This document shows positions 1 to 64,000 of a stretch of 64,000 nucleotides of DNA, piece by piece. The translations under genes were made by a program, and so were the position numbers. The DNA is from Mycobacterium heckeshornense. Lineage in GTDB: Bacteria; Actinomycetota; Actinomycetes; Mycobacteriales; Mycobacteriaceae. Below the pieces are notes generated by a model. The model ran no database searches and was not told the DNA's origin. It saw only the letters and a program-made list of their open reading frames with translations. Positions within the stretch are counted from its first letter, which is position 1, and every line of letters starts with the position of its first letter. Location: positions 4,154,001 to 4,218,000 of the forward strand of contig NZ_AP024237.1 in NCBI RefSeq assembly GCF_016592155.1. Direction: 5' to 3'.

Positions 1-776
1 CCCGCACCTACAGCTGTGCGTATTTCGAGCGTGACGACATGACGCTCGAGCAAGCGCAGATCGCCAAGATTGATCTGGCGCTGGGCAAGCTGGGTCTGCG
101 CCCGGGTATGACGCTGCTGGACGTCGGCTGCGGCTGGGGCGCCACCATGCGCCGGGCGATCGAGAAGTATGACGTCAACGTCGTCGGCTTGACGTTGAGC
201 AAGAACCAGGCCGCCTACGTGCAGAAGATGTTCGACGACATGGATACTCCCCGTTCGCGGCGGGTGCTGCTGCAGGGCTGGGAGCAGTTCGACGAGCCCG
301 TCGACCGGATCGTGTCGATCGGGGCGTTCGAGCATTTCGGCCACGACCGCTACGACGACTTCTTCACGATGGCCCACGACGTGCTGCCCGATGACGGGGT
401 GATGCTGCTGCACACCATCACCGGGCTGACCGGGCCGCAGTGCATCGAGCGTGGCATCCCGCTGACCTTCGAGATGGCCCGCTTCATCAAGTTCATCGTC
501 ACCGAGATCTTCCCGGGCGGCCGGCTGCCGTCGATCGAAATGGTCGAGGAGCACTCTGCCAGAGCAGGTTTCACGCTGACCCGCAGGCAGTCGCTGCAGC
601 CGCACTACGTGAAGACCCTCGAACACTGGGCGGCCGCCCTTCAGTCCCACAAAAGCGAGGCCATCGCGATCCAGTCCGAAGAGGTCTACGAACGCTACAT
701 GAAGTACCTGACCGGGTGCGCCAAGGGGTTCCGGACCGGCTACATCGACGTCAACCAATTCACGCTGGAAAAGTAG
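1..776 (+). CDS. Mycolic acid methyltransferase (MmaA2/MmaA3 type), 5'-truncated by window edge
   Basis: This is a SAM-dependent methyltransferase of the cyclopropane/mycolic acid family, which modifies meromycolate chains at double bonds. The frame is open from the first bases of the window ([12 protein letters not shown]...), so the true start lies outside; about 258 codons are visible of a usual 285-300. The SAM-binding glycine motif VGCGWG lies at about 122-139, and the C-terminus ends [12 protein letters not shown], typical of MmaA1-3 and unlike MmaA4. It sits just upstream of the mmaA4-like gene in the same direction. In M. tuberculosis mmaA3 is mmaA4's neighbour, so mmaA3 is the positional guess, but the substrate-deciding residues cannot be assigned by eye between MmaA2 and MmaA3. 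Confidence 0.9.
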
Positions 777-895
777 GTTGCGGATGCGAGCAACTTCGTG
801 GCGGCAACGCCGACGTCAGGTATGGTTGCTCGTCACCGCCCGACAGTTCGTGCGTGCGTCAGCCCTTCAATACCGACCAGGAGACCAAGACCACC

Positions 896-1792
896 ATGTC
901 TGACCAACCGACTGGCACCACGAAGACCCGGACGCGCCCTGAAGACATTCAAGCCCACTACGACCTGTCCGACGACTTCTTCGGTCTGTTCCAGGATCCC
1001 ACCCGGACCTACAGCTGCGCGTACTTCGAGCGCGACGACATGACACTGGAAGAGGCTCAGATCGCCAAGATCGACCTGAACCTCGACAAGCTGGACCTCA
1101 AGCCCGGCATGACCCTGCTGGACGTCGGCTGCGGCTGGGGCACCACGATGAAGCGGGCGATCGAGAAGTACGACGTCAATGTCATCGGGCTGACGCTGTC
1201 GAAGAACCAGCGCGACCGCTCCCTGCGGGTGCTGGACGGGGTCGACACCAACCGCTCACATCGGGTGCTGCTGCAGGGCTGGGAGGACTTCCACGAGCCC
1301 GTCGACCGGATCGTGTCCATCGAGGCCTTCGAGCACTTCGGCCACGAAAACTACGTCCCGTACTTCAAGAACTGTTACGCGATCATGCCCGACGACGGGC
1401 GGATGACGGTGCAAAGCAGCGTCAGCTACCACCCGCACGACCCGAGGATGCGCGGCAAGAGGGTCAACTTCCAGACCGCACGGTTCATCAAGTTCATCGT
1501 CACCGAGATCTTCCCCGGCGGTCGGCTGCCGACCACCGAGATGATGGTCGAGCGCGGCCAGGAAGCGGGTTTCATTGTGCCCGAACCACTTTCACTGCGG
1601 CCGCATTACGTCAAGACGCTGACGATCTGGGGTGATTCGCTGGAGGCGAACCGGGAGAAGGCCATCGAGGTCGCCTCCGAAGAGGTCTACAACCGGTACA
1701 TGAAGTACCTGCGCGGCTGCCGCGACTACTTCGCCGACGAGATGCTGGACTGCAGCTTGGTCACCTACCTCAAACCGGGCGCGGCTCGATAG
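896..1792 (+). CDS. mmaA4: Hydroxymycolate synthase MmaA4 (methoxy/keto-mycolate methyltransferase)
   Basis: This 298-residue SAM-dependent methyltransferase, by homology, adds the methyl and hydroxyl group that leads to oxygenated (keto/methoxy) mycolates. The ATG at 896 gives the family N-terminus ([25 protein letters not shown]); the frame is open further upstream but without homology. The SAM motif [11 protein letters not shown] is near residue 75, and [11 protein letters not shown] plus the C-terminus [15 protein letters not shown] are hallmarks that separate MmaA4 from MmaA1-3. It is convergent with rplA, as in M. tuberculosis where mmaA4 is the paralogue closest to rplA. It shares long near-identical stretches with the preceding paralogue, as expected for tandem duplication with gene conversion. 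Confidence 0.93.
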
Positions 1793-1830
1793 CGCCCGGA
1801 AACGCAAAGCCCGCTTTTCCGTGCCGACGC

Positions 1831-2001
1831 GGGCGGTTGTCGGATTCGCCGCGCGTCGTGCCGTCGATCCGCGCCGACCTGTTGCGCCGCGCCGGCCGGC
1901 CCGACGAAGCGCTTGTCTGGTATCGAAAGGCGTTGCAGATCAACGGTTCTGATCCCAGCCGCGATTTCCTGGGCCGCCGCATCGCCGAAGGCGGCGGCTA
2001 G
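1831..2001 (+). pseudogene. Remnant of an ECF sigma factor C-terminus (DUF6596-like)
   Basis: Between mmaA4 and rplA a plus-strand reading frame encodes about 47 sensible residues before a TAG at 1999-2001 (PSIRADLLRRAGRPDEALV, then WYRKAL and FLGRRIAE). This matches the helical tail of ECF-type sigma factors with a DUF6596 domain, where RADLLRRLGR, an alanine-rich helix and a final FLxRRLAE are usual. No start codon, sigma-2 or sigma-4 domain is present, so only the last tenth of such a gene remains. A TPR protein tail is the alternative. The assignment rests on pattern memory, not on a search. Confidence 0.45.
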
Positions 2002-2021
2002 CGGCCGCCGGCGGCGGGCAG

Positions 2022-2729
2022 CTACACCTCGGCGAAGTTGCGCGTGATCGTCGGGTCGACCGGAATGCCCGGGCCGGTGGTCGTCGACATGGTGACCTTC
2101 TTCAGATACCGGCCCTTCGACGTCGACGGCTTGAGCCGCAACACCTCGTCGATTGCGGCGCCGTAGTTCTCCGCCAGTCGCTTCTCGTCGAACGAGGCCT
2201 TGCCGATGACAAGGTGCAGATTGGCCTGCTTGTCCACCCGGAAGTTGATCTTGCCGCCCTTGATGTCGGCCACCGCCTTAGCCACGTCGGTGGTGACGGT
2301 ACCGGTCTTGGGGTTGGGCATCAGGCCGCGCGGCCCGAGAATCCGGGCGATGCGCCCGACCTTGGCCATCTGGTCGGGCGTGGCGATCGCGGCGTCGAAG
2401 TCCAAGAAGCCGCCCTGGATCTTCTCGATCAGGTCATCGCTGCCGACCACGTCCGCGCCGGCGGACTCGGCCTCAGCGGCCTTCTCCCCTGCCGCGAACA
2501 CCGCGACCCTTACCGTCTTGCCGGTGCCGTGCGGCAGGTTGACGGTGCCGCGGACCATCTGGTCGGCCTTGCGCGGGTCGACACCGAGCCGGATCGCCAC
2601 CTCGACGGTCGCGTCCTGATTCTTCGACGAAGTCTCCTTGGCCAACTTGGCCGCTTCCAGCGGGGAGTACACCCGAGTGCGGTCGACCTTCTCGGCGGCG
2701 GCGCGATATGCCTTGCTTTTCTTGCTCAT
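2022..2729 (-). CDS. rplA: 50S ribosomal protein L1
   Basis: This 235-residue L1 protein forms the L1 stalk near the ribosomal E site and can repress its own operon by binding mRNA. The start chosen is the ATG at 2729 ([17 protein letters not shown]), which matches mycobacterial L1; the frame opens five codons earlier. The conserved stretch [19 protein letters not shown], the core rRNA-binding loop, is intact, as is the C-terminal [14 protein letters not shown]. It follows rplK by 88 bases and is convergent with mmaA4, so it is the last gene of the nusG-rplK-rplA block. Confidence 0.98.
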
Positions 2730-2817
2730 TGAATACCCATCCAATCAACGGTTGTGGTTGCGATGCGGGCCGCAGCTGGCCCTCCCACGTCTGTTCGTGG
2801 CCGCGGCCGGCCCAGCG

Positions 2818-3246
2818 CTACTCGACCGTGATGCCCATCGAGCGTGCGGTGCCGGCGATGATCCTGGCGGCGGCGTCGATGTCGTGGGCGTTGAGGTCGG
2901 CCTTCTTGGCTTCGGCGATTTCGCGGACCTGATCCCAACTGACCTTGGCCACCTTGTCCCGGTGCGGCTCGGCCGAGCCCTTCTGCACGCCCGCAGCCTT
3001 GAGCAGCAGCTTGGCGGCCGGCGGTGTCTTGAGCGCAAACGTGAAGCTGCGATCTTCGTAGACGGTGATCTCCACCGGGATCACGTTGCCGCGCTGGTTT
3101 TCCGTTGCGGCGTTGTAGGCCTTGCAGAACTCCATGATGTTGACGCCGTGCTGGCCGAGCGCGGGGCCGACCGGCGGCGCAGGGTTGGCCTGTCCCGCCT
3201 CGATCTGCAGCTTGATCAGCCCGGCGACCTTCTTCTTCGGGGCCAT
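2818..3246 (-). CDS. rplK: 50S ribosomal protein L11
   Basis: This 142-residue L11 protein belongs to the GTPase-associated centre of the large subunit. The N-terminal domain ([24 protein letters not shown]) and the C-terminal RNA-binding domain ending [14 protein letters not shown] are complete and of normal length. The gene starts 37 bases after nusG stops and was probably made from the same transcript. Its start has a purine-rich Shine-Dalgarno (AGAAAGGAAC) just upstream of the ATG. Confidence 0.98.
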
Positions 3247-3283
3247 GTGTTCCTTTCTGGGCTCGTTGCCGGCTATCCGGCGG

Positions 3284-4066
<783 letters not shown>

Positions 4067-4083
4067 CTATAACTTCGTGCGCC

Positions 4084-4470
4084 CTAGCCGAACACCAGCA
4101 GCACCAGCTTGGCCAGGCCGAAATCCGCCAGCCCGATCAGCGCCACCATGAACGCCAAAAACACCAGCACCACCGAGGTATAGGTCATCATCTGCTTGCG
4201 GTTGGGCCAGATCACCTTGCGCAGCTCGGCAGCGACCTGCTTGAGGTAGTCGTAGACGAACGCGAACGGGTTGCGGGACGGGCCGGACACCTTCGTGGCG
4301 GTCTTGACCTTGGTGTCCGCGCCGTTTTTGGCGAGGTCCACCGCCGTGTCGGCGCGCAGCCGCGACCGCTTGCCGGTGGGCCGCTGCGGCCGCGTCACCA
4401 CCGCTGTCCGGCCGCCGCGCCGCCCCTCGATGTCGGTGCCGGCGTCCGCACCGACGCGCTCGTCGCTCAC
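4084..4470 (-). CDS. secE: Preprotein translocase subunit SecE
   Basis: SecE clamps the SecY channel of the Sec export system. The GTG at 4470 is chosen because GGAG sits about six bases upstream and the protein then starts [11 protein letters not shown], like other mycobacterial SecE; an ATG-initiated frame further upstream would overlap the tRNA-Trp gene. At 128 residues it has a long charged N-terminal region, the conserved amphipathic helix ([19 protein letters not shown]) and one C-terminal membrane helix ([23 protein letters not shown]). It is shorter than the roughly 161 residues in M. tuberculosis, all within the low-complexity N-terminus. Confidence 0.95.
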
Positions 4471-4602
4471 CGCGTGCTCCTTCGTTCGCCTCGTCTGTGC
4501 TGCCTGTGGCCACCCTCCAGTGTCCACCATGGCACGGTTCCTTTGTCCGGTTCCCCCGGGGCCGTCTGAGCCCGGGTCGTCACCGCACGCCTTGCCCGTC
4601 AG

Positions 4603-4675
<73 letters not shown>

Positions 4676-4844
4676 TCGAGGTTGGCCGGCCAACCTGCGT
4701 TGCTGCGGGGCCAGCATCGCTTCGCTTAAGCATCGTCGTCGGCGCGCATAACGCGCGCGCTACCCGTCAGGTAACCGGACAGCGCGCTGGTGATGGGCAA
4801 ACCCCGAGGCCCGAGTGTACATCGGAGCAGGTCTTAGTGACCAA

Positions 4845-5348
4845 TCACGCGATCCGGATGACCTGCCCGGATTCCCTGTCCCACTTGATCATGGTGGAGC
4901 CCGCGCCCTGCTGACCCATCAACGTGGTGTAGGCCTCCAGCACCAGTTCGCCGGCGTCGTTGGTGCACAGGTTTCTGGTCACCACGATGTCGGCGCCGAA
5001 CCGCTCATCCACCGAGTGAATGTCCATGCGGGCCCACAGCTTGTCGCCGGCCTTGATCGGCTTGTGGTAGATGAACTTCTGGTCGACCTGGACGATCTGC
5101 ATGGTCTCGTAGCCGGTGTCGACGTGCTTGAAGAAGTCCTGCTGGACCAGCCGGGCGAAAATGCTGGTGAAGGTCAGCGGTGCGACGATGTTGTCGTAGC
5201 CCAGTTCGGCGGCGGCGTCCTCGTCGAAGCTGGCCGGGTCCTCACACTTGGTCGCCCGCGCGAAGTCGCGGATTTGTTCGCGGCCCACCACGAAGTAGTC
5301 CGGGTACCGCCAGATCATCCCGCGGACATCGGTTTTGATCGCCCCCAT
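4845..5348 (-). CDS. hadC: (3R)-hydroxyacyl-ACP dehydratase subunit HadC
   Basis: HadC is the substrate-recognition partner of the HadBC dehydratase in the FAS-II cycle that elongates meromycolic acids. The 167-residue hot-dog protein has the signature TLMGQQG near the C-terminus and the helix GMIWRYPDYFVVGREQ near the N-terminus. Like HadA it lacks the catalytic Asp/His pair, which is supplied by HadB. It is the last gene of hadA-hadB-hadC, starting one base after the hadB stop, and is followed by the tRNA-Trp gene. Confidence 0.97.
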   Translation of the reverse strand: MGAIKTDVRGMIWRYPDYFVVGREQIRDFARATKCEDPASFDEDAAAELGYDNIVAPLTFTSIFARLVQQDFFKHVDTGYETMQIVQVDQKFIYHKPIKAGDKLWARMDIHSVDERFGADIVVTRNLCTNDAGELVLEAYTTLMGQQGAGSTMIKWDRESGQVIRIA

Positions 5349-5350
5349 GG

Positions 5351-5779
5351 TTACGCCAGCCTCGCCGACGCGATAGCGCGACCGAAGATCTTCTTGCCCC
5401 CGGTGGTGGCGGTGAGCGCAATCGTCACCGACTTGGATTCCGGGTCCACCGACTTGACCCGGCCGTTGAACACGATCTCGGCGCCCTTGCCGTCGTTGGG
5501 CACCGGCACCACGGAGGTGAACCGCACGTTGTACTCGGTCACCGCGCCCGGGTCACCCACCCACGACGTGACATAGCCACCGCCGATGCCCATGGTCAGC
5601 ATGCCGTGCGCGATGGCGGTGTCGAGCCCCACATGTTTGGCGATTTCGTCGTCCCAGTGGATCGGGTTCAAGTCGCCGGAGACCCCCGCGTAGAACACCA
5701 GATCCTGGCGGGTCAGCGGGTACGTCCGTTCCGGAAGCTGGTCGCCCACTTTCACCGAGCTGAACTCACGCAGCGCCAT
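5351..5779 (-). CDS. hadB: (3R)-hydroxyacyl-ACP dehydratase catalytic subunit HadB
   Basis: HadB is the catalytic subunit of both the HadAB and HadBC dehydratases of mycolic acid elongation. The ATG at 5779 (MALREFSSVKVGDQ) gives 142 residues, the family length, and overlaps the end of hadA by 14 bases. The MaoC-type motif GDLNPIHWDD places Asp36 and His41 exactly at the known catalytic positions. The overlap on one side and 2-base gap to hadC on the other imply translational coupling of all three subunits. Confidence 0.98.
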   Translation of the reverse strand: MALREFSSVKVGDQLPERTYPLTRQDLVFYAGVSGDLNPIHWDDEIAKHVGLDTAIAHGMLTMGIGGGYVTSWVGDPGAVTEYNVRFTSVVPVPNDGKGAEIVFNGRVKSVDPESKSVTIALTATTGGKKIFGRAIASARLA

Positions 5780-6245
5780 CAGAAAATCCCTCTTCTCCGT
5801 CCTCGCCGGCACGACCGGCCAGTGTCGTGTAGGTCTCCATGACCAACTCTCCGGCATCGTTGGTGCAGATGTTCTTGGTGACGATGATGTCGGTGCCGTG
5901 CGCCGTGCGCACCGAATCCACGTACACGTCGCAGTAGAGCTTGTCGCCGACTTTGATCGGCTTGAGGTACTTGAGCACCTGGTCGACCTGGACCACCTGA
6001 GCTTCGTGGATCGCGATGTTAGCGAATTCGAAAAACGCTGATTGCGCCTGGTAACCGAACACCGAGATGAAAGTCAGCGGTGCCGGCAAACCGTCATAAC
6101 CTAGCTCTGCGGCGGCCTTCTCCTCGAAAAACGCCGGGTCGTCGTTCTTGACGGCGGCGGCGTATTCGCGGATCTTCTCCCGCTCGACCTCGTAGTGGTC
6201 GGGGTAGCGATAGTGCATCCCGACCAACTTGGAAGACAGCGACAC
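5766..6245 (-). CDS. hadA: (3R)-hydroxyacyl-ACP dehydratase subunit HadA
   Basis: HadA pairs with HadB to dehydrate beta-hydroxyacyl-ACP in early FAS-II cycles. It is 159 residues, with the N-terminal signature GMHYRYPDHYEVEREKIREY and the hot-dog core of the HadA/HadC group, without the Asp/His pair. It is first in the hadABC operon and lies 49 bases downstream of rpmG, so the two may share a transcript. Confidence 0.97.
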   Translation of the reverse strand: MSLSSKLVGMHYRYPDHYEVEREKIREYAAAVKNDDPAFFEEKAAAELGYDGLPAPLTFISVFGYQAQSAFFEFANIAIHEAQVVQVDQVLKYLKPIKVGDKLYCDVYVDSVRTAHGTDIIVTKNICTNDAGELVMETYTTLAGRAGEDGEEGFSDGAA

Positions 6246-6294
6246 GAGCCGTAACCTTACCTAGCCAGCCTGCGTAACCGCGTGTGGGCCGGGG

Positions 6295-6462
6295 CTACCG
6301 TGTCTCTCGATGCGGCTGGTGCTTGCCGCAATTGGGGCAGAACTTCTTCAGCTCCAGCCGGTCGGGGTCGTTGCGCCGGTTCTTTTTGGTGATGTAGTTG
6401 CGGTGCTTACACACCTCGCATGCCAAAGTGATCTTCGGTCGAATGTCGGTGCTGGAGGCCAC
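6295..6462 (-). CDS. rpmG: 50S ribosomal protein L33 (zinc-binding form)
   Basis: The 55-residue protein reads [20 protein letters not shown] near the start and [17 protein letters not shown] at the end. Both CxxC pairs are present, so this is the zinc-containing paralogue (RpmG2 type). The start is GTG at 6462 with a GAGAGA Shine-Dalgarno nearby. The position directly upstream of hadA and next to the tRNA pair matches M. tuberculosis. Confidence 0.96.
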
Positions 6463-6496
6463 GTCAGTTCTCTCTCACGGATCCGTTGTTGTCTTG

Positions 6497-6570
<74 letters not shown>

Positions 6571-6606
6571 CCAGGTACGCGCCGCCAGCCTGCTCGGCGT
6601 CCGCCG

Positions 6607-6679
6607 AGCCCCCTAACGGAATCGAACCGTTGACCTTTTCCTTACCATGGAAACGCTCTGCCGACTGAGCTAAGGGGGC
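6607..6679 (-). tRNA. thrT: tRNA-Thr (anticodon GGT)
   Basis: The minus strand folds with acceptor GCCCCCT/AGGGGGC, D arm AGCTCAGTCGGCAGAGC, anticodon stem TTTCC/GGAAA with loop ATGGTAA (anticodon GGT) and T arm ACGGTTCGATTCCGT. It is 36 bases upstream of tRNA-Met on the same strand and likely co-transcribed. Confidence 0.96.
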
Positions 6680-6801
6680 GTCACCCGAAGCGACCGAGCC
6701 GTGCCGCGGGCCTAACAGAGGGTACAGCCTGCGCCACAGCCCGACCAAACCATGAGCCGGCGCGGATCGGACTACGCCAGCCGCTCAAGCCAACCGCGCG
6801 G

Positions 6802-7011
6802 TCAGCCTTTCTCCCCGGCTCGATGCGGGTCGAGCGCGCTCAAACCGTACGGGTCTTCGTCTTCCAGCGAAAGGTCTTCCTCGTCTGTTCCGCGGACCAG
6901 GGTCCGCAGCGCGAGATGGACGGCTTCACGGGGGCCGTGCACGTGGTAACGGCGTATTGCCTCGTTGAGGAGCTCCTCATCGATCTGGATCTCATACTTC
7001 CGAAGCGCCAT
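6802..7011 (-). CDS. VapB-like antitoxin without an adjacent toxin
   Basis: A 69-residue protein (MALRKYEIQIDEELLNEAIR..., then HGPREAVHLALRTLV) has the short beta-strand plus two-helix arrangement of VapB-family antitoxins, which bind DNA and neutralise PIN-domain toxins. The ATG at 7011 is preferred over an earlier one at 7044 because homology begins there. The acidic tail (TDEEDLSLEDEDPYGLSALD) would be the toxin-binding segment. No PIN or other toxin gene is adjacent on either side: the neighbours are tRNA-Thr and a divergent hydrolase. It may serve another locus or be a relic. Confidence 0.7.
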   Translation of the reverse strand: MALRKYEIQIDEELLNEAIRRYHVHGPREAVHLALRTLVRGTDEEDLSLEDEDPYGLSALDPHRAGEKG

Positions 7012-7109
7012 GTCCAAACGATACCCAGTTAGCCATACCGTCAACCAGTTAAGCAGGCAACGCCCGGTGCGCCCTGCTTCGACGTCCGCCCAGTCCTACT
7101 CTTAGAGGC

Positions 7110-7826
7110 GTGCCAGATTCGGACCGGCTGTATTTCCGCCAATTGCTTTCCGGCCGCGATTTCGCCCGCGGCGACATGTTCGCGGCGCAGATGCGCAATT
7201 TCGCCTACCTGATCGGCGACCGCCAGACCGGCGAGGCCGTGGTGGTCGACCCGGCCTACGCGGCGGGCGACCTGCTCGACGCGCTCGAGACCGACGGGAT
7301 GCGCCTGTCCGGGGTACTGGTCACCCACCACCATCCCGACCACGTGGGCGGCACGATGATGGGTTTCCAGCTCAAGGGCCTAGCCGAGCTGCTGGAGCGC
7401 ACCAATGTCCCGGTACACGTGAATACCCATGAGGCGCTGTGGGTTTCGCGCGTCACCGGGATCGGCATGGCTGACCTGACCGAGCATTTCCACGGCGACA
7501 AGGTCCGGGTCGGCGACGTCGAGATCGAGCTGTTGCACACTCCGGGTCACACACCGGGAAGCCAGTGCTTCCTGCTCGACGGACGGCTGGTCGCCGGCGA
7601 CACGTTGTTCCTGGAAGGCTGCGGACGCACCGACTTTCCCGGCGGCGACTCCGACGAGATGTACCGCAGCCTGCAGCAGTTGGCCAAGCTGCCCGGCGAC
7701 CCGACAGTGTTTCCCGGGCATTGGTATTCGGCCGAACCGAGTGCCGCGCTGTCGGAGGTCAAGCGCTCCAACTACGTCTACCGCGCCTCGAATCTGGATC
7801 AGTGGCGAATGCTGATGGGCGGCTGA
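7110..7826 (+). CDS. Metallo-beta-lactamase-fold hydrolase, probable glyoxalase II
   Basis: The 238-residue protein carries the binuclear metal motif T-HHHPDH at residues 72-78, followed by a distal HTPGHTPGSQ loop and GDTLFLEGCGRTDFPGGD, typical of glyoxalase II / persulfide-dioxygenase-like hydrolases that cleave thioesters such as S-lactoyl adducts. The start is a GTG at 7110. Position beside the tRNAs and upstream of the membrane protein and echA3 corresponds to M. tuberculosis Rv0634c. The exact thiol substrate (mycothiol or other) cannot be read from sequence. Confidence 0.88.
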   Translation: MPDSDRLYFRQLLSGRDFARGDMFAAQMRNFAYLIGDRQTGEAVVVDPAYAAGDLLDALETDGMRLSGVLVTHHHPDHVGGTMMGFQLKGLAELLERTNVPVHVNTHEALWVSRVTGIGMADLTEHFHGDKVRVGDVEIELLHTPGHTPGSQCFLLDGRLVAGDTLFLEGCGRTDFPGGDSDEMYRSLQQLAKLPGDPTVFPGHWYSAEPSAALSEVKRSNYVYRASNLDQWRMLMGG

Positions 7827-7907
7827 AGCGCAGTATCGGCCGCTCAGCAAAGCGCGTGCGTCAGCCAACTTTCCGGTGCGTGCGGGCGCGTGTGATATAA
7901 GCGGAGG

Positions 7908-8750
7908 ATGGATTCGACGGGATGGATCCAGAACCGCTGGCACGACGTGACCGGCGCGGGCTGGGGCACGTGGCTGGCCTGGGCGGCGTGGGTTGCGCTC
8001 GCGCTCGCGGTCATCGCGATCGTCTACACCAACCGGCAGATCCAGCGCCGCAACCGCTTGACCGCGGAGCAGATCCGGCCGCACGTCGCGATGTTCATGG
8101 AACCGCACGCCGCCGACTGGCATGTGATCGAACTGGTGGTGCGTAACTTCGGCAAGACCGCGGCCTACGACATCCGGTTTTCGTTCACCAACCCGCCGAC
8201 CGTGGCCGAATACGAGAACGCCCACGACGGCTATGCAGACGTCGTCGAACTGAAGCTGCCCAGTGAACTGCCCGTGCTCGCGCCCGGTCAGGAATGGCGC
8301 ATGGTGTGGGATTCGGCGCTCGACCGCGCCGAACTCGGCGAGGGCATCGAGTCGCGCTTCTTGGGCACCGTCACCTACTACGAGCGCCCCGAGCAGCCGC
8401 GCGGCTGGAAGTTTTGGCAGGGCGGGCGGCGTCCCTTCCAGACCAATGTGGTGCTGGACTGGGATGCCCTGCCGCCGGTGCAGCGCGTCGAGTTGATGAC
8501 AACCCACGATTTGGCCAAGCGGGAAAAGCAAAAGCTGGAGCTGCTGCGCAGCCTGCTGACCTACTTCCACTACGCAAGCAAAGAAACCCGGCCCGACGTG
8601 TTCCGCAGCGAGATCGAGCGCATCAACCGCGCGGTGCGAGAGACCCAGGATCGCTGGCGCACGCGGCAACTCGAGGAGCCCACCGACGTCAGCTTGCGCT
8701 GGGGTGAGGCCGAGGAGGAACTGGGCAAGCACCACGACCAGCGGGTCTGA
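7908..8750 (+). CDS. Conserved membrane-anchored protein of unknown function
   Basis: This 280-residue protein has one N-terminal membrane helix (WLAWAAWVALALAVIAIVYT, about residues 23-42) and then a soluble domain with two beta-rich stretches and a charged helical C-terminus (SEIERINRAVRETQDRWRTRQ). I recognise no catalytic motif. Length and context, between the glyoxalase II-like gene and echA3 with only four bases to the latter, correspond to Rv0633c. Co-transcription with echA3 is likely. Confidence 0.8.
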   Translation: MDSTGWIQNRWHDVTGAGWGTWLAWAAWVALALAVIAIVYTNRQIQRRNRLTAEQIRPHVAMFMEPHAADWHVIELVVRNFGKTAAYDIRFSFTNPPTVAEYENAHDGYADVVELKLPSELPVLAPGQEWRMVWDSALDRAELGEGIESRFLGTVTYYERPEQPRGWKFWQGGRRPFQTNVVLDWDALPPVQRVELMTTHDLAKREKQKLELLRSLLTYFHYASKETRPDVFRSEIERINRAVRETQDRWRTRQLEEPTDVSLRWGEAEEELGKHHDQRV

Positions 8751-8754
8751 CGCG

Positions 8755-9450
8755 ATGAACAGCCCGGTCACCTACCGTCGCGACGACTCGATCGCGGTCA
8801 TCCGGATGGACGACGGCAAGGTCAACGCATTGGGCCCCGCCATGCAACAGGCCCTCAACGACGCGCTCGACAACGCCGACCGCGACGATGTCGGCGCCGT
8901 GGTGATCACCGGCAACGACCGGGTGTTCAGCGGCGGGTTCGACCTGAAAATCCTGACCGGCGGGCAGGTCCAGCCGGCGCTGGCGATGCTCAAGGGTGGC
9001 TTCGAACTCGCTCACCGGCTGCTGTCGTATCCCAAGCCGGTGGTGATGGCCTGCACCGGCCACGCCATCGCCATGGGCGCGTTCCTGCTCTCCAGCGGGG
9101 ATCATCGAATCGCCGCGCCCGCCTACAACATTCAGGCCAACGAGGTCGCGATCGGTATGACGATTCCGTACCCGGCGTTGGAGATCATGAAGCTTCGGTT
9201 GACGCCGTCGGCGTTTCAGCAGGCCGCCGGGCTGGCCAAAACCTTCTTCGGCGAAACCGCGATCGCGGCGGGCTGGATCGACGAGATCGTGCTGCCCGAG
9301 ATGGTGCGTTCCCGCGCCGAAGAGGCCGCCCGCGAGTTCGCCACGCTGAACCAGCACGCCCACGCCGCGACCAAGTTGCGGGCGCGCGCCGAGGCGCTCA
9401 ACGGCATCCGGGCCGGGATCGACGGCATGGCCGCCGAGTTGGGGCTCTAG
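8755..9450 (+). CDS. echA3: Enoyl-CoA hydratase/isomerase family protein EchA3
   Basis: The 231-residue crotonase-fold protein starts at ATG 8755 (MNSPVTYRRDDSIAVIRMDDG), four bases after the previous stop. The CoA-binding and oxyanion region VFSGGFDLK and GHAIAMGAFLL is conserved. Compared by eye with rat enoyl-CoA hydratase, the Glu of PEILLG is kept (NEVAIG) but the other catalytic Glu of GGCEL is replaced by Phe, the single-Glu pattern seen in isomerases. It may therefore be an isomerase or a non-hydratase crotonase rather than a beta-oxidation hydratase. Confidence 0.9.
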   Translation: MNSPVTYRRDDSIAVIRMDDGKVNALGPAMQQALNDALDNADRDDVGAVVITGNDRVFSGGFDLKILTGGQVQPALAMLKGGFELAHRLLSYPKPVVMACTGHAIAMGAFLLSSGDHRIAAPAYNIQANEVAIGMTIPYPALEIMKLRLTPSAFQQAAGLAKTFFGETAIAAGWIDEIVLPEMVRSRAEEAAREFATLNQHAHAATKLRARAEALNGIRAGIDGMAAELGL

Positions 9451-9493
9451 CCGACGGCACCGGTGGTGCGCCGCGGCGACCGACCGCCCGAGA

Positions 9494-10531
9494 TCATGCC
9501 CGCGCAACCGATGCGCGAAGCCGGCGGAACCGCTCGAGGTACTCGGCCCAATCCCACGTGGAGATAAACGCATGCGCGGCCTCATAGCCCTTGTCGAACA
9601 GCGCTTCGGCGTCCTGGCGGGAGATGCCGAAGTCGAGGAAGTTGACCTCGGTCGAGTCCACCCGAATGGTGCGGGCATCCACCCACGGCTGGTTGAGGTA
9701 GGCCTGGTCGCGGCCGACCAGGATGGTGGTGATCAGCCGCTCCAGCAGGCTCGGCGGCCCCAGCAGACGCAGCACGCCTAATGCGGGGATCACTTGGTCG
9801 TTGCCCTCGGGAAGGTTCGGCATGACGGTGATCCCGAAGGTCGGCCAGCGCGGCGGGGAGCGGTCGGGCCGGTCGAAGGAGTCGATCGGGAAGCTGGACA
9901 GCACCCCACCGTCGACCAGGGTGGATTTTCGCCCGTCGGCGCCGGTCAACGTGACCGGCCGGAAGTAAAACGGGATCGCCATCGACGCCCGTACCGCATC
10001 GGCCACCGGCTGCTCGTCGGGGTCGAGCCCGTAGACGCGCCGGTAGTCCCACGGCAGCCGCACCAGCTGACCCGTGGTCACATCGGCGACGGTGACCACG
10101 AGCCGGTAGCGCCGTTCGGGGATCAGGTAGTCGTCGTCGAAAGCCAGGTCGCCGAACGTCGTCACACCCAGGTTCTTCAGCTCGCTGCGCACCCAGTCGT
10201 GAGCGAAGTCGCCGCGGTACAGCCCGGTCTCGCGCAGCAGGCCCCAGGCCTGGCCCAGCAGGGGAATGCGCTCGAGCGGCCCGGCGTCGCGGAACTTGTG
10301 GTAGGGCAGGCCGAGTGCAAGTTCTTTGATCTCCTCGGCCGTGAGCTGATCGCCGTTGGACGCGGCCGCCAGAATCGAGCCGACCACCGATCCCGCTGAC
10401 ACGCCCGAAACCCGCTTGACCGAATACCCGGCATCCTTCAACGCGACCACCGCCCCGGCCAGGCCGATGCCCTTCACGCCGCCGCCGGAAAGGACAAGAT
10501 CGGCCACTGTCGTGGTGCGCGCGTCGGCCAT
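9494..10531 (-). CDS. Patatin-like phospholipase
   Basis: This 345-residue protein has the full patatin catalytic set: the oxyanion loop GGGVKG at 17-22, the nucleophile elbow GVSAG with Ser45, and the Asp of VDGGVLSSFP near residue 207, forming a Ser-Asp dyad. It should hydrolyse phospholipid or other acyl esters. No signal peptide is visible, so it is probably cytoplasmic or peripheral. It is convergent with echA3 and lies in a segment, together with cyanase and a methyltransferase, not present between echA3 and recC in M. tuberculosis. Confidence 0.9.
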   Translation of the reverse strand: MADARTTTVADLVLSGGGVKGIGLAGAVVALKDAGYSVKRVSGVSAGSVVGSILAAASNGDQLTAEEIKELALGLPYHKFRDAGPLERIPLLGQAWGLLRETGLYRGDFAHDWVRSELKNLGVTTFGDLAFDDDYLIPERRYRLVVTVADVTTGQLVRLPWDYRRVYGLDPDEQPVADAVRASMAIPFYFRPVTLTGADGRKSTLVDGGVLSSFPIDSFDRPDRSPPRWPTFGITVMPNLPEGNDQVIPALGVLRLLGPPSLLERLITTILVGRDQAYLNQPWVDARTIRVDSTEVNFLDFGISRQDAEALFDKGYEAAHAFISTWDWAEYLERFRRLRASVARA

Positions 10532-10625
10532 AGCTCCCTCCCTGTTGGGTGGAGCTTAGAGGTCACGGCGGCGACGCCCTAATCAGGGTGCGGGGCGGCC
10601 GTGCCGCCGATTGCCGCGCGGGCCG

Positions 10626-11081
10626 TCAGCGTTGAGCCGAATTCCATTCGTAGGGAAGGAATTTCCCGTCGAACGTCACGACCACCCGATCGCCCGACGG
10701 GTGCGGCTTTTTCTGCACGTCGACGCTGAAGTTGATCGCGCTCATAATGCCGTCGCCGAACTGCTCGTGGATCAGTTCCTTGATCGCCGGCCCGTAGACC
10801 TGCAGGGCCTCGTAGAAGCGGTAGATGGTCGGGTCGGTCGGCACCGCGGTGGGCAGGCCGCCGCGCATCGGCGGCGCCGCCAGCACCGGCACCACCGACT
10901 CGTCGAGGCCCAGCATCTCCACGAGCACCTTGGCGAGCTCGACCGGTATCGGGTGCTGGCCCAGCAGTGCCGAGGTGGTCCAGGCCACCGGTTTGCCGAT
11001 CGCGTCGGCGAGTTCCTGCCAGGACAGGCCCTTTTCCAGGCGGGCCGCCACGATCTGCTCGGTGATCTCGTTTCGGGTCAT
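10626..11081 (-). CDS. cynS: Cyanate hydratase (cyanase)
   Basis: Cyanase converts cyanate and bicarbonate to ammonia and CO2. From the ATG at 11081 (MTRNEITEQIVAARLEKG) the protein is 151 residues. The N-terminal helix-turn-helix-like domain and the C-terminal catalytic domain (PTDPTIYRFYEALQVYG ... GDGIMSAINF) are complete; Arg88, Glu91 and Ser114 correspond with a constant offset of eight to the E. coli catalytic residues 96, 99 and 122. No cyanate transporter or carbonic anhydrase accompanies it. Confidence 0.95.
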   Translation of the reverse strand: MTRNEITEQIVAARLEKGLSWQELADAIGKPVAWTTSALLGQHPIPVELAKVLVEMLGLDESVVPVLAAPPMRGGLPTAVPTDPTIYRFYEALQVYGPAIKELIHEQFGDGIMSAINFSVDVQKKPHPSGDRVVVTFDGKFLPYEWNSAQR

Positions 11082-11109
11082 ACCACCAGAATGCAACTCG
11101 CCTGACGGC

Positions 11110-11862
11110 TCAGCGCGGTTTGGTGGCGGTCACCAACCGCGTCGACCCCCACGGACCGCCGTACCACATGCGCCATCCGAGGTTGCGCCGCTGCACATCG
11201 GCCCAGCCGAGTTCGCGCAATTGGCGGGCGTGCTGACGGGTTTCCCACAGGTCCGCGATGGCCAGCCGACCGCCCGGGCGCAGCACGCGAACCGCCTCGA
11301 GCAGAGCCACACGGCGACCGTCGCGCGTCGGAATGTTATGGATAGCAAGGCTACTCACAACCACGTCGAAGCTTTCGTCGTCGAACGGCAGCGCGGTCAT
11401 GTCGGCGGTGCGCACCTCGACGCGGTCGGCGACGTTCTCCAGTCTCGCGTTGGTCATCGTGGCCGTCGGTGAATTGTCGGTCTGGTCGGCGCGCCACAAA
11501 TCGATGCCGATGGCTTGCCCGCGGGGCAGCCGCTTCGCCGCGGCCAGCAATACCGCGCCGCGACCGCAGCCCAGATCCAGCAACGTCTCGTCGCCGCGCA
11601 GCCGCAGGTCGTCGAGGATCTCGTCCCACACCTGAAACTTGCCGATCCGGGTCGCATGCAGGTAAAGACCTGCGCTGCCGATCATCCCGAGGCCCGCGGT
11701 TCCGGCCAGGGCGGCGATCACCCGTTTGCCGCGGGCAAGGCCGATCCCGGCGCAGAGCAGCAAAGCCGCGGATCCGACGGCGATACCCGCGCCTTGCGCG
11801 GGCGCCGAAACGGTGTGGAATGCCCCGTCGATTCCGTAGTCGCCCTTTCGGTCGTGCGTCAT
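11110..11862 (-). CDS. Membrane-anchored class I SAM methyltransferase
   Basis: The 250-residue protein has two hydrophobic segments near the N-terminus (GIAVGSAALLLCAGIGLARG and VIAALAGTAGLGMIGSAGLYL) followed by a Rossmann methyltransferase domain with motif I LLDLGCGRGAVLLAAA and a motif IV region (DESFDVVVSSLAIHNI). The substrate is unknown; arsenite or ubiquinone-type methyltransferases share the general fold. It is the first gene of a minus-strand run with cynS and the patatin gene, and is divergent from recC. Confidence 0.85.
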   Translation of the reverse strand: MTHDRKGDYGIDGAFHTVSAPAQGAGIAVGSAALLLCAGIGLARGKRVIAALAGTAGLGMIGSAGLYLHATRIGKFQVWDEILDDLRLRGDETLLDLGCGRGAVLLAAAKRLPRGQAIGIDLWRADQTDNSPTATMTNARLENVADRVEVRTADMTALPFDDESFDVVVSSLAIHNIPTRDGRRVALLEAVRVLRPGGRLAIADLWETRQHARQLRELGWADVQRRNLGWRMWYGGPWGSTRLVTATKPR

Positions 11863-11975
11863 GGCGAAGGCATCCTCTCGTCCGCGCCGCTGCCACCGAC
11901 CATGCTGCCATCGGCGGTGCGGCCGACTGCGAAGCCGCCGCCGGTGTCGGCGGCCCGGCCTATAGTGACGCCGCG

Positions 11976-14900
11976 ATGGCGCTTCATCTGCACCGTGCCG
12001 AACGCACCGACCTGCTCGCCGACGGGCTGGCCAGGCTGTTGTCCGATCCGCTGCCCGACCCGTTCGCCGAGGAGCTGGTGCTGGTGTCGGCGCGGGGCGT
12101 GGAACGCTGGCTGAGCCAGCGGCTTTCGCACGTGCTGGGCCGGGGCCGCGGCGCCGACGGGGTGTGCGCCGGCGTGGCGTTTCGCAGTCCGAACTCGCTG
12201 ATCGCCGAGATCACCGGCACCCTCGACGACGACCCCTGGTCGCCGGAGGCGATGACCTGGCCGTTGCTGGAGGTCATCGACTGTTCGCTGGACCAGCCCT
12301 GGTGTGCGCCGCTGGCAAAACACTTGGGCCACTTCGACCCCGAGCCCGACGAGGCGGAGCTGCGACGCGGCCGCCGGTATTCGGTGGCGCGGCGGCTGGC
12401 CGGGCTGTTCGCGTCGTATGCCCGGCAGCGGCCGCAGCTGCTGATCGACTGGCTGGCCGGCATCACGGGCGGCATCGACGCCGACCTGGCCTGGCAGCCG
12501 CCGCTGTGGCGGGCGCTGGTAGAGCGCGCCGACGCCGATCCCCCACATGTCCGGCATGACAAGACCGTGGCCCGGCTGCGGGAGGGACCGGCGGATCTGC
12601 CGCCACGGCTGTCGCTGTTCGGGCATACCCGGCTGGCCGGCACCGAGGTCGAGCTGCTCGACGCGCTGGCCACCCACCACGACCTGCACCTGTGGCTGCC
12701 GCATCCCAGCAACGACCTCTGGCGGGCGCTGGACAGCGTTCACGGCACGGTGCCGCGCGCCGAGGACACCAGCCGCCGTTGCGCCAAGCACCCCCTTCTG
12801 GAAACGCTGGGCCGCGACCTGCGCGAGCTACAGCGGGCACTGCCCGCCGACACTGCATCCGACGAATTCCTCGGGGGCACAGACAAACCCGAGACGCTGC
12901 TGGGCTGGCTGCAGTCCGATATCGCCGCCAATGCGGTCCGGCCCGAGGGCCGCACCCTCGCCGCAGACGATCGTTCGGTGCAAGTGCACGCCTGCCACGG
13001 CCCGGCGCGGCAGATCGACGTGCTGCGCGAGGTACTGCTCGGGATGCTGGACGACGACCCGACGCTGGAGCCGCGCGACATCGTGGTGATGTGCCCGGAC
13101 ATCGAGACCTATGCGCCGCTGATCGTCGCCGGTTTCGGGCTCGGCGAGACCGCCGCGGACAGCCATCCCGCGCACCGGCTGCGCGTCAAGCTGGCCGACC
13201 GGGCGCTCACCCAGACCAACCCGCTGCTGGCAGTGGCCGCCGAGCTGCTCACGATCGCCGGGACCCGCGCCACCGCCAGCCAGGTGCTCGACCTCGCGCA
13301 ATCCCCGCCGGTGCGGGCCCGGTTCGGGTTCAGCGACGACGACCTCGACGTGATCACCGATTGGGTGCGCAACGCCAATATCCGCTGGGGTTTCGACCAG
13401 CAACACCGTCAGCCCTACGGGCTGGACCACATCGTGCACAACACCTGGCGGTTCGGACTGGACCGCATCTTGACCGGGGTCGCGATGTCGGACGATTCGC
13501 GGGCCTGGCTGGGCACCGCGCTGCCACTCGACGACGTCGGCAGCGACCGGGTGGAGCTGGCGGGGCGGCTGGCCGAATTTGTCAACCGACTGCATGATGT
13601 CGTCGAAAAGCTCAGCGGTGCAAAGCCGTTGACGCAGTGGCTGGAAGCGCTGAGCGAAGGTGTCGGCAAGCTGACCGAGTCGCAAGACGCTTGGCAGCAA
13701 GCACAGCTGCAACGCGAATTCGCAACGGTATTGGCGCAGGCGGGATCTCGGGCATCCATGCTGCTGCGGCTGCCCGACGTGCGCTCGCTGCTGGCCACCG
13801 AGTTGGCGGGGCGACCGACGCGGGCTAACTTTCGCACCGGCATGCTGACGGTGTGCACGATGGTGCCGATGCGCTCGGTGCCGCATCGGGTGGTGTGCCT
13901 GGTCGGGCTCGACGACGGGGTGTTTCCGCGACTGCTCGCCCCGGACGGCGACGACGCGCTCGCCCGCCGCCCGATGACCGGTGAACGCGACGTCCGTTCC
14001 GAGGACCGGCAGTTGCTGCTCGACGCCATCTGCGCAGCCACCGAGACCCTGGTGATCACCTATACCGGCGCCGACGAGCACTCCGGTCACGAGCGCCCGC
14101 CCGCGGTGCCGCTGGCCGAGTTGCTTGATGCGCTGGACCAGACGACCCAATCCCCGGTGCGCGAACACGTCATGACCAAACACCCGCTGCAGCCGTTCGA
14201 CCGCCGCAACGTCACACCGGGTGAGCTGGTGCCCGACAAACCCTTCACCTTCGATCCCACCGCGCTGACCGCGGCCGAGGCGGCGGCCGGGAACCGCTGT
14301 CCACCAAAGCGGTTCTTAGCCGACGTGCTGCCCGCGCCGCCGCCCGACGACATCGCCCTGGCCGATCTGCTGGAGTTCTTCAAGGACCCGGTCAAGGGTT
14401 TCTTCCGCGCGCTGGATTACACGCTGCCGTGGGACGTCGACGCCGTCGAGGACGCGATGCCGGTCGAGATCAGCGCCTTGCAGGAGTGGATCGTCGGCGA
14501 CCGGATGCTGCACGACATGCTGCGCGGCATCGACGCCCGCACCGCGGCCGAATTCGAGTGGCGGCGCGGCACATTGCCGCCCGGGCGGCTGGGCTGGCGA
14601 ACAGCCAAGAAGATTCGCGATCGCGCCGCCAAGCTCGCCGAGGCCACCCTGGCGGCACGCCACGGCGATCCGCGCGCCCACGACGTGGCCGTCGACCTCG
14701 GCGGCGGCCGCAGCCTCACCGGCACGGTCACCCCGGTTTTCGGGGATCGCATCGTGGAGGTGACCTATTCGAAGCTGGACGGCAGGCATCTGCTGCAATG
14801 CTGGCTGCGGCTGCTTGCGCTGGCCGCCGACGAGCCGGGTCGCGCGTGGGCGGCGAGGTGCATAGGACGACGCGATGCGGACGCCGATCGGGTTACGGCA

Positions 14901-15263
14901 CAGACACTTCGGGCGCCGGAAAACGCTGTCGAGATCTTGCGTGAGCTGGCAACGCTGTACGACAAGGGTCGCCGCGAGCCGCTGCCGCTGCCGGTCAAGA
15001 CGTCGTTCGCCTGGGCCAGGGCCCGCGACTCGGGCACCGACCCGCGAGTATCCGCCCGTCGCCGCTGGGTTACGGCGAACCACTACCGTGGCGAGCACGA
15101 AGAGCCAGCCATCGTAACGGCTTTCGGCAAAAATGCGCCACTCGACGTGCTGCTCGGGCCGCCACGCCCGGGTGAGGAGGTGCCCGGCGAGGATACCCGG
15201 CTGGGCGCGCTGGCGGCGCGGTTGTGGTCGCCGCTGATCGAGGCGACGGAGGATCCGCGCTGA
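11976..15263 (+). CDS. recC: Exodeoxyribonuclease V subunit RecC
   Basis: RecC is the non-catalytic scaffold of RecBCD. The ATG at 11976 (MALHLHRAERTDLLADGLA) gives 1,095 residues, the usual mycobacterial length; open frame upstream overlaps the divergent methyltransferase and is not used. Sequence features include the inactive helicase-like folds (VCLVGLDDGVFPR near residue 640) and a degenerate nuclease-like C-terminus. Its stop overlaps the recB start by one base, and recD follows recB with a 4-base overlap, so the three subunits form one coupled operon. Confidence 0.96.
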   Translation: MALHLHRAERTDLLADGLARLLSDPLPDPFAEELVLVSARGVERWLSQRLSHVLGRGRGADGVCAGVAFRSPNSLIAEITGTLDDDPWSPEAMTWPLLEVIDCSLDQPWCAPLAKHLGHFDPEPDEAELRRGRRYSVARRLAGLFASYARQRPQLLIDWLAGITGGIDADLAWQPPLWRALVERADADPPHVRHDKTVARLREGPADLPPRLSLFGHTRLAGTEVELLDALATHHDLHLWLPHPSNDLWRALDSVHGTVPRAEDTSRRCAKHPLLETLGRDLRELQRALPADTASDEFLGGTDKPETLLGWLQSDIAANAVRPEGRTLAADDRSVQVHACHGPARQIDVLREVLLGMLDDDPTLEPRDIVVMCPDIETYAPLIVAGFGLGETAADSHPAHRLRVKLADRALTQTNPLLAVAAELLTIAGTRATASQVLDLAQSPPVRARFGFSDDDLDVITDWVRNANIRWGFDQQHRQPYGLDHIVHNTWRFGLDRILTGVAMSDDSRAWLGTALPLDDVGSDRVELAGRLAEFVNRLHDVVEKLSGAKPLTQWLEALSEGVGKLTESQDAWQQAQLQREFATVLAQAGSRASMLLRLPDVRSLLATELAGRPTRANFRTGMLTVCTMVPMRSVPHRVVCLVGLDDGVFPRLLAPDGDDALARRPMTGERDVRSEDRQLLLDAICAATETLVITYTGADEHSGHERPPAVPLAELLDALDQTTQSPVREHVMTKHPLQPFDRRNVTPGELVPDKPFTFDPTALTAAEAAAGNRCPPKRFLADVLPAPPPDDIALADLLEFFKDPVKGFFRALDYTLPWDVDAVEDAMPVEISALQEWIVGDRMLHDMLRGIDARTAAEFEWRRGTLPPGRLGWRTAKKIRDRAAKLAEATLAARHGDPRAHDVAVDLGGGRSLTGTVTPVFGDRIVEVTYSKLDGRHLLQCWLRLLALAADEPGRAWAARCIGRRDADADRVTAQTLRAPENAVEILRELATLYDKGRREPLPLPVKTSFAWARARDSGTDPRVSARRRWVTANHYRGEHEEPAIVTAFGKNAPLDVLLGPPRPGEEVPGEDTRLGALAARLWSPLIEATEDPR

Positions 15264-18200
15264 TGGATCGCTTCGACCTGCTGGGGCCGCTGCCCGCGGA
15301 AGGCTCCACCACCGTGCTGGAGGCCAGCGCCGGCACCGGCAAGACTTTCGCCCTGGCCGCGCTGGTCACCCGCTATCTCGCCGAGACCGGCATCACCCTC
15401 GACGAAATGCTGCTGATCACGTTCAACCGCAACGCGAGCCGTGAACTTCGTGAGCGGGTTCGCGGCCAGATCGTCGAAGCCGTGGCGGCGTTGGAGGGTC
15501 GCATGCCGGCCGGCGCCGGCCTGGTCGCACATCTGCTGCGCGGTGGCGATGACGATCGCGCGGTCCGGCGCTGTCGCCTACGTGACGCGCTGGCCAACTT
15601 CGATGCGGCGACCATCGCCACCACCCACGAGTTCTGCGGCCGGGTACTCAAATCGCTTGGCGTAGCGGGCGACACAGCCGCCGATGTCAAGCTGCAGGAA
15701 AACCTCGACGACTTGGTCACCGAAATCGTCGACGACCTCTACCTCGCGCACTTCGGGTCAGCGGAAAACGACCCTGTGCTGAGCTACCAGCAGGCGCGTG
15801 AGCTGGCTCACTGCGTCGTGAACGACCCGTGCGCGCAGCTTCGCCCCCGCGATCCCGACCCCGAATCGGAGGCCGGCATCCGTCTGCGCTTCGCCGCCGA
15901 CGTGACCCGGGAACTCGACCACCGCAAGCGCCGGCTGCGCATCCTGAGCTACAACGACCTGCTGACCCGGCTCGCGAAAACACTTGAGGCCCAAGACTCT
16001 CCGGCCCGCGACCGGATGCGGCGGCGCTGGCGCATCGTGCTGGTCGACGAGTTCCAGGACACCGACCCGATCCAGTGGCAGGTGCTCGAGCGCGCATTCA
16101 GCGGGCACGCGACGCTGATCCTGATCGGCGACCCCAAGCAGGCCATCTACGGGTTTCGTGGCGGCGACATCCACACCTACCTCAAAGCGGCCCGCACCGC
16201 CGATGCCCGCTACACATTGGGCGTCAACTGGCGCAGCGACAAACCGCTCGTCGACAGCCTGCAAACCGTGCTGCAGGGCGCCGCGCTGGGCCACTCCGGG
16301 ATCGTCGTGCACGACATCGACGCTCACCACGACGGGCACCGGCTGGCCGGGGCCCCGCACAACGCACCGTTTCGGCTGCGCGTCGTCAAACGCTCAGCGC
16401 TCGGCTACGACGCGGACGCCCTCATCCCGATCGCGCGACTACGCCAACACATTCCCGCCGATCTGGCCGCCGACATCGCGGCCCTGTTGGCCAGCGGCGC
16501 CACCTATGCCGGTCGCCCGGTGCAGGCCGGAGACATCGCGGTGATTGTCGACCGCCACGAGGACGCCCGCGCCTGCCGCAATGCCCTGACCGCGGCGGGC
16601 ATTGCGGCGATCTACGGCGGCGACAGCGACGTGTTCGAGTCGCAGGCCGCCAAGGACTGGTTGTGTCTGCTGGAGGCATTCGACGCGCCGCACCGCAGCG
16701 GGCTGATCCGCGCTGCCGCGTGCACGTTGTTCTTCGGTGAGACCGCCGAAACCCTGGCCGCCGAGGGTGATGCGCTGACCGACCGGGTGGCCGAAACGCT
16801 GCGCGAGTGGGCGGGTCATGCCCGCCGCCGCGGTGTGGCCGCCGTGTTCGAGGCCGCGCAGCGGGCGGGCATGGGCCGACGCGTGCTCGCCGAGCAGGGC
16901 GGCGAGCGGCACATGACCGACCTGGCGCACATCGCGCAGCTGCTGCACCAGACGGCGCATCGGGAGCGCTGCAGCCTGCCCGCGCTGCGGGATTGGCTGC
17001 GCCGCCAGTGCGATACCCGCGGGCGGGTAACCGAACACAGTCGCCGCTTGGACAGCGACGCCGACGCGGTGCAGATCATGACGGTTTTCGTGGCCAAAGG
17101 ATTGCAGTTCCCGATCGTGTACCTGCCGTTCGCGTTCAACCGTCACCCGCACAGCAACGAGATCCTGCTCTATCACCACGACGACACCCGTTGCCTCTAC
17201 ATCGGCGGTCCAGATCGCAGCGCCGAACGTGAGACGGCAAAAAGGCTGAACCGGCGTGAGGACGGTCACGATAACCTGCGGGCTACCTACGTCGCGCTCA
17301 CCCGGGCACAGTCGCAGGTGGTGGCGTGGTGGGCGCCCACCAAAGACGAAGTCAACGGCGGGCTTTCGCGGCTGTTGCGCGGCCGCGACATCGGCGAGCC
17401 TGAGGTGCCCGATACCTGTGAACCGGGCATCGCCGACGGCGACGCCTGGACAGTGTTCAAGCGGTGGGAGGCCGCGGGCGGGCCGGCGGTGGAGGAATCG
17501 GTGATCGCCTCCCCGCCAGCCGTCGAAACATTCTCTCCGGCAGCCGGTTTCGAGGTGCGACATTTCCACCGCGAGATCGATACCAGCTGGCGGCGCACCT
17601 CGTATTCGGCGCTGGTGCGTGAGTCGGAATCCGTCGACGTGGCAAGCGAACCCGAGGTCACGGCCCGCGACGACGAGATGGACAGCGTCGTCGTCACCGC
17701 GCCCGCTTTCGGTCCCGGCCTCGCCTCGCCGCTGGCCGGAATGCCGTCAGGGGCAGCATTTGGCTCGCTGGTGCACGCGGTGCTGGAGACGGCGGATGCC
17801 TCGTCGGCCGACCTTCGCTCCGAACTTGACGCGCAGGTGCGCCGGCACGTGACGTGGTGGCCGGTCGAGGTCTCCGCCGGCGACCTGGCCGACGCGCTGG
17901 TCCCGATGCACGACACACCGTTGGGTCCACTAGCCGACGAACTCACGCTGCGGCGGATCGGACCGCGTGACCGGTTGCGGGAGTTGAACTTCGAGGTACC
18001 GCTGGCCGGAGGAGATCTGCGGGACGCCGCGCCCGACGTGTCGTTGCGCGACGTGGGTGAACTGCTGCGGTTGCACCTGCCCGCGGATGACCCGCTCGCG
18101 CCCTACGCTGAGCGGCTGGCCTCTGCGCCGTTGGGTGGTCGGCCATTGCGCGGATACTTGACCGGATCGATCGACGCCGTGCTTCGTATTCCTGGGCCGC

Positions 18201-18520
18201 GGTATCTGGTGGTGGACTACAAAACCACCCACCTGGGTGACACCGCGGCCGATTACCGCCGCGAGCGGCTCGCCGAGGCGATGCTGCATTCCGACTACCC
18301 GCTGCAGGCGCTGTTGTATCTGGTTGTGCTGCATCGGTTCTTGCGCTGGCGACAGCCCGGCTACGACCCCGAGAGGCATCTCGGAGGCGTCTTGTACCTG
18401 TTCGTTCGCGGCATGTGCGGCCCTCACACGCCGGGCTGCGGGGTCTTCGATTGGCAACCGCCGGCCGAGCTGGTGGTGGCGCTTTCCGATGTGCTCGACG
18501 CCGGGAGACCGCCGGCATGA
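15263..18520 (+). CDS. recB: Exodeoxyribonuclease V subunit RecB (helicase-nuclease)
   Basis: RecB is the 3'-5' helicase and only nuclease of RecBCD. The ATG at 15263 (MDRFDLLGPLPAEG) gives 1,085 residues. Walker A ASAGTGKT lies near residue 22, the Walker B/DExx region VDEFQDTDPIQW near 265, and helicase motif NLRATYVALTRAQ near 675. The C-terminal RecB nuclease domain is intact, with the catalytic DYK motif in YLVVDYKTTHLG near residue 985. In mycobacteria RecBCD acts mainly in single-strand annealing rather than RecA-dependent recombination (known from the family). Confidence 0.97.
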   Translation: MDRFDLLGPLPAEGSTTVLEASAGTGKTFALAALVTRYLAETGITLDEMLLITFNRNASRELRERVRGQIVEAVAALEGRMPAGAGLVAHLLRGGDDDRAVRRCRLRDALANFDAATIATTHEFCGRVLKSLGVAGDTAADVKLQENLDDLVTEIVDDLYLAHFGSAENDPVLSYQQARELAHCVVNDPCAQLRPRDPDPESEAGIRLRFAADVTRELDHRKRRLRILSYNDLLTRLAKTLEAQDSPARDRMRRRWRIVLVDEFQDTDPIQWQVLERAFSGHATLILIGDPKQAIYGFRGGDIHTYLKAARTADARYTLGVNWRSDKPLVDSLQTVLQGAALGHSGIVVHDIDAHHDGHRLAGAPHNAPFRLRVVKRSALGYDADALIPIARLRQHIPADLAADIAALLASGATYAGRPVQAGDIAVIVDRHEDARACRNALTAAGIAAIYGGDSDVFESQAAKDWLCLLEAFDAPHRSGLIRAAACTLFFGETAETLAAEGDALTDRVAETLREWAGHARRRGVAAVFEAAQRAGMGRRVLAEQGGERHMTDLAHIAQLLHQTAHRERCSLPALRDWLRRQCDTRGRVTEHSRRLDSDADAVQIMTVFVAKGLQFPIVYLPFAFNRHPHSNEILLYHHDDTRCLYIGGPDRSAERETAKRLNRREDGHDNLRATYVALTRAQSQVVAWWAPTKDEVNGGLSRLLRGRDIGEPEVPDTCEPGIADGDAWTVFKRWEAAGGPAVEESVIASPPAVETFSPAAGFEVRHFHREIDTSWRRTSYSALVRESESVDVASEPEVTARDDEMDSVVVTAPAFGPGLASPLAGMPSGAAFGSLVHAVLETADASSADLRSELDAQVRRHVTWWPVEVSAGDLADALVPMHDTPLGPLADELTLRRIGPRDRLRELNFEVPLAGGDLRDAAPDVSLRDVGELLRLHLPADDPLAPYAERLASAPLGGRPLRGYLTGSIDAVLRIPGPRYLVVDYKTTHLGDTAADYRRERLAEAMLHSDYPLQALLYLVVLHRFLRWRQPGYDPERHLGGVLYLFVRGMCGPHTPGCGVFDWQPPAELVVALSDVLDAGRPPA

Positions 18521-20235
18521 CCGGCATGGAAGTCGCCGCCGACGGCACCGCTCTGCTGCACACGTTCAAGCAGGCCGGTGTTCTCGACGTTTCCGATGTG
18601 CACGTGGCACAGCGGATCTGCGTCCTCGGTGAGGAATCCGATGAGCGGGTGGCGCTGGCGGTGGCGGTTTTGGTGCGCGGGCTGCGGGCCGGGTCGGTGT
18701 GCGTCGACCTGGCGAGCATCGCCTCAACCGCCGAGGTTGACGACGTCGCCTGGCCGGAACCCGCGCAGTGGTTGGCGGCGGTGCGGGCAAGCCCGTTGCT
18801 CGGCGACCCGCCGGTGCTGCGTCTCTACGACGACCGGCTGCTCTACCTGGACCGATACTGGCGGGAGGAAGTCCAGGTGTGCGCCGACCTAGTGGCGTTG
18901 CTGACCTCGACACCTGCGGTCGAGCTGCCCGCTCTCGAGCGACTTTTCCCACCCGGTTTCGAAGAACAGCGGCAGGCTGCGAAACTGGCGCTGTCACAAC
19001 CGGTTACCGTGGTGACCGGCGGCCCCGGCACCGGCAAGACCACCACCGTCGCACGGTTGCTCGCGCTGCTGGCCGAGCAGGCGGAAGCCGCCGGGGCATC
19101 GCGGCTGCGGATCGCGCTGGCGGCACCGACCGGCAAGGCGGCGGCGCGGCTTCAGGAGGCGGTGGCGATCGAGCTCGGCAAGCTCGATGCCGCCGACCGG
19201 GCGCGGCTGGGCGAGCTACCGGCGATGACGCTGCATCGACTGCTCGGCCCGAGGCCCGGTACGTCGTCGCGGTTCAAGCACGATCGCGGCAATCGGTTGC
19301 CGCACGACGTAATTGTGGTCGACGAAACGTCGATGGTGTCGCTGACCATGATGGCACGGCTGCTGGAGGCGGTGCGTCCGTACACCCGGCTGATCCTGGT
19401 CGGCGACGCCGACCAGCTCGCGTCGGTGGAAGCCGGCGCGGTGCTGGCCGATTTGGTGGACGGTCTGTCGGCGCGCGACGACGTCGAGGTGGCGGTGCTG
19501 CGGACCTCGCACCGGTTCGGCAAGTCGATCGCCGCGTTGGCCGACGCAATACGGCTCGGCGATGCGGATCGGGCCGTGCAGTTGTTGCGGTCGGGCGACG
19601 AACATATCGAGTTCGTCGAGGAGGAGGATGCCACTGCGCGTTTGCGCGCCATCCTGCTGCCGCGCGCGCTTGAATTGCGCAAGGCGGCGCTGCTGGGAGT
19701 TGCCGACGAAGCGTTGGCGACGCTGGAAGCGCATCGGTTGCTGTGCGCTCACCGCGACGGGCCCCGCGGGGTGGGGCACTGGAACCGGCAAGTCGAGACC
19801 TGGCTCGCCGAAGAGACGGGCATGCCGCCGTGGTCGGAGTGGTATGCCGGGCGACCACTGCTGATGACGGCCAACGACTATGGGCTGCGCGTCTACAACG
19901 GCGACACCGGTGTAGTGGTGGCCGGCCCTGACGGGCTGCGAGCCACGATCTCGGGCGCAACCGGGCCGCTGGACTTCGCCACCAGCCGGCTCGGCAACGT
20001 CGATACTATGCACGCGATGACCATCCACAAATCCCAAGGCAGTCAGGCCGACGAAGTGACTGTGCTTTTGCCGCAGGAGGATTCGAGACTGCTTACCCGG
20101 GAATTGTTCTATACCGCGGTAACTCGCGCCAAGCGGAAGGTGCGCGTGGTCGGCTCCGAGGCTTGTGTGCGGACGGCAATTCGACGTCGTGCGCTGCGAG
20201 CAAGCGGGCTGGCCCAGCGGCTGGCCGCGTCGTGA
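18517..20235 (+). CDS. recD: Exodeoxyribonuclease V subunit RecD
   Basis: RecD is the 5'-3' SF1 helicase of RecBCD. The ATG at 18517 overlaps the recB stop (ATGA) and gives 572 residues. Walker A TGGPGTGKTTT is near residue 167, the Walker B DETSMVS near 268, and the C-terminal helicase motifs MTIHKSQGSQADEV and LFYTAVTRAKR near 505 and 530. All motifs expected of a working motor are present. It ends the recCBD operon; a short intergenic region and a convergent VOC gene follow. Confidence 0.97.
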   Translation: MTGMEVAADGTALLHTFKQAGVLDVSDVHVAQRICVLGEESDERVALAVAVLVRGLRAGSVCVDLASIASTAEVDDVAWPEPAQWLAAVRASPLLGDPPVLRLYDDRLLYLDRYWREEVQVCADLVALLTSTPAVELPALERLFPPGFEEQRQAAKLALSQPVTVVTGGPGTGKTTTVARLLALLAEQAEAAGASRLRIALAAPTGKAAARLQEAVAIELGKLDAADRARLGELPAMTLHRLLGPRPGTSSRFKHDRGNRLPHDVIVVDETSMVSLTMMARLLEAVRPYTRLILVGDADQLASVEAGAVLADLVDGLSARDDVEVAVLRTSHRFGKSIAALADAIRLGDADRAVQLLRSGDEHIEFVEEEDATARLRAILLPRALELRKAALLGVADEALATLEAHRLLCAHRDGPRGVGHWNRQVETWLAEETGMPPWSEWYAGRPLLMTANDYGLRVYNGDTGVVVAGPDGLRATISGATGPLDFATSRLGNVDTMHAMTIHKSQGSQADEVTVLLPQEDSRLLTRELFYTAVTRAKRKVRVVGSEACVRTAIRRRALRASGLAQRLAAS

Positions 20236-20341
20236 ATACCTCCAGTGATGGCGATACCGCTGCCGGAAACACCGGCTCGCCGCAGACGGCACTTTCCCGG
20301 GTCGCACGCGCGGACTGTCGTGCCGGTGTGCTGACCCGTCA

Positions 20342-20695
20342 TCACCGGGCCAACGGCTTGTAGAAGACCAAGCCGTTGCCCTTGTTGTCGTAGACCACGG
20401 CACGGCGCTCGTGCGCGTCGTCGTACGGGCCTTTCACAATGCCACCGCCGCTGGCCTCGACAGCCTTCGCCGCGCCGTCGACATCTGCGGTCTTGATACC
20501 CACGACGACCTGCCCGGGTATGGGATGGTCCACCTTCGTCGCCAGCGCGAGAGTGATCGGCCCACCGTCTAAGGCTGCGAAGTGGGCTCCGTCGCGGAAC
20601 TTCAGCGGCATGCCCAGGGTTTCGCTGTAGAACTGGATCGATTCGTCCAGGTTGTCGGTCGACAAGACGATCATCTTGACTTCGTGCTCGCTCAA
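20342..20695 (-). CDS. VOC-fold (glyoxalase/bleomycin-resistance-like) protein
   Basis: A 117-residue single-domain vicinal-oxygen-chelate protein (KMIVLSTDNLDESIQFYSET, then ...GNGLVFYKPLAR). The start chosen is a TTG at 20695 because a strong GGAGG lies five bases upstream and the encoded LSEHEVKM precedes the first beta-strand; an ATG 75 bases upstream has no such site. Metal ligands typical of glyoxalase I are not all evident, so the activity is unknown. The gene is convergent with recD and has no obvious partner. Confidence 0.75.
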   Translation of the reverse strand: MSEHEVKMIVLSTDNLDESIQFYSETLGMPLKFRDGAHFAALDGGPITLALATKVDHPIPGQVVVGIKTADVDGAAKAVEASGGGIVKGPYDDAHERRAVVYDNKGNGLVFYKPLAR

Positions 20696-20939
20696 TGGTG
20701 CCTCCTGTCGCTGTGGTGCTTTCAGATTAAATCCGGCTGCCGCGCTTGTATATCCGATTGGCATGCGCATAGAGGCCCTGCATCTTCTCGAGCACCGCGG
20801 GATTCACATGCGCCCCAACGCTGCGACACTCGCGCGCAGGGACGTGCCGATCCGGGAAATCGAGACACATGTCCATGCAATCGGGCTCAACGCGATCGGC
20901 CGCTGGATGACCCTGGTCGCAGTTGGGTTCAGTGCTGCC

Positions 20940-21305
20940 GGCACAACTCGAGCGGATGCCGGCCGATAGTGCATTCCGGAACACAGAAATTCGGCTCATC
21001 CGCCCTCTCGGAGGCGGTGCACGCCGAGGTCGCGGGCACCGGTGTGACGGTGACCGCCGTCTGCCCCGGCCCGGTGCCAAGCGAATTCCAGGCAGCCGCC
21101 GACGCCGACTTTTTGGTCAGCCGACTCCCGGCATTCGCCCGAGTTCCCGCCCAGCGGGCCGTCGCCCGACGCGCCGAAGGCCGCCGAGCGCGGTCGCGCG
21201 ACAGTGATTCCCGGCCGGCCGCACATACGAACCTTCCTGGCGTCCTCCAGGTTCATCCGGACCCCGCTGGCCTTGCCCGTCGTCGCGCGGATGGACCGGC
21301 GCTAG
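20940..21305 (+). pseudogene. Short-chain dehydrogenase/reductase remnant with frameshift
   Basis: Residues encoded from about 20990 (SALSEAVHAEVAGTGVTVTAV, then CPGPVPSEFQ) are the post-catalytic helix and PG loop of a classical SDR. The frame is lost between about 21140 and 21175; the matching C-terminus continues in another frame (APKAAERGRATVIPG ... LALPVVARMDRR) to a stop at 21303-21305. The Rossmann N-terminus (TGxxxGxG) and the YxxxK catalytic site are missing upstream, so this is a decayed 3' fragment. I see nothing I can identify in the 240 bases before it. Confidence 0.75.
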
Positions 21306-21335
21306 GCCTCGGCGCGGGAAGTTACCCTGGCCGGC

Positions 21336-21599
21336 GTGAGCAAACATCTGCCTGGCGGCGTGGTGCATGAGCTGCCCGCTGATCTGCGCGATGCCCTGGT
21401 CGCCAACTCCGCGGCACTCGCCGCCTGGAATGACATAACACCCCTGGCGCGCAACGAGTTTATCTGCTGGGTCGAGGACGCCAAGCAAGAGAAAACCCGA
21501 CAGCGCCGCATTCGCCGAACTCAAGAAGAGCTTGAAGAAGGCCAGCGTCGGCCCTGCTGCTGGCCAGGATGCAAGCACCGCGAGCGCACCGGCAGGTGA
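21336..21599 (+). CDS. YdeI/OmpD-associated family small protein
   Basis: An 87-residue protein starting at GTG 21336 (MSKHLPGGVVHELPADLRDALV). The pattern LPADLRDAL, then PLARNEFICWVEDAKQEKTRQRRIRRTQEEL is characteristic of the C-terminal part of YdeI/OmpD-associated (bacteriocin-protection type) proteins, in which this segment usually follows a DUF1905 domain. The stand-alone short form is common in actinobacteria. The C-terminus ends in CCWPGCKHRERT, two Cys plus Cys/His that could bind a metal. Function is not established. Confidence 0.7.
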   Translation: MSKHLPGGVVHELPADLRDALVANSAALAAWNDITPLARNEFICWVEDAKQEKTRQRRIRRTQEELEEGQRRPCCWPGCKHRERTGR

Positions 21600-21611
21600 G
21601 CGCGAAACGCG

Positions 21612-22559
21612 TCAGGTCCGCGTCCGCTGAGCCGAGACGAACAAATTCCGTGGGGCCGTGTCCTCGACTTCCTTGGGAAGTGCGCGGCCATACCCGGCCA
21701 TCAGCTCGGCCGACGGTGTCACCGTCACCTGCCAGCCGTGCCTGCGCAGCCAGTCGCCGACGTCACTGCGCTCCTCGAAATACCACAGCTCGTCGGTTCT
21801 GGGCACTTCGCGTTGCGGGTCGACCCTGGCCATCAATTCCCGGACGCGATCCATCCGCTCCCGCCGTTTGGCGCGGGCCTCGGGATCGGCGAAGTTGGGT
21901 GCCAGCGCCTCGACGGCGATCCGGCTGCCGGTGACGGTGAGACCCTGGACACGGTCGAACAGCAGATCCTGCGCCGCCGCCGGCAAATAGGGCATCAGCC
22001 CCTCGGCCGACCATGCGCTGGACGCCGAGACGTCGAAACCCGCCTGCCGCAACGCCGTTGGCCAGTCCTGGCGCAGATCGACCGGAACGGCGACCCGGTT
22101 GCAGGCCGGCTCCGCGCCGTGCGCGGCCAATGTCGAGGATTTGAACTCCAGCACCCGGGGCTGGTCGAGCTCATAGACCGTGGTGCCGTCGGGCCAGGCC
22201 AACCGCCAGGATCGCGAGTCCAGACCCGCCGCCAGGATCACCACCTGGCGTATGCCCGCCGCGGTGGCGTCGAGGAAGAACGTGTCGAAAAAGCGTGTCC
22301 GCGAGGCGAAATAGTCCACCATCGACCGCATCCGCAGCGGCAACTCAGGCTCGGCGTCGACCACCTCGGCGGGCAACTCGCGAGCCTCATACCAGGTCCA
22401 CACACCCTCGCCGACGGTGTCGAGGAAAATCCGCGCAAACGGATCACGGATCAGCGGATTCTCGCTCTCGGTTTCCGCTGCGCGCGCCGCCGCTACGCCC
22501 AGCGCGGTCGCGCCCACACTTTCGGTGATTTCCCAGGTGTCGTCGTCAGTTCTCGCCAC
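21612..22559 (-). CDS. SAM-dependent methyltransferase, TIGR00027/MST family
   Basis: The 315-residue protein starts at GTG 22559 ([23 protein letters not shown]), the standard opening of the large mycobacterial family of leucine-carboxyl-methyltransferase-like enzymes. SAM-binding motif [15 protein letters not shown] is near residue 85, followed by the family motif [14 protein letters not shown]. tuberculosis has more than ten paralogues of unknown substrate. It is convergent with the YdeI-like gene and divergent from the TVP38 membrane gene 33 bases away, suggesting a shared promoter region. Confidence 0.88.
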
Positions 22560-22592
22560 GTATCCAGACCCTACGGAAGAATCACCGCCGAC

Positions 22593-23324
22593 ATGAAGCA
22601 CACCTCCCCGATGGCATCGCGTCGACGCCACATCCTGCGGCTGGCCGCCTTCGCCGGCCTGTTATTCGTGGTGTTCTACCTGGTGGCTGTCAGGCAGGTC
22701 ATCGACGTCGCGGCGCTGCGGCACGCGATTTCGGCGACGGGGGCGGTGGCGCCGCTGGCTTATGTCGTGGCGTCGGCCGGGCTCGGCGCGTTGTTCGTGC
22801 CGGGCCCGGTTCTGGCCACGGGCAGCGGATTTTTGTTCGGCCCAGTGCTGGGGGTCGCGGTGACGCTCGGGGCGACGGTGGGCACCGCGGTGGTCGCGAG
22901 TTTCATCGGGCGTCGGGCCGGGCGGGACAGTGCGCGGGCTCTGCTGGGCACCCACCGCGCCGAGCGTCTCGACGCGCTGATCGACCGCGGCGGCCTATGG
23001 GCGGTGGTCGGGCAGCGCTTCGTTCCGGGCATATCGGATGCACTCGCCTCCTACGCCTTCGGGGCGTTCGGAGTTCCGGTGTGGCAGATGGCCATTGGCT
23101 CGTTCATCGGGTCGGTGCCGCGGGCCTTCGCCTACACCTCGCTGGGCGCCTCGATCGCGCAGCGATCGGCGTCGCTGGCCTACGCGGCGATAGCGGTGTG
23201 GTGCGTGACCGCTGTCGCCGGCGTATTCGCCGCGCGGCATGGATATCGAACGTGGCGTGCGCACGCCCAAGAACCGCGCGGCGCCGGCCCGCCGGATTCC
23301 GATCGGGAAGCCGGCCCGCGCTGA
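22593..23324 (+). CDS. TVP38/TMEM64 (VTT-domain) membrane protein
   Basis: A 243-residue integral membrane protein with about five hydrophobic segments and the VTT-domain landmarks [20 protein letters not shown] and [24 protein letters not shown] proteins are membrane scramblase- or transporter-like proteins. The ATG at 22593 ([13 protein letters not shown]) is chosen because the open frame upstream runs antisense to the methyltransferase. It corresponds to Rv0625c, which in M. tuberculosis also lies near a vapBC pair and close to recD. Confidence 0.85.
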
Positions 23325-23363
23325 ACCACGAGTTCGCCCGAACCAGCCCGAAGCACGACACGA

Positions 23364-23762
23364 CTAACGCGCAGGGATAAGCACCGCGACATCGCTGTGC
23401 TGGTGCGCCAGGGCGCTATCCAGAGTCGCCAGCCGGCCGTTGCGGCTTCGGGCCAGCTGGGCAAGATAGGCATCGGTTACCTGCCGGTGCCCGACCACAC
23501 CGCTGAACGCCACATCGGCGAAAGAGACACTGTCAGACCAAAACTCGTGACGATGCGCATTTTCGACCCCGGCCACGACATCCCGCGCGGCTGCCGCGGA
23601 TTGCCCAGACCGCAACAGAAACCGGACAAGACTTCCCTGCGTGATCGGGCACGTCGCGAACGCCGTGCCGGATGCCGAAAGCCACTCGGCGGCGGCATCA
23701 TGATGCACGTGCTCGCTGACAACCAACGCGATGAGCACATTCGCGTCGAGCAACGCCGTCAC
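23364..23762 (-). CDS. vapC: PIN-domain toxin VapC
   Basis: A 132-residue PIN-domain endoribonuclease. The first acidic residue is in TALLDANVLIAL (Asp6), a second acidic cluster follows in the middle (FWSDSVSFADVAF), and a late acidic residue sits in GRLATLDSALA. The gene overlaps the vapB stop by four bases, the normal antitoxin-toxin arrangement in which the toxin is second. Such toxins cleave tRNA or rRNA; the target cannot be predicted here. Confidence 0.9.
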   Translation of the reverse strand: MTALLDANVLIALVVSEHVHHDAAAEWLSASGTAFATCPITQGSLVRFLLRSGQSAAAARDVVAGVENAHRHEFWSDSVSFADVAFSGVVGHRQVTDAYLAQLARSRNGRLATLDSALAHQHSDVAVLIPAR

Positions 23763-23986
23763 TGCTCATCCTCCAATGCGCGCACATCTTCTGAAGTCAC
23801 GACCGTTCCGACGCTCACCAGAGGCAACCCGGTTCTGGGATCCGTGGAGATCGCCGCGACGCTGCCCGTGCTCAGGCCACGCCGGATGAGGTCGGCGACC
23901 GTTTCGCTCAACGTGCGGTGGGTATCGCGGGCGATCGCCAGCGCCTGTTTGTGCAGATCATCGGGAAGATCGATGGTGGTACGCAC
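23759..23986 (-). CDS. vapB: Ribbon-helix-helix antitoxin VapB
   Basis: A 75-residue protein beginning VRTTIDLPDDLHKQALAIAR at GTG 23986; the earlier ATG at 24004 adds six residues without homology. The N-terminal strand plus helices (TLSETVADLIRRGL) make an RHH DNA-binding domain, and the C-terminal tail (TVVTSEDVRALEDEQ) would wrap the VapC active site. It is first in the vapBC operon and probably represses it. Confidence 0.9.
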   Translation of the reverse strand: MRTTIDLPDDLHKQALAIARDTHRTLSETVADLIRRGLSTGSVAAISTDPRTGLPLVSVGTVVTSEDVRALEDEQ

Positions 23987-24104
23987 GCCCCATCGTAGCA
24001 TCATCGCATCATGATGCAGGCGCCACCTCCCCGTGGCGCCGAACGTTCGACGCAGCGTGCTGAGCTACCCGACCGGCCGGCCGGAGTGGCATAGGGTGGC
24101 CGCC

Positions 24105-26663
24105 ATGGCTAAAACGGTCCAGCCGATGCGGGCCCTCGCGAGGATTCTGACCGGACACGGCCCGCTGCACACCGCCGAAATCGCGCAGCGGCTGCGGGAG
24201 GCCGGCGTGGCTGAACCGGATATACCGTCACCGGCTGACATTGAAATGGAATGTCCGGCAGGAGAACTCGTCGACGATCGATGGGTCTGGCTGCCGGCGG
24301 TGCTCGCCGGCCGCGTGTTCACCCGGCGGCTGGGCGCCGACGAGACAGCCCACGACATGCTTATAGTGACCCCGGACCTGGATCCCATCACCGCGCTCTG
24401 CGAATACGAGCAATACCAACGGCTCGCCGACGGGTCGGCGGCGCAGCTGGCGCTGGCCGAGTTCGACGACGAGCTGCTCGAGGAGCGCGGCATCCCCGCC
24501 GAGGCCGTCGACCCGGGCGGCGTGTTGCTGCTGGCGCCCGGCACGTTCCAGGCGTTAGGGGTGACCGACGGGCAGCTCGTCGGGCTACGGCTGACCGACG
24601 AGGGACTGGCGCTCGAGCGGGTCACCGCGCCGGCATCACCTGCGGAGGTGGGCGCCCAGCTGGCCGCCGTGGTCAACGACGAGGAGCCGGAGTACGTCGA
24701 TGCGGCGGTGTGGACGGTGTGCGTCAAGGATCCCGTGGCATTCACCGAGCCGCTGCCACCGCTGAGCGAGATCGCCGACGAGTGCGGTCTGGCACACCGC
24801 GGTGAGTGGCTGGCACCGACCGGATTCAATTTCGCCCGTTGGGATTTCGAGCGTGGCTGCGCGCGGTTGGTCGAGCGACATGACATCGACCCGGACGACG
24901 CGTTCGCGCTGTACACCCTGGTGCAGCTGCACAAGCAGGTGTCGCTGGGGATCGACGCCGCCGAACCGGGCGAACCGCGCGACGAGGCGCTGGCCGCGGT
25001 CGACGACGCCGCACAGCGGCCCGGAGACGAGCGGTCCTTCGAGCTGGTGGGCAAGCTCGGCGCGGCGCTGGCCGACCCGCAGCTGGCTGAGCTGTTGGTG
25101 GACGAGACGATCGGCACCGGCTGCGAGGGGGGGCAGCCGCGCTGGCCCTGCTGGCCGCGATGCTGGAGCCGCAGGTGCCCCGGGCGGCGCAAGTGGCGTT
25201 CCGCTGGCTGCGGGCGGTGGCACTGGAACGCCTCGGCGCCGTCGAAGCCGCCGAACGCGAGCTGCTGGCGGCCGAGTCGATCGATCCGGTCTGGCCGCTG
25301 CCGTTGCTGGACCTGGCCCGTTTTGCCTCCGATCGCGGCGACGTCGAAGGTGGATTGGGATTGCTGCGCCGCGCCGGCGTCGACCCGGATTACCCGCTGA
25401 TGGAACTGCTGACGCGGCATCGGCCCGAACCGCGGAGCGATGTCGGCCGCAACGAGCCATGCTGGTGCGGGTCGGGCCGCAAATACAAGAAATGTCATCT
25501 CGGGCGCGAGCGGTTGCCGCTGGCCGATCGAGCGCGCTGGCTGTATGCGAAGGCCATCCAGCATGCACTGCGGAGCGGCTGGAACGACCTGCTGATCACG
25601 GTGGCCTACCAGCGTTCTCGCCACACCGGCGACGATCTCGACGCACTGGACGCGGCGCTGGCCGATCCGCTGGTGATCGACGCGGTGCTGTTCGAGGGCG
25701 GGGGGGTTTGCGGAGTTCCTCGAGGTGCGCGGATCGTTGCTGCCCGACGACGAGCGGCTGCTGGCCGAGCAGTGGCTGCTGGTGGAGCGGTCGGTGTTCG
25801 ACGTCGAGCAGGTGCATCCCGGCCGGGGCGTGACCGTGCGCGATGTGCGCACCGGCGACCGGCATGAGGTGCGTGAGCGCACAGCGAGCCGACAGCTCAA
25901 GTCCGGGCAGCTGATCTGTGCCCGGGTGCTGCCCACCGGGGACTTTATGCAGTTCTTCGGCGGGATCGAGCCGGTCGCGCTGCACGAGCGCGACACGTTG
26001 ATCGACCTGCTCGACGCCGAGCCCGACCCGGTGGCGCTGGTGGCGCAACTGAGTCGCCGGTTCGCGCCGCCCACGCTGACCAACACCGAGGGCGACCCGT
26101 TGGCGATCTGCACGGCCACGGTCCGGGTGAGCGACCCGGCCGGGATCGAAGCTGGGCTCGATGACACCTACGACCGGGTCGACGGCGACGAGCCGCAGTG
26201 GTTCGAGCACGTCACCACCGATGGCATGAAACGGATTCGGGCCACGCTGGTGCTTGACGGCGACACCCTGCGGGTGGAGACCAACAGCGACAAGCGGATG
26301 GACCGGGTGCTGGCCACGCTGGCGCGCCTCGACCCCGGGATGAAAGTGATGGACGACGAGCGCCGTCCGCTTCGCGACATGCGCGAGGCCGCCCAGTTGG
26401 CTGAGGAGCTGCCCGACGCGGCCCCGCTCGAGCCTGCCGACCCCAAAGTGGCTGCGGCCCTGGAGGAATTCATCCGTGACTACGAGACACGCTGGCTCGA
26501 CGAGCCGATTCCCGCGCTCGACGGCCACACCCCGCGGCAGGCCGCCGACGACCCCACCCGGCGCGGCGACCTGATAAGACTCCTGGACAGCTTCCCCGCC
26601 GGCGCAGCCGCCGGTGGCGGCATGGACGCCGACCGGCTGCGCGTCGCGCTCGGGTTGCGGTAG
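24105..26663 (+). pseudogene. SEC-C motif protein broken by two opposite poly-G indels
   Basis: One gene of about 850 codons is split into three frames. Frame 1 runs from ATG 24105 (MAKTVQPMRALARILTGHG) to a run of seven G at 25127-25133. Frame 2 continues with AALALLAAMLEPQVPRAAQ through a SEC-C zinc motif (NEPCWCGSGRKYKKCH, near 25450-25500) to a second run of seven G at 25700-25706. Frame 3 continues with FAEFLEVRGSLLPDDERLL to the stop at 26663. Adding one G at the first tract and removing one at the second restores the whole frame. The N-terminal part has a winged-helix-like start and an acidic repeat-rich body; function is unknown. Sequencing errors in homopolymers are as likely as real mutation. 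Confidence 0.8.
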
Positions 26664-26701
26664 ACGCTTTGCGTTGCGCCCCGACGGCGCATCATGGAAG
26701 G

Positions 26702-27856
26702 GTGCGGATCGGAGTCGGGGTTTCCACCGCCGCCGACGCACGCCGGGCCGCGGTGGAGGCTGCAACGCAGGCGCGCGACGAGCTCGCCGGTGAGCGCCCG
26801 TCGCTGGCCGTGCTGCTCGCGTCGCGCCCGCACACCGACGAGGCCGCCGCGGTCCTGGCTGCGGTGCAGGAGATCATCGAGCCGCCCGCGCTGATCGGGT
26901 GCGTGGCGCAAGCGGTCGTCGCGGGCCGCCGCGAGATCGAGGACGGGCCCGCAGTGGCGGTGTGGCTGGCCTGCGGCCTGCCCGCCGAGACGTTCCACCT
27001 GGACTTCATCCGCGCCGGCTCGGGCGGGCTGCTCACCGGTTACCGGTTCGACTCGACCGGCGACGACCTGCACCTGCTGCTGCCGGACCCGTACACGTTC
27101 CCGTCGCACCTGCTAATCGAGCACCTCAACGCCGATCGGCCGGGCACGATCCTGGTGGGCGGACTGGTCAGTGGCGGGCGCGGACCTGGCGATGCCCGCC
27201 TGTTCCGCGACCATGAGGTGCTGAGCTCGGGCCTGGTCGGCATGCGGCTGCCCGGCGGCGGGCACGCGGTCCCGATCGTGTCGCAGGGGTGCCGACCGAT
27301 CGGCCATCCCTACATCGTGACCCGCGCCGACGGCGCGGTGATCACCGAGCTGGGCGGGCGGCCACCGCTGCTGCGGCTGCGCGAGATCGTCGAGGGGCTA
27401 CCGCCCGGCGAGCAGGAGCTGATCAGCCGGGGCCTGCAAGTCGGCATCGTCGTCGACGAGCACCTCGCCGCTCCGGGCCAGGGCGACTTTGTGATCCGCG
27501 GCCTGGTTGGCGCCGACCCTGCTACCGGGGCCATCGAAATCGGCCAGGTGATCGAGGTCGGCGCAACCGTGCAGTTTCAGGTCCGCGACCCGGTGAGCGC
27601 CGACAAGGATCTGCGCCTGGCCGTGGAGCGGGCTTTGGCGGAGCTGCCCGCGCGTCCGGTCGGGGCGCTGTTGTTCACCTGTAACGGGCGGGGGCGGCGC
27701 ATGTTCGGGGTCTCCGACCACGACGCGTCGACGATCTCCGAGTTGCTGGGCGGGATCCCGCTGGTCGGGTTCTTCGCCGCCGGGGAGATCGGCCCGATCG
27801 CGGGTCGCAATGCGCTGCATGGGTTTACCGCGTCGATGGCGCTGTTCGTCGAATAG
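26702..27856 (+). CDS. FIST-domain sensory protein
   Basis: A 384-residue protein with an N-terminal FIST domain ([21 protein letters not shown] at the start, [14 protein letters not shown] near residue 150) and a C-terminal FIST_C domain ([16 protein letters not shown] ... [23 protein letters not shown]). FIST domains are proposed small-ligand sensors. No output domain is fused, so it acts through a partner. The GTG at 26702 is chosen by the conserved VRIGVG opening. Length and sequence fit Rv0628c, which in M. tuberculosis is next to recD; here about 6.5 kb separates them. Confidence 0.88.
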
Positions 27857-28557
27857 AACGGCGCGAAAACACTGATGCCGCCGCTCGTGGACGACCATCC
27901 AGGTCCTGACCCGCGCGATCGCCCCTGCCGACCTGCGACACAGTTGGAGCAAGCGGATACGGGCGCGGCTCGCTACGGTCGGGAGGTGTTCGGGGCGTTT
28001 CCAGATGGGTTCCCAATCATCGAGCCCCGCGGGCATGACCGAGAATCCGGGAAGGTCCATGATCGCGCGGGCCCGTAGGTGCAAAACAGCGACGCGGGCC
28101 GCACCGAACCCACCCTGGCCCGGTTTGACCATGCCCTGATCAACATCTGCGAGCCGCTCCGAGGCATCGGTCTTATCGTGCAGCATCGCGGGTACGCAGC
28201 TCGGGTGAGCCCTCTTGCCGAGCACGTATGCGACAGGGCAGGCAGGTTGACCGGACGCCGTCGGTCATGGTGACGGCAGCGCGGCGTGGTGGCGTATGCC
28301 TAGCAACGGAACCCCGGCGGCGCGCTGAACCCTGCCTCATCAGTCAACAGCAGCAATCGATCCGTGGCGATCGGCAGACGCCGTGCCGTCGTACTCCTGC
28401 TATCCCTTTTCGCACGCGCAGCCAATGTTGGTAGCGCGATATCGATCCCAGCCTCCAACGGCACCTGCTTGACGGGCAGGCACTATCCGGATGCGGAATC
28501 TCCGGGCGGCGCAGCCGTTATGCACGTAAGGAACAGAATGGAAGGATCAGCTCGATC
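27857..28557 (+). other. About 700 bases with no convincing gene; decayed sequence at an island edge
   Basis: Several frames of 60-70 codons are open, but none shows homology or a good Shine-Dalgarno site. A frame from GTG 28364 starts like a signal peptide (AIGRRRAVVLLLSLFARAANVGSA) and ends at 28561 after 65 codons; it could be the stump of an exported protein. A minus-strand frame open from 28225 towards 27870 is also unplaced. The stretch marks the end of conserved synteny with the recD/FIST neighbourhood. Confidence 0.4.
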
Positions 28558-28587
28558 TTGACTACGCATACTACATCAGTATAGAGT
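28558..28587 (+). promoter_or_regulatory. Candidate sigma-A promoter at the left edge of the island
   Basis: TTGACT (28558-28563) is followed after 16 bases by TATAGA (28580-28585), overlapping a TAGAGT hexamer at 18-base spacing. It lies in the most AT-rich stretch of the left half and reads towards the membrane/oxidase cluster starting at 28859, which would leave a leader of about 265 bases. Confidence 0.5.
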
Positions 28588-28858
28588 GATAGCAAACATA
28601 TCTCGTCTAAATGGCATGATTAATTACGCGATTTTTGCGAATTTGGTAGGTCGATAGATCGGGCAGAAAGTTGCTTCGACTAGTTCCACCGGACGGCACG
28701 GCCGCTCCTGTGGCCATGTGCGGCGCTAAAGGCCAGTCAAGACGTGCGACGGGACGGTCGGGCGTCAAGAAACGGCTGGCAACAGATGGCCGGGGTGCCA
28801 TGAGCAGCGACAAGAGAGTCCGATGTCCACCGCAGGCCATCACTGAAGGGAAGTTGAC

Positions 28859-29653
28859 ATGACAACGAAGGCGGTCCTGGTGGAGTCGAATGAGAGCGAC
28901 GCGACGTCACGTGCGCGATTGGGCATCATCGCCGGCTGGGGAATCATGTTTTTCTTCGGCTTCGGCATGATCGGCGGCCAGTTCATACCGCCACCGGGAC
29001 CCTGGCCTGGGGAGGACCACATCACCGCGCAGTTCTACCGGGCGGATCTGGATTTCAAACGGTTGGCGGTGATCAGCCTCATCATCGGTGGGACAATGTT
29101 TATCCCGTTTGGCGCGGCGATCGCTGATCGGCTGCGTCGCCGTGGTGGCATCGGTATTCCATTGGCTCAATGCCAATTCGGCGCCGCGGTGGCGTCTGCA
29201 ACCTTGATGATGGTGTTTGGGCCGTTTCTGCTGACCGTGATGTTGCGCCCTGACCTACCCGATGTGATCGTCCGTTTCAGCAGTCTTGTGACGTGGATGG
29301 CGTGGGCGGGACTCTGGGAGCCAGGGGCGCTGCAGGCGTTTTCAGTGGCAGTCGTCGTCCTTGGTGATAAGTCGCTTTCGCCGGTTTTTCCCCGATGGGT
29401 GGGCTGGTACAGCCTGTTCATGGCGTTCGGCTCCATGATGGGCTGCCTCATTCCCTTTTTCACCGACAACGCCTTCGCGTGGGACGGAGCCATCGCATTC
29501 TGGGTGGCGGCTACGAATTTCTTCGTCTGGTTCGCGATAATGCTTGGCCAGTTTCACGTGACTTACCGGCGCGCGCGCCGGAGCGTATCGCCGGCGCCGC
29601 CTGTGGTAGGCGATGCGCCAACCACAGCCGACGTAGTGGAGGCGGCGCGGTGA
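28859..29653 (+). CDS. Multi-pass membrane protein of unknown function, linked to oxidase subunit III-like gene
   Basis: The 264-residue protein has about six hydrophobic segments (for example LGIIAGWGIMFFFGFGMIGG, then LAVISLIIGGTMFIPFGAAI) and a short charged C-terminal tail. A GAAGG Shine-Dalgarno lies before the ATG. Between helices 1 and 2 is a conserved-looking PPPGPWPGEDHITAQFY loop. I recognise no family; no haem or copper ligand set is evident. The stop overlaps the GTG of the next gene (GTGA), so it is coupled to the oxidase-subunit-like genes and probably belongs to the same membrane complex. Confidence 0.75.
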   Translation: MTTKAVLVESNESDATSRARLGIIAGWGIMFFFGFGMIGGQFIPPPGPWPGEDHITAQFYRADLDFKRLAVISLIIGGTMFIPFGAAIADRLRRRGGIGIPLAQCQFGAAVASATLMMVFGPFLLTVMLRPDLPDVIVRFSSLVTWMAWAGLWEPGALQAFSVAVVVLGDKSLSPVFPRWVGWYSLFMAFGSMMGCLIPFFTDNAFAWDGAIAFWVAATNFFVWFAIMLGQFHVTYRRARRSVSPAPPVVGDAPTTADVVEAAR

Positions 29654-30246
29654 TCTCCCTGGCCCCTCGGCCCGTCGAGGGCGTGCGGCAACCACCACAG
29701 GTGCCGGGAGAACCCGGGGTGTGGGTGTTCCTTGTGTGCGAAATGTCAGTGTTCACAGTACTTTTCGCAGTGATTCTGTACAACGGCAGCAAGAGCCCAC
29801 AAATATTTGCCAGCGGCCAGCAGATGTTGACCAAACCTCTCGGCTTGATCAATACCTGCATGCTAATCGCTGGCTCGGTGATGGTCGTGCTTGCCATCGG
29901 TGCGGCGCGGCGAGCCGAATACCACTCCGCCTCGCGGATGCTGCTGCTTGCGATGGGTTGCGGTGGAACGTTCGCCGCCATCAAAGCGATTGAGTACGGG
30001 ATGGTGATCGACCGCGGCATCTGGATTCACACCAATGTGTACTGGATGGTGTTCTTTGTTATTACGGGTGCTCATCTGCTGCACGTATTTGTTGGCGTCA
30101 CCGTTTTAGGTCTAACACGTCAGCGGGTCGCCGCCGGACTCGTCGGCCCGCGGGACAGCGAGTTGTTTGTATCCGCGACGTGTTACTGGCACCTCGTCGA
30201 TTTGCTGTGGCTCGTCTTGTTTCCGCTCTTCTACCTGGTGAACTGA
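29650..30246 (+). CDS. Heme-copper oxidase subunit III-like protein (CoxC/NorE type)
   Basis: A 198-residue membrane protein of the cytochrome c oxidase subunit III family. It begins VISLAPRPVEGVRQPPQVPG and has five or so helices with the family segments PGEPGVWVFLVCEMSVFTVLF, WMVFFVITGAHLLHVFVGV and SATCYWHLVDLLWLVLFPLFYLV. The short form resembles NorE of nitric-oxide reductase clusters or subunit III of caa3-type oxidases. The GTG start overlaps the upstream stop. No subunit I or II gene is present in the window, so its catalytic partner must be elsewhere or absent. Confidence 0.85.
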   Translation: MISLAPRPVEGVRQPPQVPGEPGVWVFLVCEMSVFTVLFAVILYNGSKSPQIFASGQQMLTKPLGLINTCMLIAGSVMVVLAIGAARRAEYHSASRMLLLAMGCGGTFAAIKAIEYGMVIDRGIWIHTNVYWMVFFVITGAHLLHVFVGVTVLGLTRQRVAAGLVGPRDSELFVSATCYWHLVDLLWLVLFPLFYLVN

Positions 30247-30247
30247 C

Positions 30248-30535
30248 GTGATAATCAACGAAAAACAAGCATCTGGGCTCACCGCGACAGCACTGCTGGT
30301 GGGCGGGGTGCTGATTGTCCTCACCGTCGGTTCGTATTGGCTGGGAACAGACCACTTGTTAGGTTTCTCCCGGTTGGCCATGGCGGTGGTCCTGCTGATC
30401 GCCTTCCTCAAGGTATGGCTTGTCACACACTTCTTTATGGACATGTGGCATTCACCGCGCTGGTTAAAAGCAATCGTCTACGGTTGGGTTTTCATCACCG
30501 GCACTCTGGTCTTGGGTCTTTACATCGCACGATGA
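30248..30535 (+). CDS. Cytochrome oxidase subunit IV-like small membrane protein (NorF type)
   Basis: A 95-residue protein with three membrane helices (SGLTATALLVGGVLIVLTVGS, LAMAVVLLIAFLKVWLVTHFF, WLKAIVYGWVFITGTLVLGLY). The FLKVWLVTHFFMDMWHSPRW stretch is typical of prokaryotic subunit IV / NorF proteins. It starts with GTG at 30248, one base after the subunit III-like stop, and the two should be made together. The 186 bases after it contain no gene. Confidence 0.8.
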   Translation: MIINEKQASGLTATALLVGGVLIVLTVGSYWLGTDHLLGFSRLAMAVVLLIAFLKVWLVTHFFMDMWHSPRWLKAIVYGWVFITGTLVLGLYIAR

Positions 30536-30721
30536 GATGAAACATGAAGACTGCGGACTTCATCCTTCACCTCATTACGAGCAGCCACGGCCTTAATGGA
30601 CCACCAGTCGGTTCCCGCGACTGCGGTCTAGCGCACCGAACGAGTCCGAACGAGCCCCAACGAAACACGAAATGATCGATGGATCCGCCTCTACCGGGCC
30701 TCAACACAGGTAAGGAGCCGC

Positions 30722-31633
30722 ATGATTGGCATTTCCACCCAGCTGCCGCCGTCGTATCCGGTGCCGCCGGCGGACCTGTCGGCTAGCCATGGGGCTAGCC
30801 TCGCCTTCACTCTGATTTGTGTCGCGTTTATGGCGATCGCTGTCGGATGGATCGCCCGCCTCGCAATGCGCGGGGAGACGCTAGGCATTTATTTCCTTCT
30901 GGGCGGGCTCTCGATGGGGGTTCTCGAGCCGTATTTGGACTACAACGGCTTGCTGTGGTTCGCCGGCGATAACGTGGCCATCGCCGTCAATCTTTTCGGG
31001 CGGCACATCCCGCTCTATGTGGTGTTGGGCTATGCATTCTTCTTCGGCCTGCAGTCCTACATCATCTATCGAGCAATCCTGCTGGGAAAGGGCGCCAGGT
31101 TCTTCCTTTGCGCCTACGCCGTCTCATGGGTCTTTGACCTGGGGTTGCAGATCACGGGCCGGGCGTTCGGACTCTACCGGTACTACGGGCATCAACCCTT
31201 CCTTATTGCCGGCGCTCCGGCATGGTGGTTCACCATCGACGCCACCCTGCAGCTGCTGGCCGGCTTTGTATTCTTCGGTCTGCGCGACAAGTTATCGGGT
31301 TGGGGGAAGCTGCTAGTGATTCCGTTATTGCCGATGCTCTATGCGGGTCTAAACGGCGCGACTGGATGGCCGGTCTTCACCGCGCTCAACAGCAACTACC
31401 GCGAAGACGTCAATGGCAATGCATCTACGGGGCTGATCTATTTGGGGGGGTTACTGACGATTGCCCTATGTGGGCTGCTGGTATGGCTTCTGGTGACCGA
31501 GATCGCAAAAGCCCAACAGCGAGCGGTAATTTCGATCCGGCCTGAGGTCACCCTGTCAGAGGTGTTCCTGGCGAAGGTCGGTGTGGGCATCAGCCCACCC
31601 GCGCACGGCATGTCGGTGGGGTCTGTTGGCTGA
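30722..31633 (+). CDS. Multi-pass membrane protein, possibly AveC-like
   Basis: A 303-residue protein with seven or eight predicted membrane helices. Conserved-looking polar residues lie at helix ends: GVLEPYLDYNGLLWF, FGRHIPLYVVLGYAFFFG, and the acidic/aromatic DLGLQITGRAFGLYRYYG. The layout recalls mycobacterial proteins named after AveC (a spirocyclase/dehydratase of avermectin synthesis), but I make this link from memory with low confidence. A GTAAGGAG Shine-Dalgarno precedes the ATG. The phytoene-desaturase-like gene follows 22 bases later, so they probably share a transcript and substrate class. Confidence 0.65.
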   Translation: MIGISTQLPPSYPVPPADLSASHGASLAFTLICVAFMAIAVGWIARLAMRGETLGIYFLLGGLSMGVLEPYLDYNGLLWFAGDNVAIAVNLFGRHIPLYVVLGYAFFFGLQSYIIYRAILLGKGARFFLCAYAVSWVFDLGLQITGRAFGLYRYYGHQPFLIAGAPAWWFTIDATLQLLAGFVFFGLRDKLSGWGKLLVIPLLPMLYAGLNGATGWPVFTALNSNYREDVNGNASTGLIYLGGLLTIALCGLLVWLLVTEIAKAQQRAVISIRPEVTLSEVFLAKVGVGISPPAHGMSVGSVG

Positions 31634-31655
31634 CGTGATGACGGCGATCACGTAA

Positions 31656-33233
31656 ATGGCGGAAATCATCCAGAACTACGACGTCATCGTTATCGGTGGG
31701 GGTCACAATGGCTTAGTCGCCGGCTGCTATCTCGCCCGCGCCGGCCAGTCCGTCCTGCTGGTGGAGCGGCACAATTGCTTGGGCGGAATGGCACTCAGCG
31801 CCCCATTGATCGACGCGGCTCCGCGACACATGGTCAATCCAGGCGCTTATGAAAACGTGTACCTGCGAGCCGGCGGGATCGTTGAAGACCTCGGCCTGCA
31901 GCGCTTCGGTTATCGGGAGGTCGACAGTGTGGGATGGGCGTGGCTCGGTGACGGCGGTGAATCTCTGCTTTTTCAAGCCGATGTCCACAAGACGGTGGCC
32001 GACATTGCGCGCTTCAGTAGGCGGGATGCTGCAGCCTACCGCGAACTGATCACCGTAGCGCTCAAAGCCGTTGAGCTGCAGGGGCGCTACGGTGGTGGAC
32101 CTCCCAACCGGCCTTCTCTCGGTACCATCGCAGTCGGCCTTCGAATGCTGGTGCAAGACCGCAAACTCCGCTCCACGCTCGCAGGATTGCTGACCGGGAC
32201 GGCGGCCGATGCGATTACGTCGACATTTGAATCCGACCAGCTGCGCGGTGCCTTCGCGTCGATCGCGACGATCCTGGGCGCTCCGACAGCCGAGGGAAGC
32301 GCACTGGCACTGCTGGCCACGTCATCGTTGCATGGAGCAGGAGCGGCGCGCCCCGTCGGCGGGATGGGCGGGCTGATCCTCGCACTGGAGAAATGCCTTC
32401 AACATTTCGGTGGCGTCGTGCGGACTGGTGTCGCGGCAGTGCACATCCAGCACGACGGCCGTCGCGCTACCGGTGTCACGCTCAGCGACGGGACAACGGT
32501 TACAGCGCGACATGCCGTCCTCACCGCGATTCCGCCGCAACGGATACCCGACCTGATCGGTGACGGTCTTCCTGCAACCCTTGCCGAGCGGCTTCGAGCA
32601 GCGCCCGCGAACGCGGGCGGGGTCGCGACCCTCACCGTGAACCTCGCATTGTCGGGGCAGCTGCGACTGCCGGCCCATCAGCCCGGGCGAAGCGATGTCG
32701 ACCTGCGCAAACCCGCCCTCTTCACCGGGTCATTCGACGGGGTGGTGAAGAGCTGCGAGCAGGCATCGCGGGGCGAACTTCCGACCGATGCCCCGTGGTG
32801 GTGCACCATATTTACCGCGATGGACTCCTCGCAGGCTCCACCAGGGCAGGATACTGCCCAGCTGTACAGCCCCGCACCGGTTATCGCGGCGGGGGGTTGG
32901 GACCTGCGTCGCAAGGAGGCAGCGCAGCTGCTCATCGATCAGGTCGGCCAAGTGATACCCGGCGTTCACGCGCTCGAGATCGGCCGGCTGGTGGAAACCC
33001 CGGAAGATTTGACACGAAGAACAACAACGGTCAACGGATGCCTCTACCACGTCGATCATTTGGTGACCCGCATGGGACCGTTGCGCCCCGCTCTCGGTGC
33101 CGCGGGGTACCGGATGCCGCTTCGGGATCTGTACTGCACGGGGGCGGGATTCCACCCCAGCGGTGGCGTTTCGGGTCTTCCCGGCAAGCATGCCGCGCTG
33201 GCAGTACTTGCGGACGTCGGTCGGCGTCGGTAG
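31656..33233 (+). CDS. Phytoene-desaturase-like FAD-dependent oxidoreductase
   Basis: A 525-residue flavoprotein of the CrtI/PYROXD2-like amine-oxidase superfamily. The dinucleotide motif VIVIGGGHNGLVAGCYLARAG is at residues 10-30 and the ERHNCLGGMA loop follows. The C-terminal FAD-binding end (GVSGLPGKHAALAVLADVGRR) is preserved, including GAGFHPSGGV. Family members desaturate or isomerise polyenes, but the PYROXD2-like branch is biochemically vague. Genetic linkage to the AveC-like membrane protein and, further on, a carotenoid oxygenase suggests an isoprenoid-type substrate. Confidence 0.82.
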   Translation: MAEIIQNYDVIVIGGGHNGLVAGCYLARAGQSVLLVERHNCLGGMALSAPLIDAAPRHMVNPGAYENVYLRAGGIVEDLGLQRFGYREVDSVGWAWLGDGGESLLFQADVHKTVADIARFSRRDAAAYRELITVALKAVELQGRYGGGPPNRPSLGTIAVGLRMLVQDRKLRSTLAGLLTGTAADAITSTFESDQLRGAFASIATILGAPTAEGSALALLATSSLHGAGAARPVGGMGGLILALEKCLQHFGGVVRTGVAAVHIQHDGRRATGVTLSDGTTVTARHAVLTAIPPQRIPDLIGDGLPATLAERLRAAPANAGGVATLTVNLALSGQLRLPAHQPGRSDVDLRKPALFTGSFDGVVKSCEQASRGELPTDAPWWCTIFTAMDSSQAPPGQDTAQLYSPAPVIAAGGWDLRRKEAAQLLIDQVGQVIPGVHALEIGRLVETPEDLTRRTTTVNGCLYHVDHLVTRMGPLRPALGAAGYRMPLRDLYCTGAGFHPSGGVSGLPGKHAALAVLADVGRRR

Positions 33234-33291
33234 ACCAATCTCAGCGGCGCCGGCGACAGGCTGCGCTACAGATAGAGGTAAGGCCTAACCA

Positions 33292-33533
33292 TCAGGCGCG
33301 CAATGTGTCGATTTTCTCCGATACGAAATCGCGGGTTGTAAGCTGCGGGAACTGTCTGTTGTTGTCGGCGAGTTGCGTTGTCGCAACAACGATCCCAGCC
33401 GTCGGGGGCCAGCATTGCAATCCCAGTAGCCAGTCAACGACGGCGGGGAGGTTCGCATTCAATCCCACGTCAAGCGGCTCTTGAATCGTCCTGGGGTCGA
33501 TGGAATCTCCAGACCTTGGAAACGAAGATTGAA
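33292..33533 (-). pseudogene. 3' end of an unidentified gene truncated next to an insertion sequence
   Basis: The minus strand has an uninterrupted, protein-like frame of about 80 codons (including NLPAVVDWLLGLQCWPPTAG and FVSEKIDTLRA before the TGA at 33292-33294). No start codon with a Shine-Dalgarno is present, and the frame closes upstream within a few codons of the IS3 remnant beginning at 33537. The simplest view is the C-terminal 70-80 residues of a gene cut by insertion. I cannot name the family. The rest of the 300-base stretch after the oxidoreductase gene shows nothing else. Confidence 0.4.
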
Positions 33534-33536
33534 CCT

Positions 33537-34249
33537 ATGTTGAAGAAACAGCCACCGTCAGCCGGGCCGACGAGCCGCCGCTACAGCGCCGAGCAGAAGG
33601 CCGGCGCGGCCCGGATGGTCCGGACACTGCGCACGGAGTTGGGCACTGAGCACGGGGTGATCCAGGGGGTCGCCAGCTAGCTCGGATATGGGGTGGAATC
33701 GGTTCGCCAGTGGGTACGCCAAGCCGACATCGACGACGGCTACACCCCTGGAGTGCCGGCCTATCCGTCGGAGTGGGCGGCGACCTGGCGATCATCGTGG
33801 ACGTGTTCAGCCGCCGGATCCTGGGCTGAGCGCTGGCCACCCACTCGCGCACCGAACTCCCCTTGGCAGGGTTGCAAATGGCGATCTGGACTCGAGGCCA
33901 GCACCGGTTGGATCAGCTGGTGCACCGCAGCGACCGCGGAAGCCAATATCTTGCTATTCGTTACACCGAAACACTCGCTGCCGCAGGCGCATTAGAATCA
34001 GTCGGATCCCGGGGCGATAGCTACGACAATGCCCTGTGCGAGTCGACAATCGGGCAGATCAAAGCCGAGCTTATCCACCGACGCGGGCACTGGCGCACCG
34101 TTGATCAGCTCGAGTTCGCCCTCTTCGAGTACTTCGACTGGTGGAATCACCGCAGGCTCCGTGGCGAGCTCGCGATGAGCACACCGATCGAACACGAGCC
34201 TGCCTACTACGCTCAACAACCGGCGCTGACCGAGGTCGGCTCCCAATGA
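33537..34249 (+). mobile_element. IS3-family insertion sequence remnant (orfA and orfB fragments)
   Basis: OrfA starts at ATG 33537 (MLKKQPPSAGPTSRRYSAEQ) with the IS3 helix-turn-helix start, is broken by TAG at 33678-33680, and continues in frame (LGYGVESVRQWVRQADIDDG). It then jumps by deletion straight into the middle of orfB (IIVDVFSRRILG), which has a further TGA near 33830. The orfB tail is then clean to 34249 with SDRGSQY, the catalytic Glu in YDNALCESTIGQIKAEL and WWNHRRLRGEL. The first catalytic Asp is lost with the deletion, so the element is dead. Confidence 0.85.
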
Positions 34250-34735
34250 AACCAGCCTCCATCGAACCCCGGTTGGCCAGGTCCAGCAGCTGCATCTGGA
34301 TGTCGTTGATCTGGCGGGTCAAGTCGGCGGGGTTGATGCCCTCGATGCGGGCGGCCAAATCCGAGAGCTGGTGAGTGTCAAGCACTCCCGATGCCTGCAG
34401 CCGCTGCCAGGGGGTGGCCGGCCTGTCGGAGACGCGGCTGCGGCGCCCGTTGGCGGTGGTGGTGTAGCCGATGATCTTCTTGGGTGGGGTGAAGAAGTGC
34501 AGCCGCAGCGACACCAGCTCCCACAGCTGGTTGAGCAGCTCCAACTCCTCGCCGGTGTCGTAGCGCCAGTAGAACGCGTGCTTGCGCACCACATGGTTGT
34601 TCTTCGACTCCACATGCGCCTGGTCGTTCTTCTGGCACGGCCGCGAGCGGGTCTGCTCTATGTCGCGGGCCTGCAACCACGCGGCGACCTCATGACTGAT
34701 GAACTCACCCCCACAGTCGGATTTCCCATCCTTTC
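34250..34735 (-). mobile_element. C-terminal remnant of an integrase-type transposase (second, different IS)
   Basis: The minus strand encodes the last third of an rve-fold transposase: a degraded catalytic loop (DGKSDCGGEFISHEVAAWL near 34690-34730), then TRSRPCQKNDQAHVESKNNH with the catalytic Glu, and a tail with LHFFTPPKKIIGYTTTANGRR and TRQINDIQMQLLDLA. The sequence begins abruptly near 34735, so the N-terminal two thirds are gone. It abuts the IS3 remnant end-to-end, forming a 1.2-kb transposon graveyard before the Mce operon. Confidence 0.75.
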
Positions 34736-35030
34736 CTTCGATGACTTGGTAGGTCTCGAAGCAAAACCTACGCCCGGTCCCAGTTACACCGGTTTCAGGA
34801 CGCGACCCTGGCCGTACACCTCAATGTGCAATTTCCTGGATTTCCCACTTGAATCTACGATTTGCGTGTCGTACGCTTCCGATGATTACGCTGTGTCACA
34901 GGGCACACCTCGGGGTCATTAGGACGTGCGTCATGCCGATCGCGGGGCGACCACATCATCGTTCCTCGCCAACGGGAGGAACAACGACGAAGGAGGGCGC
35001 GGCGGTGTGTTCATCAGGTGTGCTTATTGG
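34736..35030 (+). other. Upstream region of the Mce operon without a recognisable gene
   Basis: These 295 bases contain no supported coding frame. They are less GC-rich than the flanks, with GCTGTGTCACAGGGCACACC near 34889-34908 as a partly symmetrical sequence. Together with the repeats at 35031-35070 this is the most likely location of the promoter and operators for yrbEA-mceF. Confidence 0.4.
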
Positions 35031-35070
35031 ATGCCACCTATCGGCCTTTTGTAAATGCCACATATCGGCC
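35031..35070 (+). repeat. Two 16-bp direct repeats, 24-bp period, upstream of the Mce operon
   Basis: ATGCCACCTATCGGCC (35031-35046) is repeated as ATGCCACATATCGGCC (35055-35070) with one mismatch and a 24-bp period. The period is a multiple of three, so if translated it gives DATYRPFVNATYRP. Placement about 135 bases before the yrbEA ATG fits tandem operator sites for a dimeric regulator. Confidence 0.55.
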
Positions 35071-35080
35071 GGAGCGCGCT

Positions 35081-35212
35081 GTGAGTGACTCCCTTGCCCT
35101 TATGTTGGACGCCGAAGCAGTGCACAACGCATGCAGCGTGGTCACCGCGATCTCAGTCGGCTTTTCGCTTGCTCCGCCCGCTGAGGCCGAGGTGTTTCGA
35201 TTCCCATGGTGA
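35081..35212 (+). CDS. Possible 43-codon leader ORF overlapping yrbEA
   Basis: GTG 35081 has GGAG (35070-35073) about seven bases upstream and opens a 43-codon frame (VSDSLALMLDAEAVHNACSV..., ends VFRFPW) whose TGA overlaps the ATG of yrbEA at 35206. The layout would couple translation of a leader peptide to yrbEA, whose own ATG lacks a clear Shine-Dalgarno. No homology is recognised; it may equally be a chance frame. Confidence 0.3.
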   Translation: MSDSLALMLDAEAVHNACSVVTAISVGFSLAPPAEAEVFRFPW

Positions 35213-36147
35213 AGGTTGCGGGGACAGTGGATTCCGTTCGTGAACGGCGCAGCCAGAAGCCGGACAGCCAGGATCGGACGCTGAGGACCGGTCTCAACGG
35301 AAATGGTGTGCAGGACACGATGACCGCAACCCTTGTCAGACTGGGCGGTGCGGCGAAGCGGGCTCGCGACATGCCAGTGCAATCCACAGCCACGACCGGC
35401 CGCGGTCTGCGTCTCTGCGTTGACGTGGTGCGCTACGCGGTTACCGATACCATCACGTTGCGGTTGCCAGTGACCGAGTTGCTGTGGCAGGCATGGGTAT
35501 TGCTCAAAGTAACGGCGACACCCGCACTGTTGATGGCCATGCCGTTCGGCGCGATGGTGACCGTGGTTACGTCGGGATTGGTCGCTCAAGTGGGGGCGAC
35601 CGCGCTGCTTGGTGCCGCCAGTGGAGTGGGTGTTGTTCGGCAGGGCGCGCCCATCACCGCGGGGTTCTTGATGGGTGGTGCGGCGGCGTCGGCTATCGCT
35701 TCCGATTTTGGGGCGCGCGCAATGCGCGAGGAACTCGATGCGATGCGGGTACTCGGCGTCGACCCGGTCCGCCGTCTGATGGTGCCACGGTTTCTGGCGC
35801 TGATTCTGATAGCCCCGATGTTGTGCGCGATCATCATCGGCGCGGGAACCGGTGCCGCGTTCATTTTGTCGGTGGCAGTGAATGAAGTGGCGCCTGGAAG
35901 TTTCTGGCAGTCGTTCGGAACGTTCGCGAGAATGACCGACGTATGGTTCGCGGTGGGGAAGAGTGTCGTCTTTGCCGCGATCGTGGCGATAATTTCGTCG
36001 TTGCGAGGAATGGAGGCGAAGGGCGGCCCCCGCGGTGTCGCCGACGCCGTGAATGCCGCGGTCGTTGTCAATGTCGTCCTGATCGTTTTCGCGAATCTTG
36101 CGATCACGCAGATCCAGACGATGTTCTTCCCGGAGGCGATCGCCTAG
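35206..36147 (+). CDS. yrbEA: YrbE/MlaE-family ABC permease subunit A of the Mce transporter
   Basis: A 313-residue MlaE-type permease with about five or six helices. The family core is clear: TPALLMAMPFGAMVTVVTSG, GVVRQGAPITAGFLMGGAAAS, and AMREELDAMRVLGVDPVRRLMVPRFLA (the cytoplasmic coupling helix that contacts the MceG ATPase). Homology starts only near the internal ATG at 35320 (MTATLVRLGGAAKRARD, 275 residues), so either start is possible. It is first of eight tightly packed Mce genes and abuts yrbEB with a one-base overlap. Confidence 0.92.
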   Translation: MVKVAGTVDSVRERRSQKPDSQDRTLRTGLNGNGVQDTMTATLVRLGGAAKRARDMPVQSTATTGRGLRLCVDVVRYAVTDTITLRLPVTELLWQAWVLLKVTATPALLMAMPFGAMVTVVTSGLVAQVGATALLGAASGVGVVRQGAPITAGFLMGGAAASAIASDFGARAMREELDAMRVLGVDPVRRLMVPRFLALILIAPMLCAIIIGAGTGAAFILSVAVNEVAPGSFWQSFGTFARMTDVWFAVGKSVVFAAIVAIISSLRGMEAKGGPRGVADAVNAAVVVNVVLIVFANLAITQIQTMFFPEAIA

Positions 36148-36992
36148 TGACTGCTTCAGTGCTGCTGCGCAACCGGATCGCCTCAATGAGCGCAATCCGC
36201 ACACCGCTGCGCGAAGCGGGCCAGTGGGCGTTGTTCATCGGTCAGACGGTCTGGTATCTGCCCCTGACGGCCCGTCGGTACACCAGGGAGACGTTGCAGC
36301 AGACGATCAGTCTTGCGTGGGGCCGCGGCAACCTCATTGTGGACGGCGGCACGATTAGCGTCCTGCTGATCCTCGGGATGGCGGTCGGCGCCTCGTTGGC
36401 TATCGAAGCGCTGGCGGTCTTGAAAGTTATTGGTTTTGAGGCACTTGCCGGCCTGATCGGCGGGGTGGGCGCCGTCCGCGTGATCGGGCCGCTTGTGGCA
36501 GGTATTGCCTTTACGGCGCAGACGGGCACCAGAATGACAGCGGAGATCGGCGCCATGCGCATCGCGGAGGAGATCGATGCCGTCGAAACAATGGCGATCC
36601 GGCCCATACCGTTCGTCGTCGGCACTCGCCTGATCGGTGGAATGTTATGTGTGGTGCCGGGATACTTGCTGACAATTGTCACAACTTTCTTCGTGCTGGA
36701 CACGGTGGTCACAGTCGTTAATAACGAGCCTGGCGGCACGTATGACCACTACTTCATCCAGTTCCTGACACCAATTGACCTCACCTACTCCTTGATTAAA
36801 GCGTCTGTCTACTGCGTGGCGGTGACGTTGATCCATTGCTACTACGGCTATTTCGCCTCGGGCGGACCGGTCGGTGTCGGCGAAGCCTCTGGCCGCGCGG
36901 TACGCGCGAGTCTGGTCACGATCATGATCCTGGACCTGACCACGACCGTCATGCTCTGGGGCCTCCAACCCGTCTATGCGTTCAAAGGCTGA
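36147..36992 (+). CDS. yrbEB: YrbE/MlaE-family ABC permease subunit B of the Mce transporter
   Basis: A 281-residue permease starting at GTG 36147, which overlaps the yrbEA TAG by one base. It has the MlaE core (ISVLLILGMAVGASLAIEAL, GFEALAGLIGGVGAVRVIGP, EIGAMRIAEEIDAVETMAIRP) and about five helices. YrbEA and YrbEB form the inner-membrane channel through which Mce proteins pass lipids, powered by the shared ATPase MceG encoded elsewhere. The next gene, mceA, follows six bases later. Confidence 0.93.
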   Translation: MTASVLLRNRIASMSAIRTPLREAGQWALFIGQTVWYLPLTARRYTRETLQQTISLAWGRGNLIVDGGTISVLLILGMAVGASLAIEALAVLKVIGFEALAGLIGGVGAVRVIGPLVAGIAFTAQTGTRMTAEIGAMRIAEEIDAVETMAIRPIPFVVGTRLIGGMLCVVPGYLLTIVTTFFVLDTVVTVVNNEPGGTYDHYFIQFLTPIDLTYSLIKASVYCVAVTLIHCYYGYFASGGPVGVGEASGRAVRASLVTIMILDLTTTVMLWGLQPVYAFKG

Positions 36993-36998
36993 CCAGCG

Positions 36999-38168
36999 GT
37001 GATGTTACGAGGATCGCAAAAGCGTCAGGACTCGATACTGACGCTCGTCGGCACCGCGGTGCTGCTCTGCGTGGTGCTCGCGATGCTTGCTGTAGTGATT
37101 GAGCCGTTCAGCGGTCCACCACCTGATCGGATTTCCGTCGCGATCGATACCCCGTTCGTCGGTCAGGGCGTCGAGGCGGGAACCGCGGTCGTCCTCCATG
37201 GGGTCGAGGTTGGCAAGGTCACCAGCGTGGCTCTGTCGCCAGGCGGTGGTGTCCGACTCGCCATCGGCCTGCAGAGGGGGCCGGTAGCCGGCCTCACCGA
37301 CAAGATGAACATCGATTTTCGCCCGATCAATTATTTCGGTGTTCCCGGCGTGAATATTATCCCTGCTCCCGGCGGCCAAGCAGTCCGCGACGGGACGGAG
37401 ATCAGCGTGATGCCGAGGGGAAATTTCACACTCTCGGCGCTGTTGTCCCAGCTCGGCAATGTGTCTGCCGCCGCGCTGACTCCTCAGCTGATCTCGGTCC
37501 TCGATCGGGTCACTCGATACACCGACGGACTCAACCCGCTGCTCGAAACCCTGGTGACCACCACGAAAGCAGTCGCCGACGTGCAGAACGTCTCGACGGC
37601 GACACTGTTGGCTAATGCCGCACCCATCAGCGCGGCATACCCGGGGTTTGCTAACGCGACGGTCAATCTTGCCGCGCGCGTATCCGACAACGACTATTAC
37701 CCGGAGCCGGGCGACCCAAGTGGCCGTTACCCCACGATCCCGCCACCGTCATCGCCGGCAGCGTCCGGCAGAAAACTGACACCCCCATACAAGGAATTCT
37801 CCAAGACGAAAGATGTCGCTTCCATCAGCGACAAAGAGTTTCAAAACACCTACTTGCGATTCCTCGAACTTGCCTCGGGCGGCCTGTTTCTCGCTGTCGG
37901 CACGGTGGTGAAGAGTCATTCCGATGACCTGCTACCTCTGGTCAACGGGATTAAACAACTGTCTGACCCGGTGCCTTCTCTGCTGAGGCCTGCTGACCTC
38001 GCCCGGACATTGGCGGAGCTGCGTTCTCGGTTTGAGAAACTGTTCGGAGGCAACGGTGAACAGCGCGCCCTACAAGTTCGAATTCTCTTGGACAGCCTCC
38101 CCGGTGTTGCGGCACCGCTGGGAGTGCAGAGCGTGCCCCCCGATGCGGAGGGTGGGCCGCGGCGATGA
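36999..38168 (+). CDS. mceA: MCE-family protein MceA
   Basis: A 389-residue MCE-domain protein starting at GTG 36999. One N-terminal membrane helix (ILTLVGTAVLLCVVLAMLAVVI) is followed by the MCE beta-domain (ISVAIDTPFVGQGVEAGTAV, then VLHGVEVGKVTSVAL) and a helical needle-forming region. Such proteins assemble as heterohexamers (A-F) that build a hydrophobic conduit across the periplasm for lipid import. It overlaps mceB by four bases (ATGA). Confidence 0.92.
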   Translation: MMLRGSQKRQDSILTLVGTAVLLCVVLAMLAVVIEPFSGPPPDRISVAIDTPFVGQGVEAGTAVVLHGVEVGKVTSVALSPGGGVRLAIGLQRGPVAGLTDKMNIDFRPINYFGVPGVNIIPAPGGQAVRDGTEISVMPRGNFTLSALLSQLGNVSAAALTPQLISVLDRVTRYTDGLNPLLETLVTTTKAVADVQNVSTATLLANAAPISAAYPGFANATVNLAARVSDNDYYPEPGDPSGRYPTIPPPSSPAASGRKLTPPYKEFSKTKDVASISDKEFQNTYLRFLELASGGLFLAVGTVVKSHSDDLLPLVNGIKQLSDPVPSLLRPADLARTLAELRSRFEKLFGGNGEQRALQVRILLDSLPGVAAPLGVQSVPPDAEGGPRR

Positions 38169-39166
38169 AGCCGAAAGCCGCAGTGTGGCGCCTCGCGATC
38201 GCCGTTGCCATCACCATCGTGGTGCTCATCGCGATCCGTAACGTCATCACCCACCCCGTGGCGACGGACACTCGCACCTACACGGCAGATTTCACTGACG
38301 CATCCGGACTGCAAACCGACGCCGACATACGCGTCCGCGGAGTTCGCGTCGGTAAAGTCAAGTCGGTCAAACTCTTACGACGCGGCAAGCAAAACATCGC
38401 CGCCGTCACCTTCACCCTCGACAAGCGATACGGTGTCGTGTCCGTCACCAGGCTTGCCATCAAATTCCAAGCTCTCACGGGCGTGCGCTATGTGGATGTG
38501 TCCAACCCGGCTGAGGGCTACTCGGCGGCCGATCTGGTCAGACAACTGCCCACGACGATGACGCAGCCGTCCTTCGACGTCACAGCTCTGTTCAACGGGC
38601 TGCAACCGGTGCTCGCCACATTGAGTCCAGAAGAGATCAACACCTTCACAGCGAATGCCGCATCCTTCTTGTCCGGCGACGAGACCGGTCTGGCGCCGCT
38701 GCTGGACAGCCTGCGAAAGCTCACCCAATTCGTGTCGGACCGGCAGCAAGTCGTGGCGACACTAATACACAACCTTGCAGAGCTTGCCGACGCCATCAAC
38801 GGCACATCGAAACAATTCATCCACCTACTCGAATTGGCGCAACAGCCGGTCGACGCTGCCCTTACGGTGCTCGACGAGTTTCGAAAAGATTTACTGTATG
38901 GAAACGAATTTTTCAATCCTGTTGTGCGATTGTTGCATAATGCCGGACTTCGGAATGGAGTCAATATCGATGAGGCGTTCGACCGCGCCTTCAGCAATCT
39001 CGACAATTTCTTCGACGCCTTCAAATTATTGCCGGTAATCAACGAGAATATTCCGCCGCCGGGGCAAGCCGGCACGCCCGAGCCGTGCACTCGGGGTCGC
39101 TTTCAGCTACCTGAGACAATGGATGTACTTTTGAATGGCAGAAGGGTCGTCCTATGCAACCACTGA
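38165..39166 (+). CDS. mceB: MCE-family protein MceB
   Basis: A 333-residue MCE protein. The N-terminal anchor (WRLAIAVAITIVVLIAIRNVI) is followed by the MCE domain (YTADFTDASGLQTDADIRVRG, GVRVGKVKSVKLL, RYVDVSN) and a helical region. The C-terminus holds a Cys pair in EPCTRGRFQLPET and VVLCNH, typical of MceB. It overlaps mceA by four bases and mceC by thirteen, so translation is coupled along the operon. Confidence 0.92.
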   Translation: MKPKAAVWRLAIAVAITIVVLIAIRNVITHPVATDTRTYTADFTDASGLQTDADIRVRGVRVGKVKSVKLLRRGKQNIAAVTFTLDKRYGVVSVTRLAIKFQALTGVRYVDVSNPAEGYSAADLVRQLPTTMTQPSFDVTALFNGLQPVLATLSPEEINTFTANAASFLSGDETGLAPLLDSLRKLTQFVSDRQQVVATLIHNLAELADAINGTSKQFIHLLELAQQPVDAALTVLDEFRKDLLYGNEFFNPVVRLLHNAGLRNGVNIDEAFDRAFSNLDNFFDAFKLLPVINENIPPPGQAGTPEPCTRGRFQLPETMDVLLNGRRVVLCNH

Positions 39167-40134
39167 AATTGCGCTCACTGCTGCGAAACCCGGTCAGCTG
39201 GGGTGCTGGTGGGATCGCGTTCGCGACGGTAGTGGCCCTCGTGCTGGGCTATATCCATTATAACCCTCCCGGCCAGGGAAAAATCGTCACCTTTTACACC
39301 GATGACGCAGCGCAGATCAGGCAAGGAGATGATGTGCGGATGGCCGGGATCACGGTGGGTAAGGTGAAAGACATTGCGTTGGAGTCGAAACGGGTGCGAG
39401 TGCGGGCGCGCATCGATGACGACGCATTCATCGGTGACCAGTCACAAGTAGATGTGCGCATGCTCACCGTGGTCGGCGGCTACTACGTAAACATCAATTC
39501 TATTGGCGACCGGCCACTGGGCGCCGAACCTATTCCGTCGGAACGCGTCAAACTGCCGTACATCTTGACCGATGCTCTTGAAGATTCGATGAAGATCACC
39601 GCCAATGTCGCCACGAAACCGATCAATGAATCGCTCAACGCAATACAGCAGGGACTCAAGGGCACGAACGTGGAGGCGCTTGCCGCGATAGTTGATGCCG
39701 GAAATTCCATTATGTCGACGATAGACAGACAACGCGGAGAGGTGACCAAGATCTTAAACGTCTCCAACGAATACATCCGGGCCCTCAAAAATTATCGCGG
39801 GGAACTCGTCCAGCTGATCCGCAAGATCGCGATTGTGACCCAGACACTCATCCTGTACGGCAAGGGGCTCGAGGAGTTAAGCAACGGGTTGGGCGAGACC
39901 ACGCTGGCACTCAAACCGGTTGGGGATTTTTACGCCACCCACCGTGTGGAGTTCATCGAGAAGGTCCGCCAGTATATGCACAGGACACGATTGTTTGTAG
40001 AACGCAGTGGTGTCACCGTCCGCCTGCTGCAGCGGCTGCAGAACTTGTTCGACAGAGTCCTCAACGGCCAGGACGCCAACCCAGGACTGCTGGCCACCGA
40101 CCTATGTATCCCCATGCCAGGGAGCGCGTGCTGA
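39154..40134 (+). CDS. mceC: MCE-family protein MceC
   Basis: A 326-residue MCE protein with anchor (GIAFATVVALVLGYIHYNPPG), MCE domain (IVTFYTDDAAQIRQGDDVRMAG, ITVGKVKDIAL, GGYYVNINSIG) and a coiled-coil-like helical stretch (about 150-290). It ends with LCIPMPGSAC, the two-Cys tail usual for MceC. Start and stop overlap mceB by 13 bases and mceD by one. Confidence 0.92.
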   Translation: MQPLKLRSLLRNPVSWGAGGIAFATVVALVLGYIHYNPPGQGKIVTFYTDDAAQIRQGDDVRMAGITVGKVKDIALESKRVRVRARIDDDAFIGDQSQVDVRMLTVVGGYYVNINSIGDRPLGAEPIPSERVKLPYILTDALEDSMKITANVATKPINESLNAIQQGLKGTNVEALAAIVDAGNSIMSTIDRQRGEVTKILNVSNEYIRALKNYRGELVQLIRKIAIVTQTLILYGKGLEELSNGLGETTLALKPVGDFYATHRVEFIEKVRQYMHRTRLFVERSGVTVRLLQRLQNLFDRVLNGQDANPGLLATDLCIPMPGSAC

Positions 40135-41240
40135 TGGCCGCGCCACGTAGGCACCGAATCACCTGGGCGGCCGCGGTCTCACTGGTCGCCGCGACCATCG
40201 TTGCCCTGTGCGGATCGTGCGCGCCACCCATCCTGCGGCAGCACCCCGAATACTGCGCGATCATGCCCGACACCGTCGGTTTATATGTCGGCAACCCGGT
40301 CACCCAAATGGGTGTCCGGGTCGGCAAGGTCACCGCCATCACCCCCGAGACCCTCAACGTCCGGGTGGATTTCACAGCGGGTGAGCGTCCGCTGCCCGCT
40401 GACGTCAAGGCTGTCATCAGGTCGCCGTCGATCCTCGCCGACCGATCGTTGGAACTGGTTGGCAACTACGACTCAGGTCCCCAACTGCACGCCGGCGGTT
40501 GCATTCCCCTCAGCCGATCCTTCACCCCGAAGAGCTTGACCCGGGTCATCGGTTCGGCGACGGATTTCATCAACGCGATCAACCCCCACGGGTCGACGAA
40601 TGTCGGTGATGTCGTCAACGGGATCGATCAGTCAATTCACGGCCAGGGGCCCGGTATCAGCAAATTGCTGACCTCGACCTCGGCTGCGCTTGATTCTCCC
40701 GATCAAGCGATCGGCGACATCGGCGCTATCACGAAAAACCTCGCTGTTCTGACTTCTTCGCTGCGAGCGATCGAGCCGACGCTCAAGCAGGTGCTGACAG
40801 AGACTGAAGAGATCGCGCCCGAAGCAGTTAACACCGCACTGGGAACGACCAAGACCCTCGAGGGCCTTCAGATGCTCATCCCCTTGGCCGGAGATTTAGA
40901 ACGTGAACTCGGTGGGGAACTCCAGCAAACCCTTGACGTGGTGTCTGTCGTCACGCGGAAGCTCGCCGGGCGCGCACCGTTCTACGCGAGCACCCTCAAC
41001 ATCGCGCCTCGCTTGATCAACGGCGTCGCCAACTTCGTACAAACCCGCGGGACCTCTGGCTTCGCGGCGTTCAATATCAAATACCGCCCGCCGCTTTACC
41101 GCGTCCGTACGCCGAATGGAGCGTTTGTATGTGGATACATGAACGCAGCAATGCCCGGCAGCTGTGTGAACGTCGCCGGAACGCCGTATGCGGTCGACGT
41201 CGCCCTCCTTCAGTACGTTCTGATGCTGGCGAACCGCTGA
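40134..41240 (+). CDS. mceD: MCE-family protein MceD
   Basis: A 368-residue MCE protein from ATG 40134, which overlaps the mceC TGA. The N-terminal hydrophobic stretch (TWAAAVSLVAATIVALCGSC) ends with a Cys that could act as a lipobox, although MceE is the usual lipoprotein. The MCE domain shows DTVGLYVGNPVTQMGVRVGK (residues near 55) and a Cys near the end (GYMNAAMPGSCVNV). It is followed by mceE with an unusual long overlap or a non-standard start. Confidence 0.9.
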   Translation: MAAPRRHRITWAAAVSLVAATIVALCGSCAPPILRQHPEYCAIMPDTVGLYVGNPVTQMGVRVGKVTAITPETLNVRVDFTAGERPLPADVKAVIRSPSILADRSLELVGNYDSGPQLHAGGCIPLSRSFTPKSLTRVIGSATDFINAINPHGSTNVGDVVNGIDQSIHGQGPGISKLLTSTSAALDSPDQAIGDIGAITKNLAVLTSSLRAIEPTLKQVLTETEEIAPEAVNTALGTTKTLEGLQMLIPLAGDLERELGGELQQTLDVVSVVTRKLAGRAPFYASTLNIAPRLINGVANFVQTRGTSGFAAFNIKYRPPLYRVRTPNGAFVCGYMNAAMPGSCVNVAGTPYAVDVALLQYVLMLANR

Positions 41241-42235
41241 GGCGCGCGACCGGCCCGTTGGCCGTACTAGTCGCAACCGTCGTCGCTGTCTCGTCGTGCT
41301 CAATGATTGACGTCAACTCACTGCCGCAGCCAGGCAAGTCCTATCGCGACGGGTACGACATCGTCCTCGCGTTCGATAACGTGCTCAACCTGCCGTTGCG
41401 GGCGAAAGTGGTGCTGGACGGCGTGGCCGTCGGAGTGGTCACCGATGTTGCTCTCAAGAGTGAGGAGGTTGATGTCACCGCGCGCATCGGTTCCGGCACT
41501 GTGGTGCCGTCGAACACCAAGGCGTCGCTGCAGCAAGCCACCGTGCTAAGTGACATTTACGTCGCCCTGGAGCGTCCCCACACTGGCGGTCCGCCGGCAC
41601 CCGCACTGGGTCCGGGCGGAATGATCCCCCGAGCCCAAACGATGTCACCACCCCCGCTGGAAGACACCATCGCTAGCCTGGCGAATTTCGTGTCGAGTGG
41701 GTCCATACAGCGCATCCAGAACACGGTGATCCGCCTCAATCGCCTGACACCGCGATCCGGTGAAGTACGCAGGCTCACGTCCCGGGTCGTCAACGACCTC
41801 ACGGACCTGTCCGACAACATCGATCGGGTCGACCAACTCCTTAACGGCGTGTCCGGAACGGCTCAGGTCTTAAATGCCCGAATTCCGCAATTGCGGGACT
41901 ACTTGTCGCCCAGGGGGCAGCTGGCCATCGCACGCAGTGTGCATTTCTACCGGTATTTAGCCACTCTTCTACCCGGGGTCGGCAGCATCGCCCTCGGCGG
42001 ATATTGGCTTGTTCCTTTACTTAATTCGCTGGGCAATACCTTCGCCGCGCTTTTTCAGCGTTCCAAAATCGCCTTCGAAGAGGAGATACCGAAGTACCGA
42101 AAACTATTCACTAATTTCTTCCTACCAGAAGACAAGTATCCCGCGATCAACATCACCTCGATAGTCGGGCCTGATGGGCGCGAACTGTCGGGCAATGTGC
42201 AAAACGTGTTACGGATCCTCGGGGCGATGCCATGA
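41129..42235 (+). CDS. mceE: MCE-family lipoprotein MceE (LprK type); start uncertain
   Basis: The protein has the lipoprotein signal PLAVLVATVVAVSSCS with a lipobox Cys and the MCE domain (DGYDIVLAFDNVLNLPLRAK, DGVAVGVVTDVAL). The only in-frame ATG upstream is 41129, which would overlap mceD by 112 bases and add an odd basic N-terminus of about 36 residues. A CTG at 41237 overlapping the mceD TGA (CTGA) would give a textbook signal peptide (RRATGPLAVLV...), matching the overlap style of its neighbours. The lipid-anchored MceE is thought to tether the hexamer to the membrane. The stop overlaps mceF by four bases. Confidence 0.88.
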   Translation: MWIHERSNARQLCERRRNAVCGRRRPPSVRSDAGEPLRRATGPLAVLVATVVAVSSCSMIDVNSLPQPGKSYRDGYDIVLAFDNVLNLPLRAKVVLDGVAVGVVTDVALKSEEVDVTARIGSGTVVPSNTKASLQQATVLSDIYVALERPHTGGPPAPALGPGGMIPRAQTMSPPPLEDTIASLANFVSSGSIQRIQNTVIRLNRLTPRSGEVRRLTSRVVNDLTDLSDNIDRVDQLLNGVSGTAQVLNARIPQLRDYLSPRGQLAIARSVHFYRYLATLLPGVGSIALGGYWLVPLLNSLGNTFAALFQRSKIAFEEEIPKYRKLFTNFFLPEDKYPAINITSIVGPDGRELSGNVQNVLRILGAMP

Positions 42236-43176
42236 GGGCGCGAGACGTCATATCGTTTGCCGCATTTACCGCCATCATCGTGTTTGTCCTTGGCTACTTT
42301 GCAGCACTCGGAATCCGAGTCAAACCGCCTTCCGGGCGCACCAACCTGTCCATGGAGGTCGCCGACATCAATGGTCTCGAAGTCGGATCCAACGTGCTGC
42401 TGCGCGGGGTGCCGATCGGCAAAGTCACCAAAATCGGCACAACCATCCAGGCCGCAACCATCGACTTTTACATTGAGGGCCGCTACCAAATTCCGCTCGA
42501 CAGTCAAATACGGCTCGAGAATCTCTCGGCGCTCGGGGAGTCCTACATCAGTCTGACACCGCACAGTGCCGGCGGACCGATGCTGCACGACGGACAGCGC
42601 ATCGCGGCCAAAGCGGTCACCACGCCCCCGTCGATTTCCGACCTGACCACCAGCGTCGTCCGAGTTCTCAACCAGCTCAATCCACCGGCACTCAAACGCA
42701 TTGTCGCCGAGGCCAACGCCGCACTGCCGGACCCAGTCGCGGTCCTGCCCAACATATCGCGTGCCAGCACCCTATTGAGAAACACCATCGCGGACTTCCG
42801 TGGCAGCGGGCGTGCAGTGCTCGACAATATTCAGACACTGCTAAAACACGCCGAATACGTCGCCCCTGTCTTAACCGGACTGACGCCCCGCGTCACGGAA
42901 TTGGGTGTGTGGGTTCAAGATATCGACAAGCAAGCAGTGAACTTCGTCTACGGAGATGGGGTATCTAATGTTGCCAACCTCAACAAACTCGTCAGACGAA
43001 TTCAACTGTTCCTGGACGATCGAGGCCCGGACCTCAAAGTGCTGGGTGAGGCGTTCCTGCCGAAGCTGAACGCGATCGCCGCCGCGCTGTCAAACTTCGA
43101 CACCGCTCAGATCTTGGACCGCGTGCTGGCAGCGGTGCCACCCGACGGAATCATGACGCTTCGCGTCGTGCCTTAG
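42232..43176 (+). CDS. mceF: MCE-family protein MceF
   Basis: A 314-residue MCE protein, at the short end for MceF. The anchor (VISFAAFTAIIVFVLGYFAAL), MCE domain (LSMEVADINGLEVGSNVLLRG, VPIGKVTKIG, SYISLTP) and a long helical region are present, but the extended Pro/Gly-rich C-terminal tail of many MceF proteins is missing; it ends PPDGIMTLRVVP. It closes the set yrbEA-yrbEB-mceABCDEF. Confidence 0.92.
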   Translation: MRARDVISFAAFTAIIVFVLGYFAALGIRVKPPSGRTNLSMEVADINGLEVGSNVLLRGVPIGKVTKIGTTIQAATIDFYIEGRYQIPLDSQIRLENLSALGESYISLTPHSAGGPMLHDGQRIAAKAVTTPPSISDLTTSVVRVLNQLNPPALKRIVAEANAALPDPVAVLPNISRASTLLRNTIADFRGSGRAVLDNIQTLLKHAEYVAPVLTGLTPRVTELGVWVQDIDKQAVNFVYGDGVSNVANLNKLVRRIQLFLDDRGPDLKVLGEAFLPKLNAIAAALSNFDTAQILDRVLAAVPPDGIMTLRVVP

Positions 43177-43228
43177 GGCGAACTGAAATCAAGAAATGCA
43201 CCGCCGTGACATGCAATCTAGGGAAGGG

Positions 43229-43936
43229 ATGGCCATGAAGCTAAGAAGGAGTGCGACTCTGGAATCGGCTCCGGCCGAAACGGACCCGACCACTCCGGAA
43301 TCCGCGGAATCGGCCGACCTGCGGCTTGAAAAACCGGCCTGCACGAAGCCTGAGGGTTCGGCCGACGCACGGGCGGACGACGCGGCCACCCACCCACGGT
43401 CACCGCGAGTGCACCGTTCGATCTCGCTCAGTGTTCGTAGCTTGGCGGTCGCGGCGGTGATCGCTATCCTCGCCGGCGCGGTGGGCACGTTGGCTTGGCT
43501 CTACATTGGAGCGCGAGGCCAGCTGAACGCACGGGCTCGCGAATCGGCGAACGATGCCCGGGCCGAGAAGGTGGCGCTCGATTATTCGGTCAACGCCGCG
43601 ACGATAGACGTTAAAGATCTCCAGGCGTGGAAGGTCAAACTCGTGGCCGGGACCAGCCCGGAACTCAACCATAAGTTGAGCGACGCAGCAAACTCCATGG
43701 AACAGGTCCTGGTCCCCCTGGAATGGAGTTCGACCGCACAACCGCTCGTAGCCAAGGTTCGTTCGAGAAGTGGCGGACTTTTCGTCGTCGATTGCTTTGT
43801 CAGCGTTCAGACCAAGACCGTGCAATCCCCCGAACCGCTGCAATCAACAGCGACATACAGCCTGACGATCGACAGCAATAACAACTGGCTGATCACAGAT
43901 GTCGGCGGAGTTGGCGCGGTCGTCGGACCGAAGTAA
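43229..43936 (+). CDS. Mce-associated membrane protein (Mas/Mam type)
   Basis: A protein of about 235 residues with an N-terminal charged, Pro/Glu/Ala-rich cytoplasmic part, one membrane helix (SLAVAAVIAILAGAVGTLAWLYI) and an NTF2-like extracytoplasmic domain (DYSVNAATIDVKDLQAWKVK ... SNNNWLITDVGGV). This is the standard Mam/Mas layout; such proteins stabilise Mce complexes. AGGGAAGGG lies immediately before ATG 43229 and suits the ATG at 43235 slightly better; either may be used. It begins 52 bases after mceF. Confidence 0.85.
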   Translation: MAMKLRRSATLESAPAETDPTTPESAESADLRLEKPACTKPEGSADARADDAATHPRSPRVHRSISLSVRSLAVAAVIAILAGAVGTLAWLYIGARGQLNARARESANDARAEKVALDYSVNAATIDVKDLQAWKVKLVAGTSPELNHKLSDAANSMEQVLVPLEWSSTAQPLVAKVRSRSGGLFVVDCFVSVQTKTVQSPEPLQSTATYSLTIDSNNNWLITDVGGVGAVVGPK

Positions 43937-43967
43937 ATCTGCGAATCGTCGGGAAAATGAGTCAGTT

Positions 43968-44708
43968 ATGAGTGTCAGGACTGTTACCCAGCCAGTGTCG
44001 GGGCTCGGTTTGAAGGGCTCAATAACCTTGCAGGAAAGGCGAATACGGTTCGTGCGAGCGGTGAATCGGACGGCACGAATCCGATCGCGTCTCCGCGGGG
44101 CCGCGACCACTGCTGGGGTGACGGTTCTATCGGCGCTGGCAATCTTCCTCCCGCCGACGTCGAACGCCGACCCGGACCCGGCCGCACCCCCCTCCGATAG
44201 CGATCTGCTGTACGCGTTTCCGGCATTCACGCCGACGCCGTCCAACTGGAAGCCAAAATTCCCGTTTCCCTACGACCAAACCCGAGACCGCGTCACACCG
44301 GCGGATATCACCGCCATGGCCGAAATGTGCCAATGGTACAACCGTCAATACGCCACCCTGAGAGACCAAATCGACAGGATCCAGTTCAACCGAATCGATT
44401 CCTACGGTAAAGATTTCGACTACAACCAGGGCGACATTCAACAACAAGTCGACATCGTCACCGGAAACATCGATAAGTCCTTGGCCTTCCTGGACCCCCG
44501 CGTTCATGCGCTGACCATCGCTCAAAACAGTTTCGGAGACAACTACTTTCCCATCTACGAGGGCGAGCAGTTCTTCAAGCTCTACGAGCAACTAGTCAAC
44601 GTTAGCAACGGCATCAAGGCCCACCAGCCAGACTGGTTCACGGGACCGTCGGTCCAAAAGGCGAAACGCCATGGCAGCGACATCTTTCGCTCTCATGTGT
44701 GCGACTAG
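43968..44708 (+). CDS. Exported protein of unknown function, Mce-linked
   Basis: A 246-residue protein from ATG 43968 (MSVRTVTQPVSGLGLKG). A long basic n-region is followed by a hydrophobic stretch (GVTVLSALAIFLPPTSNA) with probable cleavage before DPDP. The mature part is Pro-rich at first (PAFTPTPSNWKPKFPFPYDQ), then helical and rich in Asp, Gln and Tyr (MCQWYNRQYATLRDQIDRIQ), with two Cys. I recognise no family. Its position right after the Mce-associated membrane protein suggests a periplasmic or cell-envelope role with the transporter. Confidence 0.75.
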   Translation: MSVRTVTQPVSGLGLKGSITLQERRIRFVRAVNRTARIRSRLRGAATTAGVTVLSALAIFLPPTSNADPDPAAPPSDSDLLYAFPAFTPTPSNWKPKFPFPYDQTRDRVTPADITAMAEMCQWYNRQYATLRDQIDRIQFNRIDSYGKDFDYNQGDIQQQVDIVTGNIDKSLAFLDPRVHALTIAQNSFGDNYFPIYEGEQFFKLYEQLVNVSNGIKAHQPDWFTGPSVQKAKRHGSDIFRSHVCD

Positions 44709-44721
44709 CAGGAAAACGACG

Positions 44722-45231
44722 ATGGGCGCGGATGCTCGGCCTGCCTTCCCCAGGAGGGTTACCTATTCCTTGTCGCACCGCCGCCTTCAGGGTATTTCAG
44801 CAGCAGCCACGGTGCTGCCATTCCTGGCCGCGAACATGTTGTTGGCCCCGCCAGCGGTCGCAGATTCCGCCGACAGCCTTAGGGCCGCGGTGGGCTCGGT
44901 GCGCTCAGCGTCCTGTGGGCCCTTGCGGCCTGACCCGTTGGTTGAACGCACCGCTGAAGACGTGAATCGATCAACCGCTGCGTGGCTCGATCACACTGGA
45001 CGCGTCGCGCCGGTGGACGACCCCCTTCCACTGTTGAAGGACCGCGGCTATGGCGGTAAGAAGGCCCGTCTGTTGCAAGGCGCAGCCCGCACCACTGCTG
45101 ACGCGATAAAAGCTCTGTTGCTTGAAGGCTATCTCGAAATCCCCGATTGCTCCTACACCGATTACGGCGCCAGCGTAATCAGGAATCGAACCACTAACTA
45201 CGTCCTCACCGCGATCGTCTTGGCCGCCTGA
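44722..45231 (+). CDS. Exported CAP-like mycobacterial protein
   Basis: About 169 residues from ATG 44722. The signal region (ISAAATVLPFLAANMLLAPPAVA) precedes DSADSL. The mature part (SCGPLRPDPLVERTAEDVNR, STAAWLDH, LLKDRGYGGKKARLLQG, IPDCSYTDYGASV) follows the pattern of small mycobacterial secreted proteins annotated as CAP-domain-like, with a disulfide-compatible pair of Cys. It starts 13 bases after the previous stop. An ATG at 44671 overlapping the preceding gene is the alternative start. Function unknown. Confidence 0.75.
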   Translation: MGADARPAFPRRVTYSLSHRRLQGISAAATVLPFLAANMLLAPPAVADSADSLRAAVGSVRSASCGPLRPDPLVERTAEDVNRSTAAWLDHTGRVAPVDDPLPLLKDRGYGGKKARLLQGAARTTADAIKALLLEGYLEIPDCSYTDYGASVIRNRTTNYVLTAIVLAA

Positions 45232-45274
45232 TGCATACGCGGCGCGGCGTTCCGATTCTGCATGGAGGGTGCTC

Positions 45275-45772
45275 ATGAATCGACTCCACACCACGGGGGC
45301 TTCGGTAATCGTGGGCGTTGCGGCGATCGTGTCGGCCCCTGTCGCTCACGCCGAAGACACGGTGACCTATGAGGTCTTTTCGAGCTTCGTGGACCAGGTG
45401 GATGGGATCGAATACCGCGATCTATCGGGAAAGCACTTAATACCCGCGGTGCCGCTGCCCTGGCAGATCACGGTTCCCGTGGCCAACGTGTTCAGCCCGG
45501 AAGACGCGGGCGCCGAGGTACGCGCCGACTGGCGGCCAAATTTCAGGACGGCGGCGACCGTCGGCCGAGTTCTGCAGGGTCAATTGGTGACGGTGCGCAT
45601 TTCTTTCCGCGGCAAGGTCATCTGCGAAAACACTATCGACGTTGGTAATGCGACATGCTACGGCAGCGCGCCGCACTCGCCGGACACCGACTCGACGTAT
45701 GACCGGAGTCCGTTATTTCCTGAACCGGCATCGGGATTGGTGCCAGGAGTGGATCCGGGCCGTGTCAATTAG
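45275..45772 (+). CDS. Small exported protein of unknown function
   Basis: A 165-residue protein from ATG 45275; GGAGGG at 45264-45269 decides the start. The signal peptide NRLHTTGASVIVGVAAIVSA ends at AHA with mature EDTVTYEV. The mature part is beta-rich (VTYEVFSSFVDQVDGIEYRD, VPLPWQITVPV, ADWRP, VRISFRGKVICENT) and resembles the immunoglobulin-like domain of MmpS and related mycobacterial secreted proteins, with two Cys (ICENTIDVGNATCYG). The role is unknown. Confidence 0.75.
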   Translation: MNRLHTTGASVIVGVAAIVSAPVAHAEDTVTYEVFSSFVDQVDGIEYRDLSGKHLIPAVPLPWQITVPVANVFSPEDAGAEVRADWRPNFRTAATVGRVLQGQLVTVRISFRGKVICENTIDVGNATCYGSAPHSPDTDSTYDRSPLFPEPASGLVPGVDPGRVN

Positions 45773-45794
45773 AAACGAGGACGCGAGGTTGGCA

Positions 45795-46412
45795 ATGGTC
45801 AGTATGCGCGCGGGGGTCTGCCGGTGGTTGGCGACGACTGCGTGTCTCATCGGGTTGACGGTCGGTGCCGCGCCCGCCGGGCAAGCACAGCCGGACGACG
45901 ACGTCGACAATGTCGCTGGCGCGCCGGTATCCGCTGATCCCCTTCCCCCTTCCGCGGGCGATCTGCGTGGGAACAAGCCAGAGGCTGACTTGCCGATACC
46001 TCCTAAGTCCACTCCATTTCCCGACGCCGGCCCCATTCTGCAGTCCTACCAGCGACAGCAGCCCAGTGAATTCTTCACCGCGAGCAATGAAGGCGTATGG
46101 TTCTCCACCCCTTTGGGGCTGAACTGCGGCATCTGGGATCGAGGCGGCTTTGGCTGCGCGGGGAGTATTCCGGGTGCACCGCAGGGAGACACCCACATCG
46201 GTTGGGTTACCGGGAACATCGTGACCCGCTATGACCCCCTGCTGAGTTTTCAGTTCCCCCCTGGGCGGGCGGAGCGAATGCTGCCGCCACGCAGCTACGT
46301 GGAATACAACGGAACGAGGTGCGCCACCATGACGGATAACAGCACCTACTGTGCGCATGGCCCTTACCGGTTCTTCATCACGCCCACCAAAACGTTTCTG
46401 AGCCCGCCGTGA
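45795..46412 (+). CDS. Exported protein of unknown function
   Basis: A 205-residue protein from ATG 45795. Signal sequence AGVCRWLATTACLIGLTVGA ends near GQA, followed by an acidic, Pro-rich linker. The C-terminal domain has four Cys in regular spacing (LNCGIWD, FGCAGS, TRCATM, TYCAHG) and many aromatic residues, a pattern of a small disulfide-bonded fold seen in other mycobacterial secreted proteins. The next frame overlaps its end (GTGA). No function is known. Confidence 0.75.
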   Translation: MVSMRAGVCRWLATTACLIGLTVGAAPAGQAQPDDDVDNVAGAPVSADPLPPSAGDLRGNKPEADLPIPPKSTPFPDAGPILQSYQRQQPSEFFTASNEGVWFSTPLGLNCGIWDRGGFGCAGSIPGAPQGDTHIGWVTGNIVTRYDPLLSFQFPPGRAERMLPPRSYVEYNGTRCATMTDNSTYCAHGPYRFFITPTKTFLSPP

Positions 46413-47191
46413 TGGCTCGCGACCGCCGTGAACGTCAGCGACGAACTCACGCGATGCCTAGGAAGCACGCCGCACTAAACGGCGAAGTAGCTCATCACAG
46501 CAGTGGGCCGCGTCATACTGCGCACAGGCAAGCCGACACGTCGCCGATTACGAAAGCATCTCGTAATGCACCGGCGTTGCGGCGGCGGGTTTCGCTTACC
46601 TTGCGGCCGGATCGCTCTCCGAAGCTCGCGGGTGGGGAGATTGCCCCTGACGCACCAGCGTGGCAAATAATGATCCGCGGAGCGCAAACTCCTGCGTTTA
46701 GTGCCGCCGTCACGTTTGGCTTGGTTCTCACCTGGCTCGGTACAGAGGCGCCTCCCCCTCTTCACAATGCACACAACCCGTTCCGTCGTGCCCAGCGGGA
46801 GACGCTGCGTCCTGCCGGGCGGGAAACGCTGCGCATTCCAGCGCCCACCGCGCCGGCCCTCGACAAGGCAAAAGCCAACCCTGGTGCCGGACCGACGACG
46901 AGCGATCGTTCACCGATCAAAGCGGACATCAACCCGAAAGTCTCCGCCACGCTCGAACAGGTATTGGACGAACTCGATCAACAGGCGCGGCCACCACAGC
47001 CCCGCCGAAGTCCAAACCGCTACCGGACTCGGCAAGGGCGCAGCCACCTAACGCTCCGTTATCCAAGACGGCCCCGACAGACCCGGCTCGCGTGCCAGCG
47101 ATCCAGCATCCCAATGGCGCGCGACCGGGTCCTCCACCCGCCTGAGGACCATGCACGGCTGATGGCGCAACACAACAGGAGAGAGCGTTGA
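46409..47191 (+). CDS. Putative membrane-anchored Pro-rich protein, possible frameshift in 3' part
   Basis: A 260-codon frame starting at GTG 46409 within the previous stop. The N-terminal half is basic; a single hydrophobic stretch lies at about residues 95-112 (AFSAAVTFGLVLTWLG); then a Lys/Pro/Ala-rich part reaches VSATLEQVLDELDQQARP. After about 46990 the frame becomes Arg-rich and unlikely, while the next frame gives a natural Pro/Ala/Lys tail ending at a TGA near 47150 (ending GARPGPPPA). This suggests a one-base shift. No homology is recognised and coding status is uncertain. Confidence 0.5.
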   Translation: MMARDRRERQRRTHAMPRKHAALNGEVAHHSSGPRHTAHRQADTSPITKASRNAPALRRRVSLTLRPDRSPKLAGGEIAPDAPAWQIMIRGAQTPAFSAAVTFGLVLTWLGTEAPPPLHNAHNPFRRAQRETLRPAGRETLRIPAPTAPALDKAKANPGAGPTTSDRSPIKADINPKVSATLEQVLDELDQQARPPQPRRSPNRYRTRQGRSHLTLRYPRRPRQTRLACQRSSIPMARDRVLHPPEDHARLMAQHNRRER

Positions 47192-47496
47192 CCACACTCA
47201 AGATGCTGACGACGGGACTGCTGCTGGTTGGCCCGGCATTGCTGTTCAGTGCGCCGGTAGCGCCCGCTGACCCACTAACCCCACCTACTCCTGCCGAGAT
47301 GCAGTTCCTCGATCAAGCGCGCCGGCTGCTCCCGCGCGCTCCCGATCCGATGGTCGCATTCAACAGTGATGGAGAGCTGCTGGATCAGGGCAGGCAGGCG
47401 TGCTTCATGCGTGATAACGGGAGGGTCGGATACGAATCGAACATGCTGCCTCCCGTCATCACCCAACTCGCGCTCGTATATCTGTGCCCGCGGTGA
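47188..47496 (+). CDS. DUF732-type small secreted protein
   Basis: A 102-residue protein starting at TTG 47188 with AGGAGAG upstream. Signal peptide TLKMLTTGLLLVGPALLFSA ends at APA before DPLTPP. The mature part (EMQFLDQARRLL, ELLDQGRQACFM, LALVYLCPR) follows the DUF732 layout of one helical domain closed by two Cys. DUF732 proteins are abundant mycobacterial secreted proteins of unknown role. Confidence 0.8.
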   Translation: MTTLKMLTTGLLLVGPALLFSAPVAPADPLTPPTPAEMQFLDQARRLLPRAPDPMVAFNSDGELLDQGRQACFMRDNGRVGYESNMLPPVITQLALVYLCPR

Positions 47497-47548
47497 ACCG
47501 GTCCATGTTCGCCAAATGACAGCACCTGACGCGAGAGGAGAAACCGAG

Positions 47549-47983
47549 ATGCTAAATCCCGCAAGACATTTAGGCTGCGCCATAATTGGAACGATGTTTG
47601 CAATGCTCCTTGCGACGGCGCCAGCAGCGCAAGCAGATGAGGCAAGCTTCCTCGCCGGCGCTCGTGCTCTCGGGTTACCGCAATCCGACGACGTTCTGAT
47701 CAGAACGGCGCTGTCCGCATGTCGCTTTCTTCAGAATGGCGAGCTCGAGAGATTCGCTGGCGGGCCGGGCCGCCGGGATGCATACGGGTACCCCAACTTA
47801 CGTAGGCTCCCGCAAGACGTAGAGCAGCACATCGCACGGTACCTCAACCTCGAACCCGCGTCCATCCCACCGCCGGGCCGAGACCCCCAGCCGGGGGAAG
47901 GCAAGGCGCACGAACTCCTCGTGCTGTCCGTCAACGAGTACTGCCCACAACTGGCCTACCGAGTCTCCGACCCGCCCGCCTGA
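47549..47983 (+). CDS. DUF732-type small secreted protein
   Basis: A 144-residue protein from ATG 47549 with GAGAGGAG upstream. Signal NPARHLGCAIIGTMFAMLLA ends AQA before DEASFL. The mature part has the DUF732 pattern ASFLAGARALGL ... RTALSACRFL ... VNEYCPQL with two Cys. It is 30-40 residues longer than the neighbour at 47188 because of an inserted Pro-rich loop (EPASIPPPGRDPQPGEG). The two DUF732 genes look like a diverged tandem pair. Confidence 0.8.
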   Translation: MLNPARHLGCAIIGTMFAMLLATAPAAQADEASFLAGARALGLPQSDDVLIRTALSACRFLQNGELERFAGGPGRRDAYGYPNLRRLPQDVEQHIARYLNLEPASIPPPGRDPQPGEGKAHELLVLSVNEYCPQLAYRVSDPPA

Positions 47984-48012
47984 GCAACCACTACCACGCC
48001 GAAGGATTCGCG

Positions 48013-48585
48013 ATGCCCGACCATGTCCAATGCGCTGTCGTCAGACGGTGGTCCGCAGCGCTTTTCGCCGTCGGAGCGATCGTCTCAATGGCGGTCTCGA
48101 TTCCGGTGCCAGCCGCCGCCGACCCATCCCCGTCAATTGATTCGGACGGCGACGGCCTTAGCGATCAGTTCGAGCGGGACGTGTCGAAAACCGATCCGTT
48201 CAACAAGGACTCCGACGGTGATGGGTTGGACGACGGGCTCGAAGTGCTCGTCCTCAAGTCGAACCCGAACTCTAAGAACTCCGACCTCGACAGCTTGTCG
48301 GACTACGACGAGGTACACAAATACCACACTGACCCGACTAAAGCTGACACCGACGGCGACGGACTCCGCGACGAGATCGAAGTCCTCCCTTGGTTCGAAA
48401 ACACCAATCCGCTCGATCCAGACACCGATCACGATGGTCTGTCGGACGGCGACGAAGTCCAACTTTATGGCACCGACCCGAAAAACCCTGACACCGATGG
48501 CGATGGGGTGTCCGACAGCCAAGAAGTCAACGTTGACAAGACCGACCCCCTAATCCCCGGCGCAACGGCTCTTGTAACTCATTGA
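48013..48585 (+). CDS. Secreted thrombospondin type-3 repeat calcium-binding protein
   Basis: A 190-residue protein from ATG 48013. Signal RWSAALFAVGAIVSMAVSIP ends AAA before DPSPS. The mature part is almost entirely thrombospondin type-3-like repeats: DSDGDGLSDQFE, DSDGDGLDDGLE, NSDLDSLSDYDE, DTDGDGLRDEIE, DTDHDGLSDGDE and DTDGDGVSDSQE, six Asp-rich calcium loops with about 20-25-residue period. Each has the DxDxDGxxDxxE geometry except the third (NSDLDS). Such domains bind Ca2+ and serve in envelope structure or adhesion. It ends the run of exported proteins after the Mce operon. Confidence 0.9.
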   Translation: MPDHVQCAVVRRWSAALFAVGAIVSMAVSIPVPAAADPSPSIDSDGDGLSDQFERDVSKTDPFNKDSDGDGLDDGLEVLVLKSNPNSKNSDLDSLSDYDEVHKYHTDPTKADTDGDGLRDEIEVLPWFENTNPLDPDTDHDGLSDGDEVQLYGTDPKNPDTDGDGVSDSQEVNVDKTDPLIPGATALVTH

Positions 48586-48800
48586 GAGCTGTGTCAAGTC
48601 GGCAGGCTTGACAGCCGCCGTCACCAGGCGCAGCCGAGAAAAGGTCGTCCCCGTGTAGGCCAGCGGCTCATGAAGAGCCGGCTGGACCGGGAGCATCATG
48701 CTGACTACGAGACCGAATGGGCGGCCATGCGAATGAGTCGCCGATCCGGGCGCTGGCCGGCAGGCATCGTGCCCCCCGTCGGACGGTATGCGGATCCCGC

Positions 48801-49868
48801 TTACTCGTCGGGTGTTTTGAGTCGTTTCATGTAGGGGCTAAAGCGGATCACGTCGACCATGACGATGGTGTCGGTGGCCAAGACGCCTTCAATGGTCTGA
48901 ATTTGGGTGGCGATCAACTCGATCGCTTGCTGGGGGTCGGCCGCGGTTAAGGTGAGGTTGAGGTCGGCGCTACCGACGCAGACTGCCATGAATACCAGCT
49001 CAGGCATCGTGGCGAGTTCTTTCTTAATAGAGCTGAGACTCGCGCGGTTCGCCCGTAGTGAGACGCACGCGATGACGCCGGCCAACCCCAAAGCCACTGG
49101 CTCGACCATCGCCACTACCCGGACCAGTCCCGCCTGGGTAAGCCGGGCCAGTCGAGTGCGGATGGTTCCTTCCGACACATCGTGGGAGCGGGCGATTTTA
49201 CGGCTGGATTGTCGCCCATCGTCGATCAAGTCCTGCAGGATCGCGATGTCGAGGTCATCTAACTCGACCTTGGGGGCCGGCAGCCTGATAGGCGGGGCCG
49301 CGCGGGCCAAAAACAGTCGGCGCCCGTTTTCGGTGACCCAGGTTTCGGTTGCCAGATCGATGCTCATTTCGGAGATTCCGCGGATGGCGGGCAGGTCGTC
49401 GTTGGTCAGTTGGTGCAGCTCGACGCGATCCTTGACCAAGAAGTAGGCGATGACGTCGTGGCTTCCTAAACACACCGCCACCGCCTCGCACTGTTCAATC
49501 TGGCTCACATCCGTCGCGACGTCGCGCGGCGAGCGGGCTTGGGTCTTGATACGTGCGATGACAAACCAGTCGAAGCCGGCTTCTTCCCAGTCGATGAGCG
49601 CAGTAAAAATGATCGCGCCGCTAGCCACCAGCTTGCGCAGCCTAATGCTCACCGCCGATTCGCTGATCCCGGCGTGGGCGGCCAAGACGCGGTTGCTCAT
49701 CTTGCCGTCCTGTAGCAGATATTCGATTAAAACGCGGTCGATGTCATCCAGGCTTACCTCGGGCAGCACCATGTTGTCTCGGGGCAAGAGCTTGGCGCCC
49801 GCAGAGGCTCCCTGGGTAGCCGGCGGCCGCAACCGCACCCGGTCAGCTCCTGAATCGCGTTTGGTCAT
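48801..49868 (-). CDS. Tandem-domain Lrp/AsnC-family transcriptional regulator
   Basis: A roughly 355-residue protein containing two complete Lrp/AsnC units in one chain. Unit 1 has a winged HTH (DDIDRVLIEYLLQDGKMSNR, AGISESAVSIRLRKL) and a RAM-like domain (FDWFVIARIKTQARSP). Unit 2 repeats this (LDDLDIAILQDLIDDGRQSS, HDVSEGTIRTRLARL; VIACVSLRANRAS). A single chain therefore equals a pre-formed dimer. An ATG at 49880 is an alternative start. It is divergent from the carotenoid oxygenase operon across a 350-bp AT-rich region and is the obvious candidate regulator. Confidence 0.88.
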   Translation of the reverse strand: MTKRDSGADRVRLRPPATQGASAGAKLLPRDNMVLPEVSLDDIDRVLIEYLLQDGKMSNRVLAAHAGISESAVSIRLRKLVASGAIIFTALIDWEEAGFDWFVIARIKTQARSPRDVATDVSQIEQCEAVAVCLGSHDVIAYFLVKDRVELHQLTNDDLPAIRGISEMSIDLATETWVTENGRRLFLARAAPPIRLPAPKVELDDLDIAILQDLIDDGRQSSRKIARSHDVSEGTIRTRLARLTQAGLVRVVAMVEPVALGLAGVIACVSLRANRASLSSIKKELATMPELVFMAVCVGSADLNLTLTAADPQQAIELIATQIQTIEGVLATDTIVMVDVIRFSPYMKRLKTPDE

Positions 49869-49880
49869 TTCACAGCCCAT

Positions 49881-50140
49881 CGCAGTGGAAATCCACCGAA
49901 ATAGTCTATCGGCACTGCGCGGCCTTCAACGCCTACGTCGCCCGCGGGCTGGCCTGCCCCCCATCGCCGACCTTCCCGCTGCCTGAGCGTGTAGCTCCGC
50001 GCGTGCGCGCAGATTGGCGCCGTCCAGACCCCGTGGCCGAGACACTGCTCGCAGGCATAGCCGTCATGGAACATCGAGGAAAAGTCTGCAACACTTAGCT
50101 GCTATTAGTCGTAATTCATTTTTGCGTCGATAACTCTTCA
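49881..50140. other. Regulatory region between Lrp gene and catabolic operon
   Basis: No gene is supported in these bases. The GC content falls sharply towards 50095-50160. The 190 bases nearest the regulator gene are GC-rich without obvious signal; the AT-rich part carries the promoter and palindromes listed at 50141-50185. Confidence 0.5.
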
Positions 50141-50185
50141 TTCGAATACGAATATTTGACAAGCGGAGGCGGGGCCGCTTAGAGT
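50141..50185 (+). promoter_or_regulatory. Sigma-A-like promoter with embedded operator palindromes for the carotenoid oxygenase operon
   Basis: TTGACA (50156-50161) and TAGAGT (50180-50185) are separated by 18 bases. The spacer is itself a palindrome: AAGCGG-8-CCGCTT at 50161-50180. Directly upstream is TTCGAATACGAA (50141-50152), an inverted repeat of TTCG/CGAA in AT-rich DNA as favoured by Lrp-type regulators. A transcript would begin near 50192 and read the oxygenase start at 50223 after a roughly 30-base leader. Confidence 0.65.
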
Positions 50186-50222
50186 AACGATGATCCCAGC
50201 CAGACACCAGGAGGGTGGGTCG

Positions 50223-51704
50223 ATGGTCACCGCGATTCCCGACGACATTCGTCTGTTCGGTCCGCTAAAGCCGATGCGCTTCGAGGCCCGCGTGGAAGAT
50301 TGCGTGGTCGCGGAGGGGCAGATTCCCCGTGAGTTGCACGGCGGGTTCTACCGGATCGGCCCCACGTGGAAACGCCCCACCCGGCAAGGCTTCAATGGCT
50401 TCGCGGCCACCGACGCGATGGTGCAAGGATTGGTCTTCCACGACGGCAAGGCCGACTTCACCAACAAGTGGGTCAGGACCCCTAAATACCTGCTAGAGGA
50501 CAAGCACGGCGTCGGGTTATTTGAGTGGACCGACGGTGTGTACACCGACTGGCGCGGTTATGGGTTGGGCCGGGTGATTACCAATCAATACACCGAAGGC
50601 GTGCCCGGCGGTAGCCCGATCGTCAACGTGTTCCCGTTCGCCGGGGAAATCCTGGGATCCGGCGAGCAAGGAATTCCGCCAATCGCAATTGACCCGATCA
50701 CCCTTGACACCCGCGGCATCGTGCCGTGGTCTACCAAGCTCTCCCCTGGGATGACCCCTCCAGCATGCTATGGCGATAACGCGTTCACCGCTCATCCCAA
50801 GTGGGACACCGAAACCGGCATCCTGTACGGCTGGGCATACCGCGATACCGAACCCTACGTGACGCTGCATTGGGTCCACCCGGACGGCCACGTGGAATCC
50901 CGCGACATCGACGATGCTCCTTACGCCCAAAACGCACACGACATGTGGCTGACCGAAAACTATGTCGTGCTGCCATTCCAGCCGTTCATTGTGGGTCAGG
51001 ACCGTATCGATCGGGGGCTGTCAGTGTTCGGCTGGGATCCGAGCCTGCCCACCATGCTGGCGCTTATTCCACGTAACGACATCAATGCTCCTATTAAATG
51101 GATCACCGCCGATTTCAACGAAGAATATATTATGCACACGATGTCGGCTAACCACGTCGGCGACATGCTGATTCTCGATGGGCCGATCTTTGACCGACCA
51201 CCCTTTCCCTTCGAAGACCAAGTCGAATTCGGCGTGGATTTCGTGCCGTTCGGGTCCGGTGTAACTGGACGTTGGACTATCGATTTAACCAGCGGGAAGA
51301 TCAAGAGTGAACGCCTCGACGACCGCGCGGTCGAATTCCCCAAAGTCGATGAGCGCTTCTATGGCAAGAACTACCAATGGGGCTTCCTCACCGCTGGCGA
51401 GAACTTGTGGTCGCTCGACACCGTAATGCGGCGAAATGTACACACCGGCGCCGAGGAAAGTTTTACGATCGATACCACAGAGCAATCGGCGGTGTTGTTT
51501 GAACCCACATTTGCTCCTCGCTCCGTGGACTCGGCAGAAGGTGACGGCTACCTTATTGTACCAATCTCACATTTTATGGAAAATACCTCTGAATATCAGA
51601 TTTTCGATACAGAAGATTTCGCTAGCGGGCCCATTGCGCGCATTGAACTTCCGTTCCAGATTGGATGGACACCGCACGGTCACTACATGAATTTTGACCA
51701 CTAA
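50223..51704 (+). CDS. Carotenoid cleavage oxygenase family protein (RPE65/lignostilbene dioxygenase type)
   Basis: A 493-residue non-haem iron oxygenase. GGAGG lies nine bases before ATG 50223. The four Fe-binding His of the seven-bladed propeller appear in order in the contexts FTAHPKWD, NAHDMWL, YIMHTMS and PHGHYM, and the N-terminal motif LHGGFYRIGPTW is that of the family. Members cleave C=C bonds of carotenoids, apocarotenoids or stilbenes; the substrate is not set by sequence. It leads an operon with the SCP2 protein (33 bases on) and an FAD monooxygenase. Confidence 0.9.
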   Translation: MVTAIPDDIRLFGPLKPMRFEARVEDCVVAEGQIPRELHGGFYRIGPTWKRPTRQGFNGFAATDAMVQGLVFHDGKADFTNKWVRTPKYLLEDKHGVGLFEWTDGVYTDWRGYGLGRVITNQYTEGVPGGSPIVNVFPFAGEILGSGEQGIPPIAIDPITLDTRGIVPWSTKLSPGMTPPACYGDNAFTAHPKWDTETGILYGWAYRDTEPYVTLHWVHPDGHVESRDIDDAPYAQNAHDMWLTENYVVLPFQPFIVGQDRIDRGLSVFGWDPSLPTMLALIPRNDINAPIKWITADFNEEYIMHTMSANHVGDMLILDGPIFDRPPFPFEDQVEFGVDFVPFGSGVTGRWTIDLTSGKIKSERLDDRAVEFPKVDERFYGKNYQWGFLTAGENLWSLDTVMRRNVHTGAEESFTIDTTEQSAVLFEPTFAPRSVDSAEGDGYLIVPISHFMENTSEYQIFDTEDFASGPIARIELPFQIGWTPHGHYMNFDH

Positions 51705-51737
51705 CAGCAACTCACCTGATTTAAAGGAGCTAAATCT

Positions 51738-52154
51738 TTGGCATTCTTCAGTTCCGCCGAACAGCTGTATGACGTGTTCACCGGATTCATGCGAGACATG
51801 GCGGCCGACCCACAGCTGGGACCCAAGTTCGTCCAATCCAAGACGGTTTTTCGAATCAACTACATAGATCCGGACGCATCGATCCTCGTCGATTGCACCC
51901 AAGATCCGATCCAGATCACGGAGGGTCTTTCCGATGTCAAGCCCGACGTTCAGCTAACCATGAAGGCCGACGACGGGCACTTGTTCTGGATGGGCAAACT
52001 CAAAATCACTACCGCGATCACCAAACGCAAAATCAAAGTTGCCGGGCAGGTGGCGAAGATGATGAACCTTTTGCCAGCGCTTGACCCTGCGTTCGCCAGG
52101 TACCGCGCTTACCTTGCGGAGAAGGGCTACGGCGAACTGCTGGTGGTTTCGTGA
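51738..52154 (+). CDS. SCP2 sterol-carrier-domain protein
   Basis: A 138-residue protein starting at TTG 51738; AAAGGAG lies about nine bases upstream. The SCP2 signature follows: ASILVDCTQDPIQITEG, PDVQLTMKADDGHLFWMGKL and the MGKLKITTAITKRKIKVAGQ strand-helix. Such domains bind and shuttle hydrophobic molecules such as sterols or fatty acyl-CoA. It sits between the oxygenase and the monooxygenase, overlapping the latter by four bases, so it probably delivers substrate between the two. Confidence 0.88.
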   Translation: MAFFSSAEQLYDVFTGFMRDMAADPQLGPKFVQSKTVFRINYIDPDASILVDCTQDPIQITEGLSDVKPDVQLTMKADDGHLFWMGKLKITTAITKRKIKVAGQVAKMMNLLPALDPAFARYRAYLAEKGYGELLVVS

Positions 52155-53674
52155 AAAGACGACGGACCCGCATCGCGATTGTCGGGTGTGGATTCGGCGG
52201 CCTCGCCGCTGCAATCGAACTCAAGCGATCGGGATTTGATAATTTCACGATTTTCGAGAGGGCGGATTCGGTCGGCGGCGTGTGGCGCGAAAACACCTAT
52301 CCTGGCGCTGAATGTGATGTGCCCTCGCCGATTTATTCCTTCTCTTTCGCTCTTAAGCCCGATTGGTCGAGGCTTTTCGGCAAGCAAGAGGAAATCCACC
52401 GGTATCTCGACGAAGTCGCACACGAGTTCGGGATTATTGACCACATCCGGTTTAATACCGAAGTCACATCGGCGGTGTTTGACGAGTCGACTGGACACTG
52501 GCTGGTGACCACCAATACGGGAGAACAGGCGCAGGTGGAGGCAATCATCATGGCCACCGGTCAGCTCAGTCGGCCACGCCTGCCCGACGTGGAGGGCATC
52601 GATACCTTCGCTGGCGATTCTTTCCACTCCGCGCAATGGCGTCACGACGTCGATCTGACCGACAAGAAGGTGGTGGTGGTAGGTAGCGGTGCTAGCGCGA
52701 TCCAGATCGTGCCAGCAATCGCGGACATCACCGCTGATTTGACCGTGGTGCAGCGGTCGCCCAACTGGGTGATGTGGAAAAGCCGGCGCAGGCCCGGCAG
52801 ATTGCAGACGACGCTGATGAAGCGTTCCGGACTGCTGCGCACCCTGCATCACGTCGTGCTGTTTCTCGCCTACGAGTCACGCTATCCACTCGTCACCCGG
52901 CCCGCGGAGCCGATCCGCAAGTTCTACCAATGGTGGTTTATCCGAAACATCAAGCGCCACATGAGCGATCCCGAGGAGATTGCTGCGGCGACACCCCACT
53001 ATCGACTGCTCTGCAACCGGCTGCTGTTGTCTAACGACTGGTATCCAACGCTCGGCCGCGAGGACGTCCACTTGGTCGGCTCGGCGGTGCAACGGGTAAC
53101 ACCGACGGGTGTCGTCACTGCGGACGGCCGCAGCATCGACGCCGAAGTGGTGATCTGGTGTACCGGGTTTCGAGCAAGCGAATTCCTCAGCCCCATCAAA
53201 GTCATCGGTCGTGACGGCATCGACCTACATGAGCAATGGCGCCACGGGGCCGAGGCCTACCTCGGTATCAGTGCACCCAACTTTCCCAACATGTTCATGC
53301 TTTTCGGGCCCAACACCAACAGCATCACCAACACGATCGTGTTCATGCTCGAGCGCCAAGCCCGATACATCCGCCAAGCCTTGGAGTACAAGGATTCCCA
53401 TGACGTCAAGTGGCTCGATGTCAGCGCTGACACTTATCAAAAGTTTCATGTGTGGCTCCAAAAACAGCTGGACAGAACCGTTTTCACCGATAACTGCCCC
53501 GGTTGGTACACCAACGAGGAAGGAAAGGTCACCGCGATGTGGCCGGCGTCGCACCTGACGTATGCCCGTATGACGGCGAAGTTTCGTCCTGACCGGTACA
53601 CCATTGTCGCAAACAAACGGTTGGCCCCGACCACGGCGTCACTGCACAACAACCAATGCGTGGTGACGGACTAA
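52151..53674 (+). CDS. FAD-dependent monooxygenase of the FMO/Baeyer-Villiger type
   Basis: A 507-residue flavoprotein starting at GTG 52151. The FAD-binding motif IVGCGFGGLAAAIEL is at residues 9-23, the NADPH-binding motif VVGSGASAIQIVPAI near 178-192, and between them FAGDSFHSAQWRHD resembles the FxGxxxHxxxW Baeyer-Villiger fingerprint. CTGFRASEF is the second conserved loop. Such enzymes insert oxygen next to ketones, producing esters or lactones. Coupled translation with the SCP2 gene places it after C=C cleavage, which would give a ketone or aldehyde for it to act on. Confidence 0.88.
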   Translation: MKRRRTRIAIVGCGFGGLAAAIELKRSGFDNFTIFERADSVGGVWRENTYPGAECDVPSPIYSFSFALKPDWSRLFGKQEEIHRYLDEVAHEFGIIDHIRFNTEVTSAVFDESTGHWLVTTNTGEQAQVEAIIMATGQLSRPRLPDVEGIDTFAGDSFHSAQWRHDVDLTDKKVVVVGSGASAIQIVPAIADITADLTVVQRSPNWVMWKSRRRPGRLQTTLMKRSGLLRTLHHVVLFLAYESRYPLVTRPAEPIRKFYQWWFIRNIKRHMSDPEEIAAATPHYRLLCNRLLLSNDWYPTLGREDVHLVGSAVQRVTPTGVVTADGRSIDAEVVIWCTGFRASEFLSPIKVIGRDGIDLHEQWRHGAEAYLGISAPNFPNMFMLFGPNTNSITNTIVFMLERQARYIRQALEYKDSHDVKWLDVSADTYQKFHVWLQKQLDRTVFTDNCPGWYTNEEGKVTAMWPASHLTYARMTAKFRPDRYTIVANKRLAPTTASLHNNQCVVTD

Positions 53675-53763
53675 GGCGTGGGTGGCATTGAGCATTCGCG
53701 AACTGCTCGACCGGACGACCCGTAAACCCGCGGACCTACCGACCCTGCACGGTAAAACACCAC

Positions 53764-53795
53764 GCGCAAGCACCCGCCGCAGCGGGTGCTTGCGC
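53764..53795. terminator. Perfect 14-bp hairpin, bidirectional terminator candidate
   Basis: GCGCAAGCACCCGC and its exact complement GCGGGTGCTTGCGC are separated by the four-base loop CGCA. It lies between the convergent ends of the monooxygenase gene and the tautomerase-like gene. No U-run follows on either strand, as is common in mycobacteria. Confidence 0.8.
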
Positions 53796-53873
53796 AGGCC
53801 GCCGTGTTGAGCGCTGACACCATGGGAACAATAATCCTGCCTGGATTAATACCAGGGCAGATCGACAGCCTGA

Positions 53874-54311
53874 TCAGGGTGCGTCGTCTGCGGCAAAGCC
53901 CTTGACCTGCTGGCGGTAGACGATTTTGCCGCCGCTGGCCCAATTGCCTTCGGGCACTTCGTGGATCAGCGTCCAGACGTGAAGCGCGCGCGGACCCTCG
54001 GGGTCGATTCCCGCCGCCGCGCAGACCGCCGAGTGCACGTCGGCGGCGAGCTGTTCCTTGCGTTCTCGCGACAGCGCACCCTCGAATACCGTCATATCGA
54101 CTCGGAACCGAGGTGCGCCGGGTTCGCGGCCACCCACCAGCTGTGCGGCCGGCTCGAGGGCATGCAGGTGAACGATGGTGTTGTCGCGCAAGAAGGGCGT
54201 GTCCGGAGCGCGTTCGGCACGCAGCAGCACGGTGACGAGCTCGTCAGTCAACGCGGTGAGAGCGCGGCGGTCCAGGGAACCACGCACGAACGTCAGGTCG
54301 ATCATCGGCAT
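53874..54311 (-). CDS. Tautomerase-like protein
   Basis: A 145-residue protein from ATG 54311 (MPMIDLTFVRGSLDRRALTA). The residue after the start Met is Pro, the catalytic base of the tautomerase/MIF superfamily. The two beta-alpha-beta halves can be seen (PMIDLTFVRGSLD ... and PRFRVDMTVFEGALSRERKE), so this is a longer fused-type monomer such as those in the cis-CaaD or malonate semialdehyde decarboxylase group. It is convergent with the FAD monooxygenase and might act on its products, but this is speculative. Confidence 0.75.
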   Translation of the reverse strand: MPMIDLTFVRGSLDRRALTALTDELVTVLLRAERAPDTPFLRDNTIVHLHALEPAAQLVGGREPGAPRFRVDMTVFEGALSRERKEQLAADVHSAVCAAAGIDPEGPRALHVWTLIHEVPEGNWASGGKIVYRQQVKGFAADDAP

Positions 54312-54525
54312 GGCAGATCCATCTCCGCATAGTGGCCAACGAACAAGATTCTCTCCCACGTGGAGGGGCGATTCCTGGATGACCACCAAACCGATTTGCG
54401 CCGATCGGCGGGTGTTCCCATGGCAAACAACTCCTTTACCACCGCCGCCTTGGCTGTCACGGCGGGATTGCGCCTTTCTAGCGGTCACCTTGATCGGCAA
54501 CCCTACGTGATATCGGCTCTTGCTG

Positions 54526-55478
54526 TCATTTGCGTGAATTATTCTGAGAGCCAGTCAAACTGGCCAATGCTCGAGCAGCCGCGAGCGCGGCCAGCATCAC
54601 GGCCAGGCAAATCAGGCCGTCGTCTTTCAGGCCCCATCTGATCGCGGCCAGGATTGCCGTCCCGGCAAGCATGAGCAGTGCACCGACCACCACGCTTCGC
54701 CGGCCCGGCATCACCGCGAGTGGGCCATCCCAGCCGGGTAAGGGGTTGTTCTCCAACGAGCGCAGCGGTACGAACAGGACTGCCATCACGGCGACCATCA
54801 TGAGCAGCTGCAGCAGGCTGATCGCGGCGAAATGTTGGTGGCCCGGGTAGCGGGGGTAGCCGAGGTCGTCGAAGAGCAGGTGCATAAACAGCAACACCGG
54901 CATGTGCCAGAGGTACAGCGTCATCGCTCCCGAGTTGCCGATGGCGGTCCACCACCACACTCGTGGCCGTTGCGCCCATCGGGCAATCGCCGGAGCGAGG
55001 CAGATTGCTAAGGCGCTCAGGATGACGGCGTGCCCGGCCAACAGCAATGACGGCGGGCTGGTGTTGGACAGGTGATGGTCGCCGGTGCCGACCATGCTCG
55101 GCTCATACGGCCCCCACCGCACCAGTACGACGTTGGCGGTCAACATCACCGCCGCCGTCGCCAGGGCGGTCCGGCCGCCGAGCAACCGGCGGCGGTAGGC
55201 GACGCCAAACATTGCCGGGATAAGCCAGACCGCGAGGTTGAGATAGCCCAGCGGCGCCGCGGCAGGCCAAGTTAGCCGGATCGTGTCAATGACCGCAATC
55301 GCGCCGTACACAATGCCGATACCCGCGGCAAGCCGGCCGGGAGTGGTGATCCGGTAGAGCGCCGGCATCGCGGCCAACACCAACACGTAGGCGCCGAGAA
55401 ACCACAAGGCCTGAATGCTGACGCCAGCGATTGGCTCATAGACGTGCTGGGGCAGCAGCAGGGTGGCGTCCCAGGAGC
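54526..55478 (-). pseudogene. C-terminal two thirds of an acyltransferase-3 family membrane protein
   Basis: About 317 codons of an OafA/YrhL-type (acyltransferase 3) integral membrane protein, with about eight helices, remain in frame from the edge of the IS256 element (LHRSWDATLLLPQHVYEP, then LWFLGAYVLVLAAMP) to the stop. Family pieces include GYLNLAVWLIPAMFGVAYRR and GNSGAMTLYLWHMPVL, where W-H-M-P is diagnostic of this group. It continues the fragment at 56941-57343. The catalytic His-Asp region belongs to the N-terminal piece, so this fragment alone would not be active. Confidence 0.85.
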
Positions 55479-56940
55479 GGTGTAAAAGTGGCCTGGCGTA
55501 GGTCCCGCTCGCTTGCGTTCATGATCCTATGCGGTGGCGCTGGCAGGTTCACTTGGGACCATGCCGGTTTCGGGGTTTGTTTCCGAATTCCTTTGCGGCA
55601 GTTCGGTTGGTGGGTCATGCAGCGATCTGCGTAGGTCGGCCAGCAGCCGCAGGCCGGCCGGGGTCATGGTGAATCCGCGCCATCCGGCCGAGGCGCGGTC
55701 GAGCACCGCCCACACCAGTTTGAGGCAGGAGTACTCGCCGGGCAGCCTGCCGATGACCTTGACCCGGCGGCGGGTCTCGCCGAAGGTGCGCTCGATGAAG
55801 TTCGAATGCCGCACGCGGGTCCAATGCTCGCGCGGAAACCGCAGATAGACCGTCAGCGATTCACGGTCAGCGAGCAGGGCCCGCACCGCCGCCGGGTAAG
55901 AGTCGCGCCAGCGCTTGGCGAACACGTCGATCCTGTTCTGGGCGAGTTTGACCGCCTCGATGCCGGGTTCGACGTCCTCAGGCAGGTCGAAGATCGCCCA
56001 GTAATCGGCTTTGACGTCGGCCTGCGCATTTTTAGCCACCTTGGCAATGATGTTGCGGGCGCGATGAATTAGGCAGCGCTGCCGCAACGCCGTGCCCATC
56101 GTGCGCTCGACCGCACCGATCAACCCGGGCGCGCCGTCGCTGATCACCAGCAGCGGACACGCCAGCCCACGCTCGCCGAGCCCGGACAGGAACCCTTCCC
56201 ACGCGTCGCCGGACTCCGAGGATGCCGCGTCCAGCCCGACGAACACGGGCTTGCCGTCGGTGTCGATGCCCCAGGCGGCCAGCACCGGCTCGGCCGCGGC
56301 GTTTGCGTGATATTTGAAGTGGCTGCCGTCGAGGAACAGGTAATCCAGCTCGACGTCGTCGAGGCGGCGGGCGCTCCATTGTTCGAACTGAGTCTTGATG
56401 TCCTCGCAGATCCGCGACACCGTCGACTTCGACACCGCGGCGGCCTCGCCGAGCGCCTCGACCAAAGTGGCCTCCACGTCGCGGACCGACAGGCCGCGCA
56501 CGAACCCGGCGATCACCAGCGACTCCAGGGCGTTGGTCTTGGTCACTCCCTTGCCGAACAGCTGGGAGGCGAACCGCTCGGTGGTGCCGCGCACCTTCGG
56601 CCGGGCCAGCGTTACCGGTCCCGCGGTGGTCTTCACCGTGGTCGGGCAATATCCGTTGCGCATCCCAGCGCGGGCGTCGTCGCAGCTCGCGGCTCGCTGG
56701 TAGCGGTCCCGGCCGAGGAACTCGCTCACCTCGGCCTCGATCGCGGTCTGCAGCAGCAATCGGGCGCCGAGCCGGGCTACTTCCTCGATCGCACCCGCCA
56801 GGTCCTCGCCGCCAGCGAACACACCATCAATTTCTGCCTGCAACCGCTGCACAGGCGATACCCTCTTCAACACGGACGTGGGCTCCTTCCATCAGACTTG
56901 CCGGTCTTCGAGGGAACCTACGTCCGGATTCTTTTACACC
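55479..56940 (-). mobile_element. IS256-family insertion sequence
   Basis: A 1,462-bp element bounded by imperfect inverted repeats of about 25 bp (GGTGTAAAAG at both ends on opposite strands, then CCxGGxCGTAGGT with about five mismatches). It contains one intact transposase gene. It splits an acyltransferase gene. The flanking 8-9 bp (left CCAGGAGC, right GCGGGAGG) do not match, so no target duplication is visible. Confidence 0.85.
55527..56873 (-). CDS. IS256-family transposase
   Basis: A 448-residue MULE/IS256-type transposase. The DDE residues lie in LDGSHFK, ISDGAPGLIGA and FIERTFGETRRR, and the C-terminal SNFIERTFGETRRRVKVIGR is the family hallmark. The frame is full length without stops, so the element is probably active or recently active. 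It is the only intact mobile element in the window. Confidence 0.93.
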   Translation of the reverse strand: MLKRVSPVQRLQAEIDGVFAGGEDLAGAIEEVARLGARLLLQTAIEAEVSEFLGRDRYQRAASCDDARAGMRNGYCPTTVKTTAGPVTLARPKVRGTTERFASQLFGKGVTKTNALESLVIAGFVRGLSVRDVEATLVEALGEAAAVSKSTVSRICEDIKTQFEQWSARRLDDVELDYLFLDGSHFKYHANAAAEPVLAAWGIDTDGKPVFVGLDAASSESGDAWEGFLSGLGERGLACPLLVISDGAPGLIGAVERTMGTALRQRCLIHRARNIIAKVAKNAQADVKADYWAIFDLPEDVEPGIEAVKLAQNRIDVFAKRWRDSYPAAVRALLADRESLTVYLRFPREHWTRVRHSNFIERTFGETRRRVKVIGRLPGEYSCLKLVWAVLDRASAGWRGFTMTPAGLRLLADLRRSLHDPPTELPQRNSETNPETGMVPSEPASATA

Positions 56941-57343
56941 GCGGGAGGGACACGACCAGCAGCAGATGCAGCAGGCTCAACGCGCACGCCCAGAACCCGA
57001 GATAATAGAACACCGGCCGAAACAATCTGGTGCAGCGTGCCATTAGCCACTTACCCCAGTCGGTGTCAGGCCGCCAGGATCCCAGGCACGCTGCGGTGCC
57101 GGCGAAAAAGAACAGAGGCATTGGCTGCAGGATCCAGGTCAGGGCCTGAAACACCGCCGACGTGGTAAGCAGGTTAGCCCAGATGAGAACGCCGCCCCGG
57201 ATGACGCTGATTGCCATCACCGTATGGCCGATCACCACGGCGATCAACGCCGCGATGCGAATAACGTCGATGGCACGGTCACGATCAGCCGGGGTGCGGT
57301 CAGCCAGCTCGGCCGGACGCGGAAAACCCATCAGAGTTGTCAT
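56941..57343 (-). pseudogene. N-terminal part of the IS-split acyltransferase-3 membrane protein
   Basis: About 134 codons from ATG 57343 (MTTLMGFPRPAELADRTPAD) with the first three helices. It carries the opening RAIDVIRIAALIAVVIGHTV, which contains the conserved His of acyltransferase-3 enzymes, then PLFFFAGTAACLG and RLFRPVFYYLGFWACALSL. The frame runs into the right inverted repeat of the IS256 element and is stopped inside it. Together with 54526-55478 it would make a protein of about 450 residues. Confidence 0.85.
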
Positions 57344-57665
57344 AGCGAGGGAATGCCTTTCTGTGTCGTGGAGGTGGAAGTGCTTGCAGTAGAGGAGGTC
57401 TTTGGATTGTCGGGATCCAGAGCTTTCGGCTCGCGCCGAGATCAGCACCCTGTCGATCGCGGCCAGCACCTGAACGGTGTCGAGAAGTCACCCATTGGCG
57501 GGGTGCATGCCAGCCGCATGGCGATCACATAGACCGTGGTCACGAGGCCAGCGGCCAACGGAGACACGCCAGTCGGTGCCGGCGATGCGGTCGCGGTTAG
57601 CATGGCAGTGCATAGCCTGGATTCAGTCATGCCTGCCACGATGACGGCCGGGCCATCGATACAGA
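57344..57665 (-). other. Upstream region of the split acyltransferase gene
   Basis: Most of this roughly 320-base stretch has no supported gene. A 65-codon minus frame (57639-57442, starting MAGMTESRLCTAML) has one hydrophobic segment (SPLAAGLVTTVYVIAMRLAC) and may be a small membrane peptide or chance. The promoter of the acyltransferase gene should lie here, downstream of the palindromes at 57666-57704. Confidence 0.35.
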
Positions 57666-57704
57666 TGCGTAGTACTACTCAATTCCGATAGGTAGCACTA
57701 CCCA
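57666..57704. promoter_or_regulatory. Two 16-bp palindromes, probable operators of the adjacent MacR-like regulator
   Basis: TGCGTAGTACTACTCA (57666-57681) and TAGGTAGCACTACCCA (57689-57704) share the core GTAGTRCTAC on the minus strand and have centres 23 bp apart, about two helical turns. They resemble the 16-bp palindrome reported for Streptomyces MacR (TGAGTAC-2-GTACTCA, quoted from memory). They lie between the response regulator gene and the acyltransferase gene read in the same direction. Confidence 0.6.
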
Positions 57705-57712
57705 ATGCGGCG

Positions 57713-58378
57713 CTAGTCGTCTAGGCCGTGCTCCATCGCGTAGCGGGTCAATTCCACCCGATTGGCGACCTGGAGTTTACGAAACGTCGCCTGGACGTGG
57801 TTTTCCACGGTCCGATGACTCAACGACAGTTTTGCGGCAATCTGTTTGGCCGACAATCCTTTGGCCACATAGCGCAACACCTCGGTTTCCCGCGCGGTCA
57901 GGGTTGGGGTGGACCGCCCCGACTCCGGACTGCGCGCCAGACGGCGGTATTCACCCAGGACCAGCCCGGCCAGACCGGGCGTGAACACGGCGCGCCCGGC
58001 GGCGGCGGCGCGCACGGCTTCACACAGCTCGTGTCTCGACGCGCTTTTCACCAGGTATCCGGTCGCACCTGCCTTGACGGCCTGCAAAACATCGTCGCGT
58101 TCGTCGGAGGCCGACAGCACCAGCACTCGGGAGCCCGGCGAAACCGCGAGCACGTCCCTCGTCGCGTGCACGCCATCGCCGTCGACCAGCCGCATGTCCA
58201 TCAGCACCACATCGGGCTTCACCGCCGCGGCACGTCGGCGTGCCGCGGCCACCCCGTCGGCGGTGGCGACCACAGTGAACCCGTCCTCGGCGAGGTCGCG
58301 GGCAACGGCATCTCGCCAGATTGGGTGGTCATCGACCACCATCACCGTCGGTGACATGTCGTCACCCATGGCGGCCAT
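57713..58378 (-). CDS. NarL/LuxR-type response regulator (MacR-like)
   Basis: A 221-residue response regulator. The receiver domain has the acidic pair VVDDHP (Asp16-Asp17) and the phospho-acceptor VLMDMRL (Asp61), plus the conserved Lys in GYLVKSAS. The C-terminal LuxR-type HTH is TLTARETEVLRYVAKGLSAK and SHRTVENHVQATFRKL. It overlaps the 3' end of the sensor kinase gene by 17 bases, so the pair is translated together. ATGs at 58369 and 58357 are alternative starts. Confidence 0.92.
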   Translation of the reverse strand: MAAMGDDMSPTVMVVDDHPIWRDAVARDLAEDGFTVVATADGVAAARRRAAAVKPDVVLMDMRLVDGDGVHATRDVLAVSPGSRVLVLSASDERDDVLQAVKAGATGYLVKSASRHELCEAVRAAAAGRAVFTPGLAGLVLGEYRRLARSPESGRSTPTLTARETEVLRYVAKGLSAKQIAAKLSLSHRTVENHVQATFRKLQVANRVELTRYAMEHGLDD

Positions 58379-59510
58379 CCCGGCGCGGAACGCTGAGCTC
58401 CCATTCGGTGCCTTCGCCGACCTCTGTATGCAGTCGTGCGCTGCCGCCCAACGAAACTATCCTTCCTACAATTGATTTCGAGATACCAATGTGCCCCTGC
58501 CGGGCCGCTTCCTCCAGTCTTCCCGGTGCAATGCCGACGCCGTCGTCGCGAATGCTGACCGTTACAGCATCTCCCAGATCTTCCACAACGACGAAGGCCC
58601 GGGCATCGGGACCGGCGTGCGCACGCACATTGTCGAGCGCGTTGGCCACCGCCGCGTCTAGTTCCGCGGCCACATGCTGGTCAACCATCACCGCAGTCGC
58701 GGGCAGGCTCATCGACACCCGGTCGTTCTCCCTGCGGCTAAGCAGTGTGCGCAGATCAACCGTCGCGGCACTGCGATCCAGGCTGAACTCGGCGGAGCTT
58801 ACCAACCGTCGCAGCGCGCGCTCCTGCTCGCTGGCTAACTCAGCTAGTTCGGCTGTGGCACCCCCGATTTCGCGTCCACGCTTGGCAACCAGCGCCAGTA
58901 CTTGGATAACGCCGTCATGGACGTGTCGCGACAACCGCTCCCGTTCTTCGACCGCAGCGCTCAAGCGGGCTGCATGCTGTAGTTGATCGTGGGCGCGCCG
59001 CGCAGTCTGGGCGGCCATCCCGACGGCTAGGCCGAGAGCCACCTCGATAATCAGGGTGGCGTTGTGTCCGAGGTTCAGACTGACGTATTGCTTGACCGCG
59101 AAATTGGTGGCTATCACAGCCAATCCGGTCAGCATGCCCGTGGCAGGACCAAACTGCAGCGCTGCTGAAATGGTCGGGTTGCTGGCCCACAGCGTCGTCG
59201 GCCAGGTCTGGTTCTCGGCAGCCCAGTGCGGGGAGGCGACGATCTTGTTCGACCACATGAGCAGGACGACAACCGCGATTTCGGCGAGCACCCACCGTGC
59301 CCGAGCGCCAAACCCGTTCAGGTAGACGACGGCACAGACCACGCTCCAGCCAGTCAGCAAAGCGAACAGCAGCCACGCCAGCCCGGGCCGCTGCAAATCG
59401 GAATTGACCGCGATCTGAAAACCCAGGGCGTACAGCCAACTCAGCAGGCGAAACGCCTGCGCCGCACGCCACAGCGGTGCCGTTGGATCCGGGCCGCGCG
59501 CCGTCACCAC
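58362..59510 (-). CDS. MacS-like sensor histidine kinase
   Basis: A histidine kinase of about 382 residues from GTG 59510; open frame extends 27 codons upstream to 59591. The N-terminal part is a membrane domain of about six helices (DUF5931-like, typical of the MacS family: PLWRAAQAFRLLSWLYALGF). The phospho-acceptor helix is RLSRHVHDGVIQVLALV and the ATP domain has the N box (ANALDNVRAHAG) and IRDDGVGIAPGR. The HDG motif and dimerisation type are those of NarX/DegS-like kinases that pair with LuxR-type regulators, consistent with the overlapping regulator gene. Confidence 0.88.
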   Translation of the reverse strand: MVTARGPDPTAPLWRAAQAFRLLSWLYALGFQIAVNSDLQRPGLAWLLFALLTGWSVVCAVVYLNGFGARARWVLAEIAVVVLLMWSNKIVASPHWAAENQTWPTTLWASNPTISAALQFGPATGMLTGLAVIATNFAVKQYVSLNLGHNATLIIEVALGLAVGMAAQTARRAHDQLQHAARLSAAVEERERLSRHVHDGVIQVLALVAKRGREIGGATAELAELASEQERALRRLVSSAEFSLDRSAATVDLRTLLSRRENDRVSMSLPATAVMVDQHVAAELDAAVANALDNVRAHAGPDARAFVVVEDLGDAVTVSIRDDGVGIAPGRLEEAARQGHIGISKSIVGRIVSLGGSARLHTEVGEGTEWELSVPRRDGRHG

Positions 59511-59598
59511 GGGTTCAGCATAAACAGCGCACCCGTTGGTCACGCGGTCATGCCAATCTGGCGTCCGGCATCGACAGCCGCCTTGAACCACCGGCAGG

Positions 59599-60639
59599 TC
59601 AGGCGCCGATCATCCACCCGATCCGGATCAACAGCAAACCCGCCACCACCAACGCGACGCCGGCCACGATCATCCAGGCCGAACCGCCAATGATGGTGGC
59701 CCAAGCCCCGGCGCCGACTCCCAGTAGCGCGTGAACGAGCCGGGCTGCTACGAATGCGCGCTGTCGCAACACAGAAACCAGCACCCGCCGCGGTATGACA
59801 CGAAGCACCCAGGCCAGACTCACAATCAGCGCTGTCGTGACCAAACCTGCGACCAGCCGGGGCCCCGCCGTCGACTCGCCGGTGCTGTGCATCTCGCCGA
59901 CCATCGCGACAGGGATGCCGAGGAACACCGCGAGCACCGTTATACGTTTGAAAATCTTGGCGAGAGCCGCGCCGATATTCCTGCGGGCCAGATCCCCCAT
60001 CGCCGGGTCTAAGGCTGCGGCGCCGAGGAACCCACGCAACGCACGTCCGAACTTACCGCGGCTCAGCTTGTTGACGGCAATGTTGTGGAGCGCTTCGGCG
60101 TTACCTGGCTCCAGCGACAGCGCCTGCCGGTACGCCGCGGTGGATTCGCGGAGTTGGCCAAGGCCGTGCAGGATGTAGCCGCGCAAGACAAGTGCGGACA
60201 CGTAAGTCGGTTCTAGCCGTAGGGCTTCGTTCACCGCGACCAGCGCGTAATTCAATTGACGGGCGGTGCAGAGCATCCTTGCGTACACGAGGTGGGCATA
60301 CGCGTCGTGTGGGTGATCCGCCACCGTGCGCGACGCCATGAACAATGCCTCGGGGAGTCTGCCCTGCCCTTCAAGCGCCAGCGCATAAATCCGCATCGCG
60401 AACGCATCTTGGGGACAACGGGATAGCGCGGCATACGCGCTATGCGCTGCCGCATCGTAGTTGTCGAGGAGCAATTCAGCCCTGGCGTACTGTGCCAACA
60501 GCGCGGCATCGTCGGGGTGCTGCGACAAAGCCGTTCGCAGCAGATCTGCGGCACGCCCGTAGTTGCCCACATCGATATAGCGCCGGGCAACGTCGAGCGC
60601 GGCCTCGGCGTTGTCGTCGGTGACCGAACCAGAAGTCAC
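59599..60639 (-). CDS. TPR-repeat membrane protein
   Basis: A 346-residue protein. The N-terminal 210 residues are about five tetratricopeptide repeats (ARRYIDVGNYGRAADLLRTA, YALALEGQGRLPEALFMASR, EALRLEPTYVSALVLRGYIL, RQALSLEPGNAEALHNIAVN). The C-terminal 120 residues have three or four membrane helices (VLAVFLGIPVAMVGEM, LVAGLVTTALIVSLAWVL, IVAGVALVVAGLLLIRIGW). It starts inside the AAA ATPase stop (GTGA), so the two are coupled and probably form one membrane-linked assembly. Confidence 0.85.
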   Translation of the reverse strand: MTSGSVTDDNAEAALDVARRYIDVGNYGRAADLLRTALSQHPDDAALLAQYARAELLLDNYDAAAHSAYAALSRCPQDAFAMRIYALALEGQGRLPEALFMASRTVADHPHDAYAHLVYARMLCTARQLNYALVAVNEALRLEPTYVSALVLRGYILHGLGQLRESTAAYRQALSLEPGNAEALHNIAVNKLSRGKFGRALRGFLGAAALDPAMGDLARRNIGAALAKIFKRITVLAVFLGIPVAMVGEMHSTGESTAGPRLVAGLVTTALIVSLAWVLRVIPRRVLVSVLRQRAFVAARLVHALLGVGAGAWATIIGGSAWMIVAGVALVVAGLLLIRIGWMIGA

Positions 60640-61868
60640 CGAAACTTCCTGCCCCGCATATACCGTGCCAACTCGTCGTAGCTGCCGTCATCGTTGGCGA
60701 ATTCGACGACGTTGCGGGCGGTTTCGAACCATGGCCCAGCACTTGGCCGGATTTGCACGAGTGCAGCGTGGATATCGTCCATTCTCACCGGACGAACCTG
60801 CCCTGTGCTCATTGAGTCGGCCATGGCCAATTGTGTTGCGGTCTGGCACATGTGCGCCAGGTCTGCTCCGGAAAACCCTTCGGTGCGCGCCGCAATGGAC
60901 TTGAGGTCAATTCCTGACACCGGCCGGTCCTGCAGGTGCAAACGCACGATCGCGGACCTGGCTTCGGCGTCGGGAAGGCCTACGAAGATCATCCGGTCAA
61001 ATCGGCCGGGCCGCCGCATCGCCGGGTCGACGTCCCACGGCGCGTTGGTGGCGCCCAGCACGTACACCCCGTCGTTGGCTGCGCCCGCCGAGTCCATTTC
61101 CTCGAGCAAACAGTTGACGATTGTCCGCAGGCCCGAGGTGCCGCTCAACGCCGAACGCCGGTGCCCCAACGCGTCTACTTCGTCGAAAAACAACACGCAC
61201 GGGGCATTTCGACGGGCATTGTCGAACACCGACCGGATACTGCGCTCGCTTTCGCCGAGCCAGCGATGCAGCACATCGGCGATGCCCACCTGGTAGAAAC
61301 TCGCTCCGATCTCGCCCGAGACCGCTTTCGCGATGTAGGTCTTGCCGCATCCCGGAGGACCGTAAAGCAGCAGCCCGCCGCGAGCCGAAATCTTGTAGGC
61401 CTTCATCAACTCGGGGTTGCGAAGTGGGCCCAGCAGGGCAAGCTGCAGTTGTCTTTTCACGTCGGCCATGCCTGCGATGTCCGCCAGCCGCACACGGCTG
61501 GGCTCCACCACGTCGTAGTCGTCTTGGCCCACCACATCAGCCGGTTCCTCGATGAATGCCGGTTGGATAATGTCGGCAACCTCGCTTTCGGCAGCGGACC
61601 AATCGAAGTCTTCCTTCGCCGAAGGTGCGCCGCCGCCCGCGCTCTCCACCCCGGGGGTGGCGGCCAGCGCCGCGCTGCACCGTTGCACCAGAGCGAGCGC
61701 CCCAGCGTGGCCGGCATCTCGGGCCAGCACCGCGCTGCAATGCCCGAGCGCTTCGGCATAGCGGCCGCGATCGGCCAACAGTCCGGCCAGGTGCAGGCGC
61801 AGTTCGATGGCATCAGGGCTGCGTTCCACCGCCGCAGACAATTCCCTTATCACCGGGTCTTCTGTCAC
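60636..61868 (-). CDS. TPR-AAA ATPase (VPS4/FtsH-like single AAA domain)
   Basis: A 410-residue protein from GTG 61868 (the open frame extends twelve codons upstream). The N-terminus has one or two TPR-like repeats (IRELSAAVERSPDAIELRLH, ALGHCSAVLARDAGHAGALA), then a disordered acidic linker, then a classic AAA domain: Walker A YGPPGCGKTY near residue 170, Walker B CVLFFDEVDAL, Arg-finger region RRPGRFDRMIF and the sensor-2 area GFSGADLAHMCQTA. Such AAA proteins remodel or unfold partners. Its partner is likely the coupled TPR membrane protein. Confidence 0.88.
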   Translation of the reverse strand: MTEDPVIRELSAAVERSPDAIELRLHLAGLLADRGRYAEALGHCSAVLARDAGHAGALALVQRCSAALAATPGVESAGGGAPSAKEDFDWSAAESEVADIIQPAFIEEPADVVGQDDYDVVEPSRVRLADIAGMADVKRQLQLALLGPLRNPELMKAYKISARGGLLLYGPPGCGKTYIAKAVSGEIGASFYQVGIADVLHRWLGESERSIRSVFDNARRNAPCVLFFDEVDALGHRRSALSGTSGLRTIVNCLLEEMDSAGAANDGVYVLGATNAPWDVDPAMRRPGRFDRMIFVGLPDAEARSAIVRLHLQDRPVSGIDLKSIAARTEGFSGADLAHMCQTATQLAMADSMSTGQVRPVRMDDIHAALVQIRPSAGPWFETARNVVEFANDDGSYDELARYMRGRKFR

Positions 61869-62134
61869 CAGAGCCTCCCAACGAGCTCGCTGACGTCGGT
61901 CCAATCGTACGAGCGTCGATCACACCGCCCCCATGACCTGGTAGTGCCGATGGGGGCCGTCCAACCATCTGCCGCCGTCTCATTGCCTGCGGCGTGTCGA
62001 CTTGACAACTGCGCCGACAGTGCACTCACGGATTTGTCGGTGGGCGCTTGTAGCTTCTCTCGGCTAACCACCAGTCGGGTGCCGACGCGGCCAGTCCGCG
62101 CTGGCACCACGCAAAGACAGGAAGTGACGCCGAG

Positions 62135-62518
62135 ATGATGACTCCCCGAATACGGTGGCCGCTAAGGTCAGTGCTTGCCATCGCCGCGACGGCAATCGGG
62201 CTCGGGCTTGCCGGGCCCGCGCACGCCGATCCAGCGCAGGATTACCTCTACTACTCGACCCTGCACAGCCTTGGGATGGTGGTTTGGAATCCCCCCGCGA
62301 TGCGCGCACTGGGTATCGGCGCCTGTCAGGACATGGCGATGGGCAACAACTGGCGAATCACCGTGACCAAACTGATGAACGCCGGCTACACACTGCATGA
62401 GGCGTCGATGATCCTCGCAGCCGCAGTCGTGGCGTACTGCCCATCGCTGGACCCGCGCCTGCAGGATGCCCCGCCCCCTTCGGCGCCGCCGCCCGCGCAG
62501 CAGATGACGGTGGCCTGA
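62135..62518 (+). CDS. DUF732-type secreted protein
   Basis: A 127-residue protein from ATG 62135. Signal peptide (RSVLAIAATAIGLGLAGPAHA) is followed by DPAQDYLYYSTLHSLGMVVW. The two Cys (GACQDM and VAYCPSL), the spacing and the ASMILAAAVVAYCP helix fit DUF732. It ends in a Pro-rich tail (PPPSAPPPAQQM). It is divergent from the AAA ATPase, and its role is unknown. Confidence 0.85.
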   Translation: MMTPRIRWPLRSVLAIAATAIGLGLAGPAHADPAQDYLYYSTLHSLGMVVWNPPAMRALGIGACQDMAMGNNWRITVTKLMNAGYTLHEASMILAAAVVAYCPSLDPRLQDAPPPSAPPPAQQMTVA

Positions 62519-62657
62519 TGCGTCGGGCCCAGGCCGGGAATCGCCGGCGCCTGCGAACGGTTGTCACCGCCAGCGGACCCTCACCGTCCGGCATGTCGGC
62601 GACCGCGAACCAGTCAAGTGTCCGCGGAGGCCGGTGTGTCGTTGTTGAATCGTGCCC

Positions 62658-64000
62658 ATGACAACCGAAATCATCGCGGCGCCCGGCTCCGGTGATTTAG
62701 CGGAGCGGTCGATTCAGAACATCATTTTGGATCTGCTGGATTCTGATCCAGGCCTAGATGCCGAGGTCAGAGAGGCGGTGTTGGAGGCGCTGGCGGAGGT
62801 CACCGGCGGCGGGGGCACCCCGCAACAGATGGGTGCGCCCGCCACGTACCTGGCGAGCATCACCGTCGCCGGTTTTCGTGGGATCGGCTCCAGAACATCT
62901 CTTGACCTCTACCCGGCGCCGGGTCTGATGGTGGTCAGCGGCCGCAACGGCTCCGGCAAGTCGAGTTTCGTCGAAGCGCTGGAGCTCGCGCTGACCGGCA
63001 CCAGCTTCCGCTGGCACCAAAAGGAGACGCTGTGGGCCGAGGCATGGCGAAACCTGCACCAGCCCAATCCCTGCGAAATCCAGATCGGTTTCACTCGAGA
63101 CGGAGCCAAACCGTTCGCTATCGGGATCACATGGTCGCCCGAGGCCGCGCTGACGGATAGCACGTCATGGACTCAAACCGTCGGTGACAAGCGAGTCGAG
63201 GGCACCGAGCGGCTCGGGTGGGCGAGTGCGCTAGAGCTCTACCGCCCGGTGCTCTCCTACGAAGAGCTGGGCCGGCTTTTCGACGGCGGCCCCGCTGCGC
63301 TGTATGACGCACTGGCCAAAGTGCTGGGGCTGGAGCTGCTCGCCGACGCCGAAAAGTGGCTGGCGGCGCGCCTTAAGGACACCAAGGCCACTCGCGAGAA
63401 AGCCGACAGCGAGCGTAAGCGGTTACAGGCTTTGCTGGCGGATTCCACCGATGAGCGGGCTGTGCGCGCAGCGACTCTGCTGGGCAAGAAAAGAGGGGCA
63501 TCGCTCGACGAGCTGCGCGCGCTGGCCACCGGAGCCGACGACCCACACCTGCAGACGATCCCGCAGCTGCGGGCGCTGGCGAACCTCACAGTCCCAACTC
63601 GCGAGGAGATCCAGACCATCGCCGAAGAGCTTCGAGCGGCCGCCCGGGCCGCGGCCGGGTCCGCCGCGGACGTAGCCGAGCTGACCCAGCAACGCGCCGA
63701 GCTGCTGCAGGCCGCACTGGACTACCACGACCATGCCGGCGACGTCGACTGCCCGGTGTGCGGGGAGGGCCGCCTTGATGCCGAGTGGGCGGCCCAGGTC
63801 CGTGACACCATCGCCGAAACCCAGAACTTTCTTGCTGAATACCGTTTGCATACGGCGCAATTGAAGGCAGCGCGATCCGCTGCCGCGAGTCTCAGTCAAC
63901 GATTACCGGCTGTGGCCGCCGTCGAGGGCGTCGAGCTTCCGGCGCTAGCCACCTACGCCGCGGCGCGGGCCACCGCCCAACAGGTCCCGCCTGATGAGAG
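62658..64000 (+). CDS. RecF/SbcC-like SMC-family ATPase, truncated at window edge
   Basis: The frame from ATG 62658 (MTTEIIAAPGSGDLAERSIQ) stays open to the last base: 447 codons are visible, without a stop. About 70 residues of helical N-terminal extension come first, then an SMC/Rad50-type ATPase head: ITVAGFRGIG near residue 69 and Walker A VVSGRNGSGKSSFVEAL near residue 95. A coiled-coil region follows (KWLAARLKDTKATREKADSER) with DVDCPVCGEGRLDAEW near residue 363, a CxxC of the zinc-hook type. It is probably a DNA-end-processing or defence-type ATPase; the partner lies outside the window. Confidence 0.85.
   Translation, partial: MTTEIIAAPGSGDLAERSIQNIILDLLDSDPGLDAEVREAVLEALAEVTGGGGTPQQMGAPATYLASITVAGFRGIGSRTSLDLYPAPGLMVVSGRNGSGKSSFVEALELALTGTSFRWHQKETLWAEAWRNLHQPNPCEIQIGFTRDGAKPFAIGITWSPEAALTDSTSWTQTVGDKRVEGTERLGWASALELYRPVLSYEELGRLFDGGPAALYDALAKVLGLELLADAEKWLAARLKDTKATREKADSERKRLQALLADSTDERAVRAATLLGKKRGASLDELRALATGADDPHLQTIPQLRALANLTVPTREEIQTIAEELRAAARAAAGSAADVAELTQQRAELLQAALDYHDHAGDVDCPVCGEGRLDAEWAAQVRDTIAETQNFLAEYRLHTAQLKAARSAAASLSQRLPAVAAVEGVELPALATYAAARATAQQVPPDE

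Follow-up and report, generated by a model that had tools for sequence, protein, structure and literature searches.

An Mce operon recurrently linked to a carotenoid-oxygenase-fold enzyme and a flavin monooxygenase-like protein in a low-GC mycobacterial island: a candidate system for import and oxidative cleavage of a hydrophobic compound

Mce systems of known cargo are importers: Mce1 takes up fatty acids and Mce4 cholesterol, the latter being coupled to sterol-degradation genes, while many Mce systems are still without a known cargo. In rubber-degrading Nocardia, clusters of lcp, yrbE and mce genes are found, and an import of oligo-isoprenoids by Mce was proposed (PMC9070631). Another described example is the island MmGI-1 of M. 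massiliense, which combines an Mce operon with two genes called 'beta-carotene ketolase' and with beta-oxidation genes (PMC4263727).

The island described here resembles the Nocardia clusters in its gene neighbourhood, since there, too, an Mce operon lies near an oxygenase, which cleaves isoprenoid C=C bonds; contrary to those clusters with their rubber oxygenase Lcp, it comprises a carotenoid-oxygenase-fold enzyme (CCO), an SCP2-type protein, an FMO-type monooxygenase, a CrtO-like protein and an Lrp-type regulator (PMC9070631). In MmGI-1, five ORFs of 214, 200, 147, 112 and 186 aa follow the mce genes, resembling the tail of the present island by size, whereas the sole gene called carotenoid oxygenase (MMASJCM_2869) sits outside MmGI-1 and the terms 'SCP' and 'monooxygenase' are absent from the main text of the paper (PMC4263727). 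As for Mce4, a coupling of Mce import to neighbouring catabolic genes is proposed for the island. In contrast to the Mce4 case, no steroid-ring genes were recognised among the island proteins scanned, and the identity to five of the six other yrbE sets of the same genome was 32-36%. The sequence-only reading knew of no Mce locus with this enzyme set, and a literature search likewise found no paper describing an Mce operon together with CCO, SCP2 and FMO genes.

The island occupies positions 28558 to 53800 (about 28.6-53.8 kb) of the window, i.e. of the whole 64-kb stretch of DNA analysed; all features lie on the forward strand unless the reverse strand is named. Its GC content of 0.601 (28559-53800) is lower than that of the left (0.675, 1-27856) and right flank (0.650, 54500-64000). 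Besides yrbEAB-mceA-F and its five tail genes, it contains a COX3/COX4-like module, a CrtO/CrtI-like flavoenzyme and the Lrp-flanked CCO-SCP2-FMO operon, so that all parts named from the letters alone were recovered by profile searches and comparison. The same holds true for the proposed insertion-sequence fossils, i.e. a truncated integrase-core (rve) fragment at 33863-34249 (PF13333/PF13683 above cut-off) and an IS256-family transposase at the right edge (55527-56873, reverse strand; NF033543 264 bits, cut-off 150), and for the strong hairpin, which has a 15-bp stem and lies at 53763-53796 (reverse strand), where the FMO gene and a tautomerase-like gene converge. As a class, such terminator-like sites showed no excess (6 observed, 6.3 in shuffles).

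The Mce operon starts with two MlaE-type permeases, yrbEA (35206-36147, PF02405 178 bits) and yrbEB (36144-36992, 170 bits), followed by the six MlaD-domain proteins mceA to mceF at 36999-43176 (36999-38168, 38165-39166, 39154-40134, 40104-41240, 41240-42235 and 42232-43176). MceA scored 24.9 bits in the protein scan, just below the Pfam cut-off of 25.1, and 27.8 bits in the six-frame search, above it. This is the gene layout of actinobacterial Mce importers within one operon, and the complex is accordingly a predicted lipid importer by gene content. Next come the genes x1 to x5 (43196-46412), a tail that is conserved in operons of this Mce type. Of 20 operons retrieved, 14 carry x1 3' of mceF, and the remaining six stretches stop short of the tail. 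A small gene following a related operon in M. branderi is annotated as MmpS family. Further downstream, the stretch 46409-48585 comprises x6, x7, DUF732-like and TSP3-repeat proteins; the TSP3 protein was observed only in the window and in the related genome G186.

Upstream of the Mce operon, a module is formed by the membrane protein mem264 (28859-29653; no Pfam or NCBIfam match), a cytochrome c oxidase subunit III-like protein (COX3; 29644-30246, PF00510 55 bits) and a subunit IV-like protein of 95 aa (30248-30535). The longer COX3 frame from 29395 to 30246 was rejected as over-long in favour of a start at about 29644-29719; against NF050119 the protein reached 95 bits, below the cut-off of 190. 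The subunit IV-like protein shows 39% identity over 75 aa to a Rhodococcus sp. ZPP protein annotated as 'cytochrome C oxidase subunit IV family'. The mem264 family was found alongside COX3- and COX4-like genes in eight of 18 contig sets, the window included. The FAD oxidoreductase at 31656-33233 belongs to the CrtO/CrtI superfamily, with 235 bits for NCBIfam CrtO and 103 bits for crtI_fam (cut-off 238). Since the equivalog cut-off for the CrtO beta-carotene ketolase is 1000 bits, this assignment was dismissed; judged by its sequence, the enzyme is a relative of CrtO and not CrtO itself.

The oxygenase operon is preceded by a divergent tandem Lrp/AsnC regulator with two modules per chain (48801-49880, reverse strand; PF13412, PF13404 and PF01037, each in two stretches). 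Between both, the motif TTTGCGTCG and a TTGACA-18-TAGAGT promoter (50121-50185) were observed. The promoter itself lies at 50156-50185 and is kept together with the motif in three relatives (G186, G264 and G291); promoter-like sites as a class numbered 4 compared to 2.5 in shuffles. The one conserved motif upstream of the CCO promoter was sought before yrbEA and not found there; no operator common to the CCO and yrbEA promoters was found. CCO (50223-51704, PF03055 263 bits) carries the RPE65 domain and the four histidine iron ligands of its superfamily. A start at 50190 was replaced by 50223 because of the conserved MVTAIPDDI start and an AGGAGG. In the alignment with LSD, the histidine columns of CCO are histidine in 64 of 64 aligned relatives. 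A literal motif scan detected all four histidine strings in seven of the 11 CCOs with 60% identity or more, and the alignment shows the histidines conserved in the remaining four, too. Superfamily and iron-binding histidines are thus common to CCO, lignostilbene dioxygenases and apocarotenoid oxygenases. An equivalog assignment as lignostilbene dioxygenase (243 bits, the best NCBIfam model; cut-off 800) or as 8'-apo-carotenoid 13,14-cleaving dioxygenase (153 bits; cut-off 675) was rejected. CCO is followed by an SCP2 lipid-carrier-like protein (51738-52154, PF02036 36 bits) and by the FMO, a putative Baeyer-Villiger-type monooxygenase (52151-53674, PF00743 84 bits; 233 bits against phenylacetone monooxygenase) with the fingerprint FAGDSFHSAQWR. 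The fingerprint of type I Baeyer-Villiger monooxygenases is FxGxxxHxxxW(P/D). FxGxxxHxxxW occurs in 12 of 13 FMO orthologs, the exception being the incomplete copy of G275; the next residue is R in the window and D, N, P or R elsewhere.

The FMO was detected in 13 of 396 genomes of the genus (69-100% identity) and CCO in eight (79-100%), all of them among the 13 FMO carriers. In 11 of these 13, the Mce type of the island lies on the FMO contig at a distance of 5-24 kb in shuffled gene order, while the remaining two show contig breaks. G264 additionally has an Mce set of another type (31%), separated by about 21-25 kb from the FMO and CCO of this genome. Outside the genus, a single 45-kb stretch of a Rhodococcus sp. 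ZPP plasmid comprises CCO (56%), FMO (37%), SCP2 (46%) and the Mce type (yrbEA 61%), with COX3- and COX4-like genes directly 5' of the latter, together with ligase, aldehyde dehydrogenase, P450 and beta-oxidation genes. Nocardia terrae carries CCO, SCP2, FMO-like, COX3-like and yrbEA (53%) genes inside about 20 kb.

Contigs fetched from the 13 FMO genomes contained a ligase family (10), acyl-CoA dehydrogenase (10), aldehyde dehydrogenase (9), an MpaB/Lcp-domain family (9) and SDR (8), the domains being assigned from family representatives. In G264 and G291, the FMO is fused to an AMP-binding (acyl-CoA) ligase in a single open frame, and a contig-cut copy of this fusion is present in G275. MpaB/Lcp-type (rubber-oxygenase-domain), CrtO-like and AveC-like proteins recur as well. 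The version in the window is reduced: 15 partner families sought in the 64 kb were absent apart from a weak FadB match, and for the acyl-CoA ligase of the cluster type, missing from the window, the best match elsewhere in the genome showed 43%.

These data are best explained by one catabolic unit, in which Mce import is combined with oxidative cleavage, inside the cell, of a compound that is hydrophobic and perhaps isoprenoid, an explanation to which we assign a probability of about 0.6. Since the same gene set recurs in reordered form in other mycobacteria, it probably represents a real pathway for using a hydrophobic, perhaps terpene-like, compound. Passage of the compound through the cell envelope would be the task of the Mce complex, made up of the two YrbEAB permeases, MceA-F and the tail proteins, presumably with an ATPase shared from elsewhere in the genome, and SCP2 could hold the compound inside the cell. 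Its oxidation or desaturation would fall to the CrtO/CrtI-like flavoenzyme. Cleavage of a C=C bond, yielding carbonyl products, would be catalysed by the iron-dependent CCO, and insertion of oxygen beside a ketone by the FMO. The acid products could enter beta-oxidation by way of the aldehyde dehydrogenase, acyl-CoA ligase and acyl-CoA dehydrogenase of the related clusters, a step for which unlinked genes would be needed in the window genome. The tandem Lrp-type regulator presumably controls the CCO operon. The recurrent neighbourhood ties one Mce class to few oxidative enzymes and limits the range of its cargo to hydrophobic compounds that carry a C=C bond open to oxidation.

That a generalist Mce operon came by chance to lie beside a mobile oxygenase cluster, without any common substrate, is rather improbable. 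The Mce type was found in 41 of 251 genomes of the family (E 1e-75) compared to one of 251 for CCO (E 1e-150), and it is frequent without CCO, having other enzyme neighbours including ring-hydroxylating dioxygenases on plasmids of M. avium and M. branderi; it may therefore be a general importer. The yrbEA of the window shows 91% identity to the linked G186 and 82% to an unlinked operon (G018:C6), compared to 73-74% to the linked G264 and G291, which points to an exchange of the partner or a repeated loss of linkage; in the Mce tree, the operons most closely related to that of the window are unlinked once G186 is set aside. Furthermore, the position of the island relative to the left flank differs between the window genome and G186, and eight changes are needed to place the Mce label on the tree of CCO. 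Chance is opposed by the linkage in 11 of 13 FMO genomes despite rearrangement and by the Mce tree with its clade of 33 operons (100/100), where the linkage recurs on separate branches and requires four changes, at least three of them forced. A gene of the Mce type lies within 8 kb of six of 11 CCOs of at least 60% identity, compared to two of 44 at 50-59% (Fisher p 0.0004, not corrected for relatedness), and Rhodococcus shows the association with CCO, SCP2, FMO and COX3-COX4-like genes, too. The co-occurrence search thus bears out the view that Mce and oxygenase operon belong together. The independent distribution that was to speak against it is seen in a weak form only: although the Mce type is far wider than CCO, it nearly always accompanies the FMO as well as the clade of CCOs most closely related to the one in the window. 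Less probable still is the synthesis or remodelling of an endogenous isoprenoid, a pigment or a lipid of the envelope, which Mce would then export or recycle. CrtO/CrtI-like and AveC-like proteins are named for biosynthetic families, and one homolog of the island's multi-helix membrane protein mem303 (30722-31633) was labelled 'Carotenoid biosynthesis protein' by a source. Contrary to this, a phytoene-synthase domain was absent from the 30 window proteins scanned, the recurrent partners belong to degradative families and Mce systems of known cargo import.

With regard to the substrate, the catabolic direction proposed from the letters alone is supported, since acyl-CoA ligase, aldehyde dehydrogenase, SDR and acyl-CoA dehydrogenase as well as the MpaB/rubber-oxygenase-domain protein recur in the related clusters. 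The proposed class, a polyisoprenoid or apocarotenoid, did not stand equally well: among solved structures, lignostilbene dioxygenases match CCO with 204 bits at best and apocarotenoid oxygenase with 71-73 bits. The same unit could hence act on an aromatic alkene (stilbenoid, lignan or arylpropene) with CCO as an enzyme of the lignostilbene dioxygenase type, a minority reading which is also favoured by the top NCBIfam model, by the plasmid-borne ring-hydroxylating dioxygenases near the Mce type and by the tyrosine kept at the position of LsdA Tyr101. However, the position of Lys134, the phenol-recognising residue of LsdA, is Gly in the window and Gly, Ser or Ala in 64 of 64 aligned relatives. 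Moreover, no ring-cleavage gene was seen among the identified recurrent families of the FMO clusters (several families were left unidentified), whereas MpaB/Lcp-type, CrtO-like and AveC-like proteins recur. For the preferred catabolic unit, an isoprenoid as substrate is a guess. If it is correct, environmental mycobacteria would feed on terpenoid debris and the sterol case would extend to a second lipid class. Only tentatively, we propose a dedicated actinobacterial pathway with its own Mce class, resembling the sterol regulon but serving carotenoid- or polyisoprenoid-derived carbon, in which import of an environmental polyene or isoprenoid would be followed by C=C cleavage by CCO, Baeyer-Villiger oxidation and acyl-CoA formation.

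For mem303, 101 homologous proteins were found, and E69, D73, N84, R94 and D139 were invariant in the 51 aligned. The predicted model reached a pLDDT of 89.6 and gave no confident PDB match. An assignment as AveC-like was rejected, since the 51 members matched 13 families in all at E 1, and PF17198 was none of these. The partner family F28, which is separate from mem303, matches PF17198 at 109 bits.

The class of Mce operon found in the window (yrbEAB-mceA-F) and the genes for the carotenoid-oxygenase-fold enzyme (CCO) and the Baeyer-Villiger-type monooxygenase (FMO) were followed through 396 genomes of the genus, which were searched three times. Scoring the best three to five candidates per genome, the FMO was found in 13 genomes (69-100% identity), the CCO in 8 (79-100%) and the tandem Lrp in 16 (47-100%). 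Under the same scoring, three further CCO copies showed 60-63% (G264, G324, G335) and 44 copies 51-59%. All eight genomes with the CCO at 79-100% fall within the 13 FMO genomes. Neighbourhoods were fetched from 17 genomes, and 29 window genes were mapped onto them. In 11 of the 13 FMO genomes (window genome, G018, G039, G081, G154, G186, G264, G290, G291, G324, G335) this Mce type lies on the FMO contig at a distance of 5-24 kb. The remaining two are contig breaks: in G392 the contig end is reached after the tail-like genes x5-x5-x3, and G275 is represented by pieces of 4.3 and 4.5 kb, one with the FMO, the other with Lrp, mem303, x4 and a partial x1. The CCO and SCP2 of G290 are located on a separate 7.7-kb contig. 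The gene order is strongly shuffled between the genomes while the set is kept together, which is the expected trace of selection for a common function. Altogether, a functional grouping of the Mce operon with the oxygenase genes is strongly supported.

The co-occurrence suggested as a check in the sequence-only reading, which had proposed import and degradation of an environmental polyisoprenoid, apocarotenoid or similar polyene, holds for the shared contig, but the Mce type is distributed much more widely than the CCO. Among 251 genomes of the family (31 genera), the CCO was found at E 1e-150 solely in the window's own genome, whereas the yrbEA type was found at E 1e-75 in 41 genomes from 11 genera.

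As controls, the surroundings of the 44 lower-identity CCOs were fetched as 41 regions, none longer than 20 kb. An acyl-CoA dehydrogenase neighbour was present in 31 of them, any Mce gene in 8 and this Mce type in 2. Within 8 kb, a reach covered by most control regions, this Mce type accompanies 6/11 CCOs of at least 60% identity compared to 2/44 controls (p 0.0004, a guide only, since the genomes are related); the misses among the 11 include G186 (13.4 kb) and the contig ends of G290 and G392. Within 12 kb the counts are 8/11 and 2/44, a figure that flatters the link because the controls extend no further than about 9-10 kb per side. In a CCO tree of 65 rows, built by a quick method, 8 changes in the Mce label are required, 7 of them forced; the link is neither universal nor limited to a single CCO clade. 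The window genome carries a second CCO (L135, G000:C1:2990366-2991856), 57% identical and located beside an acyl-CoA dehydrogenase.

In a tree of YrbEA and YrbEB (42 rows), 33 operons including that of the window form one clade with 100/100 support. The window genome has six further sets, and the five of them that could enter the tree fall outside this clade. Operons were called linked with a cluster-kind FMO, CCO or CrtO-like gene within 25 kb, after removal of the second Mce set of G264 (another type, 31%) from this label; "unlinked" was judged mostly on stretches of 11-20 kb. Linked operons occur in four places (window and G186; six of the G324-G154 group; G039 and G081; G290), corresponding to 4 changes, at least 3 of them forced, and the nearest relatives of the window operon after G186 are unlinked. 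Among the unlinked genomes, only G018 is in the FMO list, with its FMO on another contig. This pattern can be explained either by an ancestral link that was often lost or by repeated recruitment of this Mce class. Both histories imply suitability of the Mce class, not exclusivity.

Domain scans and a hairpin and promoter scan confirmed every element that had been named in the island (28.6-53.8 kb). The window covers positions 4154001-4218000 of a single-contig genome of 4.96 Mb, whose 42 MlaD domains amount to seven mce sets with six each. By kinship this genome is mycobacterial, the closest relatives found bearing the name Mycobacterium. The GC content is 0.675 at 1-27856, 0.601 at 28559-53800 and 0.650 at 54500-64000. 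The CCO start was moved to 50223, a start conserved together with AGGAGG in three relatives, and that of COX3 to about 29644-29719. The Mce operon ends with a bacterial TSP3-repeat protein (48013-48585), observed here and in G186. In the latter genome, the left flank (24-27.85 kb) maps to 4.10 Mb and the island to 1.07-1.10 Mb, and the sole long match of the right flank is the IS256 element. The island contains an IS remnant, with an IS256 transposase beside it. Since the identity to G186 is similar for island and flank, the island looks like an old one that was relocated rather than a recent arrival.

Several partner families (membership at 35% identity or more; domains read from one representative each) recur in the clusters and are absent from the window: a FadD-like ligase (AMP-binding, 220 bits), an aldehyde dehydrogenase (404 bits), an MPAB_Lcp_cat oxygenase (110 bits), an AveC-like membrane protein (109 bits), an SDR, an acyl-CoA dehydrogenase, an SRPBCC protein and an APH/EcKL-type kinase. 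On the fetched contigs of the 13 FMO genomes, ligase and acyl-CoA dehydrogenase were each found in 10, aldehyde dehydrogenase and MPAB_Lcp in 9 and SDR in 8. In G264 (L066, G264:C209) and G291 (L069, G291:C6), FMO and acyl-CoA ligase are fused in one frame (1133 and 1123 aa) downstream of CCO and SCP2; a copy in G275 is cut by the contig (925 aa), and in G186 the ligase, 60% identical to the reference, comes after the FMO. The best ligase match of the window genome (43%) lies elsewhere in the genome, and none of its seven MPAB_Lcp matches is at the island. The absence of these partners from the island indicates that the window holds a reduced version.

Mce systems with known cargo are importers, and import for catabolism is the likely role of the cluster. 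The Mce complex would import the compound and SCP2 would hold it; the CrtO/CrtI-like enzyme may oxidise it, the CCO would cleave a C=C bond and the FMO would then insert oxygen, after which the products would be activated with CoA and degraded by beta-oxidation. All 64 aligned CCOs retain the iron-ligand histidines. Aligned with LsdA, Tyr is kept at Tyr101 and Gly stands at Lys134 (LsdA residue labels), and Lys occurs at the latter position in 0/64 CCOs, which does not favour a phenolic stilbene as substrate. The FMO shows FxGxxxHxxxW, followed by R in the window and by R, D, N or P in orthologs. For the membrane protein mem303 (30722-31633), the closest named relative is from M. xenopi 3993 (87%). 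The family has invariant charged residues, and the fold, predicted with high confidence (pLDDT 89.6), gave no confident PDB match. Some clusters hold several related copies of mem303.

Outside the genus, plasmid pRZP2 of Rhodococcus sp. ZPP carries the cluster within 45 kb: ligase (32%), aldehyde dehydrogenase (38%), P450, SCP2 (46%), FMO (37%), CCO (56%), acyl-CoA dehydrogenases, an ABC ATPase, a weak mem264 relative (20%), and COX3 (33%) and COX4 (39%), followed by yrbEA (61%) and mce genes (mceA-F 32-42%). Nocardia terrae (L109) showed CCO (58%), SCP2 (44%), COX3 (40%), FMO (34%), ligase (39%) and yrbEA (53%). Two Nocardioides records combine a CCO with FMO-, CrtI- and mem264-like genes, with no Mce match in the stretch examined. 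A gammaproteobacterial CCO from Spongiibacter thalassae (L108) is 59-60% identical to that of the island; the stretch examined there holds no other cluster gene except a weak Lrp match. Among the papers found, the nearest described island is MmGI-1, with its own carotenoid oxygenase outside MmGI-1 (PMC4263727), and the nearest functional precedent is the Nocardia lcp-mce clusters (PMC9070631); the Mce import proposal is repeated in PMC8538451, and mce5-8 are defined in PMC1810536.

The tandem Lrp/AsnC protein of the window (48801-49880) holds two modules in its chain. Genes of this kind often occur as adjacent pairs and, depending on the genome, adjoin yrbEA, CCO or mem303. This family is a possible marker of such catabolic islands. 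Another catabolic set with tandem Lrp regulators occurs in G098, G176, G261 and G333 (L092, L093, L096-L099), comprising a P450-like protein, a small ferredoxin-like protein, an amidohydrolase and a GMC oxidoreductase; this Mce type is also present in three of these four contig sets.
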